Source of the DNA: Roseibium sp. Sym1
GTDB lineage: Bacteria > Pseudomonadota > Alphaproteobacteria > Rhizobiales > Stappiaceae
Direction of reading: 5' to 3'
DNA length: 64,000 bases
NCBI RefSeq assembly: GCF_027359675.1
Contig: NZ_CP114786.1
Location: 2,454,501-2,518,500, forward strand
Part shown: piece after piece, positions 1 through 64,000 of the stretch
Layout of the letters: the number at the start of each line of letters is the position of its first letter
Numbering within the stretch: position 1 is the stretch's first letter
Program-made: the position numbers and the translations under genes
Notes under the pieces: generated by a model
The model's database searches: none
Seen by the model: only the letters and a program-made list of their open reading frames with translations
Told to the model about the DNA's origin: nothing

Positions 1-1
1 T

Positions 2-169
2 CTCGCGGCGGGCAGGTTCTGGCCGCAGGGCGACCGGAAGATCCTCGAACACGAACACCCGGACCTGCCGCCGGACCATCCGCACCTGGCCGAGGCGCAC
101 GGCAAACGCCACGCTCATGCCTTTGTCATCGACAGTCTGCATCCCTCCTGGCCGGACAGGCGCCCATGA
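2..169 (+). CDS. C-terminal tail of an unidentified protein, 5' end outside window
   Basis: An open frame runs from the window edge to a TGA at 167-169 and encodes about 55 residues rich in His, Pro and Asp. The tail reads like the hydrophilic His-rich ends seen on some alphaproteobacterial MFS permeases, but no membrane segment is visible here, so the family is a guess. Its stop overlaps the ATG of the NicO-type exporter at 166 (ATGA), which indicates translational coupling and one transcript. The His-rich tail and the metal exporter downstream would be compatible with a metal-related role. Confidence 0.45.
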   Translation, partial: LAAGRFWPQGDRKILEHEHPDLPPDHPHLAEAHGKRHAHAFVIDSLHPSWPDRRP

Positions 170-879
170 TGGACCTTCTTGTTGCCTGGCAGCGCTGGAT
201 CTACGACGGGGTGCGCGGGATGCTCCTGGAATTCAGCCAGTCCGGTGACGTCTGGCTGCTTGCGAGCATGGCTGCGACGGGGGTCCTGTTCGGCGCGATC
301 CATGCCCTGACACCGGGCCATGGCAAGACCATTCTGGCAAGCTACCTTGCCGGGTCCCGAAGCGGGTTCATGCGCGCGCTCTCCGTATCGACCCTCCTGG
401 CGGCGACCCATGTCCTGACCGCGGTCCTGATCGCCTTTTTCGCGGCCCATCTGATGGAGCGGTCTTTCGTCGGAGGAGGACGCGCGCCTGCGCTCGAGAC
501 ATTGAGCCGGGTGCTGCTGGCCGGCATCGGTGCGTGGTTGCTTTTCCGTGCCCTGAAGGCTCCTTCCCACCGCGATCATGGCGAGGGTTTCGGGGTGGCC
601 CTGACCGCGGGTCTGGTGCCCTGTCCGCTCACCCTGTTCGTTGTTGTTGCGGCGTTGTCCCGCGGTGTGCCCCTGGCCGGACTGATGTTCGCGGCTTCGA
701 TGCTTGCGGGCATCGCCCTGACGCTCGGGCTTGTCGCGGTGCTGGCCGTTGCGGGAAGGCGCGCGTTCCTGTCGGTTGCCGAGCGAAGAGGAACGGCGAT
801 TACCGGTCTCTCCCGCGGGCTCGACGCTCTGGCCGGGTTTCTCATCATCCTGTTCGCCGGTCTCGATCTGTTGCGATAG
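166..879 (+). CDS. NicO/RcnA-family nickel/cobalt-type efflux permease
   Basis: This 237-residue polytopic membrane protein has about six hydrophobic segments. It carries the NicO-family signature HALTPGHGKT at residues 46-55, the His/Gly metal motif of RcnA and related exporters. A second His-containing stretch (SHRDHGEG, about residues 133-140) sits in the central loop, followed by a VPCPLT motif in a later helix. Members move Ni(II) or Co(II) across the inner membrane, in the outward direction for RcnA-like proteins. It starts inside the stop of the preceding gene. A second NicO domain occurs at 51.4-53.4 kb, so the window has two related exporters. The metal cannot be told from sequence. 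Confidence 0.85.
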   Translation: MMDLLVAWQRWIYDGVRGMLLEFSQSGDVWLLASMAATGVLFGAIHALTPGHGKTILASYLAGSRSGFMRALSVSTLLAATHVLTAVLIAFFAAHLMERSFVGGGRAPALETLSRVLLAGIGAWLLFRALKAPSHRDHGEGFGVALTAGLVPCPLTLFVVVAALSRGVPLAGLMFAASMLAGIALTLGLVAVLAVAGRRAFLSVAERRGTAITGLSRGLDALAGFLIILFAGLDLLR

Positions 880-910
880 GAGGGGCGCAAGGCGTCAGTA
901 AACGGCGATC

Positions 911-1063
911 ATGGTCTTGAAGGACGGTGCCTGGGTAACCGGGATCGGCCCCTTCGACACCGGTGACCGGGTCACCTTCCATGTTTCGGCGACCGACAAT
1001 ACCGGCCGCAGGGTGATCACACCTGACCAGCGTTTCCTGGTTCAGGCGCTCGCGACGGATTGA
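911..1063 (+). pseudogene. Short ORF (50 aa), possible remnant or tail of a larger protein
   Basis: ATG at 911 opens a 50-residue frame containing VTFHVSATDN and ending at TGA 1061-1063. The in-frame codon at 899-901 is a stop, so it cannot extend far upstream. The peptide looks like the last strands of a beta-sandwich (Ig or fibronectin-like) domain rather than a complete protein, and no convincing ribosome binding site precedes it. I read it as the leftover 3' end of a lost gene, but a genuine small protein is not excluded. Confidence 0.3.
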
Positions 1064-1104
1064 GTGGCCCGACGGTTTCATGCTGCCGCAACCACACATC
1101 AAGA

Positions 1105-1133
1105 AAGCCCGCTCGGTTGAAACGAGCGGGCTT
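1105..1133. terminator. Bidirectional hairpin terminator
   Basis: An 11-bp perfect inverted repeat has arms AAGCCCGCTCG (1105-1115) and CGAGCGGGCTT (1123-1133) around a 7-nt loop. On the minus strand the stem is followed by TTCTTG, a weak U tract. It lies between the plus-strand material ending at 1063 and the minus-strand gfa gene ending at 1265, so it can stop transcription from both sides. Confidence 0.7.
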
Positions 1134-1264
1134 GTTGGCGTTCTGTCGTCACCCTCGACTCTTGTCCAGCCAGCTTGGCAGGCGCCGGCGGTCAGAGCGC
1201 GAAAGCCGCATGTTCCGGCCGGTGAACAGGCCATCCCGGGACGGTGCAGCCCGGCCGGAAGCCC

Positions 1265-1834
1265 TCAGGCTGCGAGGACGCCGCTCTGCTTGGCGACATG
1301 GGTCGCGATCGCGTCCATGAGGGGCGGTGAAAGCGAGTCATACGGATGGAGCCCCAGTTCCTCCAGCCGCTGCCGGATTTCGGGCATCTTGTCGGGGCTG
1401 ACGCCGCTTTCAATGACCGAGGACACGAAGGCGGCGAATTCGGGTGGGGACCAGCCCTCGTCGTCGCTGAGTTCCGTGTGAACGAAATCGAGGCCATAGA
1501 AGGGATGCCCGGTGTTCTCGATACGGCCGAACATGTGCACACCGCAGTCCTTGCAGGCGTGGCGCTGGATGGCGGCGTTCGGGTCGACCACCTGAAGCTT
1601 GTCCTCGCCGGAGGTGACCTTCACGCTGTTGCGGTCGACAACGGCGATCTGGGAAAAGATCGCGCCGGCGGGTTTCCAGCATTTCGTGCAGCCGCAAGCG
1701 TGATTGTGAGCCGTCTGGGATCCGACCTCGACGGTGACGGGATCGCTGGCGCAGTGGCATTTCAATGTTCCGCCCGTAAAGCCGGGTTTGGCCGGCGGAA
1801 AGCCATTGTCTATGGCAGGGTGCAATTTGATCAT
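1265..1834 (-). CDS. gfa: S-(hydroxymethyl)glutathione synthase (glutathione-dependent formaldehyde-activating enzyme)
   Basis: The protein is 189 residues, the usual length for Gfa. It has the zinc-binding pattern of the GFA fold: C26 and C28 near the N-terminus, C47, C49 and C52 in [13 protein letters not shown], and a later ACKDCG pair. Gfa promotes the reaction of formaldehyde with glutathione, giving the substrate of the FrmA-type dehydrogenase encoded at 17-18.1 kb. The ATG at 1834 has a good site (GTGGAGGAA). It follows lutF by 116 bp in the same direction, so it may be the last gene of that operon. The pairing with xoxF, frmA and fghA supports a role in methanol-derived formaldehyde disposal. 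Confidence 0.93.
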
Positions 1835-1950
1835 TACGGTTCCTCCACTTTGCCGGTGGCCGTATGCCTTTGACCGGCTTTTTCAAGCATCCAGACAAAG
1901 CAGGACATAGGCAATACAGCGGAAAGTCGCGGTTTTGGGCCTCCCGCAAC

Positions 1951-2745
1951 CTATCCGCCCTTGCGGCGCATCATCATCCGCCCCGGGTCGTATCCCCAGA
2001 AGGAACCGAGCAGGCAGACGAAGAAAGTGACGGCGACCCAGGCGAGCGCGGTGAGGTTGGCCTGTTCGTAAAGGGCAAACCGGATCAGCTCGACGGCATG
2101 GGTAAACGGGTTGACGGCGCATATGTCGCGCAGCAGGGCCGAACTTTCCTGCATCTTCCACAAGGGGTAGAGCGCGGAGGAGAGGAAGAACATCGGAAAG
2201 ATGATGAAATTCATCACCCCGGCGAAATTCTCGAGCTGGCGGATCGTCGAGGAAACCAGAAGACCGAGCGCGCCGAGCATCAGACCCGAAACGATCAGTG
2301 CCGGCAGGACATAGAGATAACCGGCGGCGGGCATCTTAATCCCGAAGAGGGCCGCCAGCAGCAGAAAGACGTAGACCTGCAGCAGTGAAACCGCGGTCCC
2401 GGCCAGCAGCTTGCAGAACAGCAGCCAGCCCCGGGGCAGGGGACTGGTCAGCAACAACCGCATCGACCCCATTTCCCGGTCATAGACCAGCGACAGGGAA
2501 GACTGCATGGCGTTGAAAAGCTGGATCATGCCGCACAGTCCCGGCACGATATAGACCTCGTAGGTGATGTAGGTCTGGTACGGCGGGATGATGGAGAGGC
2601 CCAGGGCGGCGCGGAACCCGGCGGCGAACACCACCAGCCAGACCATCGGACGCACCAGGGCGGCGAAGAAGCGGCTGCGCTGATTGAGAAAGCGCCAGGC
2701 CTCGCGCATCACGATGGCCCGCATGGCGACCAGATACGGCGTCAT
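1951..2745 (-). CDS. lutF: ABC transporter permease of the PQQ-alcohol dehydrogenase/lanthanide system (PedC/LutF type)
   Basis: This 264-residue ABC-2 type permease has about six membrane segments and the signature region YDREMGSMRLLLTSPLPRGW following the second segment. It matches the family annotated as the permease of the PQQ-dependent alcohol dehydrogenase system. In Pseudomonas putida (PedA1A2BC) and Methylorubrum (LutAEF) such systems are needed for lanthanide-dependent growth. Its ATG overlaps the stop of the ATPase gene (ATGA at 2742-2745). The fold is that of exporters, so the direction of transport and the true substrate (metal, chelator complex or other) remain inference. Confidence 0.85.
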   Translation of the reverse strand: MTPYLVAMRAIVMREAWRFLNQRSRFFAALVRPMVWLVVFAAGFRAALGLSIIPPYQTYITYEVYIVPGLCGMIQLFNAMQSSLSLVYDREMGSMRLLLTSPLPRGWLLFCKLLAGTAVSLLQVYVFLLLAALFGIKMPAAGYLYVLPALIVSGLMLGALGLLVSSTIRQLENFAGVMNFIIFPMFFLSSALYPLWKMQESSALLRDICAVNPFTHAVELIRFALYEQANLTALAWVAVTFFVCLLGSFWGYDPGRMMMRRKGG

Positions 2746-3473
2746 CCGATGACCTCTTGCTGTCCGGGAGCGCCGCTGGTGAGCGTGGTGAAGGCGTCGG
2801 CCAGCGTTCCGTCCCGGGCCAGCTCCCCGGCGGTTTCATGGGCCAGCACCTTGCCCCTGTGCAGGATGACGACATCGTCGGCCGGGCGGATTTCGTCGAC
2901 GAGATGGGTTGCCCAGAAGACCAGGAGCCCGCTGTCGGCCAGGTCATGGGCATGGCTGGTGATTGCCGTGCGGCTCGCGGTGTCGAGACCGACGGTCGGC
3001 TCGTCGAGGAGAAGGATGTCCGGTTCGTGGATCAGCGCCCGGGCTATTTCCATCCGGCGCCGGTGCCCGCCATTCAAATCGCGAACCTTTTCACGCGCGC
3101 GCTCGCGCATGTCGAGCCGGTCCAGGACCGCGTCGATCCGCCGTTTCACGGGAGCTCCGGACAGGCCCTGCAGCGCCGCGAAATAGGACAGGTTCCACGA
3201 AACGGACATGTCGAGGTCCAGTGTCGGCTGCTGGAAGACGACGCCGAGCCGGGCGAGCGCCTTGCGTGGTTCGCGGGCAAGGTCGTACCCGGCGATCCGG
3301 ATGCTGCCCTCGGTGCAGACCAGGAGACGGGTCAGCAGGCTGAACAATGTCGATTTGCCCGCTCCATTCGGGCCGAGCAGCGCGCAAAAGCGCCCCGCAT
3401 CCAGCTGGATGCTCACCTTGTCGAGGGCCTTTTTCGCACCGTAGCTGTAGCTGACATCGCGCACCGAGAACAT
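2742..3473 (-). CDS. lutE: ABC transporter ATP-binding protein (PedB/LutE type)
   Basis: The 243-residue ATPase has Walker A GPNGAGKST at about 34-42, a Q-loop (VVFQQPTLD), Walker B DILLLDEPTVGLD and an H-loop (WATHLVDE). The signature is LNGGHRRR rather than the usual LSGGQ, a deviation typical of this PQQ-associated subfamily. I chose ATG 3473 because MFSVRDVSYSYG is the normal N-terminus; a longer frame exists upstream but runs into the neighbouring gene. It pairs with the permease immediately downstream and with the substrate-binding protein at 7524-8747. Confidence 0.88.
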   Translation of the reverse strand: MFSVRDVSYSYGAKKALDKVSIQLDAGRFCALLGPNGAGKSTLFSLLTRLLVCTEGSIRIAGYDLAREPRKALARLGVVFQQPTLDLDMSVSWNLSYFAALQGLSGAPVKRRIDAVLDRLDMRERAREKVRDLNGGHRRRMEIARALIHEPDILLLDEPTVGLDTASRTAITSHAHDLADSGLLVFWATHLVDEIRPADDVVILHRGKVLAHETAGELARDGTLADAFTTLTSGAPGQQEVIG

Positions 3474-3510
3474 GTCCGCAGCAGCGCGTGTCGGGTTTTC
3501 GACCACCGTC

Positions 3511-3942
3511 TTATTCAATGATGATATCCACGCGCTGGCTTTCGCCGGTGCTTCCGGGCTGACGCAGGAAATAGCGTCCCGGCTTGATTGCCAGAAATTC
3601 GATCTCCATCGTTCCGGCGTCGTCGAACTCGACGCTTTCCAGGCCGAAGGGGCGGATCTCAAGTCCGTTCACCACCACTTCGTTGACCCAGATTGCCCGG
3701 AAGAAACCGGAACCTTCAAGGGCGAGTTCGGCGCTGCCGTCGGATACGATCTCGATCTCGTAGACCGTTCCCGACTTGAGCAAAAGCGGGCCCTCCGCGA
3801 TCGGTTTGCCGGAGGACAGCGTGAGTTCCGGCAGTTCTTCCCTGTTGGATTTGGAGAGAATACCCGCAAAACCCAACTCGTGAGCGGCGGCGGGACCTGC
3901 AAGGATTGCAGCGGCCAGTGTACAGATGAGTGTTTTCTTCAT
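3511..3942 (-). CDS. Small secreted protein with cupredoxin-like beta fold, function unknown
   Basis: The 143-residue protein has a signal peptide (MKKTLICTLAAAILAGPAAA) and a mature part starting HELGF. The region FDDAGTMEIEFLAIKPGRYF resembles the C-terminal strands of cupredoxins. The usual copper Cys and Met ligands are absent: the mature chain has no Cys and essentially one His. It overlaps the upstream ATPase gene by 4 bp (ATGA at 3939-3942) and precedes lutE by 37 bp. It therefore sits between two ABC ATPases and is surely co-expressed with both transporters. A periplasmic accessory or small-ligand carrier is plausible. I do not recognise a named family. Confidence 0.75.
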   Translation of the reverse strand: MKKTLICTLAAAILAGPAAAHELGFAGILSKSNREELPELTLSSGKPIAEGPLLLKSGTVYEIEIVSDGSAELALEGSGFFRAIWVNEVVVNGLEIRPFGLESVEFDDAGTMEIEFLAIKPGRYFLRQPGSTGESQRVDIIIE

Positions 3943-4589
3943 TTAACTTCCTCCCGTTGAAACAGCGGCCGCACCACGTTGAGTGGCGTGTCCGTGTCGG
4001 AAACAATGGTTGCGGGGCTACCCGCGAACTCCAGAACGCGGTCGGCCAGCTGTCGCGCCTCGTCCCGTTCATGGGTAACGAACAGGGTTGCCGGTCGCAC
4101 ATCCTTCAGTAGATCCCGGGTCAGGGCAATCATCTGCGCCGCGGTTTTCTCGTCAAGCGAGGCGAACGGTTCGTCGAGGATGAGCAGCTCCGGCCGGCCC
4201 GCGAAGGCCCTGGCCAGGGCGAGGCGCCGCTGCTGGCCGAGGGAGAGCTGCCCGGGATACATCTCGGCCTTCTCGATCAATCCGACCCTGGCCAGGCTCT
4301 CCAGGGCCTGCTGGCGCGACAGGGCGGGATGCACGAGCAACAGGTTGTCGAGGGCATTGCGCCAGGGCAGGAGCGTCGGTTCCTGAAAGACAAAGGCCAG
4401 GGAGGCGGGACGCTCTATGGCGCCGGAGTAATCCGGGTCGATGCCGGCAACCAGGCGCAGCAGCGTCGATTTGCCGATGCCGGACCGGCCGAGAATGGCA
4501 AGGGTTTCTCCAGGCGCGAGGGTGAATTTCACATCCTTCAGGACTTGCGTCTTGCCGAAAGCCTTGGACTTGACGTCGACCCGGATCAT
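3939..4589 (-). CDS. ABC importer ATP-binding protein, NitT/TauT type
   Basis: The 216-residue ATPase has Walker A GRSGIGKST, Q-loop FVFQEPTLLPW, signature LSLGQQRRLALAR, Walker B LLILDEPFASLD and H-loop VTHERDEA. FQEPTLLPW is characteristic of the SsuB/TauB/NrtD group that serves sulfonate, taurine, nitrate and pyrimidine-type importers. ATG 4589 overlaps the permease stop (ATGA, 4586-4589). The 216 residues are short for the group (usually 240-270), the C-terminus being trimmed. It forms a complete importer with the next two genes. Confidence 0.88.
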   Translation of the reverse strand: MIRVDVKSKAFGKTQVLKDVKFTLAPGETLAILGRSGIGKSTLLRLVAGIDPDYSGAIERPASLAFVFQEPTLLPWRNALDNLLLVHPALSRQQALESLARVGLIEKAEMYPGQLSLGQQRRLALARAFAGRPELLILDEPFASLDEKTAAQMIALTRDLLKDVRPATLFVTHERDEARQLADRVLEFAGSPATIVSDTDTPLNVVRPLFQREEVK

Positions 4590-5332
4590 GCGTGCCTCCA
4601 GGCGGTGACGCGCCGCTCGGCCGGCTGTAGCAGCAGCCACTCCACCAGCAGCATGAAGCCGATGAAACTGAGCGAGTAGACCAGCACCATCGTGACGTCG
4701 AACAGCTGGAAATAGAGGTGGATCTGGAAGCCTATGCCGTTTGACCGGCCGAGGAATTCCACCACGAGCACGATCTTCCAGATGACGGCAATCCCCGACC
4801 GCGCGGCCCCGGTGATGAAGGGTGCCAGCTGTGGCAGGATCACGTGCCGCAGATAGACGGATCGCCGCATGCGGTAGACCTGTGCCATGGCCTTCAGTTC
4901 GGGATTGAGCGCCCTGGCGCCTTCGCGGATGATCGTCGTCACATTCGGGATCTTGTTCAGCGTGACCGCGACGATTGCGGCGGTCTCGTTGAGTCCGATC
5001 CAGAGGTAGCACAGCACGATCAGAACGAGGGCGGGCAGGTTGAGAAACACCACCAGCCACGGGTCCAGCCAGCGGTCGATGGCAGGCCTGGTTCCCATGA
5101 CAAGCCCGAGCACCAGGCCGATGCCCATCGCCAGGACGAACGCCGCTATGACCCTCAGAACCGTGATGCCCAGGCTGGAAAGCAGGTCTCCCGACGCCAG
5201 TTCGGACAGGAACGGCTCCACGAGACCTTGCGGCGGCGGCAGAACGCTCGGGTCGCCGGCCAACCTTGCCAGAAGCATCCAGGCCAGCAGAAAGGCGGCC
5301 AGCGAAAGCCCGCGGATGAGCGTGTTTGACAA
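4586..5332 (-). CDS. ABC importer permease, NitT/TauT (SsuC-like) type
   Basis: The 248-residue binding-protein-dependent permease has about six helices and an EAA-like loop around EGARALNPELKAMAQVYRMR, then ILPQLAPFITGAARSGIAVIW. The reading frame begins at a TTG (5332), six bases after the stop of the binding protein; an ATG occurs only after the first membrane segment has begun, so TTG is more likely. The permease would form a homodimer with the neighbouring ATPase. The substrate is unknown. Confidence 0.88.
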   Translation of the reverse strand: MSNTLIRGLSLAAFLLAWMLLARLAGDPSVLPPPQGLVEPFLSELASGDLLSSLGITVLRVIAAFVLAMGIGLVLGLVMGTRPAIDRWLDPWLVVFLNLPALVLIVLCYLWIGLNETAAIVAVTLNKIPNVTTIIREGARALNPELKAMAQVYRMRRSVYLRHVILPQLAPFITGAARSGIAVIWKIVLVVEFLGRSNGIGFQIHLYFQLFDVTMVLVYSLSFIGFMLLVEWLLLQPAERRVTAWRHA

Positions 5333-5338
5333 CGCCGT

Positions 5339-6397
5339 CTACTCGACGTTCGCAAACAGGCCGGTGGGCAGTTCGGTCGCCTCGCCGACAAGCTTGCTGC
5401 CGCCGAGGCGGACCATCAGGGAATAGAACGTTGCCGCGTCATCCACGGCCACATTGCCGGGTGCGGGAATGCCGGCGCGGAAGTCCTGCCGCAGCGTTTC
5501 GAACTGCGCCTCGGACTTGACATTCATCTGGTCGCGCAGGGGTTCCCACGCACTGTCGTCTTCGGCAAGCAGCTCCTTGGCGTTGCGCGAGGCCTGGTAG
5601 AGCGCGTGCGCCATCTGCGGGTTTTCCGCCAGGTAGCTTTCCTTGAGGACATAGCCGAGCAGCGGGATGTCCGGGTTCAGGCCGAGCGCCGTGGACGCGG
5701 TCGACACGGAGATCAGTTCTCGCATGCCGGCGGCCTTCATCTTGGCCAAAAAGTGCCAGAAATTGATGGCCGCATCGGTTTCCCCGTTCAGCGCCGTCTT
5801 GAAGACAAGCGGGGGGGCGCCGAAGACCTGCTCCGTTTCGTCCGCGAGGTCGAAACCGTATTCCTTCTCGCCATAGGCGCGCAGGATCAGCCAGCTCTTG
5901 TCCACAGGGCCGCCCGCGATGCCGATTTTCTTGCCCTTCAGGTCCTGCAGCGTCTGGGCCGGGCTGTCCTTGGGGACCACGACACCGCCGACAGCCTTGG
6001 AATAGGGAATGAACACGTAGTCCTTGCCGGCGGCCCGCTGACGAGCAACCCAGATCCAGTCCGCGACGGCCATGTCGACCTCGCCGCCCTCGAGCGCGAC
6101 CCGCGTGGCACCGTTGTCGGCATAGGGCTGCACCTGGAGTTCGAACCCGTTGGCCTTGTCGAACCCGTTGCGGGTGATGGTGTCGAGTTCCCAGTTGACC
6201 GTGCCGATTTTCAGGACAGCCGCCCTGAGAGTCGGCATGTCCGCTGCCTGGGCCGTTCCCGTGACCGTCAGGCCACCCAGAAGCGTGCCGGCGGCACCCA
6301 GGGCCACTGCGGCAAGGCCCCCGAGAAGAGACCTGCGTGCGTGGAAACGCGCTTTTGCGGACGTGGCGTCCGCCTCGGATACACTGAGGTACTTCAT
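5339..6397 (-). CDS. NitT/TauT-type substrate-binding protein with twin-arginine-like leader
   Basis: The 352-residue periplasmic protein has a long N-terminal leader (about 50 residues) containing ARRSLLGG before a hydrophobic stretch and TAQA cleavage region, which suggests Tat or a long Sec signal. The mature part has the two-lobe binding fold (LRAAVLKIGTVNWELDTI, GGEVDMAVADW, LKGKKIGIAGGPVDKSW). This group binds small organic anions or metabolites such as sulfonates or pyrimidine precursors. ATG 6397 has a strong site (AAGGGAGGAAATC). Its place between a beta-propeller gene and the importer genes ties it to the quinoprotein island. Confidence 0.85.
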   Translation of the reverse strand: MKYLSVSEADATSAKARFHARRSLLGGLAAVALGAAGTLLGGLTVTGTAQAADMPTLRAAVLKIGTVNWELDTITRNGFDKANGFELQVQPYADNGATRVALEGGEVDMAVADWIWVARQRAAGKDYVFIPYSKAVGGVVVPKDSPAQTLQDLKGKKIGIAGGPVDKSWLILRAYGEKEYGFDLADETEQVFGAPPLVFKTALNGETDAAINFWHFLAKMKAAGMRELISVSTASTALGLNPDIPLLGYVLKESYLAENPQMAHALYQASRNAKELLAEDDSAWEPLRDQMNVKSEAQFETLRQDFRAGIPAPGNVAVDDAATFYSLMVRLGGSKLVGEATELPTGLFANVE

Positions 6398-6497
6398 GAT
6401 TTCCTCCCTTGCGGTGAGACCTTCCGGCTTGGTGCCGGATATTGTTGTGTCTCGGTAGGCTTGACTGTGTCCGGTCCTGTTCCTGCCCGTGCGGGCC

Positions 6498-7514
6498 TCA
6501 GTCCGGGGTGACGACCACCCCCCATGGCTGCTGGCCGACCTGGACCGACTTGATGGCCTCCTGGGCATCCACATCGATTACGGTCACGTCATTGGAATTG
6601 CCGTTGGTGGTGAGCAGGTATTTTTCGTCCGGTGTGAATTCCAGCTGCCAGACCCGCTGACCGACCAGGATGTAGCGGACCACCTCCCGGCTTTCGACAT
6701 CGATGACGGCGACGCGGTTGGCCGGTCCCAGGGCAACAAAGAGCCACTTGTTGTCCGAAGTGATCCGCATGCCGACCGGCTGAAGCCATTCCGGCAGCAC
6801 ACCCGGCACCTCGAAACCGATCTTTGTTTCCAGTTCCGGCCCGGTTTCCCCGAGCATGTCAATCACGGAGACCGTGCCGCCGATTTCCGAGCTGACGAAA
6901 AGGATGCTGCCGTCCCCGGTAAAGCGGGCGTATCGCGGACGCTGGTCGACCAGCACGTTGTGCTTGATCTTGTAGTCTTCCGTGGCGATGAAATGCGCCA
7001 TGTTCGTGGTTTCGGACGTGTTGACGATGAAGCGCATGTCAGGGCTCACCGCCATGCCTTCGGGTTCCACGCCGACCGGGATCTCGGCGACCACGGTTTT
7101 CTTGACCGTGTCGACCACGGTGACGAGGTTGTCGTCCTCGTTGGAGACGTAGAGCTTGCTGCCGTCCGGGTTCAGGACGAAGAGCTCCGGATCCGGGCCC
7201 GAGGGCAGCGACCAGAGAAACTCGTATGTCTGCGCATCGATAACCTGAATGGTGTCGTCGTCGGACGCGCAAACGTAGAGGTGCTGTCCGTCCGGGCTGA
7301 GCCCGATGCCCCGCGGCCTGTTGCCGACGGCAAACTCGTTGGTCGCCTCCCAGGTCTCGGTGTCGATCACGGTGACGGTGTTGCCTTTTTCGTTGCTGAC
7401 GAATGCCTGGTTTGCCAGGGCGGTTCCTGAAAGCGGGAGCACCGAGGCGGCCAGACCAAGGAAACCGGTCAGGAGACCTGGAATGCGCAACGCCGTTGTG
7501 AAGGGCCGTGTCAT
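6498..7514 (-). CDS. Secreted YVTN-type beta-propeller protein of the PQQ-dependent catabolism cluster
   Basis: The 338-residue protein has a signal peptide (to about ALANQAF) followed by about seven repeats of the form G-Y/F-V-SNE-GNTVTVIDT, e.g. YVSNEDDNLVTVVDT and VFVALGPANRVAVIDVES. This matches the family of PQQ-dependent catabolism-associated beta-propeller proteins. It is periplasmic by its leader. It follows lutA by 9 bp and precedes the NitT-type binding protein, all on one strand. A metal, cofactor or protein-docking role is possible; no enzymatic residues are evident. Confidence 0.87.
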   Translation of the reverse strand: MTRPFTTALRIPGLLTGFLGLAASVLPLSGTALANQAFVSNEKGNTVTVIDTETWEATNEFAVGNRPRGIGLSPDGQHLYVCASDDDTIQVIDAQTYEFLWSLPSGPDPELFVLNPDGSKLYVSNEDDNLVTVVDTVKKTVVAEIPVGVEPEGMAVSPDMRFIVNTSETTNMAHFIATEDYKIKHNVLVDQRPRYARFTGDGSILFVSSEIGGTVSVIDMLGETGPELETKIGFEVPGVLPEWLQPVGMRITSDNKWLFVALGPANRVAVIDVESREVVRYILVGQRVWQLEFTPDEKYLLTTNGNSNDVTVIDVDAQEAIKSVQVGQQPWGVVVTPD

Positions 7515-7523
7515 GGAATGCTC

Positions 7524-8747
7524 CTAGTTGTCGAAAGCAGTGCAGGCGGATTCAGGCTCATCGAGCCCCATCGTGTCGAGCGGTGACCGCTGGTGGAGAA
7601 AGCCTTCCTGTGGCGACACGCTGACCGTGATCTTGCTGTCCGTCAGAAGAACCGGTTGCCGCAACTGGCCGTTCCACGGCCGGAAAGTGACTTTCTGCCC
7701 CTTGAAGGCGGCCAGTTCGAATTCATCGCTCAGAACATACTCCTTGAGCGACTGCGGCTCCGCACTCGATGTGCGTGTGACCGCCTCGCCAATGACGCGG
7801 GACGCAAGCCAGGCGTTGTAGTCCTCCGGGTGAATATAGCGGCCCGTCAGCTTCTCGAACCGGCGCTGGAACTGGGTTGCGCCCCAGGCCTCGGAGGTCG
7901 GGTCGAAATTGACCGGACGCAGTCCCGCGGAGCCCGCGACCGGGCGGGGCTCCCAGGAATGGAACGGCAGGTAAAGGGCAAAAACATCGCTTTCGTCAGC
8001 CGCCACGATGACATCGTGCTCCGCCGCGTCCTGGGTGAAGACCGGGATCTGGCGCTGAACCAGCACCATGCCGCTGTCGGTGCGCCGCGACCCGCCGGTG
8101 TCTTCGAAGACCCGTTCCTCTACGATCTTCGCACCGAACTTGGCCGCCGACCTCCGATAGGCTTCGCCGAGCTTCTGGTCGTCGGGATTGGACCCTTCGA
8201 TCAGGAACCAGCGGTTCCATTTCTTCCAGACGAGGAACTGCGCGACGGCATCGGCGAGCATCGCCCGGCTCGGGGCGACATGGATGAGGTTTGACCGGCA
8301 TTCGCTGTCGCGCAGCACATCATCCGGCGCGCTCGCGTTGAAGACCAGCGCCTCTTCTCCGGCGGCATCGGCGACGCGCAGGATGTCTTCACCATTCCCC
8401 AGAACCACGAGCAGCCTGTTGCCCTTGCCGATGAGTTCGCGCGCGGCCGCCACCGCGTCATCGGGTGTTACCGCCAGGGTCTCGAGGGAATAGTCGTTGC
8501 CGAGAAAGGATCCGGTCGTCTGGTTGTCCTCGTTGCCAAGCTGGCCGCCGGCGAAGCCGAGGTCGTCCGGCGTCCGATCATAGCGGGACACCGGCGCGAG
8601 CACCGGATAGTCGATCCTGAGAATGCCGACCTTGACCTCAACGGCACCGGCCGGGGAAAACATGCCGGCCACGGCCATGCAACCCGAGAGACAGACCGCG
8701 AACAGTGTGCAGGACCCGCCGATCCTTGACAGAAGGCGTAGCGACAT
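7524..8747 (-). CDS. lutA: ABC substrate-binding protein of the PQQ-alcohol dehydrogenase/lanthanide system (PedA/LutA type)
   Basis: The 407-residue protein has a hydrophobic leader with a possible lipobox-like LSGC near residue 23 and a mature domain starting VEVKVGILRIDYPVLAP. It has the branched-chain-amino-acid-binding-like periplasmic fold (type I), with Asp/Glu-rich stretches such as GGQLGNEDNQTTG and EDTGG. It matches the substrate-binding family of the PQQ-dependent alcohol dehydrogenase ABC system. In characterised relatives this component is required for growth with lanthanides. First gene of a nine-gene minus-strand run, divergent from the operon at 8863. Confidence 0.86.
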   Translation of the reverse strand: MSLRLLSRIGGSCTLFAVCLSGCMAVAGMFSPAGAVEVKVGILRIDYPVLAPVSRYDRTPDDLGFAGGQLGNEDNQTTGSFLGNDYSLETLAVTPDDAVAAARELIGKGNRLLVVLGNGEDILRVADAAGEEALVFNASAPDDVLRDSECRSNLIHVAPSRAMLADAVAQFLVWKKWNRWFLIEGSNPDDQKLGEAYRRSAAKFGAKIVEERVFEDTGGSRRTDSGMVLVQRQIPVFTQDAAEHDVIVAADESDVFALYLPFHSWEPRPVAGSAGLRPVNFDPTSEAWGATQFQRRFEKLTGRYIHPEDYNAWLASRVIGEAVTRTSSAEPQSLKEYVLSDEFELAAFKGQKVTFRPWNGQLRQPVLLTDSKITVSVSPQEGFLHQRSPLDTMGLDEPESACTAFDN

Positions 8748-8862
8748 TTCAGGCGTTTCCCGGTTCCCTTGTTTTTCTTGAGTGTGCCACGCAAGTTAGC
8801 TGCAGAAAAACCGATACTTTAGAATGCATTGTCGCGCACAGGCACACGCCTAAGATGTGATC
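8748..8862. promoter_or_regulatory. Divergent promoter region of the lut-type operon and the 8.9-11.7 kb operon
   Basis: This 115-bp gap separates two divergent operons and must hold both promoters. It is locally less GC-rich, with AGAAAAACCGATACTTTAGA around 8812-8831. I could not assign -35/-10 boxes or an operator with confidence. Joint control of the two operons from this segment is inferred from layout. Confidence 0.5.
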
Positions 8863-9363
8863 ATGAAACCGTTTCTGACGCTCGCCGTGCTGCTTGTCCT
8901 GACCGTTTCCGCGACTGCGGACGATTTTGTGCCCGGAAAGAAGGTTGCCTTCCTGGGACTTGGTTTCGTCGATTTTTCGACCGAGGGCGCCTATGACGGC
9001 GTCAGGGCGGACCAGACCGAGCGCCTGGCGCTTCTCGAAGCCCTGATCGAAGAGCGGTTCCGGGCGGAGGGCCTGGTTCTGGTCGATACGGCGCCGGTCT
9101 CGAAGAAACTGGCAAATATCGTCAATCCGGCCAAGTGTTACGGCTGCGACGTCCGCATGGCGAAAACCCTCGGTGCGGATTTTTCCCTTGTCGGAGCGGT
9201 TCACAAGGTCTCGAACCTGATCCTGTCCGAGCAGCTCATCCTGCGCGACGCCAATACCGGCGACATCGTGCGCGCCAAATCCGTCGGGATACGTTCCAAC
9301 ACGGACGCCTCCTGGAGCCACGGCATGAACTACATCCTGAAAACCACTTTCTTCGAGGAATGA
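8863..9363 (+). CDS. Secreted DUF2380/DUF3280-like protein
   Basis: The 166-residue protein has a signal peptide (MKPFLTLAVLLVLTVSATA) and a mature domain beginning DDFVPGKKVAFLGLGFVDFS. It contains a CYGCDVRMAKTLGADFSLVG segment, with two Cys three apart. The overall pattern (FLGLGFVD...., LGAD....G.V.KVSNLIL) fits the uncharacterised DUF2380/DUF3280 proteins often found beside PQQ dehydrogenases. ATG 8863 is preferred over the in-frame GTG at 8857 because it opens the signal peptide directly. First of four closely spaced plus-strand genes. Confidence 0.78.
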   Translation: MKPFLTLAVLLVLTVSATADDFVPGKKVAFLGLGFVDFSTEGAYDGVRADQTERLALLEALIEERFRAEGLVLVDTAPVSKKLANIVNPAKCYGCDVRMAKTLGADFSLVGAVHKVSNLILSEQLILRDANTGDIVRAKSVGIRSNTDASWSHGMNYILKTTFFEE

Positions 9364-9370
9364 AGACCAC

Positions 9371-9916
9371 ATGTTGTTGAGACTGATCGCTGCATTTTCC
9401 CTGCTGCTTGCCCTCATTGTCCTCGTGTCGCCTTCGCAGGCGCACGGCCCGACACGCCAGAAGCTGACCCTGACGACGGAAGTGCCTGCAGCTCCCGCGG
9501 ATGTCTGGGCCGTTATCGGGAACTTTCAGGACATGAGCTGGCATCCCGCGGTTTTCTCCACCAAGGGGGAAGGCGGCAACGCCATCGACGCCACGCGGGT
9601 CCTGACGCTCGGCGAGGAGGGCGGCCCGACCATCTCGGAAGTCCTCTACAAATACAGCGACGAGAAGATGAGCTACTCCTACCGGATCACCGATGTGAAG
9701 GTCGAAGTGCTGCCGGTGACCAACTATTCGTCCCATCTCACGGTCAAGCCGGGCAAGGACGGCGGATCGCTGGTCGAATGGCGCGGTGCCTTCTATCGCG
9801 GTTACCCGAACAACGATCCGCCGGAAAATCTCAATGAAGAAGCCGCGATTGCGGCTGTGACCGCTGTCTACGAGGCCGGCTTCGATGCCCTGCAAAAACG
9901 TTTTTCGGGGAAGTAA
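9371..9916 (+). CDS. mxaD: MxaD-like periplasmic SRPBCC protein
   Basis: The 181-residue secreted protein (signal to about PSQAHGP) has an SRPBCC/START-like fold: PAAPADVWAVIGNFQDMSWH near the start and the typical C-terminal long helix (EAAIAAVTAVYEAGFDALQK). The GNFQDMSWHPAV segment is characteristic of MxaD, which in methylotrophs helps methanol dehydrogenase interact with its cytochrome. It starts 7 bp after the preceding gene. An equivalent role for XoxF and its cytochrome is inference. Confidence 0.82.
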   Translation: MLLRLIAAFSLLLALIVLVSPSQAHGPTRQKLTLTTEVPAAPADVWAVIGNFQDMSWHPAVFSTKGEGGNAIDATRVLTLGEEGGPTISEVLYKYSDEKMSYSYRITDVKVEVLPVTNYSSHLTVKPGKDGGSLVEWRGAFYRGYPNNDPPENLNEEAAIAAVTAVYEAGFDALQKRFSGK

Positions 9917-10907
9917 CCCGCGGGTTCGCCAACTCCTCTTGTGCTTCCTCCTCACCTTCCCCGCGAGCGTTCCCGCGCTCGCGGGGTCTTTTGCGTTCGT
10001 GACCAACCAGAACAGTTCCGACCTCAGCATCCTGGATCTCGAGAACCGGCGGGAGATCAGGAGGATACCGGTTCCCGGAAAGCCTGCCGGTGTCGCGGTC
10101 AGCGGCCCGCTGAACGCCTTCTACACCGTCAGCCCGGACAGCAAGACCGTGCGCCGGTTTTCCATGACCACCTGCGAAGTCCTGGCGGAAGCCCGACTGG
10201 ACGGCGGGCCGATGGGCATTGCCGCCGCGCCGCGGTCCGGCCTGGTGTTTGTGTCCGACTGGTACGAAGCCCGCGTCTTCGTTCTCGACGCCGAGGCGCT
10301 GTCTCCTGCCGGGGAACTGGCAACCGGCGGGGCGCCGGCGGGACTGGCCGTTGCCGCGGACGAAAGCTGGCTTGCCACGGCCGACCGGGATTCCAACCAA
10401 GTCTCGATCTTCAATCTGCCTGAGCTGACGCTCCGGGCCCGCGTCACGGTCGGCGAGCGGCCCTTCGGCATCGCGGTGGATCCGGAAGGCCGCATCCACG
10501 CGGCGAATGTCGGGTCGGACAGCGTCACCATCATCGATCCCGAGACGGCCACGGTCACCGCGACCGTTCCGGTCGGCGACAGGCCCTATGGCATCGCCTT
10601 TGCCGCGGGCCATGCCTTCACCACCGACCAGTACGCGGACACCGTCAGCATCTACCGGCTGTCCGACTTCCAGAGCGAAGGCACCCTGGATGTCGGTGAA
10701 GCGCCGGAAGGCATCGACGCGACGCCCGACGGCCGGCTCATCGTGTCGACCAACTGGTTTTCCAACACGGTCAGCCTGATCGATCCCGACAGCGTCGAAG
10801 TCATCGGCGAGATCGAGACCGGAGACGGACCGCGCGCGGTTGGAAGGTTCATTCAGGAAAGTTCCGGAGGAGAAGTCCCATGCGGGGAAAACCATCACGT
10901 CGATTGA
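9885..10907 (+). CDS. Second secreted YVTN/YncE-type beta-propeller protein
   Basis: The 340-residue protein has a late hydrophobic leader (RQLLLCFLLTFPASVPALAG, residues 15-34) followed by about seven propeller blades, e.g. FAFVTNQNSSDLSILDLENR and HAANVGSDSVTIIDPETATV. The start ATG at 9885 lies 32 bases inside the MxaD-like gene and the stop lies 28 bases inside the SoxYZ-like gene, so all four genes of this operon are tightly packed. It is a paralogue of the propeller at 6498-7514. Function is unknown; a role in docking or cofactor handling is suggested only by context. Confidence 0.84.
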   Translation: MPCKNVFRGSNPRVRQLLLCFLLTFPASVPALAGSFAFVTNQNSSDLSILDLENRREIRRIPVPGKPAGVAVSGPLNAFYTVSPDSKTVRRFSMTTCEVLAEARLDGGPMGIAAAPRSGLVFVSDWYEARVFVLDAEALSPAGELATGGAPAGLAVAADESWLATADRDSNQVSIFNLPELTLRARVTVGERPFGIAVDPEGRIHAANVGSDSVTIIDPETATVTATVPVGDRPYGIAFAAGHAFTTDQYADTVSIYRLSDFQSEGTLDVGEAPEGIDATPDGRLIVSTNWFSNTVSLIDPDSVEVIGEIETGDGPRAVGRFIQESSGGEVPCGENHHVD

Positions 10908-11725
10908 GCTTGCGGGTCTGTCTGGCGCTGGCCGCCGCCGCGTTGCTGCTGCCGGATCCGGCAGCAGCCGCTGACGCCAGCTGGCCTGACCTGCGCGCGG
11001 AACTTTATGGACAGCGCTTCCTCGCCGTTTCCGACGATGTCATCAGCATCAGTGCTCCCTACCGCACCGACAACGATGCCCGCACCAGCATTTCCGTCCG
11101 GCTGGCGGCTCCCGATGGACACATGATCAGGGGATTTCATCTGATCCTGGACGAGAATCCGATGCCGGTCTCGGCGCAGCTCGTTTTCGCCCAGCCGCTG
11201 ACCGACTTCGAATTCGCCGCAACGATGCGGGTCAACGGCCCGACGCCGGTTCATGCCGTGGCCGAACTCGAGAACGGCCAGCTGTTCATGGCGGAGGGTT
11301 TCGTCAAGACCTCCGGCACGGGCGCGTGCGCGGCCCCTCCGGGCACCGATCCGGAAGAGGCCCTGGCAACCCTCGGGCAGATGGAACTGCTGATCCGGCC
11401 GCGCACGGATACCGCGAGCCTCGTGCGCAATCTGCGGGAAGGTCAGGTCAGCGACATGGCGCTGGATGTGCAGATCAGCCATCCGAGCCATTCCGGCATG
11501 CAGATGGACCAGATCTCCCTGCTTTATATTCCCATGCGCTATGTCGAAACCCTGGACATCGATCTGAACGGTGCCCCGTTTGTCACGATGACCGGCAGCA
11601 TTTCCTTGAGCGAAAACCCCGAGGTCACGGTATCGGTGCCATCGGGCACCCGCCGGGTCAGGGCGAAACTCACGGACACGGACGGTACGGAATCGGAAGT
11701 CGAGCGGGACCTGACCGACTATTGA
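10880..11725 (+). CDS. Quinoprotein dehydrogenase-associated fused SoxYZ-like carrier (copy A)
   Basis: The 281-residue secreted protein (signal to about AAAADA) has a SoxY-like N-terminal half and a SoxZ-like C-terminal half. The single mature Cys lies at the junction (KTSGTGACAAPP), where SoxY carries its sulfur-binding Cys. The C-terminal half has SHPSHSGMQMDQ and ITGSISLSENP-type strands as in SoxZ. In Sox systems such a Cys carries pathway intermediates; for the quinoprotein-associated family the cargo is unknown. ATG 10880 has a strong site (GGAGGAGAAGTCCC). A paralogue lies at 20251-21126. Confidence 0.87.
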   Translation: MRGKPSRRLSLRVCLALAAAALLLPDPAAAADASWPDLRAELYGQRFLAVSDDVISISAPYRTDNDARTSISVRLAAPDGHMIRGFHLILDENPMPVSAQLVFAQPLTDFEFAATMRVNGPTPVHAVAELENGQLFMAEGFVKTSGTGACAAPPGTDPEEALATLGQMELLIRPRTDTASLVRNLREGQVSDMALDVQISHPSHSGMQMDQISLLYIPMRYVETLDIDLNGAPFVTMTGSISLSENPEVTVSVPSGTRRVRAKLTDTDGTESEVERDLTDY

Positions 11726-11761
11726 TCCGGGCGTCCCTTCGAGGAGGGGCATTCCGGACGG

Positions 11762-12379
11762 CTATTGCGGTTCCGGTTCGGGCTTGAGTTCTTCAAGAGG
11801 GTAGTCTTCGAAGTCCCAGCCATCGGTTCCTTCCGGATACCAGTAGACAGTCCGGTAGCCGTATTCGAGCGCCCTCTTGGCCGCGTTCCAGGACATCCAG
11901 CAGTCATCGAGGCAGAAGAACAGGACGGGATGCGCCGCGTCGCTGCCGCTGGCTTTCGTCAGCCCGGCGCGGAAATAGTCGGCCGTGGTGTCCGCGATCT
12001 GCTCGTAGCCGACATTCGGCAACCAGATGCTGCCCGGTATCGACAGGCGCCGTTTGTCGCGCCAGATGGTTCCGGCTGGCAGGTTTTTCGGCTTGGGTGC
12101 GCGGGGCAGAACGTCGATGAAGGCGGTGTCGCCTTCCTGCCAGAGCGCATGCGCCTCTTCCGTCGAGACGACATGACCGCCCTGAAGCGTGTCGGGGACC
12201 GGTGCGCGGTAGGGTTCCCCCCGGTATCCGGACGGTTCGGGGACGTCCTGGGCCAGGAGCGGCGCCGGCAGCAGGAAGACTGCCGCCAGACCGAGCAAGG
12301 CAAACAGGCGCACACGGCTTCGCCGGTCCGGTGCCCGGACTTGAAGCTTGGCGGCTGGCTGCGCGGTTTGCATCGTCAT
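11762..12379 (-). CDS. PQQ-dependent catabolism-associated rhodanese-like Cys-motif protein
   Basis: The 205-residue exported protein has a hydrophobic leader at about 30-50. Its rhodanese-like domain carries the catalytic-loop equivalent FFCLDDCWMSWNAAKRALEYG, so two Cys flank three residues and a Trp follows (C-x3-C-W), the hallmark of this PQQ-linked family. ATG 12379 overlaps the stop of xoxJ (ATGA, 12376-12379). The two Cys could form a disulfide or carry sulfur, in line with the SoxYZ-like and SoxH-like proteins nearby. It converges on the plus-strand operon ending at 11725. Confidence 0.86.
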   Translation of the reverse strand: MTMQTAQPAAKLQVRAPDRRSRVRLFALLGLAAVFLLPAPLLAQDVPEPSGYRGEPYRAPVPDTLQGGHVVSTEEAHALWQEGDTAFIDVLPRAPKPKNLPAGTIWRDKRRLSIPGSIWLPNVGYEQIADTTADYFRAGLTKASGSDAAHPVLFFCLDDCWMSWNAAKRALEYGYRTVYWYPEGTDGWDFEDYPLEELKPEPEPQ

Positions 12380-13323
12380 TCTTCGCCGTAAAGGGCGGTT
12401 CCCATGTCGTTCAGAAGCGGCACGCCCGCCTCGATCAGGAGGGCGTCGATTTCCGCCCGATTGCGCCTGATTTGCGAATTCAGCTTCCGGGCCCAGACCT
12501 TTTCCCCTTGCCGAACGCCCATCGTGATGCGGAAGAACAGTCGCGGCGGCAGGGTTTCCTGCATCAGGGGCGTGACCTTGAATGCCGGGTAGCCTTGTTT
12601 GACAAGGGGTCCGCCGATCGGGCCCCACAGGATGGCCGCGTCAATGTCTCCGGAGGAAAGATCCTCCAGCATGTCGACCGTCGGCGATTCATACCTCCGG
12701 TCGACCATGAGGCTGTAGGGTTTTGCCCTGGTCATCAGCCCGTTGTGGGCCATGTGAGTGGCGGGCGGCGAACCGGCGACAATGCCGATCCGCTTGTCCT
12801 TGAGACGCGCGTCGGAGAGCTGTGTCACCTCCGCCAGGTCGCTGTCCCTTGGAACGATCAGCGTGTAGGCAGACGTCATGTAGTGATTGGTGTTCAGCAC
12901 CATCTCGTGACCCTGGGCATAGCCCATCACCACGTCGCAGCGATTGGCCCGGAGCGTGTTCCGGATGAAACCCGTGGCCATCGGGTACCAGGTATAGGCC
13001 ACCGGCAGGTCCAGCTTCGCGGCCATGAGCTCCGCCAGCTTGTTTTCATATCCGGCGCCCGCCTCGTCGGACATGGGCAGATTGGCCGGGTCCGCGCAAA
13101 CCCTGAACGCGTTGTGTGACACCAGGTCCGACGTCTGCGCCGCGGCGGTCAGTGCCGTGGTGCAGAAGGCGGCGCTGAGCGCGGCGCCTGCCGCGAGCGG
13201 CCTCAGGGCCGCCGCAACGCGCGCGAATGCGAAGCGCCTGCGCTGTCCTTTCCCGGACAAGACGGCTTGTTGGGACCGATTGCACAGGTCTCGGCGCTTA
13301 TTGCGCAAGGCAGGCACTTTCAT
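12376..13323 (-). CDS. xoxJ: XoxJ-like periplasmic substrate-binding-type protein
   Basis: The 315-residue protein belongs to the MxaJ/XoxJ family of quinoprotein dehydrogenase-associated binding proteins. It has the fold of solute-binding proteins (FRVCADPANLPMSDEAGAGYENKLAELMA; DVVMGYAQGHEMVLNTNHYMTS; KDKRIGIVAGSPPATH). XoxJ is thought to help activate or mature XoxF in the periplasm. An Arg-rich N-terminus precedes the hydrophobic leader. ATG 13323 overlaps the cytochrome gene by 26 bp. Its GGGAGG lies directly against the ATG, so the exact start is uncertain. Confidence 0.88.
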   Translation of the reverse strand: MKVPALRNKRRDLCNRSQQAVLSGKGQRRRFAFARVAAALRPLAAGAALSAAFCTTALTAAAQTSDLVSHNAFRVCADPANLPMSDEAGAGYENKLAELMAAKLDLPVAYTWYPMATGFIRNTLRANRCDVVMGYAQGHEMVLNTNHYMTSAYTLIVPRDSDLAEVTQLSDARLKDKRIGIVAGSPPATHMAHNGLMTRAKPYSLMVDRRYESPTVDMLEDLSSGDIDAAILWGPIGGPLVKQGYPAFKVTPLMQETLPPRLFFRITMGVRQGEKVWARKLNSQIRRNRAEIDALLIEAGVPLLNDMGTALYGEE

Positions 13324-13825
13324 CCTCCCGAATGACGTCCGTTTTGGGCTCTTTCTTCCCCGGGCGTCCGCGTCCCAGGGCATCCGTTCCGCGCGCCTTC
13401 AGGTAGACGTAGATATCATTGATGTAGCACATGACGTTCGGATTGCTGCCGAGTTCAGGCATGACGGATTTTTCGGAGGCATTCACCTTCTGGCGTCCGT
13501 TGGTCACCACCTCGAGAAACTCGTAATAGTCCATGGTCAGCACGGAGGTCTTGAGTGCCGGGGCATAGGTCGATCCTTCGCCCTCGGGACCGTGACAGAC
13601 ATGGCATTCGGAGTGATACCGCCGGAAACCGGAATAGGTCGGCCAGTCGACGGTGCCGTCTTCCGTGATGTTGTAGGTCGGAATGTCTTCTGCCGTGAAA
13701 TACCGGCCGTCCTCACTGTAGGCTGCCTTGATGTTCGCATCATGGTCGAGCTCTTCGGCCAGCGGCCCCGATGCGGTGCCGGCGACCAGAGTGGCGGCTG
13801 CCAGGAAGACCTTCAGATTTCGCAT
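13298..13825 (-). CDS. cycB: c-type cytochrome, methanol-metabolism related (c553i/CycB-like, XoxG role)
   Basis: The 175-residue secreted cytochrome has one haem site C74-H-V-C77-H78 and a likely distal Met in SVMPELGSNP. Two more Cys, C133 (NVMCYIND) and C172 (near the C-terminus), give the four-Cys pattern of the methanol-related family that includes Paracoccus cytochrome c553i, encoded next to xoxF there. It is the expected electron acceptor of XoxF. ATG 13825 has a good site (AAGGACACGAA). A strong hairpin separates it from xoxF upstream. Confidence 0.9.
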   Translation of the reverse strand: MRNLKVFLAAATLVAGTASGPLAEELDHDANIKAAYSEDGRYFTAEDIPTYNITEDGTVDWPTYSGFRRYHSECHVCHGPEGEGSTYAPALKTSVLTMDYYEFLEVVTNGRQKVNASEKSVMPELGSNPNVMCYINDIYVYLKARGTDALGRGRPGKKEPKTDVIREDESACLAQ

Positions 13826-13922
13826 TTCGTGTCCTTGGGTTCGTAATGTCCGGGTCGCGCAGGGGTTTGGTTTTGTCATCCAGCCTGCCGTTGCCTCTGC
13901 CCGGAGGTCCCTGCTGTGTCAT

Positions 13923-13955
13923 CCGGGCCGGTGCGGGGACACCGCACCGGCCCGG
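13923..13955 (-). terminator. Strong stem-loop between xoxF and the cytochrome gene
   Basis: A perfect 14-bp inverted repeat (arms 13923-13936 and 13942-13955, GC-rich) encloses a 5-nt loop. No U tract follows on the minus strand, so it looks like a partial terminator or an mRNA 3'-stabilising hairpin for a highly expressed xoxF transcript rather than a full stop. The same layout would lower downstream expression of cycB and xoxJ relative to xoxF. Confidence 0.65.
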
Positions 13956-13986
13956 TTCGTCATCCGATCAGTTCGTCATCCGATCA
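13955..13986 (-). repeat. Two tandem 16-bp copies covering the xoxF stop codon
   Basis: GTTCGTCATCCGATCA occurs twice head to tail (13955-13970 and 13971-13986), followed by a partial third copy (GTTCG). The xoxF stop (TGA, complement of 13984-13986) lies in the last copy. It looks like a recent slipped-strand duplication of the end of the gene. Confidence 0.85.
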
Positions 13987-15783
13987 GTTCGGCAGTGCGA
14001 ACACGGTCAGCTGGCCGCCCAGTGCGGTGTAGTCGCTGAGCGCGGCATAGCCACCGACGGCACCGAGACCTTCGTTCGGATTGGTCAGGCCTGCTGCCAG
14101 CCCGATGCCGGCCCAGCCGCCGATCCCGGACAGGACGCCGACATACTGCTTGCCGTCCACCGTGTAGGTCATGACGTTGCCGATGATGCCGGACGGGGTC
14201 TTGAAGCTGTAGAGTTCTTCACCCGTATTGGCGTCGACGGCCTTCAGGTAACCTTCCAGCGTGCCGTAGAAAACGACATCGCCGGCAGTTGCCAATGCGC
14301 CGGACCAGACCGAGAAACGCTCCGGAATCGACCACTTGATCTCACCCTTCTCGTTGTCCCAGGCAATGAAGTTGCCCATGCCGCCATGGCTGTCGGCAGC
14401 GGGATACATCGCCAGCGTCGCACCCACATAGGGCTGACCGGCGGTGTAGGCGACCCGGAACGGCTCATAGTCCATGCACACGTGGTTGGTCGGAACATAG
14501 AAGAGACCGGTCTTCGGAGAGAAGGACGCAGGCTGCTGGTCCTTGGAGCCGAGAGCGGCCGGGCAGATGCCGGTGGAGTTGACATCTTCGCCGTTATGCT
14601 CGGTGGAATACTCCGCGACCACCTGCGGGCGGCCATACTGGTCGGAGTTCTTGTCCATTTCCACGTGGGTTGCCCAGTTCACTGCCGGATCGAATTTCTC
14701 CGCCACCAGGAGCTCGCCCGTGAGCCGGTCCAGCGTGTAGCCGAAACCGTTCCGGTCGAAGTGGGTGAGCAGCTTGCGCTGTTCGCCGTTGAACTCCTGG
14801 TCCGTCAGGATCATTTCATTGATCCCGTCGTAGTCCCATTCGTCATGCGGAGTCATCTGGTAGAACCAGCGGGCCATCCCGGTGTCCAGGTCGCGGGCCA
14901 TGATGGTCATGGACCAGCGGTTGTCGCCTGGGCGCTGAGCGGGGTTCCAGGTCGAGGGGTTGCCCGTGCCGTAATAGACCAGGTTCGACTCGGGATCGTA
15001 GGAGTACCAGCCCCAGGTCGTTCCGCCACCGATCTTCCACTGGTCGCCTTCCCAGGTCGCCAGGCTGGAATCCTTGCCGACCGGCTTGCCCAGGTGGGTG
15101 GTCTTCTCAGGATCGACGAGCATGTCGCTGTCCGGTCCCATGGAATAGGCCCGCCAGACCTGGCTTCCGTCTTTCAGGCTGTAGGCGGTGACCGAACCGC
15201 GCACACCGAATTCGCCGCCGGAAATGCCGACAAGGACCTTGTCCTTGACGGGCAGCACGGTGGCTGTGTTGGTTTCGCCCTTGGAGGGATCGCCGTTGGT
15301 GACGCTCCAGACCACTTCACCGGTCTTGGCATCGAGTGCCACGACGTTGGTGTCTGCCTGGTGCAGGATGATCTTGCCGTCCGCATAGGCGACGCCACGG
15401 TTGACCGTGTCGCAGCACATCACGGGAATGACGTTGGGATCCTGCTTGGGTTCGTATTTCCAGATGATCTTGCCGTCGTCCTTCAGGTCGAGGGCGTAGA
15501 CGATGTTCGGGAAGGGCGTGTGCACGTACATGACATTGTCAATGACGAGCGGCGAGCCTTCGTGCCCGCGCAAGACGCCGGTGGAGAATGTCCAGTCGAC
15601 CTGGAGGTCCTTGACGTTATCCTTGTTGATCTGGTCCAGTTCGGAATAACGCTGGTTCTGATAGTCGCCGGTCTGGATGGCCCACTGGTTGGGGTCGTCC
15701 ATCCGTTTCTGCAAGTCCGCGTCCGCGTAGGCAGTGCCCACGCAAAGGCTCATTGCCAAGCCCAAAATAGGTAGCGTTCTCAT
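13984..15783 (-). CDS. xoxF: Lanthanide-dependent methanol dehydrogenase XoxF (XoxF5-like)
   Basis: The 599-residue secreted PQQ enzyme (signal to about AYADA) oxidises methanol to formaldehyde in the periplasm. Metal ligands match XoxF: E191, N275 ([11 protein letters not shown]), catalytic D317 and the extra D319 in [11 protein letters not shown]319 is the Asp that lanthanide enzymes have and calcium MxaF lacks. Adjacent C123-C124 (VMCCDT) form the PQQ-contacting ring, and R344 (THFDRNG) is the conserved active-site Arg. ATG 15783 has a near-ideal site (GGGAGGAAAAG). Neighbours are cytochrome, xoxJ, fghA and frmA, all in the same direction. No mxaF or mxaI is in the window. Confidence 0.96.
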
Positions 15784-16103
15784 CTTTTCCTCCCATGATG
15801 ATAGCGTTGGGAATCCGTATTTCCGGCGAGACGGGGACTGAGAAGGAAGATGGATGCCCTTTTTGCTTCCGCATCTGTTTTCTCCCCCAGGCGACCGTGT
15901 GATGCCGGCTCCTCGCAAATCGATTCCTGATTTTCTCCTTCCCTGTTAGGTTTCGCGGGTGCGTCGGTGACACCCCCTGCGGTCTTCTGCCCCTGTCAGG
16001 GGCGTTGTTTTGGACGTCGCCTTGCCTCTTCCGCAGCTGAACGTCCCCCGGCCTCCCCGGTAGTCGTCGAAGCGCCTCCGCCCACCGGAGGTGCCTCATT
16101 GTC
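15784..16103 (-). promoter_or_regulatory. 320-bp xoxF upstream region with a short palindrome
   Basis: No gene fits here. The segment separates fghA (stop at 16104) from xoxF and must carry the xoxF promoter. A perfect 7-1-7 palindrome, GCCCCTG-T-CAGGGGC, sits at 15989-16003, about 205 bp before the xoxF ATG. It could be the fghA terminator stem (no U tract) or a regulator site. The segment nearest xoxF is a purine-rich leader on the coding strand. I could not place promoter boxes reliably. Confidence 0.55.
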
Positions 16104-16988
16104 CTAGCTCTCCGCGTGGCAGCCGTTGCCGGCGGCGCTTCCGTTCGCCGCCTGGCGTCCGTGCGCTTTCAGCCGGTCCGCGTGCCAGGCGACATGATCG
16201 CCCCCGAAGGTGGACACGAAGAAATAGGAATGGTCATAGCCTTCCTTCATGCGGATCACGCTCGGCTGGCGGGTTTGGGTCAAGACCTCCGCGAGGGCGT
16301 GCGGCCGCAACAGGTCGATGAACTGGTCATCGGTGCCCTGATCGATCAGGATGTCCCCGTTCCAGCCCCGCTCCTTCAGGAGAATGGTGGCGTCGTAGTC
16401 GGCCCAGACGGACTCATCGTCGCCCAGATAGCTGGAAAGCTGCCTGCGGCCCCAGGCCGACTGGGTCGGGTTTGTAATCGGTGCGAACGCGGATACCGAC
16501 TGGTAAAGGTCCGGGTTGCGAAGCGCGATGGTCAGCGCGCCGTGTCCCCCCATCGAATGTCCGGTGATGCCGTGGCGCCCGTTCACCGGCAGGTTGCCAA
16601 CGACAAGGTCGCGCAATTCGCTCACGATGTAGTCGTACATCCTGAAATGGCTGTTCCACGGGGCCTTGGTGGCGTTGACGTAGAAGCTCGCCCCCTGTCC
16701 GAGGTCATAGGCCTCGTCATCGGCAACGTCGTCGCCGCGCGGGCTTGTGTCGGGAAAGACAAGCGCGAGTCCGTGCCGGGCGGCATGGTGCTGCAGGCCG
16801 GCTTTTGTCATGGCGTTTTCATGGGTGCAGGTCAGGCCGGACAGGTACCACAGGCAGGGAACCGGTCCGTCCTGCGCCTGCGGCGGCATGTAGACCGCGA
16901 AGGTCATCTTGCCCCCACAGGCCTCGGAGTCATGCCGGTAGATCGTCTGAACACCGTCGAAACACCGATTTTCAGAAACGGTTTCCAT
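16104..16988 (-). CDS. fghA: S-formylglutathione hydrolase
   Basis: The 294-residue alpha/beta hydrolase of the esterase D family splits S-formylglutathione into formate and glutathione, the last step of the glutathione formaldehyde pathway. The nucleophile elbow is GHSMGGHG, the acid lies in IDQGTDDQF and the catalytic His in YDHSYFF. The oxyanion region WYLSGLTCTHEN is typical. It begins 9 bp after the frmA stop, so the two genes form an operon that probably reads on towards xoxF. Length is normal apart from a slightly extended Ala/Gly-rich C-terminus. Confidence 0.95.
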   Translation of the reverse strand: METVSENRCFDGVQTIYRHDSEACGGKMTFAVYMPPQAQDGPVPCLWYLSGLTCTHENAMTKAGLQHHAARHGLALVFPDTSPRGDDVADDEAYDLGQGASFYVNATKAPWNSHFRMYDYIVSELRDLVVGNLPVNGRHGITGHSMGGHGALTIALRNPDLYQSVSAFAPITNPTQSAWGRRQLSSYLGDDESVWADYDATILLKERGWNGDILIDQGTDDQFIDLLRPHALAEVLTQTRQPSVIRMKEGYDHSYFFVSTFGGDHVAWHADRLKAHGRQAANGSAAGNGCHAES

Positions 16989-16997
16989 GACGGTTTC

Positions 16998-18110
<1,113 letters not shown>

Positions 18111-18273
18111 AAAGCGATCTCCACATGTGATGCCGCCGTTTCAGGCAAGGCGGCTGCTTTATCTCGACTATAGGTGGAAGCCTCAATCGAACAATTGCGA
18201 CCTTAGTGTGTGTTTTTCGGCATGGACAAAATCGGAGGAGCGGATACCCTTTTCGATCGGGAGGCCTGAAAAC
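18111..18273. promoter_or_regulatory. Divergent promoter region between frmA and the 18.3-kb gene
   Basis: This 163-bp gap serves two divergent genes. It includes a GCCGCC ... GGCGGC inverted element near 18131-18153, and a less GC-rich stretch around 18185-18235. The sites used by the LuxR-type regulators of this island might lie here, but I cannot assign boxes. Confidence 0.4.
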
Positions 18274-18909
18274 ATGCGGTTAATCGAACTGTCGGCGTTT
18301 TTAATACTTATGTCTGTGTTGCATGGGGCTTTGGTCCTGCCGGCCGGAGCGGCGTCCTTCGACGATCCGAGCTGGCCGTGCCAGCAACGCAAGGTTGAGA
18401 AGCTTTCCCTCGGGCTCATGTGGCCGGGTGCCGGCGTGAACGACCCGGAGGAAACCGGGGAGATCGCGTTGCCGCCGGAAGCCCGGGAGCTTGCGGGCCG
18501 GCTTGAACTGCGCCGGACGTCTCTGGAAGAAGCGGAGCAGCTTGTGGCCGGCTTCCGCGAGCGCAACCCGGGCGTGACGGCGGATCTGATGCAAGCGGTG
18601 TTCACCGACATTTTCGACCGGCTCGGCACGACCCGGAGCAAGATCATCTCCGGCATAGGGCGCTATTCGGCCAAGCAGATCGACCTTGCGAAGAAGATCG
18701 ACGCGACCCGCGCGGAAATGGACCGGATCATGGGCGAGAACGAGCCTGACTACGACCGGGTCGACCAGCTGGAAGAGCAGCTCGACTGGGACGAGAGGGT
18801 CTATCGTGACCGGGCCCGGTCGCTCACCTATGTCTGCGAAACCCCGGTCCTGATTGAAAAGCGCCTGTACGCGCTGGCCCAGATCCTGCTGAAATACACC
18901 CCGGAGTGA
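18274..18909 (+). CDS. Secreted coiled-coil protein of unknown function in the methanol island
   Basis: The 211-residue protein has a signal peptide (to about AGAA) and a mature N-terminus SFDDPSWPCQQRKVEKLS. A helical, charged section at about 120-180 (IDATRAEMDRIMGENEPDYD onward) is likely coiled coil. Two Cys (C36 and C188) lie near the two ends of the mature chain and could form a disulfide. ATG 18274 has a site GGGAGGCCTG. It is divergent from frmA and convergent with the zinc hydrolase. I do not recognise a named family, but its location suggests a periplasmic accessory of quinoprotein metabolism. Confidence 0.75.
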   Translation: MRLIELSAFLILMSVLHGALVLPAGAASFDDPSWPCQQRKVEKLSLGLMWPGAGVNDPEETGEIALPPEARELAGRLELRRTSLEEAEQLVAGFRERNPGVTADLMQAVFTDIFDRLGTTRSKIISGIGRYSAKQIDLAKKIDATRAEMDRIMGENEPDYDRVDQLEEQLDWDERVYRDRARSLTYVCETPVLIEKRLYALAQILLKYTPE

Positions 18910-18947
18910 TGCCTTCACCGGGCCTGGAGGCTTCGGCGGAACGTGCG

Positions 18948-18980
18948 GCCATGTCTGGGCCACGTCTGGGCCATGTCTGG
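18948..18980. repeat. Three tandem 11-bp repeats
   Basis: The unit GCCAYGTCTGG occurs three times without gaps (18948-18958, 18959-18969, 18970-18980); the middle copy has C instead of T at the fifth base. It sits between convergent genes, so it is not an obvious promoter element. Confidence 0.85.
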
Positions 18981-19091
18981 CAGGCCGGGTCCCGTTCAGG
19001 CGCTCAACCCGGCTTGACGCTGGGCGTTTGATACTGGCCATGGGCAACCATGGCAAACTAGAGACGCAAGGCCCTGTAACGGCCAGTCCGG

Positions 19092-20129
19092 TTATTCCCA
19101 TTCCAGTTCCGTGAAGGCGGCGGTGGCGTTGCGCGTGTTGAAGAGGTCGAACAGCTCCCATTCGGTCGACTCGCTTTGTGCAATGTGTTCGACGGCCTCT
19201 CCGATCCGCTCGCCGTTCTGCAAGGCTTGCCGTGTGTCGCCTTGCAGTGTGTCCAGATACCGCCGCATCGGTTCCAGGGCCGCCTCAAGCGGAAGCGCCG
19301 GCGCGCCATGTCCCGGAACGATCCTTTCGGCATCCGTTGCCGCCAGCCGGTCGAGGCTGGTGAGCCATCCCGGCAGGGAGCCGTCGAGAGCGGGCAAATG
19401 CCGGTCGAAGACAAGATCACCGGCAAACATCGTGTTCGTCGACCTGTCCACCACCGTGAGGTCCGTCGTCGAATGGGCCGCCGGCCAGGTCTCGATGGAC
19501 AGGACGCGGCCGCCGAGATCTATCTCTCCCGCCGCTTCCCCGGGCCGGACCGGATGCGTTCCCAGAAATCCCTGCGGGCCGATCAGCCGTTCGAACCCGG
19601 TCAGATAGGCGTCCTGCCGGTCACGAAACGCCCGGATGAATCCCGGATGGGCAACGATCGTCGCTCCCGCTTCCGCAAACACGGCGGCACCGAAGACGTG
19701 GTCGGGGTGAATATGGGTCAGGATCACATGGCTTACGGGCAGCGGGCTGAGCGCTCGTATGGCCCGGTAGAGCTCTTCCCCGACCGCCCTGGAGCCGCCG
19801 GTATCGATCACGGCAATCGACGTGTCGCCGACAACGACACCGATGTTGGCGACATCTCCCAGGTTGTCCGGGCCGGGTTCGGCGATCTCGCCGCGGTGGA
19901 CATAAACCCCCGGGGCAACCTGCGTGAGCTTCAGGCCCGGGCCCATCGGGCGGCAGGTGGCGTTGCCTGTGTCCCGTGCATTTGCCGGCACGTTCGTTGC
20001 CGGCAAGGCCAGGCCGGGAAGGAGCGCTTCGCATTCCTCGAGAGACTGACGCTCCATGCCGGGCACGAGCTGTGCGCGGCAGGTATCGGGTTGAGCCAAA
20101 AGGCAGATCATGACGACAAGCTCGAACAT
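19092..20129 (-). CDS. SoxH-like zinc metallohydrolase of the quinoprotein relay (type 2)
   Basis: The 345-residue protein has a short hydrophobic N-terminus (MFELVVMICLLAQPDTC) and a metallo-beta-lactamase domain. Zinc ligands are visible as THIHPDHVFGA (HxHxDH), a later WPAAHSTTDLTV His, the FAGDLVFD Asp and the VPGHGAP His. It resembles SoxH relatives that partner fused SoxYZ-like carriers in PQQ gene clusters, and is indeed divergent from SoxYZ-like copy B, 121 bp away. The reaction is unknown; hydrolysis of a carrier-bound thioester or persulfide is a reasonable idea. ATG 20129 fits the family N-terminus; an ATG at 20171 is possible. Confidence 0.85.
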   Translation of the reverse strand: MFELVVMICLLAQPDTCRAQLVPGMERQSLEECEALLPGLALPATNVPANARDTGNATCRPMGPGLKLTQVAPGVYVHRGEIAEPGPDNLGDVANIGVVVGDTSIAVIDTGGSRAVGEELYRAIRALSPLPVSHVILTHIHPDHVFGAAVFAEAGATIVAHPGFIRAFRDRQDAYLTGFERLIGPQGFLGTHPVRPGEAAGEIDLGGRVLSIETWPAAHSTTDLTVVDRSTNTMFAGDLVFDRHLPALDGSLPGWLTSLDRLAATDAERIVPGHGAPALPLEAALEPMRRYLDTLQGDTRQALQNGERIGEAVEHIAQSESTEWELFDLFNTRNATAAFTELEWE

Positions 20130-20250
20130 CGGGGACAAGGATCCCCGTCCGGACCGCGCGGGACAATACATCCTAAAGGATCGGTTCGGGGGACTGCAGC
20201 CGCGTGGTAGAATCCCGCATTCTAACCAGTGACAGAGGTGCCGGATCGCC

Positions 20251-21126
20251 ATGACCGTTCGCCACATCCTGCAGCCCGCCTGCCGTGCGCTGATCGCGCT
20301 GGCCGTGGCGTTGCCCCCGGCATTGATTGTGCTTCCCGGTCCCGCACGCGCGGCGGGAGACACGGAGACGGGTGACACGGAGACGGGCAACCCGTTGACG
20401 CAGGAGGGCAGCTGGCCCGACTTGCGCGGTGACATCATTGGCGACCGGATGCCTGCGGCAGCGGAGGGCGCGGTGGAGCTGAGCGCGCCCTACCGGGCCC
20501 ATGATGCCGCCACTGTTCCCGTCAGCGTGAAACAGCCCGGGCCCTCCGCCCCGTTGATCGAGAGTGCCATTCTTGTCATCGACGAGAATCCGGCGCCGGT
20601 TGCCGCCGAACTGACATTTGCTCCCGACATGCATCCGCTGGATCTCGAACTCAGGATACGCGTCAACCAGTATTCCAACGTCAGGCTGATCGCGGAAACC
20701 GCGGACGGCGCGTTGATGACAGGCCGTTTCGTCAAGGCGTCAGGCGGCTGTTCCGCGCCGGCGACAAGGGATCCCGAAGTCGCCCTGTCGACCATGGGGG
20801 AGATCCGGGTGAAACACTTCGGGTCTGCCACCGGTGCGCCCGGGTCGCGGCGGGAGGCACAGCTCATGATCCGGCATCCGAACTATTCGGGCTTGCAGCG
20901 CGACCAGGTCACGCAGCTGTTCATTCCCGCCCATTTCGTCAATATCGTCGAGGTGCGGCAGGGCGACGATCTCCTGTTCACCGTCGAGGGCGGCATTTCC
21001 CTGTCTGAAAATCCGGTGATCCGGTTCGCCTATACCGACAATGGCGCGGAGACGCTCCACGTTCACGCGGAGGACACGGACGGCAACGTCTGGGAAAAGA
21101 CCATAGAAAAAGATCCGGCCAGTTGA
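20251..21126 (+). CDS. Quinoprotein dehydrogenase-associated fused SoxYZ-like carrier (copy B)
   Basis: The 291-residue secreted protein (signal to about ARAAG) is a paralogue of 10880-11725. Shared landmarks are SWPDLRGDIIGDRM, ELSAPYRAHDA, VIDENPAPVAAEL and GGISLSENPVI. The carrier Cys lies in KASGGCSAPA, closer to the GGCGG end of SoxY than in copy A. The N-terminus of the mature chain has a small Gly-Asp-Thr-Glu-Thr duplication. Divergent from the SoxH-like hydrolase, which makes that enzyme its most likely partner. Confidence 0.87.
   Translation: MTVRHILQPACRALIALAVALPPALIVLPGPARAAGDTETGDTETGNPLTQEGSWPDLRGDIIGDRMPAAAEGAVELSAPYRAHDAATVPVSVKQPGPSAPLIESAILVIDENPAPVAAELTFAPDMHPLDLELRIRVNQYSNVRLIAETADGALMTGRFVKASGGCSAPATRDPEVALSTMGEIRVKHFGSATGAPGSRREAQLMIRHPNYSGLQRDQVTQLFIPAHFVNIVEVRQGDDLLFTVEGGISLSENPVIRFAYTDNGAETLHVHAEDTDGNVWEKTIEKDPAS
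20356..20385 (+). repeat. In-frame 15-bp tandem duplication in the SoxYZ-like gene
   Basis: Two 15-bp units differing at one base (20356-20370 and 20371-20385) encode a repeated GDTET sequence just after the signal peptide. A coding microrepeat in a linker; it changes linker length without disturbing the fold. Confidence 0.75.
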
Positions 21127-21138
21127 GCGCGTCGACGC

Positions 21139-21507
21139 TCAGAAGCAGATGATGTCCGCCTCCGCCTGTGCCCTGCGCAGGGTTGCCACCAGTTCCTTTG
21201 CCATGGCCGCGGTCCGGAAAATGGACATCCTTTCACCACCGACCTGTTGCAGAGACAGGACGGTTTCGGCCTCGACGTAATCTTCGTAGGGGACGATGGT
21301 CGCAATCACGTCGATCGAGCAGGAACAGCGCCGGAGGACATCCGCGCTCCGGCCGTTTGACGCCATGCAGCCGAACACGTAGTCGGCCCTGGCCTCCGTC
21401 GGATAATCGTTGAACCGCTGGGCCACGGACTGCCCCATGGCCACTCCCGAGCCAAAGATGAGAAAGGCGATCGGAACGGCGATGGCGCGGGCTGTTTTTT
21501 TGCTCAC
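21139..21507 (-). CDS. Small secreted four-Cys protein, function unknown
   Basis: The 122-residue protein has a hydrophobic leader (AIAVPIAFLIFGSGVAMGQ) and a helical mature part. Cys residues lie at 47 (VFGCMASNG), 61 and 63 (LRRCSCSIDVIA) and 121, next to the C-terminal Phe, a spacing suited to two disulfides. It begins at GTG 21507, whose GTGA overlaps the stop of the upstream gene, with an AGGAG site at a proper distance. Forms a two-gene operon with 21504-22202 and converges on SoxYZ-like copy B. No named family recognised. Confidence 0.78.
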   Translation of the reverse strand: MSKKTARAIAVPIAFLIFGSGVAMGQSVAQRFNDYPTEARADYVFGCMASNGRSADVLRRCSCSIDVIATIVPYEDYVEAETVLSLQQVGGERMSIFRTAAMAKELVATLRRAQAEADIICF

Positions 21508-22202
21508 TCTGTCATCTCCTTCGACCGGAACCGGATCGAGCTGGCATAGACGGGCGTTTGCTCCGCGTCCCCGTCCGTCTTCGGACCGGCCGGGGCCTCT
21601 GCCTGCAGTTGATAATACCACCCCGGTATCTGTTCGGACATTCTGACGGTCAGTTTGAGGTCGCCGAAGCCCTTCATCCGGTCCTTGTTGGGATCGTTGC
21701 GGAAGGGCTGCAGTGTCACGGTCGTGACTTCGATGCTTCCATCGTCGGTTTCCAGGATTTCCTCCCGGACGGGATTGTCCTGCTCAAGCGCAGCCTTGAT
21801 CCTGTTGCGGATATAGTACGGGCTTCCCCCGGCGGTCGTCGCCATATCCCTGACGATCGACTCGACGAAATAGAGGATCAGCGGATTGCCGACCTTTGCG
21901 GGAAAGGAGCCGATCGTGCGGTGCCTTTCGCCCTGACGAAACGTCAGGACGGCCATGTCTTCCGGTGCGAAGTCCAGTCTGACCGTCCCGGTTTCGCGGT
22001 CCGCGATCTGTTCGTTCGCGCGTGCCGAAACCCGGCGCTCGTAGGTAAGGGGCGTTTCCCGCGACAGGCCGTCAAGCGTGCCCGTCCTGAAGAGCAGGTC
22101 GTAGGTGTCCGCGGCCGCCGCCGCCTGAAGCGCCGCAAAAAACAGCAAAGCGGCGACCAAAAGGCCGTTGGCCGCCGGCCCAAGCTTCCGGCATGGCATC
22201 AT
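21504..22202 (-). CDS. Secreted protein of unknown function, partner of the four-Cys protein
   Basis: The 232-residue protein has a signal peptide (LLVAALLFFAALQAAAA) and a beta-rich mature part (DTYDLLFRTGTLDGLSRETP; GTVRLDFAPEDMAVLTFRQG; VTLQPFRNDPNKDRMKGFGD). No Cys in the mature chain, no catalytic motif and no clear family. A double ATG at 22202/22199 follows AAGGAAGGAAG. The next gene starts inside its stop. Location in the quinoprotein island suggests a periplasmic role; this is inference. Confidence 0.75.
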   Translation of the reverse strand: MMPCRKLGPAANGLLVAALLFFAALQAAAAADTYDLLFRTGTLDGLSRETPLTYERRVSARANEQIADRETGTVRLDFAPEDMAVLTFRQGERHRTIGSFPAKVGNPLILYFVESIVRDMATTAGGSPYYIRNRIKAALEQDNPVREEILETDDGSIEVTTVTLQPFRNDPNKDRMKGFGDLKLTVRMSEQIPGWYYQLQAEAPAGPKTDGDAEQTPVYASSIRFRSKEMTE

Positions 22203-22275
22203 GACTTCCTTCCTTTTCCTGATCCGTCGATACGGAACTCGCCTTGAGCCTATCGCGATGCAGCCGGCTGTCACT

Positions 22276-22291
22276 GCAGACTTTTGTCTGC
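22276..22291. promoter_or_regulatory. Inverted repeat upstream of the 22.2-kb two-gene operon
   Basis: GCAGAC (22276-22281) and GTCTGC (22286-22291) flank TTTT. It lies 74 bp upstream of the start at 22202 and 49 bp beyond the end of the kinase gene, so it may be an operator or a short terminator stem. No U tract follows on the minus strand. Confidence 0.35.
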
Positions 22292-22339
22292 GTTTCATGT
22301 CCATGGACCCTGATCGGGTTTCTCCGGAACGGGACCGGT

Positions 22340-24586
22340 TCACATGGCCGCCGACCGGCGGGTCTTCCAGTCGACAAGCGGGCGCAGGCGGGACAGTTTC
22401 ACCGGCTTGGTCAGCACGGTGAAGTCATGGCGCCTGCTGTCTTCGGCCAGTTGTTCCTCCGGGCTTGCGGTGATCATGATGGCCGGCACGTGCGTCTTCG
22501 TTTCGTCTCTGACCGCGACGATTGTCCTGATGCCGGTGTCGTCGCCATCGAGCTGGTAGTCCGCCAGAATGATGTCGGGTGCCATGCCGATGTCGCGCAC
22601 CTGGCCGATGGCTTCTTCCGTGGAGGCCGCCGTCAGGACACTGCCGCCCCAGGATTCGATCTTACGTGCTGTCGCGTAGAGAACGTCGGGATTGTTTTCG
22701 ACGATCAGGACGATGAGGTCCATGTCGTCGGCGCGCACCGGAACGGTCTCGGGTTTGCCCCGGTGCTCCTCTGCCGGAGCGCTGACGACGGGCAGCGTGA
22801 TCGAAAAGACCGAGCCCCTGCCCGGGGCCGACCGCAGCGAGACCGGATGTCCCAGCCGTCTGCAGGCACGATCGACGATGGACAGTCCCAGTCCCATGCC
22901 GAAGCCGGAGCGTTCCGGCGAGGCCCGGGTGAACTCGGAAAAGATCCTGTGCTGATCCTTTCGTGAAATGCCGATGCCCGTATCCCAGACCTCCAGCACC
23001 AGGTTGGAGCCCCGGCGGCGGCAGCCGGCAAGCACCCTGCCGCTTTCGGTATACTGGATGGCATTGACGACCAGGTTCTGGATCGACCTCAACAGATAGC
23101 GCTGGTCGCTGGAGACCCAGGCACTGCTGGGGACGATGTCGAGGCGGATGTCCTTTTCCTCCGCCAGTTGCGTGTAGTCCTCCCGGACAGAGGTCAGCAA
23201 CTCGCCGATGCAAAAGGAGCTGACCGACATTTCCGTGCCTGTCGATTCCAGGCGGGATATGTCGAGCAGCGCGTGCAGCAGCGATTCAATCGAGTTGAAC
23301 GAGCGCTCCAGGCGGTTGACGGTGGCGGCCAGCGGCGTTTTCGCGGCGCTGTCGCTCATGGTCGAAATAAGCAGCTTTGCAGCGTTGATGGGCTGCAGCA
23401 GGTCGTGACTTGCCGCCGCGAAGAACTTGGTCTTGGAGGAGACGGCCTCCTCGGCCCGTTCCTTGGCGAGACGCAGCTCCTCGTCGATGAGGGCCTGTTC
23501 CTCATTCTGCTTGCGCAGCCGGTCATTGGCGAGGGTCAGTTCCTGCGTCCGCTCGCGCACCCGCTGCTCCAGGAGCTCCGTTGTCTGGGTCTCCGCGGTT
23601 ATGTCCATCACGTTCATGATGAAGCCCTTGTCGGGCAATCCGTGAACCCGGATATCCAGGATGTCACCGTCGTCGTGACGGAACTTGGTCTCCATTCCCT
23701 GCCCGGCGTGAACCTCGGATATCCATCTGGCGAGCGCGTCCTCCCGCTGGCCGCTGTCCAGGGTCCTGTGCCGCAGGAGAAACTCGAGGATCTGGCCGAA
23801 CGCGGTGCCCTTTCGCACCAGCGACACCGGCAGGCGCAGCAGTTCCTGGAACCGATCGTTGTGAATGAGCAGGGCGCCCTCGGGGGAAAACGTGCAGACA
23901 CCCTGGGTCATGTGATCGAACGCGGCCTGCAGAAACAGGGTCTGTTCATCGATCAGGCGGTTCTTTTCGCGCCGGTTCTGGCGGACGATGCTGGTGATCT
24001 CCGTCGACAGGAGAACGGTCTTGCTGGACGAGGCCGTCTTGTGCGTGATCTGGAACCAGCGGTCGCCGCGCAGGCCGACCACGGAGGGATAGGGCGTCTC
24101 GACGCCATTGCGGGAGCGCACGGATCTCCGGTTCGCGCCGTTCTCGGTCGTCGCCCGGGAGACGACATGCTTGCTCAGCCTGAGAGCCTTGAAGTAGTCG
24201 CTGATGTCGAGCCCGGCGATGACTTTCCCGGCCATGTCGGGAATCATCACCCGGAACTGGTCGTTGCAGATTTCCAGGGTGCCTTCGGTGAAAAGGGCGA
24301 AGCCGCCCTCCATGCTGTCCAGCGCGTCGGCCAGGTTGCGCTCGGTCTGCTCGCGCGCATATTCGGCGATCTTGAGCTGGTTGCTGGCCCTGCCGAGCGT
24401 ATCAAGCGCCTGTTCCAGGTCCCGCGTCTTTTCCCAGACCTCTCCTTGCAGGGCGATTGCCGACTGGAACAGGGAATAGGCGCTGTCGCCGACATCGTGT
24501 TCCCGGCTGGCACGCTTCATGAGCGCCGCTATGATTTTTTCCTGGCGCCTGACCTGGTCTTCAAGGGGTTCGCTCGGGTCGATCAA
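22340..24586 (-). CDS. PAS hybrid sensor histidine kinase with C-terminal receiver (NahK/ErcS'-like)
   Basis: The 748-residue cytoplasmic kinase has no membrane segment. Order: N-terminal helical part, PAS-like segments (about 110-190 and 235-345), coiled coil (RVRERTQELTLANDRLRKQN), HisKA with FFAAASHDLLQPINAAKLL, HATPase (NLVVNAIQYTESGR, WDTGIGIS, GFGMGLGLSIV) and a receiver (DIILADYQLDG). The HDLLQPINA box is typical of this family, whose members control PQQ alcohol oxidation in Pseudomonas. It starts at TTG 24586, overlapping the FIST gene stop (TTGA), with AAAGGAGG 10 bases ahead. It should signal to the response regulator at 25762. Confidence 0.87.
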   Translation of the reverse strand: MIDPSEPLEDQVRRQEKIIAALMKRASREHDVGDSAYSLFQSAIALQGEVWEKTRDLEQALDTLGRASNQLKIAEYAREQTERNLADALDSMEGGFALFTEGTLEICNDQFRVMIPDMAGKVIAGLDISDYFKALRLSKHVVSRATTENGANRRSVRSRNGVETPYPSVVGLRGDRWFQITHKTASSSKTVLLSTEITSIVRQNRREKNRLIDEQTLFLQAAFDHMTQGVCTFSPEGALLIHNDRFQELLRLPVSLVRKGTAFGQILEFLLRHRTLDSGQREDALARWISEVHAGQGMETKFRHDDGDILDIRVHGLPDKGFIMNVMDITAETQTTELLEQRVRERTQELTLANDRLRKQNEEQALIDEELRLAKERAEEAVSSKTKFFAAASHDLLQPINAAKLLISTMSDSAAKTPLAATVNRLERSFNSIESLLHALLDISRLESTGTEMSVSSFCIGELLTSVREDYTQLAEEKDIRLDIVPSSAWVSSDQRYLLRSIQNLVVNAIQYTESGRVLAGCRRRGSNLVLEVWDTGIGISRKDQHRIFSEFTRASPERSGFGMGLGLSIVDRACRRLGHPVSLRSAPGRGSVFSITLPVVSAPAEEHRGKPETVPVRADDMDLIVLIVENNPDVLYATARKIESWGGSVLTAASTEEAIGQVRDIGMAPDIILADYQLDGDDTGIRTIVAVRDETKTHVPAIMITASPEEQLAEDSRRHDFTVLTKPVKLSRLRPLVDWKTRRSAAM

Positions 24587-25752
24587 AACAGGGTTTCCTC
24601 CTTTGGAGGAAAGAACGCGACGCCGACGAATGTCTGGTTCACATGAACACCCAGATGTTGCTCGCCATAGGTGTTGAAACCGAAGACGTGATGCTTGCAC
24701 AGCACACCCGAGGCATCCTCGACCAGGTTGTTCTGCTCGATCTCGAGACGGCGCAGGTAGCAGTCGAAGCCGAGAATGAAGTCGGGATCCTCGCCCACGC
24801 CGGCCCCGCAGTCGAGACCCGCCTCCAGTGTTTTCAGGATTTCGGTACCCTGCCCGAGAGTGAGCACAAGGCCGTCATCGATTGCCGAAAGAAACCAGAG
24901 CCCGTCATCGTCGGCAACCTGCTGGATGGCGCGCACGTGCCAGCTCTTTCCGTTGCGCACGAGAACCGGATTGTCGGCGAAGACCTTCGGACACAGGTCC
25001 TTCACGCTGCATCCGATGTAGCGGGCATATTCCCGGGCCGCAGGAACGCCGTTGATTTCCAGCACCAGCCGCTCTTCCGGTATGGCCTTGGTGACCACCA
25101 TGCGCTTGTCCGTCGGCAGGAAATGGTCAAACCCGAGCGCCCGAAAATCAAGATCCGTTTCCAGGAGAACGAGCAGTGCCGCATCGCTGTGTGCCCTGCC
25201 GCCGTGGAGCACGAATGTCTCATCGAAGGCGAGCCCGTGCCCGGCCGAGCCGCCGAACACAGGGACATCGCCCAGACCCGCGTTCAGCGCCGCGACGAGG
25301 AGATCTTCCTGCTTGGAAAGGCCGTCCGCGAAAACGAGGGCGACGCGCTTCCAGTTTGCCGAACGCGGAAAACGCGACGCCAACATCTCGGCCTGGGCCG
25401 CGATGCCCTCGATGGCGACGGGTCTGAGCGGCTTGAGCAGCGTGGACGAGCATCGGAAGTGCCGCTTGGGAAACGCGATGACCAGCAGGGCATCGTTCTC
25501 GTAACCTTCCGGGGTGATCTGGCCAGCGGTCGAACAGCCGAAGGCCGTCGCCGACGGCATGACCTCGGCCATGATGCGGGCGACGGTGTCGCTGTCCAGG
25601 TGATCCGGCACGAAGACCAGCAGGAAGCACGTCGCGTGCAGCCTCAGGTCCGTCGTGGCTTCCCTGACGGCGGTCTCGGGCGAACGCGCATGGGAAACCC
25701 CGACCTGCACCGTGAGCGGCTGTCCGGTCTTGTGGGAATGCCGTATGTTCAT
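24583..25752 (-). CDS. FIST-domain sensory protein
   Basis: The 389-residue soluble protein has FIST_N (VGVSHARSPETAVREATTDL; AFGCSTAGQITPEGYENDAL; PVFGGSAGHGLAFD) and FIST_C (VLEINGVPAAREYARYIG, VLTLGQGTEIL) domains. It also has a C-terminal EDPDFILGFDCYLRRLEIEQ segment with conserved Cys. FIST proteins are thought to bind small ligands and feed two-component systems. ATG 25752 lies 9 bp after the response regulator gene; the gene overlaps the kinase start. The order regulator-FIST-kinase is one transcript. The ligand is unknown. Confidence 0.9.
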   Translation of the reverse strand: MNIRHSHKTGQPLTVQVGVSHARSPETAVREATTDLRLHATCFLLVFVPDHLDSDTVARIMAEVMPSATAFGCSTAGQITPEGYENDALLVIAFPKRHFRCSSTLLKPLRPVAIEGIAAQAEMLASRFPRSANWKRVALVFADGLSKQEDLLVAALNAGLGDVPVFGGSAGHGLAFDETFVLHGGRAHSDAALLVLLETDLDFRALGFDHFLPTDKRMVVTKAIPEERLVLEINGVPAAREYARYIGCSVKDLCPKVFADNPVLVRNGKSWHVRAIQQVADDDGLWFLSAIDDGLVLTLGQGTEILKTLEAGLDCGAGVGEDPDFILGFDCYLRRLEIEQNNLVEDASGVLCKHHVFGFNTYGEQHLGVHVNQTFVGVAFFPPKEETLF

Positions 25753-25761
25753 CGTCAACGC

Positions 25762-26484
25762 CTAGCTCAGCAAGGCCCTGGTGTCGCCTTCGGAAAGATG
25801 AGCCCGCCCGTCCAGGCTGGCGCTCTTGACCAGAAGCGCAGCCTGGGTCCGGTTGTTCACTCCGAGCCGCCGCAAGAGCGCGGTTATATGCGCCTTCACG
25901 GTTGCCTCGGCGAGCGAAAGCTCATAGGCGATCTGCTTGTTCGGCTTGCCCGCGCAGATCAGTTTCATGATCCGGTTCTGCTGGGGCGTCAGGTCCGCGA
26001 TCTTGTGTGCGATCTGCTGAACGCTGAGGTCGGCCCGGCTCGCCCGTTTCGGCGGCGTGTAGCCAGGGGGCAGAAACCGGCGCCCGTCCCGGATGTCCAG
26101 AAGCGCCTGTTGCAGCACCTTGTGCGAGGCATCCTTTGGAATGAAACCGGCTGCACCGGACGACATGAGTATGCTGATCGTCTCGTCCGACGTTTCGGCC
26201 GAGATGACCAGGACCGGTACGTCCGGCAGGCGGTCCTTGACCTTCAGAAAGCCGCTGAGGCCGGTCACGTCCGGCAACTTGAGATCCAGCATCACCAGGT
26301 CCGGCTGGAACCGGGGCCCAACCAGGCGCAGGCCTGCCTTCAATGAGGTCGCTTTCTTGACTGAATTGGAGTCGAAGTGTTTTTCGAGTGTCGCAGCAAG
26401 CGCATCGCAATAAAGCGGGTGGTCATCGATCACGAGGATCGAATTGATAACCACGTGTTCCTGCGGACAGCATTTCTTGCTCAT
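25762..26484 (-). CDS. LuxR/NarL-type response regulator
   Basis: The 240-residue protein has an N-terminal receiver (SILVIDDHPLYCDALAA; phospho-Asp in LVMLDLKLPDVTG; conserved Lys in GFIPKDAS) and a C-terminal LuxR-type HTH (LTPQQNRIMKLICAGKPNKQ; AEATVKAHITALLRRLGVNN). A short N-terminal extension contains two adjacent Cys (MSKKCCPQ). ATG 26484 has GGGAGGAGG ahead. It is the first gene of the regulator-FIST-kinase operon and resembles ErdR-type regulators of alcohol oxidation. Control of xoxF or the lut-like operon is plausible but not shown by sequence. Confidence 0.9.
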   Translation of the reverse strand: MSKKCCPQEHVVINSILVIDDHPLYCDALAATLEKHFDSNSVKKATSLKAGLRLVGPRFQPDLVMLDLKLPDVTGLSGFLKVKDRLPDVPVLVISAETSDETISILMSSGAAGFIPKDASHKVLQQALLDIRDGRRFLPPGYTPPKRASRADLSVQQIAHKIADLTPQQNRIMKLICAGKPNKQIAYELSLAEATVKAHITALLRRLGVNNRTQAALLVKSASLDGRAHLSEGDTRALLS

Positions 26485-26744
26485 CCGTCATCCTCCTCCC
26501 GAGAGAAGATTACAGTAACAATCGAGGGTGACCCAAAGCAAGAAAAACACAACCGCCGTCGCGCAGCTTCAAGCAGATCGCCGGTTTTCTGCCGGGAATC
26601 CCGACTGCAGCCGCATTGCCTGGCCGGGAGCGATTTCCCACCGGCACGCGGTGATGCGCCCGGCCCCGCCCAAATGGGCAAAGCCGGAAAAAACGCTGTT
26701 GCCCGATCGACTTGGTGATCGTCCGGCCGCCGAGGGGCGCATGT

Positions 26745-28184
26745 TCAGTCGGCGGCCTTCACCCTGTAGGGAACAATGCCGCGCCGGCCGGAATCGATGA
26801 AGGGCTCCTTGTCGATGGCGGGGAAGGCGCGCTGGTCGCAGGTGTCGCGCGGACAGATCCGGCAGTTGACACCGATCGGTTCCGGTGAAGCAATGTCTTC
26901 CACCGCAAGGCCGTCGGCATAGACGACCGCGTCGGCATATTTGACCTCGCAACCGATGCCGAGCGCATAGCGGCGTTCGCCGCTGCGGTAGTCGGGCTGG
27001 TGCTTGGTGATGCTGGTGGCCACGCACAGGTAGCGGACACCGTCCGGCATCTGCGCGACCTGGGACGTGAACTTGTTGGAGTTCTGCTCGAAAGCCTGAT
27101 GGACGTTCCAGCGCGGACAGGAGCCGCCGAACCTGGCGAACTGGAACCGTGTCGCGCTGTGCCGCTTGACCACGTTGCCGGCCCGGTCGATCTTCACGAA
27201 GTAGAACGGCAGTCCCATCGCTCCGGGGCGCTGCAGGGTCGACAGGCGATGGCAGATGGTTTCGATGCTGACGTCGAGCCGGTTGCTGAGCAGCTGGATA
27301 TCGTGCCTGCATTCCGCGGCCGCCTTCAGAAAATCGTCATAGGGCAGCAAGAGCGCGCCGGAAAAATAGTTCCTGAGGGCAAGCCGCGCGATGCTCTCCG
27401 CCGACTTGGTCTTGAAGCGGGCCCTTTCGACTTCCTCGGATATCAGGTCACGGACGCACAATTCCGCGATCACGGATCCGAGCAGGAAGCTCTTGGTTGA
27501 CTGGGGGACGGCGCTGTAGAGCGAAATCGTGCGGGCGTAATCCTCCTGGCGGATCAGGGTGCCTTCGTAGTCGCGGAATTCGGTCACGGTGATGCCGAAG
27601 CGCTCGTTCAGCCAGGCCGTCAGGGCGGCGAATTTTGATGGCGCCCGCGCTAGCCCGGTCTCCCGCGCCAGCTTTTCCGCTGCCCGGTCGAGCGCATCGA
27701 CATAGTTGTCCATGTAGTGAAAATAGTCGCGGACTTCGTCATAGGCGGATTTCCTGGGGCCTGTGTCTTCCTCACCTGTGCCGCCTTGCTGGACGAGATC
27801 GTCCTCGATCGCTTCCCGGTCATGGTAGGTCCTGAGCGCGCCGTAAAGATCCATGATCGCCTTGGTGACCGCCGGTGCCCGGGTGACCAGTTCATGGATT
27901 TCCTGGCGGCCGACCGACGCGCTGTGAAACTGGGTGTCGGCGAAGATTTCCTGCAGATCCTGGACAACGCGGTCGAGGTCGTTCTTTTCGAAGGCCGACA
28001 GGTCGACCCCGAAAATCCGGTTGATCGTCAAAAGCACGGACGCGGTGACGGGCCTGTTGTTGTTTTCGATCTGGTTCACATAGGCGGTGGACAGGCCGAT
28101 TTTCTTGGCGAACTCCACCTGGGACAGGCCGAAATCCGAACGGATCTGGCGCAAGGTGTGTCCGGAAAAGAGCTTTTTGCTCAT
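26745..28184 (-). CDS. ScfR/RamB-like XRE-family regulator with degenerate IrrE-like domain
   Basis: The 479-residue protein has an N-terminal XRE HTH (HTLRQIRSDFGLSQVEFAKK, STAYVNQIENNNRPV). A central IrrE/M78-like domain has lost the HExxH motif (YDDFLKAAAECRHDIQLLSN). The C-terminal short-chain-acyl regulator domain ends in a Cys-rich motif (NCRICPRDTCDQRAFPA). Such proteins control short-chain acyl-CoA metabolism (propionate or glyoxylate pathways) in response to CoA intermediates. ATG 28184 was chosen for GGAG nine bases ahead and the family N-terminus MSKKLFSGH. A perfect palindrome lies just upstream, suggesting autoregulation. Confidence 0.88.
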   Translation of the reverse strand: MSKKLFSGHTLRQIRSDFGLSQVEFAKKIGLSTAYVNQIENNNRPVTASVLLTINRIFGVDLSAFEKNDLDRVVQDLQEIFADTQFHSASVGRQEIHELVTRAPAVTKAIMDLYGALRTYHDREAIEDDLVQQGGTGEEDTGPRKSAYDEVRDYFHYMDNYVDALDRAAEKLARETGLARAPSKFAALTAWLNERFGITVTEFRDYEGTLIRQEDYARTISLYSAVPQSTKSFLLGSVIAELCVRDLISEEVERARFKTKSAESIARLALRNYFSGALLLPYDDFLKAAAECRHDIQLLSNRLDVSIETICHRLSTLQRPGAMGLPFYFVKIDRAGNVVKRHSATRFQFARFGGSCPRWNVHQAFEQNSNKFTSQVAQMPDGVRYLCVATSITKHQPDYRSGERRYALGIGCEVKYADAVVYADGLAVEDIASPEPIGVNCRICPRDTCDQRAFPAIDKEPFIDSGRRGIVPYRVKAAD

Positions 28185-28202
28185 GCGGAAGTTCTCCGAT
28201 GT

Positions 28203-28227
28203 CATAATGCTAAAAATTAGCATTATG
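28203..28227. promoter_or_regulatory. Long palindromic operator at the ScfR-like promoter
   Basis: An 11-bp perfect inverted repeat, arms CATAATGCTAA (28203-28213) and TTAGCATTATG (28217-28227), flanks AAA. It lies 19 bp upstream of the ATG at 28184 in otherwise GC-rich DNA and precedes an AT-rich stretch. This is a strong candidate binding site for the adjacent regulator. It may also act on the divergent gene at 28410. Confidence 0.75.
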
Positions 28228-28409
28228 CAGTATTCATTTTAACATTTTACAACACGGGAAGAATGATGAAAAGTCCCGTCAGCATCCCGCGGGCCGAGGA
28301 CCCGGCGAGATGCCTCATGTTTCAAGATCGATCAGTTTCGCGGCGGATCTTCGGGTTCGATTGACCGTTTGCTGATCCGGATACACATGGAACCCCAAGG
28401 AGCACTGCG

Positions 28410-28712
28410 ATGACTGCCCATTTCGCCCTAACCAGCTGCGCCGCACAGGATGGCACGACCGGCCGCTTCGCTGGAGGAATCCGGTGGCCGCTCAACCTGA
28501 CCGAACTCGTGACACCCCGTCAGCTGGAAATCCTGCTGAAGCTTTGCGAGGGCAAGGTGAACAAGCAGATCGCCTATGAACTCGACGTTTCCATCGCAAC
28601 GGTCAAGGCGCATATCCGCAACGCCATCACGCGCCTGGGCGCCAAGAACCGCACCAACGCGGTCGCAATCGTTGCCGCCAACACGGCGATCTTCCAGAAC
28701 GCAGCCGGCTGA
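28410..28712 (+). CDS. Solo LuxR-type HTH protein without receiver
   Basis: The 100-residue protein consists of a short N-terminus and one LuxR-type HTH (LVTPRQLEILLKLCEGKVNK; SIATVKAHIRNAITRLGAKN). It has no receiver or autoinducer domain. The HTH closely resembles that of the response regulator at 25762. ATG 28410 follows AAGGAG at good spacing. Divergent from the ScfR-like gene. It may compete for or share sites with the full-length regulator; that is inference. Confidence 0.85.
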   Translation: MTAHFALTSCAAQDGTTGRFAGGIRWPLNLTELVTPRQLEILLKLCEGKVNKQIAYELDVSIATVKAHIRNAITRLGAKNRTNAVAIVAANTAIFQNAAG

Positions 28713-28813
28713 CCTGCCGGCGGTCCTGCCTTTCCGTGCACCATGGCCCCATCGGCCGCGCGCAAGACAACAACAAGGCGTGCGGCAACCCAGGATACGG
28801 CCGGACCGGACCT

Positions 28814-29752
28814 TCAGGCGCCGCGCTTGATCATTGCGTTGCGTACGGTCGCGACGTCCTGAGCCAGGAAGGCACAGAAATCCTTGGCGACGATCGAGAT
28901 TGGCCGATGTGTCGGCGTCAGGATGGACAAGCTGTTCTGGACCCGCGGCCGGAACGGCCGGAACACGATCATGGGTGGCCCCATGCCGGTGCGCCCCTTT
29001 TCCTGCGCGTCATATGCCGTGATCATGTCGCAGATCAGGGCGCAGAGCCCGGCTTCGACAAAGCGCAGCCCCGGTGACGCGGTCTGCAATTCGAAGCGCT
29101 GATTGAAGCCGGCACCCGCGTCGCGGAACCGTGCCAGGGTCTGTTTGTGGCTGCGATGTTCCGACTGCAGCAGCGCCAGCGGGTAGCCGTCGAGTTCGGC
29201 CGGCGTGATCACTTCCCTTGAAGCAAGCGGGTCGGTGGCCGGAAGGGCGCACATGCATTCCAGGTCGAAATCGGTCTGGTCGAAGGAATTGCGCGCCCGC
29301 GGTGTTTCCGCAAACCCGATGTCGAATTGCTGGGCGGCGATCAGTTCCTCGATCTCCCCCGACGTCCGGCTTGCCAGGGCCACTTTCACGCTGGGCTTGT
29401 CGGCAAGGAAGCGGGACAGGCTGTTCGGCAGGAAGTCGGCCGTGGCTTCCGGGATACCCGCGACGCGCAGCTGGCCGTGTTCCCGGTTGGCAAGGCCGCG
29501 CAGGGTGCGCTTGGAAATCTCGAGCCGCTTCAGGATCGCCTCGGCTTCTTCCAGAAAGAACTCTGCCTCCGGTGTCGGCACCAGCCGGCCCTGTTCGCGC
29601 ACGAACAGTTTCAGTTCCAGTTCCGTCTCCAGGCCGGCAATGGTGGAGCTGACCGCAGGCTGCGTCCGGCCAAGCGTTCTGGCTGCTTCCGAGATCGAGC
29701 CGCTCCGCATGACCTCGCGAAAGGTCGCCAATTGCCTGATTGACAGATTCAT
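28814..29752 (-). CDS. LysR-family transcriptional regulator
   Basis: The 312-residue protein has a winged HTH (FREVMRSGSISEAARTLGRT QPAVS as two adjacent stretches) and a C-terminal effector domain (LRVAGIPEATADFLPNSLSR). The effector pocket is of the type seen in regulators of amino acid or opine catabolism. It lies downstream of a creatininase-family gene on the same strand, separated by 226 bp, and may control it. A CAGA-N8-TCTG element with central ATTAAT lies at 29782-29797, 30 bp upstream of its start, and could be its own site. Confidence 0.92.
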   Translation of the reverse strand: MNLSIRQLATFREVMRSGSISEAARTLGRTQPAVSSTIAGLETELELKLFVREQGRLVPTPEAEFFLEEAEAILKRLEISKRTLRGLANREHGQLRVAGIPEATADFLPNSLSRFLADKPSVKVALASRTSGEIEELIAAQQFDIGFAETPRARNSFDQTDFDLECMCALPATDPLASREVITPAELDGYPLALLQSEHRSHKQTLARFRDAGAGFNQRFELQTASPGLRFVEAGLCALICDMITAYDAQEKGRTGMGPPMIVFRPFRPRVQNSLSILTPTHRPISIVAKDFCAFLAQDVATVRNAMIKRGA

Positions 29753-29978
29753 GATTTCGCGGGACCCGTCCCTCCAGACGTCAGACTGATTAATCTGTCG
29801 CCTATTGGTGGAAAGGTCAACACTCAGAAGATGGCGTCATTCGCAAAGAAATTCAGGGTTTGTTATTTGTTATTTTCACTGGACGGAGAGCAGTTGACGT
29901 GGAAATGAACGCGATTCTGCTTCCGTTGACGTAAACAAACAGTGGGCGCAATTAACAATCCAGGCGCGACGCGCGCAG

Positions 29979-30785
29979 TTACAGCTTGGGCTGCTTCAGC
30001 CGTGCGAGATCGAAAGCATCGATATCCTTCAGGAGTTCGATGAAGCCGTGTGCCGCGTGATCCAGCGACAGGCGGCCTTTTTCCGCGGTGGCGCGGGCCG
30101 CGTTGCCGAGCGCGCCGGACGGGTTGAGGTCCTCTGACATCCAGCCGTACTGCGCCTTGCCGTGACCGCGCAGGTGCTTGAACTCCTTCAGGTAACGCTG
30201 CTGTTCGGAGGGAAAATCCGCGGCCAGTTCCATGCGCACGAGATCCGGGCGCAGGTGCAGCATCAGCGAGGTCTCGATGTCGCCGCCATGGATGCCATGG
30301 ACGAATTCCTCTTCCGGATAGACACCGTCCGGCTGACCGAACCGCAACCAGTTGGTTGCGGTTACGAACATTCCGTGCCTGATCCTGAGGTCCCGTGCGA
30401 CGATGTCGAGAACCGGCACGTTGCCGCCGTGGGAATTGATCAGAACGAGCTTTCTGATGCCGGCACGCGCGACGCTTTCACCGATCTCCAGCCAGCTTCG
30501 GGTAACCGTGTCCCAGTTCAGTGTAAGGGTGCCGGGAAACGAGAGATGCTCGTCCGACTTGCCGACCGCCTGGACCGGCAGGAAGGTTGCCGGCAATCCC
30601 TCGGGCAGCAGCTCGAGGACACGGCCGACCTGGCCTTCGGCGATCGTCAGGTCGGTGGAGACGGGCAGGTGGGGTCCGTGCTGTTCCACGGCCGCCACGG
30701 GCAGAACCGCAATCCAGCTGTCCGTGCCGGACGCCTGAAAATCGAGCGTGGTCATGTCTTGCCACAAGGGGCGGGGAAGCGTCAT
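29979..30785 (-). CDS. Creatininase-family amidohydrolase
   Basis: The 268-residue member of the creatininase/FAPy-deformylase family has metal-binding motifs: E and H in VAAVEQHGPHLPVSTD, the Asp in the same stretch, NSHGGN (LINSHGGNVPVLD) and a late Glu in HGGDIETS. Enzymes of the family open cyclic amides such as creatinine or act on formamidopyrimidines and in mycofactocin maturation. ATG 30785 is used; a TTG at 30800 would add five residues. Substrate not assignable. The LysR gene downstream is a likely regulator. Confidence 0.9.
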   Translation of the reverse strand: MTLPRPLWQDMTTLDFQASGTDSWIAVLPVAAVEQHGPHLPVSTDLTIAEGQVGRVLELLPEGLPATFLPVQAVGKSDEHLSFPGTLTLNWDTVTRSWLEIGESVARAGIRKLVLINSHGGNVPVLDIVARDLRIRHGMFVTATNWLRFGQPDGVYPEEEFVHGIHGGDIETSLMLHLRPDLVRMELAADFPSEQQRYLKEFKHLRGHGKAQYGWMSEDLNPSGALGNAARATAEKGRLSLDHAAHGFIELLKDIDAFDLARLKQPKL

Positions 30786-30953
30786 GTCGGACCGTTTCAA
30801 CCGTTAACCGTCCGACTTCATTTGCACAGTGCGCCCGGGCAGGCAAGGGCCCGGGCCGGAGCGGCGGAATTCCGGCTCGATCACGAGGATATGATGTCAG
30901 GTTCTTAACCGCTGTTAGGAATTTGCTGACTCCTTCCATGGACAATCCGCATC

Positions 30954-31913
30954 ATGATCGGCGCGCTTCTGTCCAACACGCCGGCGAACCTCTTGAAGAG
31001 CAGCGGTGTCGCTGGCGTTTCGGAACCTGGCACGGGGGAGACAGCCCCGGGCCGGGACCAGGTTGCTGCGCGCGACAGCCTGGCCAGTTCCCGGGCGGCG
31101 ACCGTCCGGGCGGGCAGCGCGCCGCCCTTGACTGCCGAGGCAGTCGTCGCCCTGCAGGGCGCGGAAAATTCCAGCGACGCTTCCGGTCGCGCTTCCGGGG
31201 GGGCGGACGAGGCCGGGTCTGAAGAGGGCGAGGCTGCCGGGGGAAACCCGGCCACGGCGAACACAGCCGAGAGCGCCGCCGCGCAAGAACCGGCCGCCGC
31301 GCAGGAAGAAGGCGATTCCGATGGCGACGGCCTGAACGAGGCCGAGGAAAAACAGGTCGAGGACCTGAAGGAACGCGACAGGGAAGTGCGGGCGCATGAG
31401 CAGGCCCATGCCCGCGTGGGCGGTGCCTATGCCGGTGCGCCGAGCTACACCTTCCAGCAGGGGCCGGACGGCAAGCGCTATGCCGTTGGCGGTGAGGTTC
31501 AGATCGACACCTCCAAGGAACGCACGCCCGAAGCCACCGTCCGCAAGATGCAGATTGTCATCCGGGCCGCAACGGCGCCCGCTGAACCATCCTCGCAGGA
31601 TCTGAAAGTTGCACAGCAGGCCCGCTCGCAGCTTTCCGAAGCGCAGGCGGAGCTGCGCGCGCAACAGGCCGAGGAATTGAGCGGCGGGGAAGATGAAGAC
31701 AGCCCATCCGGCACCGAGGTGTCTCCGGCCGAGGACGGTCCGCCCGAGGCCAACAGGCCTCCAGGGGATCCGCAGAGCGCTGACGAAAACGGCGGCACCG
31801 GCTCCGAGCGCGATGATCGTCAGTCCGAATTCGCCGCTGCCATATCCGCTTACGAAAGCGCGTCGCAACGCGCCGCCGGCGGCAATGGACAGGAGAACGC
31901 ACTCTTCGCCTGA
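30954..31913 (+). CDS. SprA-related putative metalloprotease
   Basis: The 319-residue protein has a low-complexity Ala/Gly/Glu-rich N-terminus (about 1-120), then the conserved core LKERDREVRAHEQAHARVGG with HExxH (HEQAH). It continues AGAPSYTFQQGPDGKRYAVG and EVQIDTS, the pattern of the SprA/CJM1_0395-type metalloprotease family. The C-terminal third is again low-complexity and acidic. No signal peptide is visible. The real function of the family is poorly known. It stands alone, with no operon partner. Confidence 0.82.
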   Translation: MIGALLSNTPANLLKSSGVAGVSEPGTGETAPGRDQVAARDSLASSRAATVRAGSAPPLTAEAVVALQGAENSSDASGRASGGADEAGSEEGEAAGGNPATANTAESAAAQEPAAAQEEGDSDGDGLNEAEEKQVEDLKERDREVRAHEQAHARVGGAYAGAPSYTFQQGPDGKRYAVGGEVQIDTSKERTPEATVRKMQIVIRAATAPAEPSSQDLKVAQQARSQLSEAQAELRAQQAEELSGGEDEDSPSGTEVSPAEDGPPEANRPPGDPQSADENGGTGSERDDRQSEFAAAISAYESASQRAAGGNGQENALFA

Positions 31914-32063
31914 GCGCGCCGCGTTGCCCTTGAAACTGCCTTGTGCCGGTGATGCTTTTTGTGCGCGGGTCCGGATTTGATTGGCGGAGTGCTTGTGTCG
32001 CGGCCTGTGCCGTGAGAAGAAGGCCACCTCCTTCCTCGTGCCGCTTCCCAAGCCGTTCAGCCC

Positions 32064-33221
32064 ATGTCAGACCCTTTCAAGGACCACGCTTCCGCTGCGC
32101 GCCGGGTTGTTTCGGCGATCTTTTTCATGTGCGGCACCTTCATCGGCATGTGGGCCTCCCGCATCCCGCATGTGAAGGAGGCGACCGGTCTGGACGAGAG
32201 CGGGTTCGGCCTGTTGCTGCTTGTCATGGCCTTCGGTGCGTTTGTCGCGTTTCCCTTGACCGGAATGCTGATCGACCGGATGGGGGCGGCGCCGATGAGC
32301 AAGCTTCTGGCGGCCGCGAATGTCGCGGCTTTCCTGCTGGTCGGGCTGGCACCTTCCGTTGCGCTGCTGACGCTGGCGCTTTTTTTCGCCGGGTTCACCT
32401 TTGGCGCCCTCGACATTTCGATGAACGGCTGGGGGGCAGAGGTCGAGACCGCCTACGACCGTCCGATCATGTCGTCCTATCACGGGCTGTTCAGCCTTGG
32501 TGCGGGCACCGCCGCCCTGGTTGGCGGACTTGCGATTGAGTTCGGCCTGAGTGTTCCCGTGCATTTTGCGCTTTGGAGCCTGGTCGTGGCCCCGTTCCTG
32601 ATCTGGTTCTGGCGTCAGCCATGGCCACGCGAGGACAGCGCTGCGCAGGAAAGCAAGGCGCCGCTGTTCGCCCTGCCGAAGGGAGCTCTCATCCTGGTCG
32701 GCCTGTTGGCGCTGGTCGCCGCCCTGGGCGAAGGCGCCATGACCGATTGGGCGGCGCTCTACCAGATCGAGGATCTCGGCTATCCGGAATCCCTCGCGCC
32801 GACCGCCTTCACCGTCTTTTCCGTGGCCATGGTGATCATGCGGCTGGCCGGAGACAGGGTGATCGCCCGCTTCGGTCCGGTCATCGTCGCGCGAATGAGT
32901 GGGGTCGTCGCCCTTGCCGGTTGCCTTCTGCTTGTGTCCGGTCTGAATATCTGGATGGTCTGGGCTGGCAGCTTCGTCATGGGGCTCGGATATGCGGTCC
33001 TGTTTCCGCTCGCCATGTCGCGTGCCGCCAGCGATCCGAACATGTCGAAGGGATCGGCCCTGGCTGCCGTCGCCACCCTGGGCTACGGGGCGTTCCTGTT
33101 CGGGCCGCCGCTTCTGGGATTTGTCGGCGATCTTTTGTCGCTCAGGGCGTCGTTTGCTACCGTCGCCATCCTGACGCTCGCAATTCCGCTGCTGGCAGGG
33201 GCCCTCAAGGTCCGGGACTGA
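32064..33221 (+). CDS. MFS transporter, YbjJ-like
   Basis: The 385-residue protein has 12 predicted membrane segments and the MFS loop motif GMLIDRMGAAPMSKL between helices 2 and 3. GMWASRIPHVKEATGLDESG near the N-terminus and FGALDISMNGWGAEVE in helix 4 are typical of the YbjJ subgroup. Substrate unknown; relatives are grouped with sugar or drug transporters. ATG 32064 has only a weak ribosome site. A separate ABC ATPase gene follows 43 bp later. Confidence 0.9.
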   Translation: MSDPFKDHASAARRVVSAIFFMCGTFIGMWASRIPHVKEATGLDESGFGLLLLVMAFGAFVAFPLTGMLIDRMGAAPMSKLLAAANVAAFLLVGLAPSVALLTLALFFAGFTFGALDISMNGWGAEVETAYDRPIMSSYHGLFSLGAGTAALVGGLAIEFGLSVPVHFALWSLVVAPFLIWFWRQPWPREDSAAQESKAPLFALPKGALILVGLLALVAALGEGAMTDWAALYQIEDLGYPESLAPTAFTVFSVAMVIMRLAGDRVIARFGPVIVARMSGVVALAGCLLLVSGLNIWMVWAGSFVMGLGYAVLFPLAMSRAASDPNMSKGSALAAVATLGYGAFLFGPPLLGFVGDLLSLRASFATVAILTLAIPLLAGALKVRD

Positions 33222-33264
33222 CCTTCGTCTCCAGCGCTCAACCGGAAAGGATACAGCCGACCAG

Positions 33265-34053
33265 ATGTCAGAGCAGAACAAGGCCCCGGTCATCGTCTCC
33301 CTGAAGGGCATCCGCAAGGTCTTCGACAACGGAACCACGGCCCTGGCGGATTTTTCACTCGACGTGCGGGCGGGGGAGTTCGTGTCTTTGCTCGGGCCGT
33401 CCGGCTGTGGCAAGTCGAGTGCACTCAGGATCATCGCCGGCCTGTCCGATCCGAGCACGGGAACGCTCGACTGGCCGCTGGAAGGGCGCTCGCAGACCGA
33501 ACACGAACTCGGGTTCGTCTTTCAGGAACCAACCCTGATGCCCTGGGCGAGCGTATTTGACAATGTCTGGCTGCCCTTGCGGGCGAAGGGCGTGTCGCGA
33601 CTGGCGGCCCGTGACCGGATCATGGAGGCGCTTGCAACCGTGGGGCTTTCGGACTTTGCCGATCAGCTGCCGCAAGAGCTGTCCGGAGGCATGAAAATGC
33701 GGGTGTCGATTGCCCGGGCATTGATCACGCGGCCAAGGGTTCTCCTCATGGACGAGCCATTCGCCGCCCTTGATGAAATCACCCGTTTCAAGTTGAACAA
33801 AGACCTCCTGGACCTGCAGGAAAAATTTGGCTGGACCATCCTGTTCGTGACCCACTCGGTGTTTGAATCGGTCTATCTGTCGAACCGCGTCGTTGTCATG
33901 GCGGCCCGGCCCGGCCGGGTGATCTGCGAGCAGGTGATCGACGCGCCCCGGCCGCGTGGAGACGGATTTCGGACCTCGGCGTCTTACACGGACCATTGCC
34001 GGGTGGTCTCGGCCGCGCTCCAGGATGCCATGAACCCGGCCGATGTGCTCTAG
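33265..34053 (+). CDS. Orphan NitT/TauT-type ABC ATP-binding protein
   Basis: The 262-residue ATPase has Walker A GPSGCGKSS, Q-loop FVFQEPTLMPW, signature LSGGMKMRVSIAR, Walker B RVLLMDEPFAALDE and H-loop VTHSVFESVYLS. All key residues are intact, yet no permease or binding protein lies beside it: the neighbours are an MFS gene and marR. The VFESVYLSNRVVVMAARPGR region is typical of the NitT/TauT group. Partners must be elsewhere in the genome. Confidence 0.9.
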   Translation: MSEQNKAPVIVSLKGIRKVFDNGTTALADFSLDVRAGEFVSLLGPSGCGKSSALRIIAGLSDPSTGTLDWPLEGRSQTEHELGFVFQEPTLMPWASVFDNVWLPLRAKGVSRLAARDRIMEALATVGLSDFADQLPQELSGGMKMRVSIARALITRPRVLLMDEPFAALDEITRFKLNKDLLDLQEKFGWTILFVTHSVFESVYLSNRVVVMAARPGRVICEQVIDAPRPRGDGFRTSASYTDHCRVVSAALQDAMNPADVL

Positions 34054-34212
34054 GTGTTGCCCGGTTAGCAGGCTAAAAACACCCAAGTCCTCGCCCCTGC
34101 GGAAAAATCGGCGGGAAGGCGGCAACTGTCATTCGTCGGTTAAATACTCCCGCTAGGGTTCCGCGCGTTGAAGACGAACGTGATAGGATTGATTGAGGAC
34201 GGGGGTGTGTTG

Positions 34213-34755
34213 ATGGCTTTCAACTACAAGAAAAGCATAACGTTTCGGCTGGTTCAGGCCGCGAAGGCGCAGCGTGCCCGCTCCGGTTCGCACCTGATGC
34301 GGATCGGCCTGCATCCGGGGCAGGAACTGGTTTTGAAGGTTCTCGCCGATTCAGACGGCCGAACCATGAGCCAGCTGGCGCTGGCCCTCGGCGTTCAGCC
34401 GCCGACCGTCACGAAGATGGTCACCCGGCTGTCCAGCCAGGGCTATGTCAGGCGCCAGGTGTCCGATTCCGACGGGCGTCTGGCCCGTGTCTACCTGACG
34501 GACACCGGACGGGAGCTGGTCCTGTCGGTGGACAAGGCCTGGAAACGGCTCGAGCGCGAAGCCATGTCCGGTCTCGACGACAAGGACCGCAAGAAACTGC
34601 GCAAGCTGCTGCGTCAGGTGGAAAAGAACCTGTCGATCGCGGTTGACCTTGACCCCGAGCACGAAGCCGATTTCGACACAGACGGCGATGAAAAGGCCGG
34701 TGATGAAAAGGCCGGCGAGGACGGCAAGAAAGCCAAGGAACTGTCCGCTGCCTGA
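34213..34755 (+). CDS. MarR-family transcriptional regulator
   Basis: The 180-residue protein has a MarR winged HTH (TMSQLALALGVQPPTVTKMV; wing VSDSDGRLARVYLTDTGREL) and a lysine-rich acidic tail with a repeated GDEKA unit from a 15-bp duplication. ATG 34213 fits the family N-terminus; an in-frame TTG at 34168 would add 15 residues. No divergent target is evident, so its regulon is unknown. Confidence 0.9.
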   Translation: MAFNYKKSITFRLVQAAKAQRARSGSHLMRIGLHPGQELVLKVLADSDGRTMSQLALALGVQPPTVTKMVTRLSSQGYVRRQVSDSDGRLARVYLTDTGRELVLSVDKAWKRLEREAMSGLDDKDRKKLRKLLRQVEKNLSIAVDLDPEHEADFDTDGDEKAGDEKAGEDGKKAKELSAA

Positions 34756-34872
34756 TCCGGTGAGGCACCGTGCCCCGGTCTGATCTCGAACATTACAAAT
34801 CGCTCATTTGAATTCGGATCCGGCCAAAACCATCTCTCCGCAAGATCCGAAGACACGCGGAGGACACGGGAA

Positions 34873-35112
34873 ATGGCAATGAGCACGCAGACGATCAACG
34901 AAAACCGGGGTGAGCGCCGGGCAGCGGAACTGCGTCGCCGTTTCGCGCATGTGACCGACAGCTCGATCGGGCGTCAGCGTTTCGGCCTGCGTTCGGCGCC
35001 AGCGGTCCGTGGTTGGGGGTCCAGCCGGTCACAACGGACCCGGTGGCAGGAATTCCTGGCCTGGAGCGCGCTTGCCGGCGTGATGATGTTCATCGGGTTC
35101 CTGATTTTCTAA
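34873..35112 (+). CDS. Small basic protein with C-terminal membrane anchor
   Basis: The 79-residue protein has a strongly basic N-terminal half (RGERRAAELRRRFAHVTD) and one hydrophobic helix at the end (FLAWSALAGVMMFIGFLIF). ATG 34873 is preceded by GGAGGACACGGGAA, a good ribosome site, which supports real translation. Function unknown; a tail-anchored membrane protein is likely. Confidence 0.6.
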   Translation: MAMSTQTINENRGERRAAELRRRFAHVTDSSIGRQRFGLRSAPAVRGWGSSRSQRTRWQEFLAWSALAGVMMFIGFLIF

Positions 35113-35204
35113 TCTTCACGGTTCGTCAGGCGCCGGGCCTGAACACCGGCGCACGGACGCGTGTTTCGCTCCGGGTCTTGAAGCGACCAGGCTGCCGTCG
35201 CTTT

Positions 35205-35660
35205 TCAGACCAGGAACGGATACCCGCCTTCCAGTTTCAGGAGCGCGATCTTGGTCTCCGTGCCGCCGTCGCCGGAATAGCCGCCAAGCCCGTTGGCCGA
35301 CAGGATCCGGTGGCACGGGATGACGATCGGGAGCGGGTTGGCACCACAAGCCTGGCCGATGGGCTGGCCATAGGTGCCCAATTCCCTGGCCAGATCGCCA
35401 TACGTCCTGGTTTGTCCATACGGGATCGCCAGCATGGCCCTGAACACCGCCTGGTGAAGCTCTCCGCCCCTGGGGGCAAGCGGCAGGTCGAATGTTTTCA
35501 AATCACCCGACATGTAGGCCCCGATCTGCCTGACGGCCTCCGCCAGCAAAGGTGTTTTGTCTTGGCTTGGGGGGCCGTTCCATTGTATGCGGGTGAGTGC
35601 GCCGTCAGTTTCTTCGATGGACAGGCGCCCCAGCCAGGTATCGATATCCGCAACAGGCAT
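35205..35660 (-). CDS. ogt: Methylated-DNA-[protein]-cysteine S-methyltransferase
   Basis: The 151-residue protein removes O6-methylguanine damage by transfer to its own Cys. The active site is IVIPCHRILSANG (PCHR), with the HTH region AIPYGQTRTYGDLARELG and the finger RVG-type segment replaced by PIGQACGANPLP as usual. Length matches Ogt/AGT catalytic domains. ATG 35660. Stands alone, convergent with the small membrane protein. Confidence 0.92.
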   Translation of the reverse strand: MPVADIDTWLGRLSIEETDGALTRIQWNGPPSQDKTPLLAEAVRQIGAYMSGDLKTFDLPLAPRGGELHQAVFRAMLAIPYGQTRTYGDLARELGTYGQPIGQACGANPLPIVIPCHRILSANGLGGYSGDGGTETKIALLKLEGGYPFLV

Positions 35661-35791
35661 GCCGGTTTCCGTGTGTCTTTCCTTTCAGGTAATGGCTGAC
35701 TGATATTTTCTCAAGCGGGTGGTTCCCTCCGGAACGGTCCGTTCCGAATTTCCGTCATCTGCGGATGATCTGCTTTCAAGGCTCACCGCCC

Positions 35792-36697
35792 ATGACACAT
35801 GACAGTCAGAAACAGTCCGGTGGCAACGGTGCGTCCGGCGCCGCGCCGATCGCGGGCATCGGTCTCATCGTGCTGGCCTGTCTCAGCTTCTCGGTTCTGG
35901 ACGCCACGGCGAAATACCTGTCGACCAGCCTGCCGACCCTGCAGATCGTCTGGATGCGCTTCGTCAGCCATGTGTTCCTGTCGCTGGTTCTTTTCCAGGT
36001 CTGGAAGAAACCTTCGCTCCTGAAAACACGTCGGCCCGTCCTGCAGATCGTGCGGGCCTTCTGCCTTCTCGGCACGACCATCTGCAACTTCCTGGCCGTG
36101 CGCTACCTGCAGCTGGCGGAAACGATGGCCATCATGTTCGCGGGTCCCTTCGTGATCACCGCGCTTGCCGGGCCAATGCTCGGGGAATGGGCGGGCGCGC
36201 GGCGCTGGGCGGCGATCATTGTCGGGTTCATCGGTGTCCTGGTCGTGACGCAGCCCGGGCTCGGCGGCATGCATTGGGCGGCGATCTACTCCGTCGCGGC
36301 CATGATCTTCTACGCACTCTATGCGCTCTTGACCCGGATGCTGACGGCGACGGACGGATCCGCGGGGCTCCTCATCATTTCCGGGATCGTCGCAGCGGTT
36401 GCCATGGCACCGGCAGGGCTGACGGTGTGGCAAACGCCTCCGGACGCCTGGACCTGGTTGCTTCTGCTTGCCACCGGCGTCTTCGGAGCGGGCGGGCATT
36501 TCCTGTTCATCATGGCCCACCGGATCGCGCCGGCCCCGGTTCTGGCACCGTTCATCTATATCCAGATCGTCTGGATGATCACCCTCGGCTATTTCATCTT
36601 TGCGGATGTGCCGACATTCACCACCCTTCTGGGGGCCGCCATCGTGGTCGCTTCCGGTCTCTACATCCTCTACCGGGAGCGGGTGAAAGGCATATAA
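35792..36697 (+). CDS. EamA/DMT-family membrane transporter
   Basis: The 301-residue protein has ten predicted membrane segments in two EamA repeats (FSVLDATAKYLSTSLPTLQI in the first; VAAMIFYALYALLTRMLTAT in the second). The family exports or takes up metabolites, often amino acids or their analogues. ATG 35792 is favoured over an in-frame ATG at 35765, which adds nine residues of no family resemblance. Substrate unknown. Confidence 0.9.
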   Translation: MTHDSQKQSGGNGASGAAPIAGIGLIVLACLSFSVLDATAKYLSTSLPTLQIVWMRFVSHVFLSLVLFQVWKKPSLLKTRRPVLQIVRAFCLLGTTICNFLAVRYLQLAETMAIMFAGPFVITALAGPMLGEWAGARRWAAIIVGFIGVLVVTQPGLGGMHWAAIYSVAAMIFYALYALLTRMLTATDGSAGLLIISGIVAAVAMAPAGLTVWQTPPDAWTWLLLLATGVFGAGGHFLFIMAHRIAPAPVLAPFIYIQIVWMITLGYFIFADVPTFTTLLGAAIVVASGLYILYRERVKGI

Positions 36698-36885
36698 CCT
36701 TGCCCCGGCAACCTGTTCTTGCCTGCGAAGCGGTTGACGGCTCAGGTGTCTTTCCGTCTTAATACCGCCTGTCATTCTTGTGCCAAGGGCGGTTCATCGC
36801 GCGCCGGTGGATGCCTGAGAGAATGTCTGCTGTTGGCAACATGCCGGTCAGCAAGGGTCACCAGCCTGTCTGAAGGGGGTATGGC

Positions 36886-37530
36886 ATGGAACTGAACCGA
36901 CGCGGATTTCTGGGAGGGGCTGCTGCCGTTGCGGGCACGCTTGCCATGCCGCATGTAGCCCGGGCGAATGCCGCCGCAAATGCCTATTTCAATGGCTATC
37001 AGCCCGACAGCGGCTTTCAATACCGCAGGACCAATTTCAAGCGCATCGACCCGGTCTGGCACCGCCAGATGGTCAAGTATTTCAGCGACGAGCCACCGGG
37101 CACCGTGGTGGTCGATACCAACAACCACTTCCTCTACTGGGTCTGGGAAAACAACACCGCGCTTCGCTATGGTGTGGGTGTGGGCCGGGAAGGGTTCCAG
37201 TGGTTCGGACGCGCACGTATCGATCGCAAGGCGATGTGGCCGCGCTGGGTGCCGCCACCCGAGATGCTCAAGCGACAGCCTGACCTGCCGCGCCTGGTGG
37301 AGGGCGGGGCGGCCAACAATCCGCTCGGGCCGCGCGCGCTCTATCTCTATCGTGACGGCCGCGATCTCGGCTACCGGCTGCACTCGACACTGGAGCCCTG
37401 GAGCATCGGCCGTGATGTGTCGAGCGGTTGCATCCGGATGTTTCCGGAGGACGTGATCGATCTCTATCAGCGCTGTCCGAAAGGAACCGGCGTTCTGGTG
37501 CTGGAGCACCTTGGGGCGAATGCCGGCTGA
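36886..37530 (+). CDS. L,D-transpeptidase (YkuD/ErfK family) with Tat-like signal
   Basis: The 214-residue protein has a twin-arginine-like leader (MELNRRGFLGGAAAVAGTLA) and a YkuD domain. The active-site segment is LHSTLEPWSIGRDVSSGCIR, where the Cys is the nucleophile and the first His the partner. Such enzymes make 3-3 peptidoglycan cross-links or attach proteins to peptidoglycan. ATG 36886 follows GAAGGGGG. It is followed at once by a hairpin and an OmpA-family lipoprotein, both acting at the cell wall. Confidence 0.92.
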   Translation: MELNRRGFLGGAAAVAGTLAMPHVARANAAANAYFNGYQPDSGFQYRRTNFKRIDPVWHRQMVKYFSDEPPGTVVVDTNNHFLYWVWENNTALRYGVGVGREGFQWFGRARIDRKAMWPRWVPPPEMLKRQPDLPRLVEGGAANNPLGPRALYLYRDGRDLGYRLHSTLEPWSIGRDVSSGCIRMFPEDVIDLYQRCPKGTGVLVLEHLGANAG

Positions 37531-37541
37531 TGCCGGCATTC
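37518..37541 (+). terminator. Hairpin spanning the L,D-transpeptidase stop codon
   Basis: Perfect 10-bp arms GAATGCCGGC (37518-37527) and GCCGGCATTC (37532-37541) enclose TGAT, which contains the TGA stop (37528-37530). No U tract follows. It may stabilise the upstream mRNA or attenuate read-through into the next gene at 37561. Confidence 0.55.
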
Positions 37542-37560
37542 ATAAAAACAACAAAGGACC

Positions 37561-38100
37561 GTGGGGGCTTCCTTGGAAAATTGGATTGGCCGGTTTGGCC
37601 AGGGTGCGGCGATCGCGCTCATCATCGGATTCGCGCTTGCCGGCTGTAACAGTTCCAGCATCTCGTCTCCGGACGTCACCAACGCGCCGGCAGCCGGTTT
37701 CGGCAATATCTCGCCCGGCTCCGAGGAAGAGTTCATCATCAATGTCGGCCGCCGGATCTATTTCGAGAAGGGCTCTGCCGTTGTCACCGACGAAGCCAGG
37801 ATCACGATCGAAAACCAGGCGCGCTGGCTGAAGCGCAACAAGAAGTGGCTGGTCAAGATCCAGGGACATGCCGACGACCCAGGCAGCGAGGCGGCCCAGA
37901 AAACCCTGTCCACGCAGCGCGGGAACGCGGTCATGGCCGAACTCGTCAAGCTTGGGGTCAACCAGAAACGCCTGTGGGTCAAGGGATACGGCGTGGAACG
38001 GCCGGTCACCGACTGCGACGAGCTGACCTGCCAGTCCCAGAACCGGCGGGTCGTCGTCAACCTGCGCGAAGAATTCGATGATTCCGCGCCGGGCCGGTGA
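37561..38100 (+). CDS. OmpA-family (Pal-like) lipoprotein
   Basis: The 179-residue protein has a lipoprotein signal (lipobox ALAGC at about residue 29) and an OmpA C-terminal peptidoglycan-binding domain (GRRIYFEKGSAVVTDEARIT; VKIQGHADDPGSE; LSTQRGNAVMAELVKLGV; QSQNRRVVVNLR). The conserved Asp and Arg that bind diaminopimelate are present (HADD, NRRV). It anchors the outer membrane to peptidoglycan. It starts with GTG 37561 (TTG at 37573 is an alternative). It is Pal-like but is not flanked by tol genes, so it is probably a paralogue. Confidence 0.87.
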   Translation: MGASLENWIGRFGQGAAIALIIGFALAGCNSSSISSPDVTNAPAAGFGNISPGSEEEFIINVGRRIYFEKGSAVVTDEARITIENQARWLKRNKKWLVKIQGHADDPGSEAAQKTLSTQRGNAVMAELVKLGVNQKRLWVKGYGVERPVTDCDELTCQSQNRRVVVNLREEFDDSAPGR

Positions 38101-38204
38101 GGTTTTCAGAGGAAACGCAGGAAATTCAGAAAAACCTGTTTACCGCGGTGGCCGGGAGATATAACGGTTGCTCCCATCGCTGCCGCGGTCACCGAGAAAA
38201 ATGA

Positions 38205-39296
38205 ATGTCTGAAGACAACGGATCCAAGCCCCCTCCGCCGGACCTCCCGCAAAAACCAGGCAAGCGGCTCACTCTTGGACATATTGCCGACCAGCTCGGC
38301 ATTTCGACCGCCACGGTGTCGCTGGCGCTCAGGGACAGTCCGCTTGTTGCCGAGGAAACCAGGGAAAAGGTCAAGCAGACAGCCCAGGAAATCGGCTATA
38401 TCTACAATCGCTCCGCGGCGTCGCTGCGCACGGCGCGCAGCCAGATCGTCGGCGTTGCCGTTCATGACATCCTGAACCCCTATTTCGCCGAAGTCTTCTC
38501 CGCGCTCGAAGACGTTCTGGAGGAGCAGGGCCAGATGATCTTCATCAGCAACCACAGGGACGACGTCAAGCGCCAGCGCGCCTTCGTGAACACACTGCTG
38601 CAGCATCGGGCGGACGGGTTGATCCTGTGTCCCTCGGTCGGCACCACCGCGGAAGAAATCAACCGCCTAGTGGATCAGGGCATCCCGGTCACGCTGGTGG
38701 CGCGCGAAGTCCCGGGCGTGTGGGCGCCGTGCGTGCGCGGCGACGACCAGAGCGGTGTCTACCAGGTCACCCGCCACCTGATCCGGCAGGGGCACAAGGA
38801 CATTGCCATGGTCGGCGGCCGGCGCGGCAGCTCGACCGGCCGCTACCGCAACGCGGGTTGGCGCATGGCGCTTGAAGAGGCCGGACTGGATCCGGACAAG
38901 CAGCTCGACCTTCCGGAACTGATGACACAGGCAGACGGCCGGGCCGCGGTTCCCAAGATCCTGGAAGCTCCGAACAGGCCGACGGCGATCGTTGCCTTCA
39001 ACGACCTGGTTGCGCTTGGACTGATGACCACCTTCCGGCGTGCTGGTATCGAACCCGGGCCGGATATCGCCATCACCGGCTATGACGATGTCGACGGTGC
39101 GGATGCGCGGACCCCCGCCCTGACCACTGTTTCCGCGCAACCGGACAAGATCGGCCGCCTGGCGGCCCTGACCCTGTTGCGGCAGATTGCGGGTGATCGT
39201 GTGCCCAATACCCCGATCGTGATCGAACCAGAATTGCGGATCCGCGAAAGTTCGCCGCCGCCCGGGGTTCGGCTGGCACCGAAACTGACCGAATAA
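38205..39296 (+). CDS. LacI-family transcriptional regulator
   Basis: The 363-residue protein has an N-terminal LacI HTH (LTLGHIADQLGISTATVSLA) with hinge helix (SLRTARSQIVGV) and a periplasmic-binding-protein-like effector domain (DGLILCPSVGTT; IVAFNDLVALGLMTTFRRAG; DIAITGYDDVDGAD). The N-terminal extension is Pro-rich. Its target is not evident: the gene downstream is a convergent BCCT transporter. Confidence 0.92.
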   Translation: MSEDNGSKPPPPDLPQKPGKRLTLGHIADQLGISTATVSLALRDSPLVAEETREKVKQTAQEIGYIYNRSAASLRTARSQIVGVAVHDILNPYFAEVFSALEDVLEEQGQMIFISNHRDDVKRQRAFVNTLLQHRADGLILCPSVGTTAEEINRLVDQGIPVTLVAREVPGVWAPCVRGDDQSGVYQVTRHLIRQGHKDIAMVGGRRGSSTGRYRNAGWRMALEEAGLDPDKQLDLPELMTQADGRAAVPKILEAPNRPTAIVAFNDLVALGLMTTFRRAGIEPGPDIAITGYDDVDGADARTPALTTVSAQPDKIGRLAALTLLRQIAGDRVPNTPIVIEPELRIRESSPPPGVRLAPKLTE

Positions 39297-39320
39297 GTGC
39301 ATCAGGTTCCGGACATGAAA

Positions 39321-39350
39321 ACGGGCGGCCAGTGGCCGCCCGTTGTGTTT
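39321..39350. terminator. Bidirectional terminator between LacI and BCCT genes
   Basis: Ten-bp perfect arms ACGGGCGGCC (39321-39330) and GGCCGCCCGT (39334-39343) around AGT, followed by TGTGTTT on the plus strand and by TTTTC on the minus strand. It serves two convergent genes. Confidence 0.85.
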
Positions 39351-39366
39351 GTCAATGTGCCCTGTG

Positions 39367-41007
39367 CTAGCGGGGCTCGTCCATGAGGCCCTTGAAGATG
39401 GCATAGCAGGACAGGAGCAGCACGATCGTGAACGGGAAGCCCGTCGAGACGGCCATGGCCTGCAACGCCCCGAGCCCGCCGCCGAGGAGCAGGGCAATGG
39501 CCACAAGCCCCTCGAAGGTGCACCAGAACACGCGCTGTGACACCGGTGCGTCGACCTTGCCACCCGCCGTTATCGTGTCGATAACCAGCGAACCGGAGTC
39601 GGACGAGGTGACGAAGAACACGATCACCAGGACGATGCCGATGAACGAGGTGATCGAGGCCATCGGCAGGTCGGCAAGCATGCCGAACAGCGACAGTTCC
39701 GGGCTGTAGCTGGCGATGACGTATTCGTGGACCTTGCTGTCGGCACCGCTGGTCAGAACCTGCTCGACCGCGGTGCCGCCGAAGGCCGTCATCCAGACAA
39801 CCGAGACAATGGTCGGGATGATCAGGACGCAGACCACGAATTCACGCACGGTCCGGCCCCGGCTGACCCGGGCGATGAACATGCCGACAAACGGCGACCA
39901 GGAAATCCACCAGGCCCAGTAGAACGATGTCCAGCCCTGCCGGAAGCCGTCGTCGTCCCGGCCAAACGGCATGGACAGCGGAATGACATCCTTGCCATAG
40001 GCTACCAGGTTGGCGAAGAAATCGGACACCAGCGTGGCCGTCGGCCCGGCGGCGATCACGAACACCAGGAGCAGGGCCGCAATCAGCATGTTGATTTCGG
40101 ACAGGACCTTGACGCCGCCATCGAGACCGCGCAGCACCGAGACCAGTGCGACCGTGGTGATGCCGATGATCAGGATCACCTGGGCGGTGTCGCTGACCGG
40201 TATGCCGAACACGAAGTCGAGCCCGGCATTGGCCTGCTGGGCACCGAAGCCGAGCGAGGTCGCAAGACCGAACAGGGTGGCGAACACCGCGAGGATGTCG
40301 ATGATGTGACCCGGCCAGCCCCAGGTGCGCTCTCCGAAAATCGGATAGAACACCGACCGCATGGTCAGCGGCAGTCCCTTGTTGAACGAGAACAGGGCCA
40401 GTGCCAGCGCAACGACGGCATAGATCGCCCAGGGATGCAGTCCCCAGTGGAAGATCGTGGCCGCCATGCCCATGGCTTTCGCCGCAGCGACATTTTCAGG
40501 GATCAGGTTGCCGTCAGCATCGAAGGGTTTGGCCACACCGAGCGGTTCGGAAAAGGCCATGTGATAGACGGGTTCCAGAACGCCGAAGAACATCAGGCCG
40601 ATGCCCATGCCGGCCGCGAACAGCATCGCGAACCAGCCGAAATAGGTGTAGTCCGGATCCGCGTCCTTGCCGCCTATGCGGACACCGCCAAGCGGCGTGA
40701 CGATCAGCACCAGGCAGACAAGCACGAAAACGTTGCCCGAAATGATGAAGAACCAGTCCAGATTGGACGTCAGCCATTTGCGCAAGGCGTCGAAGAGTGG
40801 TCCGACCTCGGTCTGGAAGGCGAGGGTCAGGAAAACGAAGGCGACGATGGTCAGTCCGGAGACCAGAAAGACCGGGTTGTGGATGTCGAGGTTGAAGGGG
40901 CCGACGCTTGTCTCGATATTGTCCTGGCCGATTTCGTAATCGGTGTCGATGATATTGGCATCCCCTTCAGGATCCGGGATGCCCTGGTTGCCTGTGCTGT
41001 CGCTCAT
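39367..41007 (-). CDS. BCCT-family transporter (betaine/choline/carnitine type)
   Basis: The 546-residue protein has 12 membrane segments and the family signature FYWAWWISWSPFVGMFIARV followed by SRGRTVREF. The Gly-rich helix GMGIGLMFFGVLEPVYHM is also characteristic. These secondary transporters take up quaternary ammonium osmolytes, usually with Na+. The acidic N-terminal 50 residues are cytoplasmic. A UspA protein lies just upstream on the same strand, a pairing seen with osmolyte transporters. Exact substrate not assignable. Confidence 0.93.
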   Translation of the reverse strand: MSDSTGNQGIPDPEGDANIIDTDYEIGQDNIETSVGPFNLDIHNPVFLVSGLTIVAFVFLTLAFQTEVGPLFDALRKWLTSNLDWFFIISGNVFVLVCLVLIVTPLGGVRIGGKDADPDYTYFGWFAMLFAAGMGIGLMFFGVLEPVYHMAFSEPLGVAKPFDADGNLIPENVAAAKAMGMAATIFHWGLHPWAIYAVVALALALFSFNKGLPLTMRSVFYPIFGERTWGWPGHIIDILAVFATLFGLATSLGFGAQQANAGLDFVFGIPVSDTAQVILIIGITTVALVSVLRGLDGGVKVLSEINMLIAALLLVFVIAAGPTATLVSDFFANLVAYGKDVIPLSMPFGRDDDGFRQGWTSFYWAWWISWSPFVGMFIARVSRGRTVREFVVCVLIIPTIVSVVWMTAFGGTAVEQVLTSGADSKVHEYVIASYSPELSLFGMLADLPMASITSFIGIVLVIVFFVTSSDSGSLVIDTITAGGKVDAPVSQRVFWCTFEGLVAIALLLGGGLGALQAMAVSTGFPFTIVLLLSCYAIFKGLMDEPR

Positions 41008-41036
41008 GGGCGCGTTCCTTGTGGTTCGGGATTCAC

Positions 41037-41450
41037 TTATCTGACGAGGAAGACGGAGACATCCGCATGACTTGCGAGGCGTCCGCCATTGGAGGGCCAG
41101 AGATGATCCGCGATGTTGGGAATATGCGTTTGCATGACCACAAGATCCGCACCGGTTTCATGAACGGCCTGCAGGAGGCCTTCATCGAGGTCGATCGTCG
41201 GATCATGGGTAAACACGGCATGGCCGGAAGCCTGAACTTCGTGTTTCGTGCCTTGCTCGGCGGCAAACGCGTCCAGCTTTTTCCTGAATTCGTCAGGGGT
41301 GTGCGCCAGAGGTCCCGGGGCAGCCGTCGTCACGGCCGTGAAGACCACAGGAAGATTGTCCTGTTTTGCCAGGTATGCGCCCGTGGAAACAGCTTTTTCC
41401 AGTTTATCCGCATGACTTAGGTCAATAGGAATGAGTATTTTCTTGAACAA
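41037..41450 (-). CDS. Universal stress protein (UspA family)
   Basis: The 137-residue single Usp domain reads FKKILIPIDLSHADKLEKAV, ADLVVMQTHIPN and ends HADVSVFLVR. I chose TTG 41450 because GGGAGG lies 5 bases before it and the family begins just there. The usual ATP-binding G-x2-G-x9-G(S/T) is altered (SNGGRLASHADVS), so nucleotide binding is uncertain. It lies upstream of the BCCT gene and is probably co-transcribed, analogous to TeaD beside an ectoine transporter. Confidence 0.88.
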   Translation of the reverse strand: MFKKILIPIDLSHADKLEKAVSTGAYLAKQDNLPVVFTAVTTAAPGPLAHTPDEFRKKLDAFAAEQGTKHEVQASGHAVFTHDPTIDLDEGLLQAVHETGADLVVMQTHIPNIADHLWPSNGGRLASHADVSVFLVR

Positions 41451-41877
41451 ATGTCCCTCCCTGAATTGTATAGGCAAGAAATGACAAGTCGAGCCGTAGA
41501 GGTGATCCGGCGAAGGGGTCGTAATAATTTTGTTTCAGTTTCTGATTTATAAACCACTCCGCCCGCTTCACCGTACTGTTGCATGTCGGGCCGTGTGCGT
41601 CAAAAGAACGGCACCAAAATGCTGTCAGGCGACACGGGTGCCGCGCAGGCTTGTGCGGAAGGCCGTTCGGGTGTCCGGTTTGCGGCGGGATGTCTTTTCG
41701 GAATGCGTCGGAAATGCCGGACCACATAGGCCCTTATCACGGCAAAGACCACCTGATCCGTCACGTGTGGCTATGGCGGTCGTGCCTTGAAGGCCCGGAT
41801 TTCAGGTTGGCGCCATACTTCCTGCCGGCGGTTCCGGCGTGGCCGGGCAACCGGGTGGGCAGACGCGGTGCGTCCGT
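41451..41877. other. 427-bp gap without a convincing gene
   Basis: This stretch lies between the end of the diguanylate cyclase gene and the start of uspA, both on the minus strand. It must hold the uspA-BCCT promoter, probably in the AT-rich part at 41520-41565. A plus-strand frame opening at TTG 41579 contains CPVC followed 13 residues later by H-x4-H, a C2H2-like spacing. It has no ribosome site and no resemblance I recognise, so I do not call it a gene. Confidence 0.4.
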
Positions 41878-44070
41878 CTAAAAAACCGAAACCTTCTCAG
41901 GCTCCCCCACATAGGCGACGCACTTGTTGCGGCCGGTGGACTTGGCCTCGTAGAGCGCCGTGTCCGCCTTTTGCATGAGGGTCGAGAATTCGACATCCTC
42001 GCGGGCCGCCGCGGCCAGACCCAGGCTGCAGGTGACCGTCTGCTCGACGCGATCCAGCTGGCACTCCTCCATGATCCTGACCCGCAGCCGTTCGCAGACC
42101 AGCATGGCATCTTCCATGCTGGTGTTGTGCAGGATCATGCAGAATTCCTCGCCGCCGACACGCCCGAACACATCAACGGCGCGCAGGGCGCCGCCAACGA
42201 CGTTCGCGAACAGTTTGAGGATTTCATCACCGGCGGCGTGGCCATGCAGGTCGTTGATCTGCTTGAACTTGTCGATGTCCATCATGACCGCGGTGAAAGG
42301 CTGCTTCGTCCGGCGGAAGCGCTGGATTTCCGTATTGGCGCGTTCCAGAAAGGCGCGGCGGTTCAGGATCTGGGTGAGGTCGTCAATGCTGGCCACACGC
42401 TCCAGGTTGATCTTGGCATCCATCAGGGCCTGATGGTCGCGCTGGCGGGCAATTTCATGGCCGACCCAGTCCGCGAACTGGCGCACGATCTGAATGTCCG
42501 CCGGAGAGAACGGGCGTTTACGCGTATCGGGCGACGTGAAGTTGATCGTTCCATGAACCACGCCGTCCACCAGGAGCGGCGCGCCGATATAGGTCTCGAG
42601 AGCGAAGATCTCGTAGCAGGGATGCCTGGCAAATTCGGATTCGCCGGCTTTCGCGGTCGCCAGCGGGCCATCGGCGTCCAGCGTCAGCCTGCAGTAGGTG
42701 TTTTCCAGCGGGAAGGAGGTGCCGGGCACGAATTCTTCGCCGGGGCTGTGCGCATGGGTGATGGTGTAGTGATCGTCGATGACGTGGCTGATGATGCCGA
42801 ATGGCAGGTCGAAATGCTCCGTCCCCAGGCGCAGGATTTCGGCGATCTTGTCATCATGGCTGAGTTCGCGCGTGGAGGTGATTGCATAAAGCTCGGCCAG
42901 CGTGCGTTCGGTCTTCTTGCGATCGGTGATGTCGGAGATCAGCACAACGATGCCCTCCACCGTGCCGTCTTCGGCGACGCGGGGATTGCAGCTCATCAGG
43001 CATTCGCGATGAACGCCGTCCGGAAAGTGAAAGCTGACCTCCGCGGACACCTTCTCGCCTCTCAGGGCCTGGTCGAAGGCGGCGCGCACCTGTTCGCGTT
43101 CCTTCCAGGGCAGCCGGTCGCGCAGGCGGGTGCCGATCAGGGTTTCCGGCTTTTCGGCAAACCATTCGCACCCGGTCTTGTTGACGAAGACACAGTTGCC
43201 GTCCACATCCACCTCGGTGACGCTCGCGGTGATGTTGTCGGCCATCAGGGACAGGTTGCGATAGGCGTTTTCCGCTTGGGCCCGGGCCTTTTTCAGCTCG
43301 GTGATGTCGGCCCGGATGCCGGCGATGCCGCCGCTGGTGGTCCGCGTTTCCGAAACGCGCAGCCAGCGGCCGTCGCCGAGGTTCTGCTCCACGACGGATC
43401 CGTCTGCAGCCAGATGGCGGGCCATGCGCTCCTCGAGCCATTCATCATTGCTGAGATTGCCCGTGTCATACTGGTTCCTGTTGAGGCCGAACCGCAGGAT
43501 GTCCTCGAACCGGTTGCCCGGGAAAATCGCCGGCGCCGAATGTGCATAGATCTCGCGATACTGGTCGTTGCAGATGATCAGGCGGTCTTCACTGTCATAG
43601 ATCGCGAACCCCTCGGTGATCGCATCCAGGGCGTCTTCCAGCGTGAGCGCGATGTCGCTGAGCTTGCTTTCCAGCGCCTTGCGTTCGGACTGGTCGCGGG
43701 CGATGAAAAGAAGGCCTTCCAGGCTGTGCTTGCTGTCGAACAACGGAGCACTGACAACTTCCGCAATTGTCCTGGAGCCGTCGCCACGCACCAGTTCAAG
43801 TTCGTAGGATTTTCGGTGCCGCTGATCAGACGGCGTCTTGTAGAGTTCACCCATTGCCGCGAATTGCGACGCGTCCGCGAAAAAGCGCTCGGTTGTCGAA
43901 CCGACCAGCTTGTCCTTGCTCTCGCGCAGGAGATCGACCATGGCATCGTTGACGAAGACAATGGTCCGTTCCGCATTCGTGATCAGCACGCATTCGTTCA
44001 AACTTCCGAACGACCGCTCCAGATCCAGTATGATGCTTTCAGCCATATCGGTCCTCGTCATCGCGCCCAT
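41878..44070 (-). CDS. PAS/GAF diguanylate cyclase
   Basis: The 730-residue cytoplasmic protein has three PAS domains (about 20-135, 145-260, 270-385), a GAF domain (about 390-540) and a C-terminal GGDEF domain with the active site VGGEEF. The RAVD sequence five residues before it is the RxxD inhibitory site, so product feedback is expected. It would make cyclic di-GMP from GTP in response to signals sensed by PAS or GAF. The start could also be the ATG at 44046, which has GAGGA ahead. No EAL domain. No partner gene nearby. Confidence 0.92.
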   Translation of the reverse strand: MGAMTRTDMAESIILDLERSFGSLNECVLITNAERTIVFVNDAMVDLLRESKDKLVGSTTERFFADASQFAAMGELYKTPSDQRHRKSYELELVRGDGSRTIAEVVSAPLFDSKHSLEGLLFIARDQSERKALESKLSDIALTLEDALDAITEGFAIYDSEDRLIICNDQYREIYAHSAPAIFPGNRFEDILRFGLNRNQYDTGNLSNDEWLEERMARHLAADGSVVEQNLGDGRWLRVSETRTTSGGIAGIRADITELKKARAQAENAYRNLSLMADNITASVTEVDVDGNCVFVNKTGCEWFAEKPETLIGTRLRDRLPWKEREQVRAAFDQALRGEKVSAEVSFHFPDGVHRECLMSCNPRVAEDGTVEGIVVLISDITDRKKTERTLAELYAITSTRELSHDDKIAEILRLGTEHFDLPFGIISHVIDDHYTITHAHSPGEEFVPGTSFPLENTYCRLTLDADGPLATAKAGESEFARHPCYEIFALETYIGAPLLVDGVVHGTINFTSPDTRKRPFSPADIQIVRQFADWVGHEIARQRDHQALMDAKINLERVASIDDLTQILNRRAFLERANTEIQRFRRTKQPFTAVMMDIDKFKQINDLHGHAAGDEILKLFANVVGGALRAVDVFGRVGGEEFCMILHNTSMEDAMLVCERLRVRIMEECQLDRVEQTVTCSLGLAAAAREDVEFSTLMQKADTALYEAKSTGRNKCVAYVGEPEKVSVF

Positions 44071-44195
44071 GGTCAGGCTTGTCCGTATTCAAGACGATAA
44101 AAGTTTAATAAAAGGGATACGTTGCGGAAGTGTTCCGGGTTGACTTGATGATAGTCACGAATTCCTGTTGTGCGTAAAGGTAATGTTTGCCGAAG

Positions 44196-45377
44196 TTAGC
44201 TCTTTGATTTCCGGGAAAGAAATTCCCCGATCCGTCCCAGTGCTTTTTGGATATTCCCGGTCGAGTTAGCGTAGGACAACCTGATGTAACCTTCGCCGAG
44301 GATCCCGAAGTCGGGTCCGCCGATCGTTGCGACACCCGCGTGTTCAAGCAGGCTTGACGCGAGTTCCTTGGATTTCCAGCCGGTGTTCTTGATGTTCGGG
44401 AACGCATAAAATGCCCCGAGGGGCGTCCGGCAGCTCATTCCGTCGATCGCATTCAGACCCGCGACGATGACCTTGCGCCGGTCATCGAATTCCCGAACCA
44501 TCTCGGTGACGGCCGTTTGCGGGCCGGTCAGGGCGGCAAGGGCAGCATACTGGGCGGGCGCGTTGACGCAGGACCAGGCATTCACGGCGAGTTTCCGCGC
44601 CTTGTCGATCAGGGCGTCCGGCCAGACGGCAAAGCCGAGGCGCCAGCCCGTCATGGCGTAAGTCTTCGACCATCCGTCCAGCAGGATCAGGCGGTCGCGC
44701 AGAGAGTCGAATGTCAGCAGCGACACGTGTTCCATGCCGTCATAGGTCATCTGCGAATAGATTTCGTCCGACAGGACCGCGACTTGGGGATGGTGTTCGA
44801 GGCCGCGGACCAGTTTTTCGATCTCGGCGCGGGGTGTCACGCCACCGGTCGGGTTGGCCGGCGAGTTCAGGATCAGAAGCCGCGTGCGCCCGGTTATCAG
44901 GGACAGTGTTTCCTCAGCCGAAAAGGCAAAGTCGTTTTCTTCCCGGATCGGCACGGGCACCGGGCGGGCGCCGGTGAATTCGATCATCGAACGGTAGATC
45001 GGAAAGCCCGGATCCGGATAGAGAATGTCGGTCCCCGGTTCGCCGAACATCAGGATGGCCATGAACATGGTCACCTTGCCACCGGGCACGATCAGGACGT
45101 TGCCCGGATCGGTCTCCGCACCGTGCCGTTTCAGGAGATCCGCGCTGACGGCTTCCCTGAGCGGCGCAATGCCGGTCGCCGGTGTATATCCGTGATGGCC
45201 GTCCCTGAGTGCCTTGACCGCCGCTTCTACGATGTGCCCGGGTGTCTTGAAATCCGGCTGGCCGATGCCGAGATTGATGATGTCGCGGCCCTGTTGCGCC
45301 AGCTCCGTGGCCCGTGCCAGCACGGCAAACGCGTTTTCCTCGCCTATGCGGTCAAATCCGGCAATTGTCTGAAGCAT
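44196..45377 (-). CDS. Class I pyridoxal-phosphate aminotransferase (AspC/AlaA-like)
   Basis: The 393-residue enzyme has fold-type I landmarks: INLGIGQPDFKTP, NSPANPTGG, the SDEIYSQMTYDG Asp/Tyr pair, the PLP Lys in LDGWSKTYAMTGWRLGF, and the substrate-carboxylate Arg in GYIRLSYA. The subgroup includes aspartate/alanine/tyrosine-type transaminases; the exact substrate is not assignable. ATG 45377 has an excellent site (GGGAGG). Divergent from the CobW-type gene. Confidence 0.92.
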   Translation of the reverse strand: MLQTIAGFDRIGEENAFAVLARATELAQQGRDIINLGIGQPDFKTPGHIVEAAVKALRDGHHGYTPATGIAPLREAVSADLLKRHGAETDPGNVLIVPGGKVTMFMAILMFGEPGTDILYPDPGFPIYRSMIEFTGARPVPVPIREENDFAFSAEETLSLITGRTRLLILNSPANPTGGVTPRAEIEKLVRGLEHHPQVAVLSDEIYSQMTYDGMEHVSLLTFDSLRDRLILLDGWSKTYAMTGWRLGFAVWPDALIDKARKLAVNAWSCVNAPAQYAALAALTGPQTAVTEMVREFDDRRKVIVAGLNAIDGMSCRTPLGAFYAFPNIKNTGWKSKELASSLLEHAGVATIGGPDFGILGEGYIRLSYANSTGNIQKALGRIGEFLSRKSKS

Positions 45378-45592
45378 GATGGGCCTCCCGCGCCTGTTGG
45401 TCTTTGCGGATAGACGTTAAGACCTGTTCGAAGCCCTTGGAAAGGTGTTTCGGCCCTCAAAAGGTACGGTGGCGCCGGAAGAGGGGAAATTTGTCCCCGG
45501 CTCTCCCATTGGCCGTTGGATGTGCTTATATTCGCGCCCAGGAGGCCTGCGGGACAGGCCGTCAGACCACTCTCATGCCAGAAAGCTGCGCA

Positions 45593-46687
45593 ATGACCGC
45601 GACCCAGGACGCTCCGGCCCAGATCCCCGTCACCGTGTTGACGGGTTATCTCGGCGCCGGAAAAACCACTCTTCTCAACCGGATCCTGACCGAGAACCAC
45701 GGGCAGCGCTACGCGGTGATCGTCAATGAATTCGGCGAGGTCGGCATCGACAACGACCTGCTCGTCGAATCCGACGAGGAAATCTTCGAGATGAACAACG
45801 GCTGCATCTGTTGCACCGTGCGCGGCGACCTGATCCGCACGGTGCAGAACCTGATGAAGCGCAAGAACGCCTTTGACGCCATCATCGTGGAGACCACGGG
45901 CGTTGCCGACCCGGCGCCGGTGGCCCAGACGTTCTTCATGGACGACGATGTCCGGGCATCGGCCAAGCTGGATGCGGTTGTCGCCGTTGTCGATGCGCGC
46001 CATGTGCTGCAACGCCTCGAAGACACCGAAGAGGCCGAGGACCAGGTCGCCTTTGCCGATGTGATCCTGATCAACAAGACGGATCTCGTCAGCGCGGAAG
46101 AACTCGCAGCCGTCGAGGCGCGGATCAAGGCGATCAACCCCTATGCCGTGCTGCATCACAGCGAACGCTGCGGCGTCGACATCGCCAAGGTGCTCGATCG
46201 CGGCGCCTTCGATCTCGACCGGATCCTGTCGCTCGATCCGCATTTCCTCGAACATGGCCACCACGAGCACGAATGCGGCCCGGACTGCGACCATGATCAT
46301 CATCATCACGATCATGAGCATGGACACGACCACAGTCATGATCACGGGCACCACCATGATCACGGGCACCATCATCATGATGACGACCCGCATTCGGTGA
46401 AGAGCATTTCGCTGAAGGCCGGTGACCTCGACCCGAACATGTTCTTTCCCTGGATCAACCAGGTTACCCAGGTGCAGGGGCCGAACATCCTGCGCATGAA
46501 GGGGATCCTGGCCTTCAAGGACGATCCGCAGCGCTACGTGATCCAGGGTGTGCACATGATCGTCGAAGGCGATCACCAGCGCGACTGGAAAGAGGATGAG
46601 CCGCGCGAAAGCCGCCTCGTCTTCATCGGCCGCGATCTCAACTGGGACGTGCTCAAAGACAGTTTCCAGGCTTGTGCCGCGCAATAG
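45593..46687 (+). CDS. CobW/COG0523-family metal-binding GTPase
   Basis: The 364-residue G3E GTPase has P-loop [12 protein letters not shown], the metal motif [12 protein letters not shown] (CxCC), INKTDLV (NKxD) and a C-terminal CobW domain. Between them is a long His/Asp loop (about residues 220-265, more than 15 His). These proteins deliver zinc, cobalt or related metals to target proteins. ATG 45593 gives the usual N-terminus; ATG 45575 would add six residues. A WD40 protein follows 12 bp later. The two His-rich loops in this window (here and at 52.9 kb) suggest a metal-stress theme. Confidence 0.92.
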
Positions 46688-46699
46688 GGATCGACCGCC

Positions 46700-47677
46700 G
46701 TGCCGACAATCGCACCTGTTGAGCTGGACGGCTTTGTCGTTCGTGCCGGCTTCTTGAAAGACTGCGCCTGGTTCGCTTCCGGCGAAGGGGAGATCCTGTT
46801 TTCCGGGGTGGGCGAAACGAAACATGCTCCCCACAAGGGCGGGCTGCTGGCCGCAGAGCCGGCGCTGGACAAGTCCTGCCTGATCACCTCCGGAGACGAC
46901 GGCTGCATCTATGCCACCGCGCCCGACGGGTCGGGCGGGCTCGTTGCCGAGCGTGCGCGCAAGTGGATCGACCTGATCGCGGCCGGACCGTCCGGCGCGG
47001 TCGCCTTTGCCAGCGGGCGCACCGCCTGGGTCCGTCTCGGCGACGGCCGCGAAAAGGAATTCGCGCATGAGCGTGCGGTCGGCGGCCTTGCCTTCGCGCC
47101 CAAGGGCATGCGTCTTGCCGTGTCCCGTTACGACGGAGCGACGCTCTGGTGGGCGGGCACCGACGGGGACCCGGTCGAGTTCAGCTGGAAGGGCGCGCAT
47201 CTGGGGATCAGTTTTTCCCCGGACGGCAAGTATCTCGTCACGGCCATGCAGGAAAATGCATTGCACGGATGGCGCCTGTCCGACACGCAGGACATGCGCA
47301 TGACCGGCTATCCGGCCAAGGTGAAGTCGTTCAGCTGGTCAGCGAAAGGCAAATACCTGGCAACTTCCGGCGCGAATGCCGCAATCCTCTGGCCTTTTTC
47401 CGGCAAGACCGGGCCGATGGGTCAGGCGCCGCTGCAACTTGGGGCAAGGGGCGACAATCTGGTGTCGGCGGTGGCCTGTCATCCGAAGGAGGATGTCGTT
47501 GCCGTCGGCTATCAGGACGGCATGATCCTGATGTGCCGGTTCGAAGACAATGCGGAAGTCCTGCTCAGGCGCCCGGGTCAGGGTCCGGTGTCGACCATGG
47601 ACTGGGACGCGAAAGGGGAGCGGCTCGTTTTCGGCACGGAGACCGCCGAAGCGGGGATCATAAGTCTTAGCGACTGA
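46700..47677 (+). CDS. WD40-repeat protein paired with the CobW-type GTPase
   Basis: The 325-residue cytoplasmic beta-propeller has about seven WD-like blades, e.g. VGGLAFAPKGMRLAVSRYDG and LGISFSPDGKYLVTAM. It lacks a signal peptide, unlike the two YVTN propellers of the methanol island. It begins at GTG 46700, 12 bp after the GTPase stop, and this gene pair recurs in alphaproteobacteria. A scaffold or partner for metal transfer is likely. Confidence 0.88.
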   Translation: MPTIAPVELDGFVVRAGFLKDCAWFASGEGEILFSGVGETKHAPHKGGLLAAEPALDKSCLITSGDDGCIYATAPDGSGGLVAERARKWIDLIAAGPSGAVAFASGRTAWVRLGDGREKEFAHERAVGGLAFAPKGMRLAVSRYDGATLWWAGTDGDPVEFSWKGAHLGISFSPDGKYLVTAMQENALHGWRLSDTQDMRMTGYPAKVKSFSWSAKGKYLATSGANAAILWPFSGKTGPMGQAPLQLGARGDNLVSAVACHPKEDVVAVGYQDGMILMCRFEDNAEVLLRRPGQGPVSTMDWDAKGERLVFGTETAEAGIISLSD

Positions 47678-47691
47678 CGGGGAAGGTTGGG

Positions 47692-48192
47692 ATGGCGCGG
47701 GTCCTGATGCTGATTGTGATGCTGGTGAGCGGCACGGCGACGTCGCAGCTGCCGGAATTCTCACAGCAATACAGGCAAAGACTCGGCGGTGCGATCGACG
47801 CGCTGCAGGAGATCCTGGCGGATTTCAACCGGGATGCGGCCGCGCACGGGCTGACCACCGCCGAAGCAATTGCCCGCCAGAAGGAATCCGAGGACCCTTT
47901 CATAAGGGCACGCGGCACCAGCATGCTCAATGCGGAAATCCGCCTGAGCCGGCTGAAGCAGCAGCAGGCCGAGCTGGAGACGGCGGGGCCGGTTCAACGG
48001 CTGATGATTTTCGCGCGCGGCTTCGACCCGCAGCTGGCACAGGCAACCGCCGAAGACTACGAACCTGCCGTGCCCGTGACGGCGACCGGTTTCGTGACTG
48101 CCGGTGTCGGCGCCCTGGCCGGGCTGCTGACGATGCGTCTCCTGATCGGTGTCGGCCGTCTCGGCCGCCGCCGCGGGCCGAGGACGGACTGA
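47692..48192 (+). CDS. DUF2937 family protein
   Basis: The 166-residue protein has an N-terminal hydrophobic helix (VLMLIVMLVSGTATS), the conserved LPEFSQQYRQRLGGAIDALQ and a C-terminal membrane helix (VTATGFVTAGVGALAGLLTM). Both termini appear membrane-associated with the helical middle in the periplasm. No function is known for the family. ATG 47692 follows GGGGAAGG. Probably the third gene of the CobW operon. Confidence 0.85.
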   Translation: MARVLMLIVMLVSGTATSQLPEFSQQYRQRLGGAIDALQEILADFNRDAAAHGLTTAEAIARQKESEDPFIRARGTSMLNAEIRLSRLKQQQAELETAGPVQRLMIFARGFDPQLAQATAEDYEPAVPVTATGFVTAGVGALAGLLTMRLLIGVGRLGRRRGPRTD

Positions 48193-48279
48193 AACCGGAC
48201 CTGTGCCAAGAGCTTTGACGCTTGTGCGGAAAATACGCTAAGCAACTCGCCTGTTACTTGCCCACGGGAAGGATGCCGG

Positions 48280-49179
48280 ATGGATGCGATCACGCGGATG
48301 CGCTGCTTCATTCAAGTTGTCGATTCGAACGGATTTTCCGCGGCAGCCCGGGAAATGGGCAGGTCCAAGGCACTGGTATCCAAATATGTGGGCGAACTGG
48401 AAGACGAACTGGGGGTCCGGCTGCTGAACCGGACGACCCGGCAGGTGTCGCTGACCGAGGTCGGTGAAGCCTATTACAAGGAAGCCCTGGAGATCCTTCA
48501 GCGGATCGATGACCTTCAGGCCTCCGTTCAGTCGTCGCATCAGGAAGTCCGTGGCCGTCTGCGCGTGTCGGCGCCCAGGTCGATGGGTGACGACATGCTC
48601 AACAAGGCCATGATGCAGTTCCTGGTCCGCTATCCGGAGATCACGCTCGACTTGCGGCTCGAAGACCGGTTCGTGGATCTGGTGGAAGAAGGCTTCGACC
48701 TGGCGGTGCGGGTGACCCAGCTGGACGACTCCAGCCTGATCGCGCGCAAGATCGCCCCCTTCCGCACGGTGGTGTGCGCGAGCGCCGCGGCGATCGAGAA
48801 ATACGGTGCTCCCAAGGTGCCTGCCGATCTGGCGTCGCGCCCCTGCATCATCGACACCAATTACCGCTACAAGCAGAACTGGGCTTTCTACGAAAATGGC
48901 GTCCGGCAGTCGGTGGCGGTCAAGGGGCCGCTTGAGGTGAACAGCGCGGCCGCGGCCCGGGAGGCCGCCCTCTGTGACCTGGGCTTTCTCAGAACGCCGC
49001 TGTTTTTTGTTTCCGAGGACATTGCCGCCGGCCGGCTGGTCACGCTTCTGGAAGAGTATGAGGAGCCGCTGCGCGGAATCCATGCGGTCTATCCACATCG
49101 GCGTCACCTGAGCGCCAAGGTCCGTGCGTTCGTCGATTTTCTGGTTGAATGGTACTCGCAGAGCAAGAGCTGCACCTGA
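48280..49179 (+). CDS. LysR-family regulator (CrgA/DsdC-like group)
   Basis: The 299-residue protein has a winged HTH (MRCFIQVVDSNGFSAAAREM; SKALVSKYVGELEDELGVRL) and an effector domain with RGRLRVSAPRSMGDDMLNKA, as in the large group of LysR proteins regulating oxidoreductases or efflux. Its target is not clear: upstream is DUF2937 on the same strand, downstream a TetR gene. Confidence 0.92.
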   Translation: MDAITRMRCFIQVVDSNGFSAAAREMGRSKALVSKYVGELEDELGVRLLNRTTRQVSLTEVGEAYYKEALEILQRIDDLQASVQSSHQEVRGRLRVSAPRSMGDDMLNKAMMQFLVRYPEITLDLRLEDRFVDLVEEGFDLAVRVTQLDDSSLIARKIAPFRTVVCASAAAIEKYGAPKVPADLASRPCIIDTNYRYKQNWAFYENGVRQSVAVKGPLEVNSAAAAREAALCDLGFLRTPLFFVSEDIAAGRLVTLLEEYEEPLRGIHAVYPHRRHLSAKVRAFVDFLVEWYSQSKSCT

Positions 49180-49296
49180 AAGGACAAGTGATTTCGGATG
49201 GTTGAAACGCTGTCTGCGACGGGCCGTGTTTCCCTGAAAAGCTGCGGAAATTCTTTCTATGTGTGACCTGCAGATAGAATTTCCGCCATGGGTAAT

Positions 49297-49311
49297 TACG
49301 TAAAACTACGT
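49297..49311. promoter_or_regulatory. Candidate operator upstream of the TetR gene
   Basis: TACGTAAAACTACGT contains inverted ACGTA (49298-49302) and TACGT (49307-49311) arms separated by 4 bases, 62 bp before the ATG at 49373. TetR regulators usually bind short palindromes in their own promoters, so this is a candidate. Confidence 0.35.
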
Positions 49312-49372
49312 GGATTAAGGTTCCGGATAAGTTTGACTTGAAAATGTGATGTATACCAACCACTCTCGAGTC

Positions 49373-49912
49373 ATGAATGACGCCCAACAGCATATTGCCG
49401 CGCGCCTGGAACAGGTGTTCTGGAACAGGGGTTTCGCGGAGCCGAGTGTACCTGAACTGCGGGCCGGTGTCGGCGTCAGCATGCGGACTCTCTACCGCCA
49501 TTTCCCATCGCGTGAAGCGATGGTTCTGGGAGCGCTCGAACATCGGCACCGCCGCTATATGGAATATGTGCGCGAAGGGGTCAGCGAACCGGGACTGGCG
49601 GCGGCCGAGCAATTGTTTGACAAGCTGGGCGGCTGGATGCGCATGACCGAAGGCAAGGAGTGCCTGTTCCGCCAGGCGCTCGCGGCCAATCCCGACAGCG
49701 GCGAAATCGAATCCATGGTGAAGCGTCACAAGGGCGAGCTGCTGCGTTTCTTCGGCGAGCTCAGCGGTCAGGAGCAGTTTGCCTCGAAGCTCTATCTGCT
49801 GCATGAGGGTGTGACTGCCTGTTACGCCGAAATGGGCGAAACAGCGGTGGAAGACGCGAAGCTCCTTGTGCAGCAGATGTTCAAGTCCGCGAACGAGCGG
49901 CTGTTGTCCTAG
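49373..49912 (+). CDS. TetR-family transcriptional regulator
   Basis: The 179-residue protein has an N-terminal HTH (PSVPELRAGVGVSMRTLYRH FPSREAM across two adjacent stretches) and an all-helical ligand domain. Start uncertain: ATG 49373 or the upstream ATG 49349. Ligand and targets unknown; no exporter is divergent from it. Confidence 0.9.
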   Translation: MNDAQQHIAARLEQVFWNRGFAEPSVPELRAGVGVSMRTLYRHFPSREAMVLGALEHRHRRYMEYVREGVSEPGLAAAEQLFDKLGGWMRMTEGKECLFRQALAANPDSGEIESMVKRHKGELLRFFGELSGQEQFASKLYLLHEGVTACYAEMGETAVEDAKLLVQQMFKSANERLLS

Positions 49913-50065
49913 GCTGTTGTCACGACAGCCCAGAGCTTATCCATCGATCAAAAAACGGCAGGCGACCTCGGTTCGAGGCAGTTGGCCAACTCTCGTCGGG
50001 TCATTCCGGATCTGGCCAAGCGGCTGGGCTGCAGACCGTTCGGAATGATGGTGCGAGGTTGCACA

Positions 50066-50092
50066 AAAAACGGCGGGTTGACCGCCGTTTTC
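50066..50092. terminator. Bidirectional rho-independent terminator
   Basis: Stem CGGCGG/CCGCCG (50071-50076 and 50082-50087) is extended by A/T pairs on both sides, with a run of T after it on the plus strand and six T on the minus strand. It separates the convergent TetR and amino acid dehydrogenase genes. Confidence 0.88.
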
Positions 50093-50115
50093 CTTTCTGC
50101 GCGCGATTTTTTGTT

Positions 50116-51189
50116 TCAGGCGGCTTTCGCCTTGGCGAGCCGTTCCTCGGCCATGGTGTCGGCCACCCTTTCCGGAGTGGTCCCCTCGTCGGCTGCGCGT
50201 TTGAAGATGGCAGCCAGGGTGTCGCCGATGGCAAAGGTCTTCTGCCGAACCAGATTGTCCCCGCCGCTCGGCGTGGCCAGCGCGATCGAGATCACGCCGC
50301 CCGCATTGATGGCATAGTCCGGCGCGTAAAGAATGCCGCGCTTGCGCAGGGCTTCGCCGTCCGCCGGGGTTTCGAGCTGGTTGTTGGCGGCACCGGCAAC
50401 AATCTTCGCCTGGATGTGCGGAATGGTCCGGGCGTTGAGGCCCGCTCCAAGTGCGCAAGGCACGAAGATGTCCGCGTCGACCATGTGGGCTTCGCCCGGG
50501 TCGACGGCCGTGGCGCCAAAGACCTCGATGGCCTTCAGGACGGCAGGGGCGTGAATGTCAGAGACGATCAGCCTGGCGCCGGCCTCGTGCAACTGGCTGG
50601 CAACGTCGTAGCCGACATGGCCGAGCCCCTGGACCGACACGGTCTTGCCGGAAAGGTCGCTGTTGCCGAAAACATGCCTGGCCGATGCCTTGATGCCTTC
50701 AAAGACGCCGAGCGCGGTATAGGGAGACGGATCGCCGAGACCGGTGGCCCTTGTGCCGCGCACATGATCCGTTTGGCGGGCAACCGCTTCCATGTCGTCC
50801 GGTGATACGCCGACATCCTCCGCGGTGATATAGGTGCCGGCCAGGCGGTCCACGTGGCGTCCGAAGGCTTCCATCAGGGCCGGCGTCTTGTCCTTGCGCG
50901 GATCGGCGATGATCACCGCCTTGCCGCCACCGAGATCGAGCCCGGCCAGGGCGTTCTTGTAGGTCATGCCGCGGGACAGGCGCAGGGCGTCGGTCAGTGC
51001 GTCCGCCGGCTTCTCGTAGGGCCAGACGCGGCAGCCGCCGAGGGCAGGTCCGAGCGTGGTGTCGTGTATGGCGATGATTGCGCGCAGACCGGTGGCCGTG
51101 TCCTGGACGAAAACCACATCCTCGTGGCCGTTCAGTTCCGGATGATCGAATACCGCGCTGTGGTAGACGGTTGTGTGCATGGCGTTCAT
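50116..51189 (-). CDS. Leucine/phenylalanine/valine dehydrogenase family protein
   Basis: The 357-residue NAD-dependent amino acid dehydrogenase has the substrate site LGGCRVW, the Lys of GMTYKNALAG and the catalytic Lys of LDLGGGKAVI. The Rossmann domain shows VQGLGHVGYDVA. It deaminates branched-chain or aromatic amino acids to 2-oxo acids reversibly. The 242-bp AT-rich region upstream (51190-51431) contains the promoter. A TakP-like 2-oxo acid transporter lies 5 kb away, but no direct link is visible. Confidence 0.92.
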   Translation of the reverse strand: MNAMHTTVYHSAVFDHPELNGHEDVVFVQDTATGLRAIIAIHDTTLGPALGGCRVWPYEKPADALTDALRLSRGMTYKNALAGLDLGGGKAVIIADPRKDKTPALMEAFGRHVDRLAGTYITAEDVGVSPDDMEAVARQTDHVRGTRATGLGDPSPYTALGVFEGIKASARHVFGNSDLSGKTVSVQGLGHVGYDVASQLHEAGARLIVSDIHAPAVLKAIEVFGATAVDPGEAHMVDADIFVPCALGAGLNARTIPHIQAKIVAGAANNQLETPADGEALRKRGILYAPDYAINAGGVISIALATPSGGDNLVRQKTFAIGDTLAAIFKRAADEGTTPERVADTMAEERLAKAKAA

Positions 51190-51400
51190 GGCTGGCTCGG
51201 CAGTTTGGTTATTGTTATGAATATTTTACGCCTGAATCAGGGAATTTTGTCTTTAATCTCCTAAATTCCGACCTCTGAGCGGTTTGTATGTTCCTCAATT
51301 AGCCAAATATCACGAAAATCATTTCCTTGCGGTTTTGCGTTGCGAAACCATCCTGTCATCTTCCTGCCGTCTTCTCTGGCCAAGGGAAGCGGAGCGTGCC

Positions 51401-51417
51401 ATGTAAACATGTTACAT
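51401..51417. promoter_or_regulatory. Inverted repeat before the DUF1007-NicO gene
   Basis: Perfect 6-bp arms ATGTAA (51401-51406) and TTACAT (51412-51417) flank ACATG, 14 bp before the ATG at 51432. The position overlaps the expected promoter or leader, as for a metal-sensing repressor site. The sensor is not in the window. Confidence 0.5.
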
Positions 51418-51431
51418 CTGATACCTGGTGA

Positions 51432-53360
51432 ATGATGATCTTACGGTTCCTCATTGCCCGTGCGTGCAGGACCTGCCTGAAAATGGGCGGCCGGCTGTTC
51501 ATGGGCCTGTTGCTTGTCCTGGGCACCCTGACCGGACTTTCGGCTCATCCTCATGTTTTCGTGGAGGCGCGGTCCAAGCTGGTCTTCGACGACGCCGGCG
51601 AGGCCGTTGCCGTTCGCCATATCTTCCGCTTTGACGATGCCTTCACAGCCTTTGCGATCCAGGGCTTCGACAAAAACAATGACGGGATCTACTCGCGCGA
51701 GGAACTGAGCGAGCTGGCAAAGGTCAATATCGAGAGCATGGCCGATTTCGGCTATTTCACCTTTGGCGACAACACGCGTATCGAGCTCGATTTCAAGGCG
51801 CCGACGGATTACTGGCTCGAAGTGGCGAACGTTCCGCTCGAAAACTACTGGGCGATGAAGCCGGAAGACTTCGAGGCCATGCAGGAAGACATCGAGATGA
51901 ACGGCGGCTCGATGCCCGAGGATGTCGACCTGCTCGAGTTGCATTTCACGCTGCCGCTCAAGGATGCCAGCGACGCGGCTCATCCGATCACGCTCGATGT
52001 CTATGACCCGACCTACTATGTCGATTTCCGTTTCGGCGCGGAGGAAGAGGCCGTTGGCACGGTGAACGCACCGTCCGCCTGCCAGGTCACCCGGCGGGAG
52101 CCGCCGCCCCTCGACGATGCGACGGCCTATGCCCTGGCGCAAATCGGTGCCGACCAGCGCGACCTGCCGCCGGAGTTGCAATCGGCGGCCTCGTCCCAGA
52201 TCAACCAGATGATCGTGACGTGTGGTGATGCGGCCGCGGCACCTGCGGGCACAGTGCCGCCGGCAACGGCCGCCGAGGCGATCGCGGCCGCGACATCCGA
52301 CCCGGAGGCTGCCGGTCCTTCAGCGGCTGAACAGAAACGGGCGGAGGAGGTAACAGCCGCCGTGCAACAGGACGTGGCCGTCATCGACGGGGCGGCCCCT
52401 CCGGCGGTCCGGACCGGTTTCCTGGACGGGATCTTCGGTACGATCGCCGTCAAGCAAAAGGAATTCTACCAGGCGCTTGTTGCCAGTCTCAGGACATTCC
52501 GGAACAATCCGAATGCCGCCTGGCTGCTGATGGGCCTGTCCTTTGCCTATGGCATTTTCCATGCGGCCGGGCCGGGTCACGGCAAGGCAATCATCACCTC
52601 CTACGTGGTCGCGAACAACGAGACGCTGCGCAAGGGCATTGTCCTGTCCTTCGCGTCTGCCTTCGCACAGGCGCTGACGGCCATCGTGCTGGTGGGCGGG
52701 CTGGCGGTCGTGTTCAACCTGACCAGCATCGCCATCCAGGACACGGCGCGCTGGTTCGAGATCGGCTCCTACGTGCTGATCACAGGCCTTGGCGGCTGGC
52801 TGCTCTGGCAGAAGGCAGTTCGCCCGCTTGCCGCAGGCCTGCTTGCCCGTTCAGCGGAAAATGAGCTGGCCCTGGCCGGCGCCGGTCACGGGCACCCTCA
52901 TCACCACGATCACATGCACCATCACCATGGGCACCATCACCACGGGCATCATCACGATCACGAAATCGGACCCGACGGGGTCTGTTCGACCTGTGGCCAC
53001 GCCCATGCGCCGACACCCGACATGCTGACGGGCCGGATCACCATCGCCCGCGCCGCATCCATCATCCTGGCCGTCGGTCTGCGACCCTGTACCGGTGCGC
53101 TGGTCGTGCTGGTGTTCGCGCTGTCCCAGGGCATGATCGCTGCCGGAATCGCCTCCACGCTCGCCATGGCGGTGGGAACCGGCATAACGGTGTCGCTGCT
53201 GGCCGGTCTCGCGGTCGGTGCCAAGGACCTTGCCGTCAGACTGTTCGGCGAAGGCAGCCCGACGGCCGTCCGGATCCATCGGAGCATCGAGATCGTCGGG
53301 GCGGCGGTGGTGTTCCTGCTGGGCCTGACGCTTCTGATCGCGACGGTCGGCTGGGGATGA
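51432..53360 (+). CDS. Fused DUF1007-NicO metal exporter with His-rich loop
   Basis: This 642-residue protein joins a secreted DUF1007 domain (about 38-210) to a NicO permease (about 365-640). DUF1007 starts AHPHVFVEARSKLVF and contains an EF-hand-like loop, DKNNDGIYSREEL (80-92). An Ala-rich linker (about 250-330) follows. The NicO part has HAAGPGHGKAIITSY and GLRPCTGALVV. Between helices lies a His loop with over 20 His (about 493-520). Single-gene DUF1007 and NicO neighbours are common; the fusion makes one exporter with its own periplasmic metal domain. Ni, Co or Zn is likely. Confidence 0.9.
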   Translation: MMILRFLIARACRTCLKMGGRLFMGLLLVLGTLTGLSAHPHVFVEARSKLVFDDAGEAVAVRHIFRFDDAFTAFAIQGFDKNNDGIYSREELSELAKVNIESMADFGYFTFGDNTRIELDFKAPTDYWLEVANVPLENYWAMKPEDFEAMQEDIEMNGGSMPEDVDLLELHFTLPLKDASDAAHPITLDVYDPTYYVDFRFGAEEEAVGTVNAPSACQVTRREPPPLDDATAYALAQIGADQRDLPPELQSAASSQINQMIVTCGDAAAAPAGTVPPATAAEAIAAATSDPEAAGPSAAEQKRAEEVTAAVQQDVAVIDGAAPPAVRTGFLDGIFGTIAVKQKEFYQALVASLRTFRNNPNAAWLLMGLSFAYGIFHAAGPGHGKAIITSYVVANNETLRKGIVLSFASAFAQALTAIVLVGGLAVVFNLTSIAIQDTARWFEIGSYVLITGLGGWLLWQKAVRPLAAGLLARSAENELALAGAGHGHPHHHDHMHHHHGHHHHGHHHDHEIGPDGVCSTCGHAHAPTPDMLTGRITIARAASIILAVGLRPCTGALVVLVFALSQGMIAAGIASTLAMAVGTGITVSLLAGLAVGAKDLAVRLFGEGSPTAVRIHRSIEIVGAAVVFLLGLTLLIATVGWG

Positions 53361-53385
53361 CCGGGCTTGCCGTCACGCGGCGGGT

Positions 53386-54144
53386 TCAAAGACCAAGCCG
53401 CTTGACCCGATAGGCGCGCACGGCGTCGCCGAACGCTTCGAACAGCTTCTTTGACGGGCCGTCCGTGGTCACCCAGTATTCGGGGTGCCACTGGGTGGCG
53501 AGCACGTAGCCCGCGCTGTCGCGGACCGAGGCCGCTTCGATCGTGCCGTCTTCGGCGACGGCTTCCGTCACGAGGCCGTTGCCCGGGTCGCCGACGGCTT
53601 GCCGGTGCAGGGAATTGACCTCGAACGGCTCTTCGCCGAGGACCGCAGCAAGGCAGCCGCCGGTGGTCACTTCCACTGGATGGGCAATGCGGAAGCGTTC
53701 GTCCTGCGCGTCAGAAGTGGGTGCCCGGTGATCCTGGCGACCGGTCATCGCCTGGATTTCCGTATGAAGGGTTCCGCCAAGGGCGACATTCAGCTCCTGC
53801 ATGCCGCGGCAGATCGCAAATACCGGAATACCGCGCTCCACGGCGCGCTTGAGCAACGGCAATGTTGTCGAGTCGCGGGCAGGGTCGTAGGGGCCGTTTT
53901 CTTCCGTCGGCACCTCGCCATAGAGTTCCGGATTGACGTTGGAACGGGAGCCGGTCGCGAGCACTCCGTCCACCTGGTCGAGTGCGGCGTCCAGGTCCAG
54001 GTCGGCCCCGAGCGAGGGCAGGATCATGGGGATTGCGTCAGAGCCCTTGAGAACGGCCTGCAGGTAGGTCGAGGTGGCGGCGTGCCAGTTATAGCCCTCG
54101 AAGGATTTCACGTCGGCGGTCACCAGGACGAGCGGTTTGGTCAT
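53386..54144 (-). CDS. Class I glutamine amidotransferase-like hydrolase (PuuD-like)
   Basis: The 252-residue peptidase C26 family protein has nucleophile FAICRGMQELNV, a conserved TGSRSNVNPELYG segment and the catalytic His-x-Glu in QWHPEYW. Family members such as PuuD split gamma-glutamyl-gamma-aminobutyrate. ATG 54144 was chosen because MTKPLVLVTAD is the family start. No putrescine pathway genes are adjacent, so the substrate is uncertain. Confidence 0.9.
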   Translation of the reverse strand: MTKPLVLVTADVKSFEGYNWHAATSTYLQAVLKGSDAIPMILPSLGADLDLDAALDQVDGVLATGSRSNVNPELYGEVPTEENGPYDPARDSTTLPLLKRAVERGIPVFAICRGMQELNVALGGTLHTEIQAMTGRQDHRAPTSDAQDERFRIAHPVEVTTGGCLAAVLGEEPFEVNSLHRQAVGDPGNGLVTEAVAEDGTIEAASVRDSAGYVLATQWHPEYWVTTDGPSKKLFEAFGDAVRAYRVKRLGL

Positions 54145-54214
54145 TTGAAAGCCTGCGGAAAGTTGAGACACATGCCCCGAAACGGGAATGTGATCACAAA
54201 ATAGATTGGAAATG

Positions 54215-54883
54215 TCAGTCCAGCAATCCCAGATCCTGCGCGACCTTGTAGAGCTGGGCGGCATTCTTGTTGCCGACCTTTTCGCGCAGGTTCAGCCGGT
54301 GGGATTCGACCGTGCGCACGCTGATGCCGAGCTCCTTGGCAACTTCCTTGTTGGGTTGGCCTTTCGCGATCGCGGTCAGCACCTGACGTTCCCGGTCGGT
54401 CAGCCCGTAGGGGTCCTCCACCGGGGCCGAGGTGCCGGCGCCGACGAGGGTCGGGCCGACCGCGGAGGAGAAATAATAGCCGCCATTGGCCACGCTGGTG
54501 ATCGCGGTGATCATTTCTGCCGCCGAAATGTCCTTCAGGATGTAGCCGCGCGCGCCGACCTGGACGACACCGCGCACATATTCCGGATTGTCGTAGACCG
54601 ACAGGATCAGCACGGCGACGTCGGGGTGTGTCTTGCGGATCTGGGTCGCGGCCTCCAGGCCGTTCATCACCGGCATCGAGACATCCATCAGCAGAACATC
54701 CGGCCGCAATTCCCTGGCCAGGGCCAGGGCGTCCCGGCCGTTGGTCGCTTCGCCGACCACCTCCAGTTCCGGAACCTTCAGCAGCCTTGCCCGAATGCCG
54801 TCGCGGACAAGTTCATGATCGTCCGCAAGAAGAACACGGATGGGTCTCGTGAAAGACCTGGGTGAAGGTGAATGCACTGTCAT
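54215..54883 (-). CDS. NarL/FixJ-type response regulator
   Basis: The 222-residue protein has a receiver (RVLLADDHELVRDGIRARL; phospho-Asp in DVLLMDVSMPVMNGLE; Lys in GYILKDIS) and a LuxR-type HTH (LTDRERQVLTAIAKGQPNKE; SVRTVESHRLNLREKVGNKN). It starts 7 bp after the kinase gene, so the two form a pair. The target is probably the divergent TRAP operon. Confidence 0.92.
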   Translation of the reverse strand: MTVHSPSPRSFTRPIRVLLADDHELVRDGIRARLLKVPELEVVGEATNGRDALALARELRPDVLLMDVSMPVMNGLEAATQIRKTHPDVAVLILSVYDNPEYVRGVVQVGARGYILKDISAAEMITAITSVANGGYYFSSAVGPTLVGAGTSAPVEDPYGLTDRERQVLTAIAKGQPNKEVAKELGISVRTVESHRLNLREKVGNKNAAQLYKVAQDLGLLD

Positions 54884-54890
54884 GATGCCA

Positions 54891-56252
54891 TCATGCCGCT
54901 TTTGCCGCGGTGTTGTCGAGCGGCATCTGAACCTTGATCTTGGTGCCGCCCGCGGCGCGCCGGCTGAGGGTCAGTTTGCCGCCATAGGTTTCGATCCGTT
55001 CGCGCATGTTGCGGAACCCGAGGCCTCCGGATTTGGGGAGGGGGCGCGGCAGACCGACACCGTTGTCCTCCACGCACAACACCAGATGCTGAAGGCCGAC
55101 CTTGAGGCTGATACTGACCTCGCTTGCGTGGGCGTGACGCGCCACATTGGTCATGCATTCCTGCACCACCCTGTAAAGCGCTGTCTTCGCGCCTTCCGAC
55201 AGCCGGGTGTGGCATTGTTCGGCCGTCACGTCGACGATGATCCCCGACTGGTTCTGGAACTCCTTGCCCAGGCTTCCGAGAGCCGCGGCGAGGCCCATGT
55301 CGTCCAGCACGCTGGGCCGGAGGTCGCGCGAAATGCGCCGGACCTCGGCAATCGTCCCGTCAAGGGTCATCAGGCATTTCGCCGCCTGTGCCTGGAGATC
55401 CGGTTCGCGGTTGGCCTCGCTGTGGATCAGTTCAACGCCGTAGCGGACCGAGACCAGCAACTGGGAAATGCTGTCGTGAAGTTCGGTCGAGACGCGTTTG
55501 CGCTCCTGTTCCTGAACCTGAAAGATCCGGTTGGTCAGCTCTTTCAGCTTGCTGTCCGCGAAACGCTGTTCGGAAAAGCGCACACCGGCGATCAGCATGC
55601 CCGCGATGATGATCGCGGCCAGGGTGATCATGAAGATCACGAACAGCGTCTGGCGAATCGAGTGGGCGAAATCTGCCCGGATGGCGGTGACCTCGCGGGC
55701 AATGTCGTCGGTGTAGAGGCCGGTGCCGAGCATCCAGTCCCACTTGTCGAGCAGAATGGCGTAACCGAGTTTCTCCTCGATCGTTCCCGTCGACGGCTTG
55801 TGCCAGACATATTGATGAAAGCCGCCGCCACGCTTGGCCGCCGCGATCAGGTTGCGGATGACATGGTCACCGTTGTCGTCCTGGAGGTCCCACCAGTTTC
55901 CACCGACCAGGTGCGGCAGTTTCGGGTGCACGATATTGGTGCCGTCAAGCGTGTAGACGAAGAAGTAGCCGTCATAGTCGAAGGTGAGATGCTGCAGGAT
56001 CTCCTTGACCTCTCTTTGCGCGGCCGCCCGCCCGTTGGGTTCGTCCTGGTAGATTTTCTCGATAGAGGTCAGGGCCAGGCTGACATAGTTGCGGATCTCC
56101 TGACGCTTTGCGGCCAGGATGCGCTGCTCCACCTCCTGCGTCTGCGCGTTGATCAATTCGCGGGACTGGTAGTAGGTGGCGCCGCCGATCAGCAGGGACA
56201 CCGCGATCAGCGGCAGGATCGTGATGAGCAGCAATTTTGTCTTGAACGTCAC
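54891..56252 (-). CDS. Cache-domain NarX-type sensor histidine kinase
   Basis: The 453-residue membrane kinase has TM1 (LLLITILPLIAVSLLIGGAT), a periplasmic single Cache domain (about 35-200; FDYDGYFFVYTLDGTNIVHP, GNWWDLQD, WDWMLGTGLYTDDI) and TM2 (TLFVIFMITLAAIIIAGMLI). HisKA_3 follows (RVSTELHDSISQLLVSVRYG) and a HATPase (CVEDNGVGLP). This Cache type often senses small carboxylates. It is divergent from takP across 188 bp, which suggests it senses a substrate of that transporter. Confidence 0.92.
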   Translation of the reverse strand: MTFKTKLLLITILPLIAVSLLIGGATYYQSRELINAQTQEVEQRILAAKRQEIRNYVSLALTSIEKIYQDEPNGRAAAQREVKEILQHLTFDYDGYFFVYTLDGTNIVHPKLPHLVGGNWWDLQDDNGDHVIRNLIAAAKRGGGFHQYVWHKPSTGTIEEKLGYAILLDKWDWMLGTGLYTDDIAREVTAIRADFAHSIRQTLFVIFMITLAAIIIAGMLIAGVRFSEQRFADSKLKELTNRIFQVQEQERKRVSTELHDSISQLLVSVRYGVELIHSEANREPDLQAQAAKCLMTLDGTIAEVRRISRDLRPSVLDDMGLAAALGSLGKEFQNQSGIIVDVTAEQCHTRLSEGAKTALYRVVQECMTNVARHAHASEVSISLKVGLQHLVLCVEDNGVGLPRPLPKSGGLGFRNMRERIETYGGKLTLSRRAAGGTKIKVQMPLDNTAAKAA

Positions 56253-56308
56253 CTCATTCGCCCTCTTGTTGCGCTGACACGCGCTGCACCGAATAACTGT
56301 TGCGTAAG

Positions 56309-56328
56309 TCTCGGTAGTATTACTGAGA
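56309..56328. promoter_or_regulatory. Inverted repeat between the two-component system and the TRAP operon
   Basis: Arms TCTCGGTA (56309-56316) and TACTGAGA (56321-56328) match at seven of eight pairs around GTAT. It lies 113 bp upstream of takP and 57 bp upstream of the kinase start, a good position for a NarL-type regulator. Confidence 0.5.
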
Positions 56329-56440
56329 AGCTGCGCAGAACCACGAATAGCGCTCAGCCCCCCGGGTCAACTAGACATACGCCGAGATCGGTGCAAGTGT
56401 GTACCCGGTCCGCATTCGGGTCCGATTAGGGAGGAAACTA

Positions 56441-57541
56441 ATGGATCGTCGTTCGTTTATCAAAAAGGCTGGCATTGGCGCCGGCGGTATCGCAGCCGGT
56501 TCTGCTCTGGCTGCTCCGGCAATCGCCCAGGGCACCAAGGACATGGTGATCGTGTCCACCTGGCCGCGGGACTTCCCGGGTCTGGGTATCCCGGCACAGC
56601 GTCTTGCCGCCCGTATCGCCGAGCTGACCGAAGGCCGCCTCAACGTCCAGTACTTTGCTGCTGGCGAGCGCGTGGGCGCGTTTGACTCTTTCGACGAAGT
56701 CGCATCCGGCAATGCTCAGGCCTATATCGGCGCTGACTATTACTGGAAGGGCAAGCATCCGGGCTGGGCAGCCTTCACCGCCGTGCCGTTCGGTCTGACC
56801 GTGACCGAGATGGACGCCTGGATCAAATATGGCGGCGGCCAGGAGCTCTGGGACGAGCTGGCTGGTGAGTTCGGCCTGAAGAACCTTGCCATGGGCAACA
56901 CCGGCGTCCAGATGGGCGGCTGGTTCAACAAGGAAATCGAAACCGCCGACGACCTCAAGGGTCTGAAGATGCGTATTCCGGGTCAGGGCGGCGACGTCAT
57001 GGCGAAACTCGGCGCGTCTCCGGTGTCCCTGCCGGGCGGTCAGATCTATGAAAACCTCGTCTCCGGCGCCATCGATGCAACCGAGTGGGTTGGTCCGTTC
57101 AACGACTACTTCATGAAGTTCTACGAAGCCGCGAAGTACTACTACTTCCCGGGCATGCACGAGCCGGGCGCGATGCTGGCCATGGGCATGAACAAGGCGT
57201 TCTGGGACGGCCTCGACAAGGTCGACCAGCAGATCATCATCGCTGCCTGTGCCGAGGAAAACGCCAACACCATGGCGGAAACCAACGCCAACAACGGTGC
57301 CTACCTCAACCGCCTGATCAACGAGCACGGCGTCGAGCTGCGTGAATTCTCCGACGAGATCTACGACAGCTTCGGTGAAGCCGCACAGGAAGTTCTGGAA
57401 GAAGCGATGGATCATTCCCCGCTCTCCAAGAAGATCTTCGAAAGCTTCATTGCCGCCCGCCAGGAAATCGGCAGCTGGATGGCGATTTCCGACGTTGCCT
57501 ACAGCAACAAGCGGAACCGCGTTCTGGGCATTCCGTCCTAA
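56441..57541 (+). CDS. takP: TRAP transporter substrate-binding protein, TakP-like (2-oxo acid type)
   Basis: The 366-residue periplasmic protein has a twin-arginine-like leader (MDRRSFIKKAGIGAGGIAAG). The DctP fold carries NTGVQMGGWFNKEI, MRIPGQGGDVMAKLGASPVS, LPGGQIYENLVSGAIDATEW and YYYFPGMHEPGA. These are landmarks of TakP, the Rhodobacter binding protein for pyruvate and other 2-oxo acids. Length fits TakP (365). ATG 56441 has an excellent site (AGGGAGGAAACTA). Codon use is strongly biased, suggesting high expression. Followed by a hairpin and the two permease genes. Confidence 0.88.
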   Translation: MDRRSFIKKAGIGAGGIAAGSALAAPAIAQGTKDMVIVSTWPRDFPGLGIPAQRLAARIAELTEGRLNVQYFAAGERVGAFDSFDEVASGNAQAYIGADYYWKGKHPGWAAFTAVPFGLTVTEMDAWIKYGGGQELWDELAGEFGLKNLAMGNTGVQMGGWFNKEIETADDLKGLKMRIPGQGGDVMAKLGASPVSLPGGQIYENLVSGAIDATEWVGPFNDYFMKFYEAAKYYYFPGMHEPGAMLAMGMNKAFWDGLDKVDQQIIIAACAEENANTMAETNANNGAYLNRLINEHGVELREFSDEIYDSFGEAAQEVLEEAMDHSPLSKKIFESFIAARQEIGSWMAISDVAYSNKRNRVLGIPS

Positions 57542-57560
57542 GCGCGACTTGGGGGATAAA

Positions 57561-57592
57561 GGGACGGGAGCAATCCCGTCCCTCTTTGCTTT
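57561..57592 (+). terminator. Intra-operon attenuator after takP
   Basis: Nine-bp perfect arms GGGACGGGA (57561-57569) and TCCCGTCCC (57574-57582) around GCAA, followed by TCTTTGCTTT. A partial terminator here would give more binding protein than permease, as is common in TRAP and ABC operons. Confidence 0.8.
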
Positions 57593-57617
57593 GACAAGAT
57601 AAAAAGGCACAGCCACG

Positions 57618-58652
57618 ATGACGGCCTTGGACGCGGTTCAAGACGGCTCGCCTGCCATGAAGTCCGGTGACGCACCTGCTCCCGGCGGCTCCCGCAAATT
57701 CCGCCTGTTCGGCTGGATCGTGCTTGCGGTCATGGCAGCGTATCTGATCAACAACTACCTGACATATTGGCAGGATCTTCCCGGCATCGACCCGATCTTC
57801 GGCAAGCCGGGCAACGGTTCCCTGCCGATCCTGTGGTCCTGGCTGCAGCTGGCTCTCTACGGGGCTCTGGTCCTTTCGGCCATAGCCTATGTCCTGCGCA
57901 GCGCTGACGACTTGCGCGCGGACAGCAAACGGATCAGTGACTTCAATGCCTTTTTGATCCGTGCCGCCTTCTTCGCGGTGCTGATCGTCGGCCTCGTCGA
58001 CAGCGCGATTTCGTTTCTGCGCATCGAAGGGTTCCTGCCGGACATCGTAGGCGAGCAGCTCGCCGAGGATCTGGGCAAATCGAGATTTCGCGGCGCCTAT
58101 GTGCACATGCCGCTGATCGGGCTGTCGGTCGTGATCGCCGCCTTCACGCGCACGCTCGGCTTTACCTGGCTGGCACTGCTGGTCGTTGGGGCGGAGCTGC
58201 TGATCGTGATCGGCCGGTTCGTGTTTTCTTATGAACAGGCCTTCCTGGCGGACCTGGTCCGCTTCTGGTACGCCGCCCTGTTCCTGTTCGCCAGCGCCTA
58301 CACCCTCCTTGAGGAGGGGCATGTGCGCGTCGACGTCTTCTATGCCGGCATGTCGTCGAAGACCAAGGGCTACGTCAATGCCGTTGGCTCCGTGGTGCTC
58401 GGCATGAGCCTTTGCACGGTCATTCTCGTCATCGGCATGGGCGGCAAGCAGAACATCATCAACAGCCCGATCCTGACCTACGAGGTCACGCAGGCCGGTT
58501 TCGGCCTTTACGTGAAATACCTGATGGCCGGTTTCCTGGGTGTGTTCGCCGTTTCCATGCTGATCCAGTTCGTGTCGTATTTCCTGGACGCGGTTGCCGA
58601 CATTCGCGGCGAGCCGGGTGGCCGGGATCATGACAGCCACACTGTTCAATAG
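57618..58652 (+). CDS. takQ: TRAP transporter small permease (DctQ type), enlarged
   Basis: The 344-residue protein has about eight hydrophobic segments, twice the four of a standard DctQ (about 170-200 residues). The DctQ-like core is in the C-terminal half (FWYAALFLFASAYTLLEEGH VRVDVFYAGM in adjacent stretches), with EEGHVRVD being the family motif. The N-terminal half adds three to four helices and a long periplasmic or cytoplasmic loop (ADDLRADSKRISDFNA). It lies between takP and the large permease. Confidence 0.88.
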   Translation: MTALDAVQDGSPAMKSGDAPAPGGSRKFRLFGWIVLAVMAAYLINNYLTYWQDLPGIDPIFGKPGNGSLPILWSWLQLALYGALVLSAIAYVLRSADDLRADSKRISDFNAFLIRAAFFAVLIVGLVDSAISFLRIEGFLPDIVGEQLAEDLGKSRFRGAYVHMPLIGLSVVIAAFTRTLGFTWLALLVVGAELLIVIGRFVFSYEQAFLADLVRFWYAALFLFASAYTLLEEGHVRVDVFYAGMSSKTKGYVNAVGSVVLGMSLCTVILVIGMGGKQNIINSPILTYEVTQAGFGLYVKYLMAGFLGVFAVSMLIQFVSYFLDAVADIRGEPGGRDHDSHTVQ

Positions 58653-58673
58653 CGCCTGACGAGACCAACAGAC

Positions 58674-61340
<2,667 letters not shown>

Positions 61341-61363
61341 TCCGGACGGACATGAAAGACCAC

Positions 61364-61399
61364 AAGGCGGGGGGAGCGATCTTCCCGCCTTTTGTTTTG
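61364..61399 (+). terminator. Rho-independent terminator of the TRAP operon
   Basis: AAGGCGGG (61364-61371) pairs with CCCGCCTT (61384-61391), followed by TTGTTTT. Placed 24 bp after the takM stop. Confidence 0.85.
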
Positions 61400-61470
61400 G
61401 AGGTTTGCGCGACTTGTGCTGATGTTGGTTCCGCGACCCAATGCGTGGACGCCAAGGCGTGGAGACGCGG

Positions 61471-61869
61471 ATGAGACGAACCGGAAGCTGTCTTTGCGGG
61501 CAGGCGACATTCACGGCCGAAGCGCTGGAAAGACTGCAGGCCTGTCATTGCTCGATGTGCCGGAAATGGGTTGGCGGACCCTTCATGGCGGTGCCGTGCC
61601 AACAGGCCACGTTTTCCGGTCCGGTCAAACGCTATGCCTCGTCGGAGGGGTTCGAACGCGGGTTCTGTTCCGAATGCGGCTCCAGCCTGTTCTTTCATCC
61701 CAAAGGCAGCGGCCTGCACGGCATTCCGATAGGTCTGTTCGACGACCAGACCGGCCTGCCGTTCAAGACGGAGTTCTTCATCGACCAGAAACCGGGCTGC
61801 TATGCCTTCGCGAATGAGACCCGGCAGATGACCGCCGCGGAATTTCGGGAAACCTTCAGGAAAGGCTGA
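61471..61869 (+). CDS. GFA-fold protein (glutathione-dependent formaldehyde-activating domain family)
   Basis: The 132-residue protein has the GFA zinc pattern: SCLCGQATF, then ACHCSMCRKWVGGP and FCSECGSSLFF. It is shorter and more distant from the Gfa at 1265-1834, and belongs to the broad DUF636/GFA group that includes CENP-V-like proteins. Formaldehyde activity should not be assumed. ATG 61471 has GGAG ahead. Stands alone after the TRAP terminator. Confidence 0.88.
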   Translation: MRRTGSCLCGQATFTAEALERLQACHCSMCRKWVGGPFMAVPCQQATFSGPVKRYASSEGFERGFCSECGSSLFFHPKGSGLHGIPIGLFDDQTGLPFKTEFFIDQKPGCYAFANETRQMTAAEFRETFRKG

Positions 61870-61898
61870 GCGCTCAGTGCCAGGCGCCGGCCGGCGGT

Positions 61899-62624
61899 TC
61901 ACGCGGTCCAGCTGACTCCGGTCGCAAACATGTAGCCGGAACCGTAAATCGTGCGAATGACTTCCGCTTCGCCCTTGCGTGTGAGTTTCTTGCGCAGGCG
62001 CGACACCCGCACGTCGATCGACCGGTCGAGGCTTTCGTCCCGGCCGCCGTGCTCCAGGAGGTAGTCGCGGGTCAATACCCGTTTCGGGGCACGCAGCAAG
62101 GCCTCCAGGAGCGTGGCCTCGCCCGTCGAAAGGAATGTCTCGACGCCTTCCGGCGATGTCAGGCAATGGGAGGAAGGCTGGTAGGTCCAGCCCTCGAAGC
62201 GGGCGAGATCTTCCCGCGACTGCGCCGGAGCCTGCTCGGCGGCGCGGCGCAGGATGGAGCGGATTCTGGCGACGACCTCGCGCGGGTCAAACGGCTTGAC
62301 CACGTAGTCGTCGGCACCCAGTTCAAGCCCCAGAACCCGGTCCGTGGAATGGCCGCGCGCGGACAACACGATAATGGGCACGGAAGACCGGCGCCGGATC
62401 TCGTTGATGAGGGCCATGCCTTCCATGTCCGGCAGGCCCAGGTCGACGATACAGGCATCCGGCGTTTCAAGATCAAGCGCCGTGAGCATCTGGGCCGCGG
62501 TCGAAAACACCTTTCCGCTCATGTCGAATTGCAGCATGGCATCCAACAGCAGATTGCCGATTTCCGGTTCGTCATCGACGATGAATACCAGGCGGTTGGC
62601 CGCCGGCGCGGAACGTGTCTGCAA
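61899..62624 (-). CDS. OmpR-family response regulator
   Basis: The 241-residue protein has a receiver (LVFIVDDEPEIGNLLLDAML; phospho-Asp in DACIVDLGLPDMEG; Lys in DDYVVKPFDP) and a winged-helix output (SIDVRVSRLRKKL, VIRTIYGSGYMF). It begins at TTG 62624, 9 bp after the kinase stop, with AGGATAGGAAAC ahead; no ATG occurs near this position. Pairs with the hybrid kinase upstream. Confidence 0.9.
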   Translation of the reverse strand: MQTRSAPAANRLVFIVDDEPEIGNLLLDAMLQFDMSGKVFSTAAQMLTALDLETPDACIVDLGLPDMEGMALINEIRRRSSVPIIVLSARGHSTDRVLGLELGADDYVVKPFDPREVVARIRSILRRAAEQAPAQSREDLARFEGWTYQPSSHCLTSPEGVETFLSTGEATLLEALLRAPKRVLTRDYLLEHGGRDESLDRSIDVRVSRLRKKLTRKGEAEVIRTIYGSGYMFATGVSWTA

Positions 62625-62633
62625 GACTGTTTC

Positions 62634-64000
62634 CTATCCTTCTGCTGACAGAATCTGCTGCAGGGTGTCTGCAAGTTGATCATCGGCGAAGGGCTTCGCC
62701 AAGACCGGAAACTCGCATGTCCGTTCCTGCCCTGAAAGTTTGGACCAGTCGGCATAGCCGGACATGAGCGCAATGCCGAGATCCGCCCGTTTTTGCCGGA
62801 TCTCCCGGGCCAGGGCGAGACCGTTGACCTGTCCCGGCATGATGATGTCGCTGAGCACGCCGCGCAGTTCGGGAAGATCCAGTGCGAGTGCGCGGGCATC
62901 CTCGGCGCTCTCCGCGAGAAGGACACTGTAGCCGAGATTCTGCAACTGGTCCGTCACCGTATTGGCCACGTCCAGGTCGTCTTCCACCAGCAGCAGCAAT
63001 TCGCCTTGCCCGCGTTTCACGGTTTCGGTCCTTCCGGTGCCCTGAGACACGGCCTCGGCCCGGACCCGCTCAAGGGGCAGATACAGCGTCAGCCAGGTGC
63101 CGACGCCGAGTGCGCTGCTGACCTGGATCGCGCCACCCGACTGGTGGATGAACCCGTAGACCATCGACAGGCCGAGCCCGCTGCCGGTGCCGAAGGTCTT
63201 GGTGGTGAAGAACGGTTCGAACACCTTCAGCTGCGTGTCGGCATCCATGCCGCTGCCGGTGTCGCCGACCGAAATCCGGGCATAGGCGCCCGGTTTAATG
63301 TCGAGTTCCTTTGCCTCCCTCGTATCCAGCATTGTGTCGTCTAGGGAAATCGTCAGCGTGCCGCCCTCCGGCATCGCGTCCCGGGCGTTGAAGGCAAGGT
63401 TGATCAGGGCGGTTTCCATCTGCGTCGGATCGATCCGGGCCGCAATGCTCCGGTCCGCCGGCGGGATGATCACGTCGACCGACGAAGGCAGCGAGCCTTC
63501 AAGCAGGCGGCCCGCGTTGGCGATCACCTCCGCGAGCGACACAGTCTGCGGATCAATGGCCTTGCCGCGGCTGAAGGCCAGCAGGCGCTGGATGAGATCC
63601 GAACCGCGCTTGGTCGCCTCGAGCATGGGCGACAGTTTCCTGTCGAGCGTCTCCTTGGAAACGGGATCATCCATCCGGCTCAGCGTGAGCAGGTTGCCCA
63701 TCAGGATGGCAAGCAGGTTGTTGAAGTCATGCGCAAGGCCTCCGGTCAGCTTGCCGACGGCATCCATGCGCTGGGACTGGACCAGCGCGGCCTCGGCCTG
63801 CTTCTGGTCGGTGGCGTCGAGCGACAGCACGAAGATGCCGAGCGTGCGGCCGTCCTTGGTCATGTCCGGGATCAGGGTCGAGCGCATGTAGGCGGGGGTG
63901 CCGTCGGGCCGTCTGCGTTGATACTCGTAACTGACCGCGTTGCCCTCGAAGGCCCGTTCAATATGGGGCGCAATTTCGTTGAACAGGTCGTCGCCGACGA
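62634..64000 (-). CDS. Hybrid sensor histidine kinase with receiver, 5' end outside window
   Basis: The visible 455 residues run from a PAS C-terminal part (EYQRRRPDGTPAYMRSTLIP) through HisKA (KLTGGLAHDFNNLLAILMGN) and HATPase (NLAFNARDAMPEGG; VGDTGSGMD; GTGSGLGLSMVYGF) to a receiver (LLLVEDDLDVANTV; LSDIIMPGQVNGL). The HDFNNLL box and long coupling to PAS are typical of cytoplasmic PAS kinases. It precedes the OmpR-type regulator by 9 bp. The N-terminus lies beyond 64000. Confidence 0.9.
   Translation of the reverse strand, partial: VGDDLFNEIAPHIERAFEGNAVSYEYQRRRPDGTPAYMRSTLIPDMTKDGRTLGIFVLSLDATDQKQAEAALVQSQRMDAVGKLTGGLAHDFNNLLAILMGNLLTLSRMDDPVSKETLDRKLSPMLEATKRGSDLIQRLLAFSRGKAIDPQTVSLAEVIANAGRLLEGSLPSSVDVIIPPADRSIAARIDPTQMETALINLAFNARDAMPEGGTLTISLDDTMLDTREAKELDIKPGAYARISVGDTGSGMDADTQLKVFEPFFTTKTFGTGSGLGLSMVYGFIHQSGGAIQVSSALGVGTWLTLYLPLERVRAEAVSQGTGRTETVKRGQGELLLLVEDDLDVANTVTDQLQNLGYSVLLAESAEDARALALDLPELRGVLSDIIMPGQVNGLALAREIRQKRADLGIALMSGYADWSKLSGQERTCEFPVLAKPFADDQLADTLQQILSAEG

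Follow-up and report, generated by a model that had tools for sequence, protein, structure and literature searches.

Many bacteria of soils, plants and the sea oxidize methanol by means of XoxF-type enzymes. In Roseibium sp. Sym1, xoxF is surrounded by transporter, formaldehyde, regulatory and Sox-like genes. The window, the 64,000-nucleotide stretch analyzed here, holds a 25-kb XoxF methanol-oxidation island (positions 1265–26484), in which NCBIfam and Pfam profile scans detected every gene named in a preliminary description of this DNA. Gfa, PedC/LutF, PedB/LutE, PedA2/LutB, PedA1/LutA, both fused SoxYZ carriers, the CXXCW rhodanese, XoxJ, XoxG, XoxF, FghA, FlhA and the SoxH-like hydrolase exceed their NCBIfam cut-offs. 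The MxaD-like SRPBCC (PF10604) and FIST (PF08495) proteins pass a Pfam cut-off, the kinase, FIST protein and regulator stay below the cut-offs of their best NCBIfam models (NahK, NosP and ErdR), and the second propeller passes the repeat model only (TIGR02276). The features are as follows.

1265–1834, minus: Gfa, S-(hydroxymethyl)glutathione synthase (TIGR02820, 334.9 bits, cut-off 234.55)
1951–2745, minus: PedC/LutF-type ABC permease (TIGR03861, 427.5 bits, cut-off 241.35)
2742–3473, minus: PedB/LutE-type ATPase, start chosen by hand (TIGR03864, 333.3 bits, cut-off 302.25)
3511–3942, minus: secreted 143-residue protein, LutC-like by position (without Pfam family; profile matches between LutB and LutE in loci L211 and L214)
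3939–6397, minus: second ABC importer (ATPase 3939–4589, permease 4586–5332, NMT1-type binding protein 5339–6397)
6498–7514, minus: PedA2/LutB beta-propeller (TIGR03866, 497.7 bits, cut-off 287.3)
7524–8747, minus: PedA1/LutA substrate-binding protein (TIGR03863, 479.6 bits, cut-off 413.6)
8857–9363, plus: DUF3280 secreted protein (PF11684, 147.4 bits)
9371–9916, plus: SRPBCC protein, MxaD-like (PF10604, 113.4 bits)
9885–10907, plus: second secreted propeller (TIGR02276 repeats; TIGR03866 below cut-off)
10880–11725, plus: fused SoxYZ-like carrier 1, linker Cys150 (TIGR04557, 169.0 bits, cut-off 140; PF13501 and PF08770)
11762–12379, minus: CXXCW rhodanese-like protein (TIGR03865, 228.5 bits, cut-off 128.05)
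12376–13383, minus: XoxJ (TIGR03871, 292.6 bits, cut-off 212.15)
13298–13879, minus: XoxG cytochrome (TIGR03874, 253.4 bits, cut-off 161.75)
13984–15783, minus: XoxF, XoxF5-like (TIGR03075, 791.3 bits; DEWDYDG; 84% identity to records annotated XoxF5)
16104–16988, minus: FghA, S-formylglutathione hydrolase (TIGR02821, 428 bits, cut-off 281.7)
16998–18110, minus: FlhA, glutathione-dependent formaldehyde dehydrogenase (TIGR02818, 600.3 bits, cut-off 543.95)
18274–18909, plus: secreted 211-residue protein, LutG-like by position (profile match directly after LutF in L211 and L214)
19092–20129, minus: SoxH-like metallohydrolase, type 2 (TIGR04559, 363.2 bits, cut-off 280; metal ligands 39/39)
20251–21126, plus: fused SoxYZ-like carrier 2, linker Cys167 (TIGR04557, 273.6 bits, cut-off 140)
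21139–21507, minus: four-cysteine helical secreted protein, putative Orf6 family (without curated family; XoxF5 co-occurrence; orf6 synteny)
21504–22199, minus: secreted beta-rich protein, putative Orf7 family (without curated family; adjoins pqqE and the Orf6-type gene in L191–L193 and L195)
22340–24700, minus: NahK/ErcS'-like hybrid histidine kinase (NF041831, 414.7 bits, below cut-off 1500; Pfam PAS, HisKA, HATPase and receiver)
24583–25758, minus: NosP-like FIST protein (NF041558, 344.5 bits, below cut-off 450; PF08495)
25762–26484, minus: ErdR-like LuxR-type response regulator (NF041830, 153.6 bits, below cut-off 390; PF00072 and PF00196)

The second ABC importer, the DUF3280 protein and the LutC-like and LutG-like proteins are additions to the preliminary list; the best NCBIfam matches of the importer are of the sulfonate/taurine type, all below cut-off, and PF09084 was matched. 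The window had also been said to contain neither a TonB receptor nor lanmodulin, and our limited searches agree: TonB models matched none of ten long open reading frames to the right of the island, and one EF-hand pattern run over six frames gave no match. Reading by eye the translations of the 20 kb that precede the window, we saw copper, multicopper-oxidase and cytochrome genes and no C1 genes.

A D-x-D motif is the mark of lanthanide-type PQQ dehydrogenases. The island enzyme carries it within DEWDYDG, has adjacent cysteines in CCDTVNRG, and belongs to the PQQ methanol/ethanol dehydrogenase family; “XoxF5” denotes here a working class at a minimum of 60% identity and not a phylogenetic clade. 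All four subunit families of PedA1A2BC/LutABEF (TIGR03863, TIGR03866, TIGR03864 and TIGR03861) score over their cut-offs, and lanthanide transport by the Lut system has been published for another organism, Methylorubrum extorquens. The pairing of a lanthanide-type XoxF with a Ped/Lut transporter is thus backed by family scores, motif and published genetics. The FIST/kinase/regulator set, described earlier as dedicated, appears less so, because a second lanthanide-type island in the same genome, with a full PedA1A2BC, holds a paralogous trio; this type of regulatory set is therefore not special to XoxF. The function of one kinase/regulator pair, FlhSR of Paracoccus denitrificans, is covered in PMC8879981.

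The island is not a chance assembly, since most of its gene order recurs in other families, namely on Sinorhizobium pSymB and in Ruegeria and Sagittula. S. meliloti, which grows on methanol with lanthanum through XoxF, has on pSymB (CP140934; PMC12628762) the same order of Gfa, both ABC systems, LutA/LutB, DUF3280, CXXCW, XoxJGF, FghA and FlhA, continuing with the SoxH-like hydrolase, SoxYZ-2, the Orf6- and Orf7-type genes, kinase, FIST and regulator. Three Roseibium genes are absent there, those for the SRPBCC protein, the second propeller and SoxYZ-1; a cytochrome gene separates xoxF from fghA, and Calvin-cycle genes lie alongside. The plasmid islands of Ruegeria sp. AD91A and Sagittula sp. 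MA-2, with xoxF annotated XoxF5, share the core order including SRPBCC, the second propeller and both SoxYZ. The AD91A stretch is without island-type PedB/PedC or Gfa and has pqq genes alongside, whereas the MA-2 comparison covers the part to the right of the record start, without the left part of the island.

More distant relatives share parts of the set. The ped cluster of Pseudomonas putida KT2440 (PMC12997753) has PedA1A2BC, the SoxYZ-like PP_2677, the SoxH-like PP_2678, the rhodanese PP_2666, a NosP-like protein and the kinase PedS1, but ethanol-type PedE/PedH replace XoxF, SoxYZ/SoxH adjoin pedH, and no Orf6-type gene is among the table rows compared. M. extorquens AM1 shares XoxF, XoxG, XoxJ, orf6, orf7, an MxaD homologue and LutA, B, E and F, and by position only LutC and LutG (PMC7391723). 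Its genes are, however, scattered across a wider region that also holds lutH and lanmodulin, and its relay genes META1p1703–1705 lie apart (PMC12997753) and are not among the rows compared in Table 1 of the transposon screen (PMC7391723). Since the order recurs elsewhere and Sox-like proteins are already in print as associates of PQQ dehydrogenases (PMC12997753, PMC11582611), the island is of a kind known from soil and sea bacteria, of which Roseibium provides a new example.

The gene tracking XoxF most closely is one that the preliminary description had passed over, together with its neighbor; both encode unannotated secreted proteins (21139–21507 and 21504–22199). The former encodes 122 residues and adjoins SoxYZ-2; four cysteines and one aspartate are invariant in 60/60 members of its family. 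Profile scans found no curated family for either protein, the HdeA family gave no match at E 1 in 41 Orf6-type members (one relative, P0280, is labeled HdeA/HdeB), and a predicted model of the Orf6-type protein returned no clear relative or confident fold match in the PDB. Genome counts, here and below, come from scoring a limited (capped) number of first-look candidates. In the draw from the order, 40/150 genomes have the Orf6-type protein, exactly the 40 with XoxF at 60% identity or above. The class draw gave XoxF5 in 18 genomes, the Orf6-type protein in 17 and both in 16; the phylum draw gave 26, 27 and 26. XoxF matches below 60% identity, left out of XoxF5, accounted for 4/44, 1/19 and 4/30 genomes in the order, class and phylum draws, respectively. 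In the union of the three overlapping draws, with each genome counted once, 71 genomes have XoxF5, 71 the Orf6-type protein and 69 both, a co-occurrence that related genomes inflate; two of the four mismatches trace to genes truncated where a contig stops. Genome G259 counts against lockstep: it has the Orf6-type gene and the Orf7-type gene, and the search detected no XoxF there. Comparison across hundreds of genomes suggests that this small unnamed protein, rather than the Sox-like genes, travels with XoxF nearly in lockstep.

We assign the two proteins as a putative Orf6 homologue and an Orf7-type protein by position, since the comparison drew on synteny and shared family in Methylobacterium-like genomes, not on the AM1 sequence (META1p1746) itself. 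Three such loci (L191, L193 and L195) have the order xoxF-xoxG-xoxJ, then the Orf6-type gene, the Orf7-type gene and pqqE, which places the homologues between xoxFGJ and orf7-pqqE, as in Table 1 of PMC7391723. In AM1, loss of orf6 or orf7 hurts growth on methanol only with La3+, and the orf6 deletion grew at 0.03 per h on methanol with La against 0.16 for the wild type (PMC7391723).

From gene content, motifs, co-inheritance, synteny and invariant residues, we infer the following roles and contacts. XoxF would oxidize methanol in the periplasm using a lanthanide and PQQ and pass electrons to XoxG; Gfa, FlhA and FghA would remove formaldehyde, the Ped/Lut-type ABC system would move the lanthanide inward, and the NosP/kinase/regulator set would exert control. 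The Orf6-type protein might act in folding, disulfide formation, metal or cofactor insertion, or XoxG docking, with help from the Orf7-type protein. The fused SoxYZ carriers, each of which has a single linker cysteine, may act together with the SoxH-like hydrolase and the CXXCW protein as a thiol-based accessory relay that belongs with PQQ alcohol dehydrogenases and not with metal uptake. We consider it likely that the locus is an XoxF5-type methanol island in which the Orf6 homologue is most probably a dedicated periplasmic XoxF5 accessory factor, plus a thiol relay. The Orf6-type protein might instead serve expression or sensing, so that its loss would silence xoxF and yield an identical La-only growth defect; we regard this as unlikely, as the protein accompanies XoxF5 across families whose gene neighborhoods differ considerably, and also in genomes of roughly 1.4 Mb. 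The chances are about even for the wider proposal that the Orf6 family is an all-helical fourth core member beside XoxG and XoxJ, a dedicated assembly or metallation factor kept almost without exception by XoxF5 Proteobacteria, and that the Sox-like relay adds a second layer, which the cell can do without and in which the subtype of the hydrolase matches that of the dehydrogenase.

As for the relay itself, 51 genomes of the order exceeded the TIGR04557 cut-off, five of which were left out because a stop interrupts the match, SoxY and SoxZ being split. The remaining 46 genomes with fused SoxYZ all have a PQQ alcohol dehydrogenase (46/46, among 150), and fused SoxYZ occurs in 39/40 genomes with an XoxF5-like enzyme, G125 being the exception; seven of the 46 are without XoxF5, among them G027 with only a Ca-type enzyme. 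The linker cysteine is kept in 69/69 sequences, both window carriers have one cysteine in the mature chain, the CXXCW motif is invariant, and the hydrolase metal ligands are intact in 39/39. Both carriers (169.0 and 273.6 bits) and the hydrolase (363.2 bits) score over the cut-offs of the quinoprotein relay families, and the thiosulfate-oxidizing models stay below theirs (SoxY TIGR04488, 43–48 bits vs 125; SoxZ TIGR04490, 38–56 vs 76). A split SoxY/SoxZ place lies elsewhere in the same genome. Where a low-scoring, type-1-like SoxH accompanies fused SoxYZ, an ExaF-like enzyme is next to it in 6/8 places, and type-2 SoxH lies at most 10 kb from XoxF in 29/45. Adjacency counts are not random samples, because 60 loci were chosen by best SoxYZ match and others partly for separated or discordant XoxF/Orf6-type genes. 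RB-TnSeq of P. putida grown without lanthanides gave minimal effects for the relay (PMC12997753).

The relay may mature or protect PQQ dehydrogenases, forming the disulfide in the adjacent-cysteine ring or shielding PQQ from sulfur nucleophiles, as proposed in PMC12997753. The confinement of fused SoxYZ to PQQ-enzyme genomes, the adjacent cysteines of the island XoxF, and thiol chemistry at the invariant CXXCW and linker cysteines fit this tentative reading, which we place somewhat short of even. Yet the second-island enzyme (CCDVINR) has adjacent cysteines and no relay, and fused SoxYZ is absent from 12/58 PQQ-enzyme genomes. We also propose a periplasmic aldehyde carrier akin to cytoplasmic glutathione, in which the SoxYZ linker cysteine would bind formaldehyde or its oxidized form and the SoxH-like hydrolase would set it free. 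The single mature-chain cysteines, the intact metal ligands and the matching of SoxH types to ExaF-like enzyme and XoxF suit such a carrier, but G125 and the ExaF-only genomes do without SoxYZ, and we judge it doubtful.

The preliminary description had the Sox-like proteins working with XoxF or in metal handling. The former stands as co-inheritance with XoxF only. A role in handling lanthanide or another metal with the Lut system, which location in the same island and the presence of PedC in 45/46 SoxYZ genomes might suggest, is improbable and was set aside as first choice, because the second island has the whole PedA1A2BC and gave no Sox-like match; moreover, seven PedC genomes lack SoxYZ (G040, G041 and G134 have PedC and an ExaF-like enzyme), and G027 has SoxYZ without PedC. 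Joint oxidation of a sulfur compound by Sox and Xox proteins, reportedly proposed for tetrathionate in Advenella by Pyne in 2018, would accord with the split SoxY/SoxZ place but is very improbable: the island holds the Lut transporter as well as genes for glutathione-dependent formaldehyde removal, the same island supports methanol growth in S. meliloti, and none of the island proteins scanned matched a curated Sox oxidation enzyme.

The comparison thus keeps apart three layers that tend to be treated as one, namely the XoxF5 core (with XoxG, XoxJ and the Orf6-type protein), the Lut/Ped system for lanthanide uptake, and the Sox-like relay, whose role thereby becomes testable layer by layer. 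If the Orf6-type protein is truly that tightly bound to XoxF5, it should be included in any heterologous XoxF5 expression and would provide a clear genetic marker.

All the genes named in the preliminary description could be located within positions 1265-26484 of the window (G000:C1:2454501-2518500, G000 being the 7.26-Mb source genome), the majority of them above curated cut-offs. As an observation the description is confirmed; its interpretation, that the Sox-like proteins work with XoxF or metal handling, is partly supported. Its gene list lacked the following members:
3939-6397, second ABC importer, best matches of the sulfonate/taurine type, below cut-off
DUF3280 protein
four small secreted proteins

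The XoxF of the island carries the motifs DEWDYDG and CCDTVNRG, and a pqqC homologue (51% identity) lies approximately 277 kb away. To the right of the island ten long ORFs were compared and none matched TonB, and the six frames contain no EF-hand pattern. Since homologues of the protein at 3511-3942 are found between LutB and LutE in two fetched loci (L211 and L214), and those of the protein at 18274-18909 after LutF, followed by an 816- or 846-residue ORF, we assigned them by position as LutC-like and LutG-like, respectively. The kinase, FIST protein and regulator are closest to NahK, NosP and ErdR, all below cut-off; FlhS/FlhR is described as controlling the glutathione formaldehyde genes in Paracoccus (PMC8879981). 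PedB/PedC (1951-3473) also match the drug-export DrrA/DrrB families well below cut-off, which is odd for a metal importer. A RamB/ScfR-like regulator (26745-28223; Pfam ScfRs, 205.5 bits; RamB below cut-off) adjoins the island. The sulfonate/taurine-type importer has a counterpart beside XoxF in loci L191, L184, L203 and L177 from several families, including Methylobacterium-like genomes.

The island is of a known kind, ordinary for XoxF5 bacteria. A tblastn search with the second fused SoxYZ against plasmid records matched 109 records, 71 of which are Sinorhizobium. Most of the gene order is common to the stretches from Ruegeria AD91A, S. meliloti ml28 pSymB and Sagittula MA-2, although Gfa and the island-type PedB/PedC are missing from the Ruegeria stretch, SRPBCC, the second propeller and the first SoxYZ are missing from that of S. 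meliloti, and the Sagittula stretch begins at the start of its record. S. meliloti 2011 is reported to grow on methanol with La, to have its genes for XoxF, the glutathione pathway, Ln uptake, the Calvin cycle and PQQ within 28.5 kb of pSymB, and to lack an obvious lutH (PMC12628762). SoxYZ-like, SoxH-like and rhodanese genes have already been described as quinoprotein-dehydrogenase-associated (PMC12997753) and were noted in Hyphomicrobium (PMC11582611), and the NCBIfam name of the hydrolase family already reads "quinoprotein relay system".

The same genome contains a second island (L042, G000:C1:3277000-3296000), whose PedA1, PedA2, PedB and PedC are 46, 54, 64 and 75% identical to their counterparts in the first. 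It encodes a 621-residue PQQ dehydrogenase of the lanthanide type (REGWDFDG) with 36% identity to XoxF, an NMT1-type protein with an ATPase, a separate set of NosP-like, kinase and regulator genes, and a binding protein and a cytochrome recognised by eye. SoxYZ, SoxH, CXXCW and the Orf6-type protein (21139-21507) found no match in these 19 kb at E 1e-4. Thus the Ped transporter and regulator accompany lanthanide-type PQQ enzymes in general, whereas the Sox-like and Orf6-type genes in this genome accompany XoxF. A split SoxY/SoxZ place elsewhere (L043, C1:2995421-2996062) may mark a separate sulfur-oxidation system. The four sampled members of the same family (G038, G075, G105 and G132) gave no match to PQQ alcohol dehydrogenase, PedC, XoxF or the Orf6-type protein, so both islands may have been acquired by transfer.

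We examined co-occurrence in 150 genomes of the order, calling PQQ alcohol dehydrogenases at E 1e-100 and XoxF at ≥60% identity, which defines the working class XoxF5. Fused SoxYZ was found in 46 genomes, all among the 58 with a PQQ alcohol dehydrogenase, and in 39 of the 40 with XoxF5. All 45 genomes with type-2 SoxH-like hydrolase have fused SoxYZ, as do 45 of the 52 with PedC. The proposed partnership with XoxF is thus supported as co-inheritance only, and the link to XoxF5 is not pure: G125 has XoxF5 without SoxYZ, and seven of the 46 SoxYZ genomes lack XoxF5. Four of these seven (G028, G069, G100 and G127) carry another lanthanide-type XoxF-like enzyme (43-45% identity), G128 two lanthanide-type enzymes of other kinds, one ExaF-like, and G112 an MxaF-like enzyme, a Ca-type enzyme and one without motif; the sole PQQ enzyme of G027, which has no PedC, is of the Ca-type. 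Of the 45 type-2 SoxH-like genes, 36 have fused SoxYZ and 29 have XoxF5 at a distance of 10 kb or less. Lower-scoring SoxH-like matches stand beside fused SoxYZ in 8/29, where the adjoining dehydrogenase is ExaF-like and of the lanthanide type in six cases and of the Ca-type in one, the eighth having none within 10 kb. Across loci L044-L103, the SoxH-like subtype is seemingly paired with the dehydrogenase subtype, type 2 near XoxF and the lower-scoring type near ExaF-like enzymes. The SoxYZ linker cysteine (69/69), the hydrolase metal ligands (39/39) and the CXXCW residues (34/34) are invariant. The linker cysteine, the hydrolase and the CXXCW protein would together make up a thiol relay serving the dehydrogenase.

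The closest companion of XoxF5 is the 122-residue Orf6-type protein, which has no significant family match in Pfam or NCBIfam; it has 7412 relatives at E 0.001, and the 120 listed are all free of Pfam domains. Its profile occurs in exactly the 40 genomes of the order with XoxF5 (Fisher p = 2e-37, relatedness of genomes ignored), including G125, where the gene lies approximately 0.3 kb from xoxF. By our count over the order draw, 13 families (f1, f2, f5, f13, f16, f22, f25, f26, f31, f39, f40, f42 and f46) contain both members with both genes and members with neither. XoxF5, the Orf6-type protein and both number 18, 17 and 16 among 289 genomes of the class, and 26, 27 and 26 among 249 of the phylum, with four of the last 26 outside the class. 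In the union of the overlapping draws, each genome counted once, the numbers are 71, 71 and 69, with four mismatches. G270 has a fragment of the Orf6-type gene at a contig start and G616 a fragment of XoxF at a contig end; G156 is uninformative because its contig starts within the SoxYZ gene next to XoxF, the place at which the congener G351 carries the Orf6-type gene. Only G259 is left without explanation. The proteins from the fetched loci, the four from outside the class included, share four invariant cysteines and one invariant aspartate (60/60), and the structure model is all helix (pLDDT 82.6, pTM 0.66).

Loci L191, L193 and L195 show the order xoxF, xoxG, xoxJ, Orf6-type, Orf7-type (21504-22199 in the window), pqqE, pqqD, pqqC and pqqB, and the Orf6-Orf7-pqqE segment recurs in L192, L209 and L210; named relatives of the L191 Orf6-type protein are mostly Methylobacterium. 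For M. extorquens AM1 the reported order is xoxF1 (1740), xoxG, xoxJ, orf6 (1746), orf7 (1747), pqqE (1748), pqqCD and pqqB (PMC7391723). The Orf7-type gene lies within 2.5 kb in 37/58 loci and is absent from that range in 21. On methanol with La, the reported growth rates are 0.16 per h for the AM1 wild type, 0.03 for the orf6 mutant, 0.04 for the xoxG and xoxJ mutants, 0.11 for the mutant of the MxaD homologue, and 0.08 after a 9-h lag for the orf7 mutant; orf6, orf7 and the MxaD homologue are required only with La supplied (PMC7391723). Among the entries of the transposon table covered here, the relay genes META1p1703-1705 are absent (PMC7391723).

These phenotypes are published ones from other species, set here beside the gene content, motifs, co-inheritance and synteny that we observed. 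The Orf6-type protein is probably a periplasmic accessory factor acting on XoxF5 or XoxG, presumably assisted by the Orf7-type protein. What deserves pursuit is that XoxF5 and an uncurated four-cysteine protein co-occur almost completely, together with the link of this protein to orf6.
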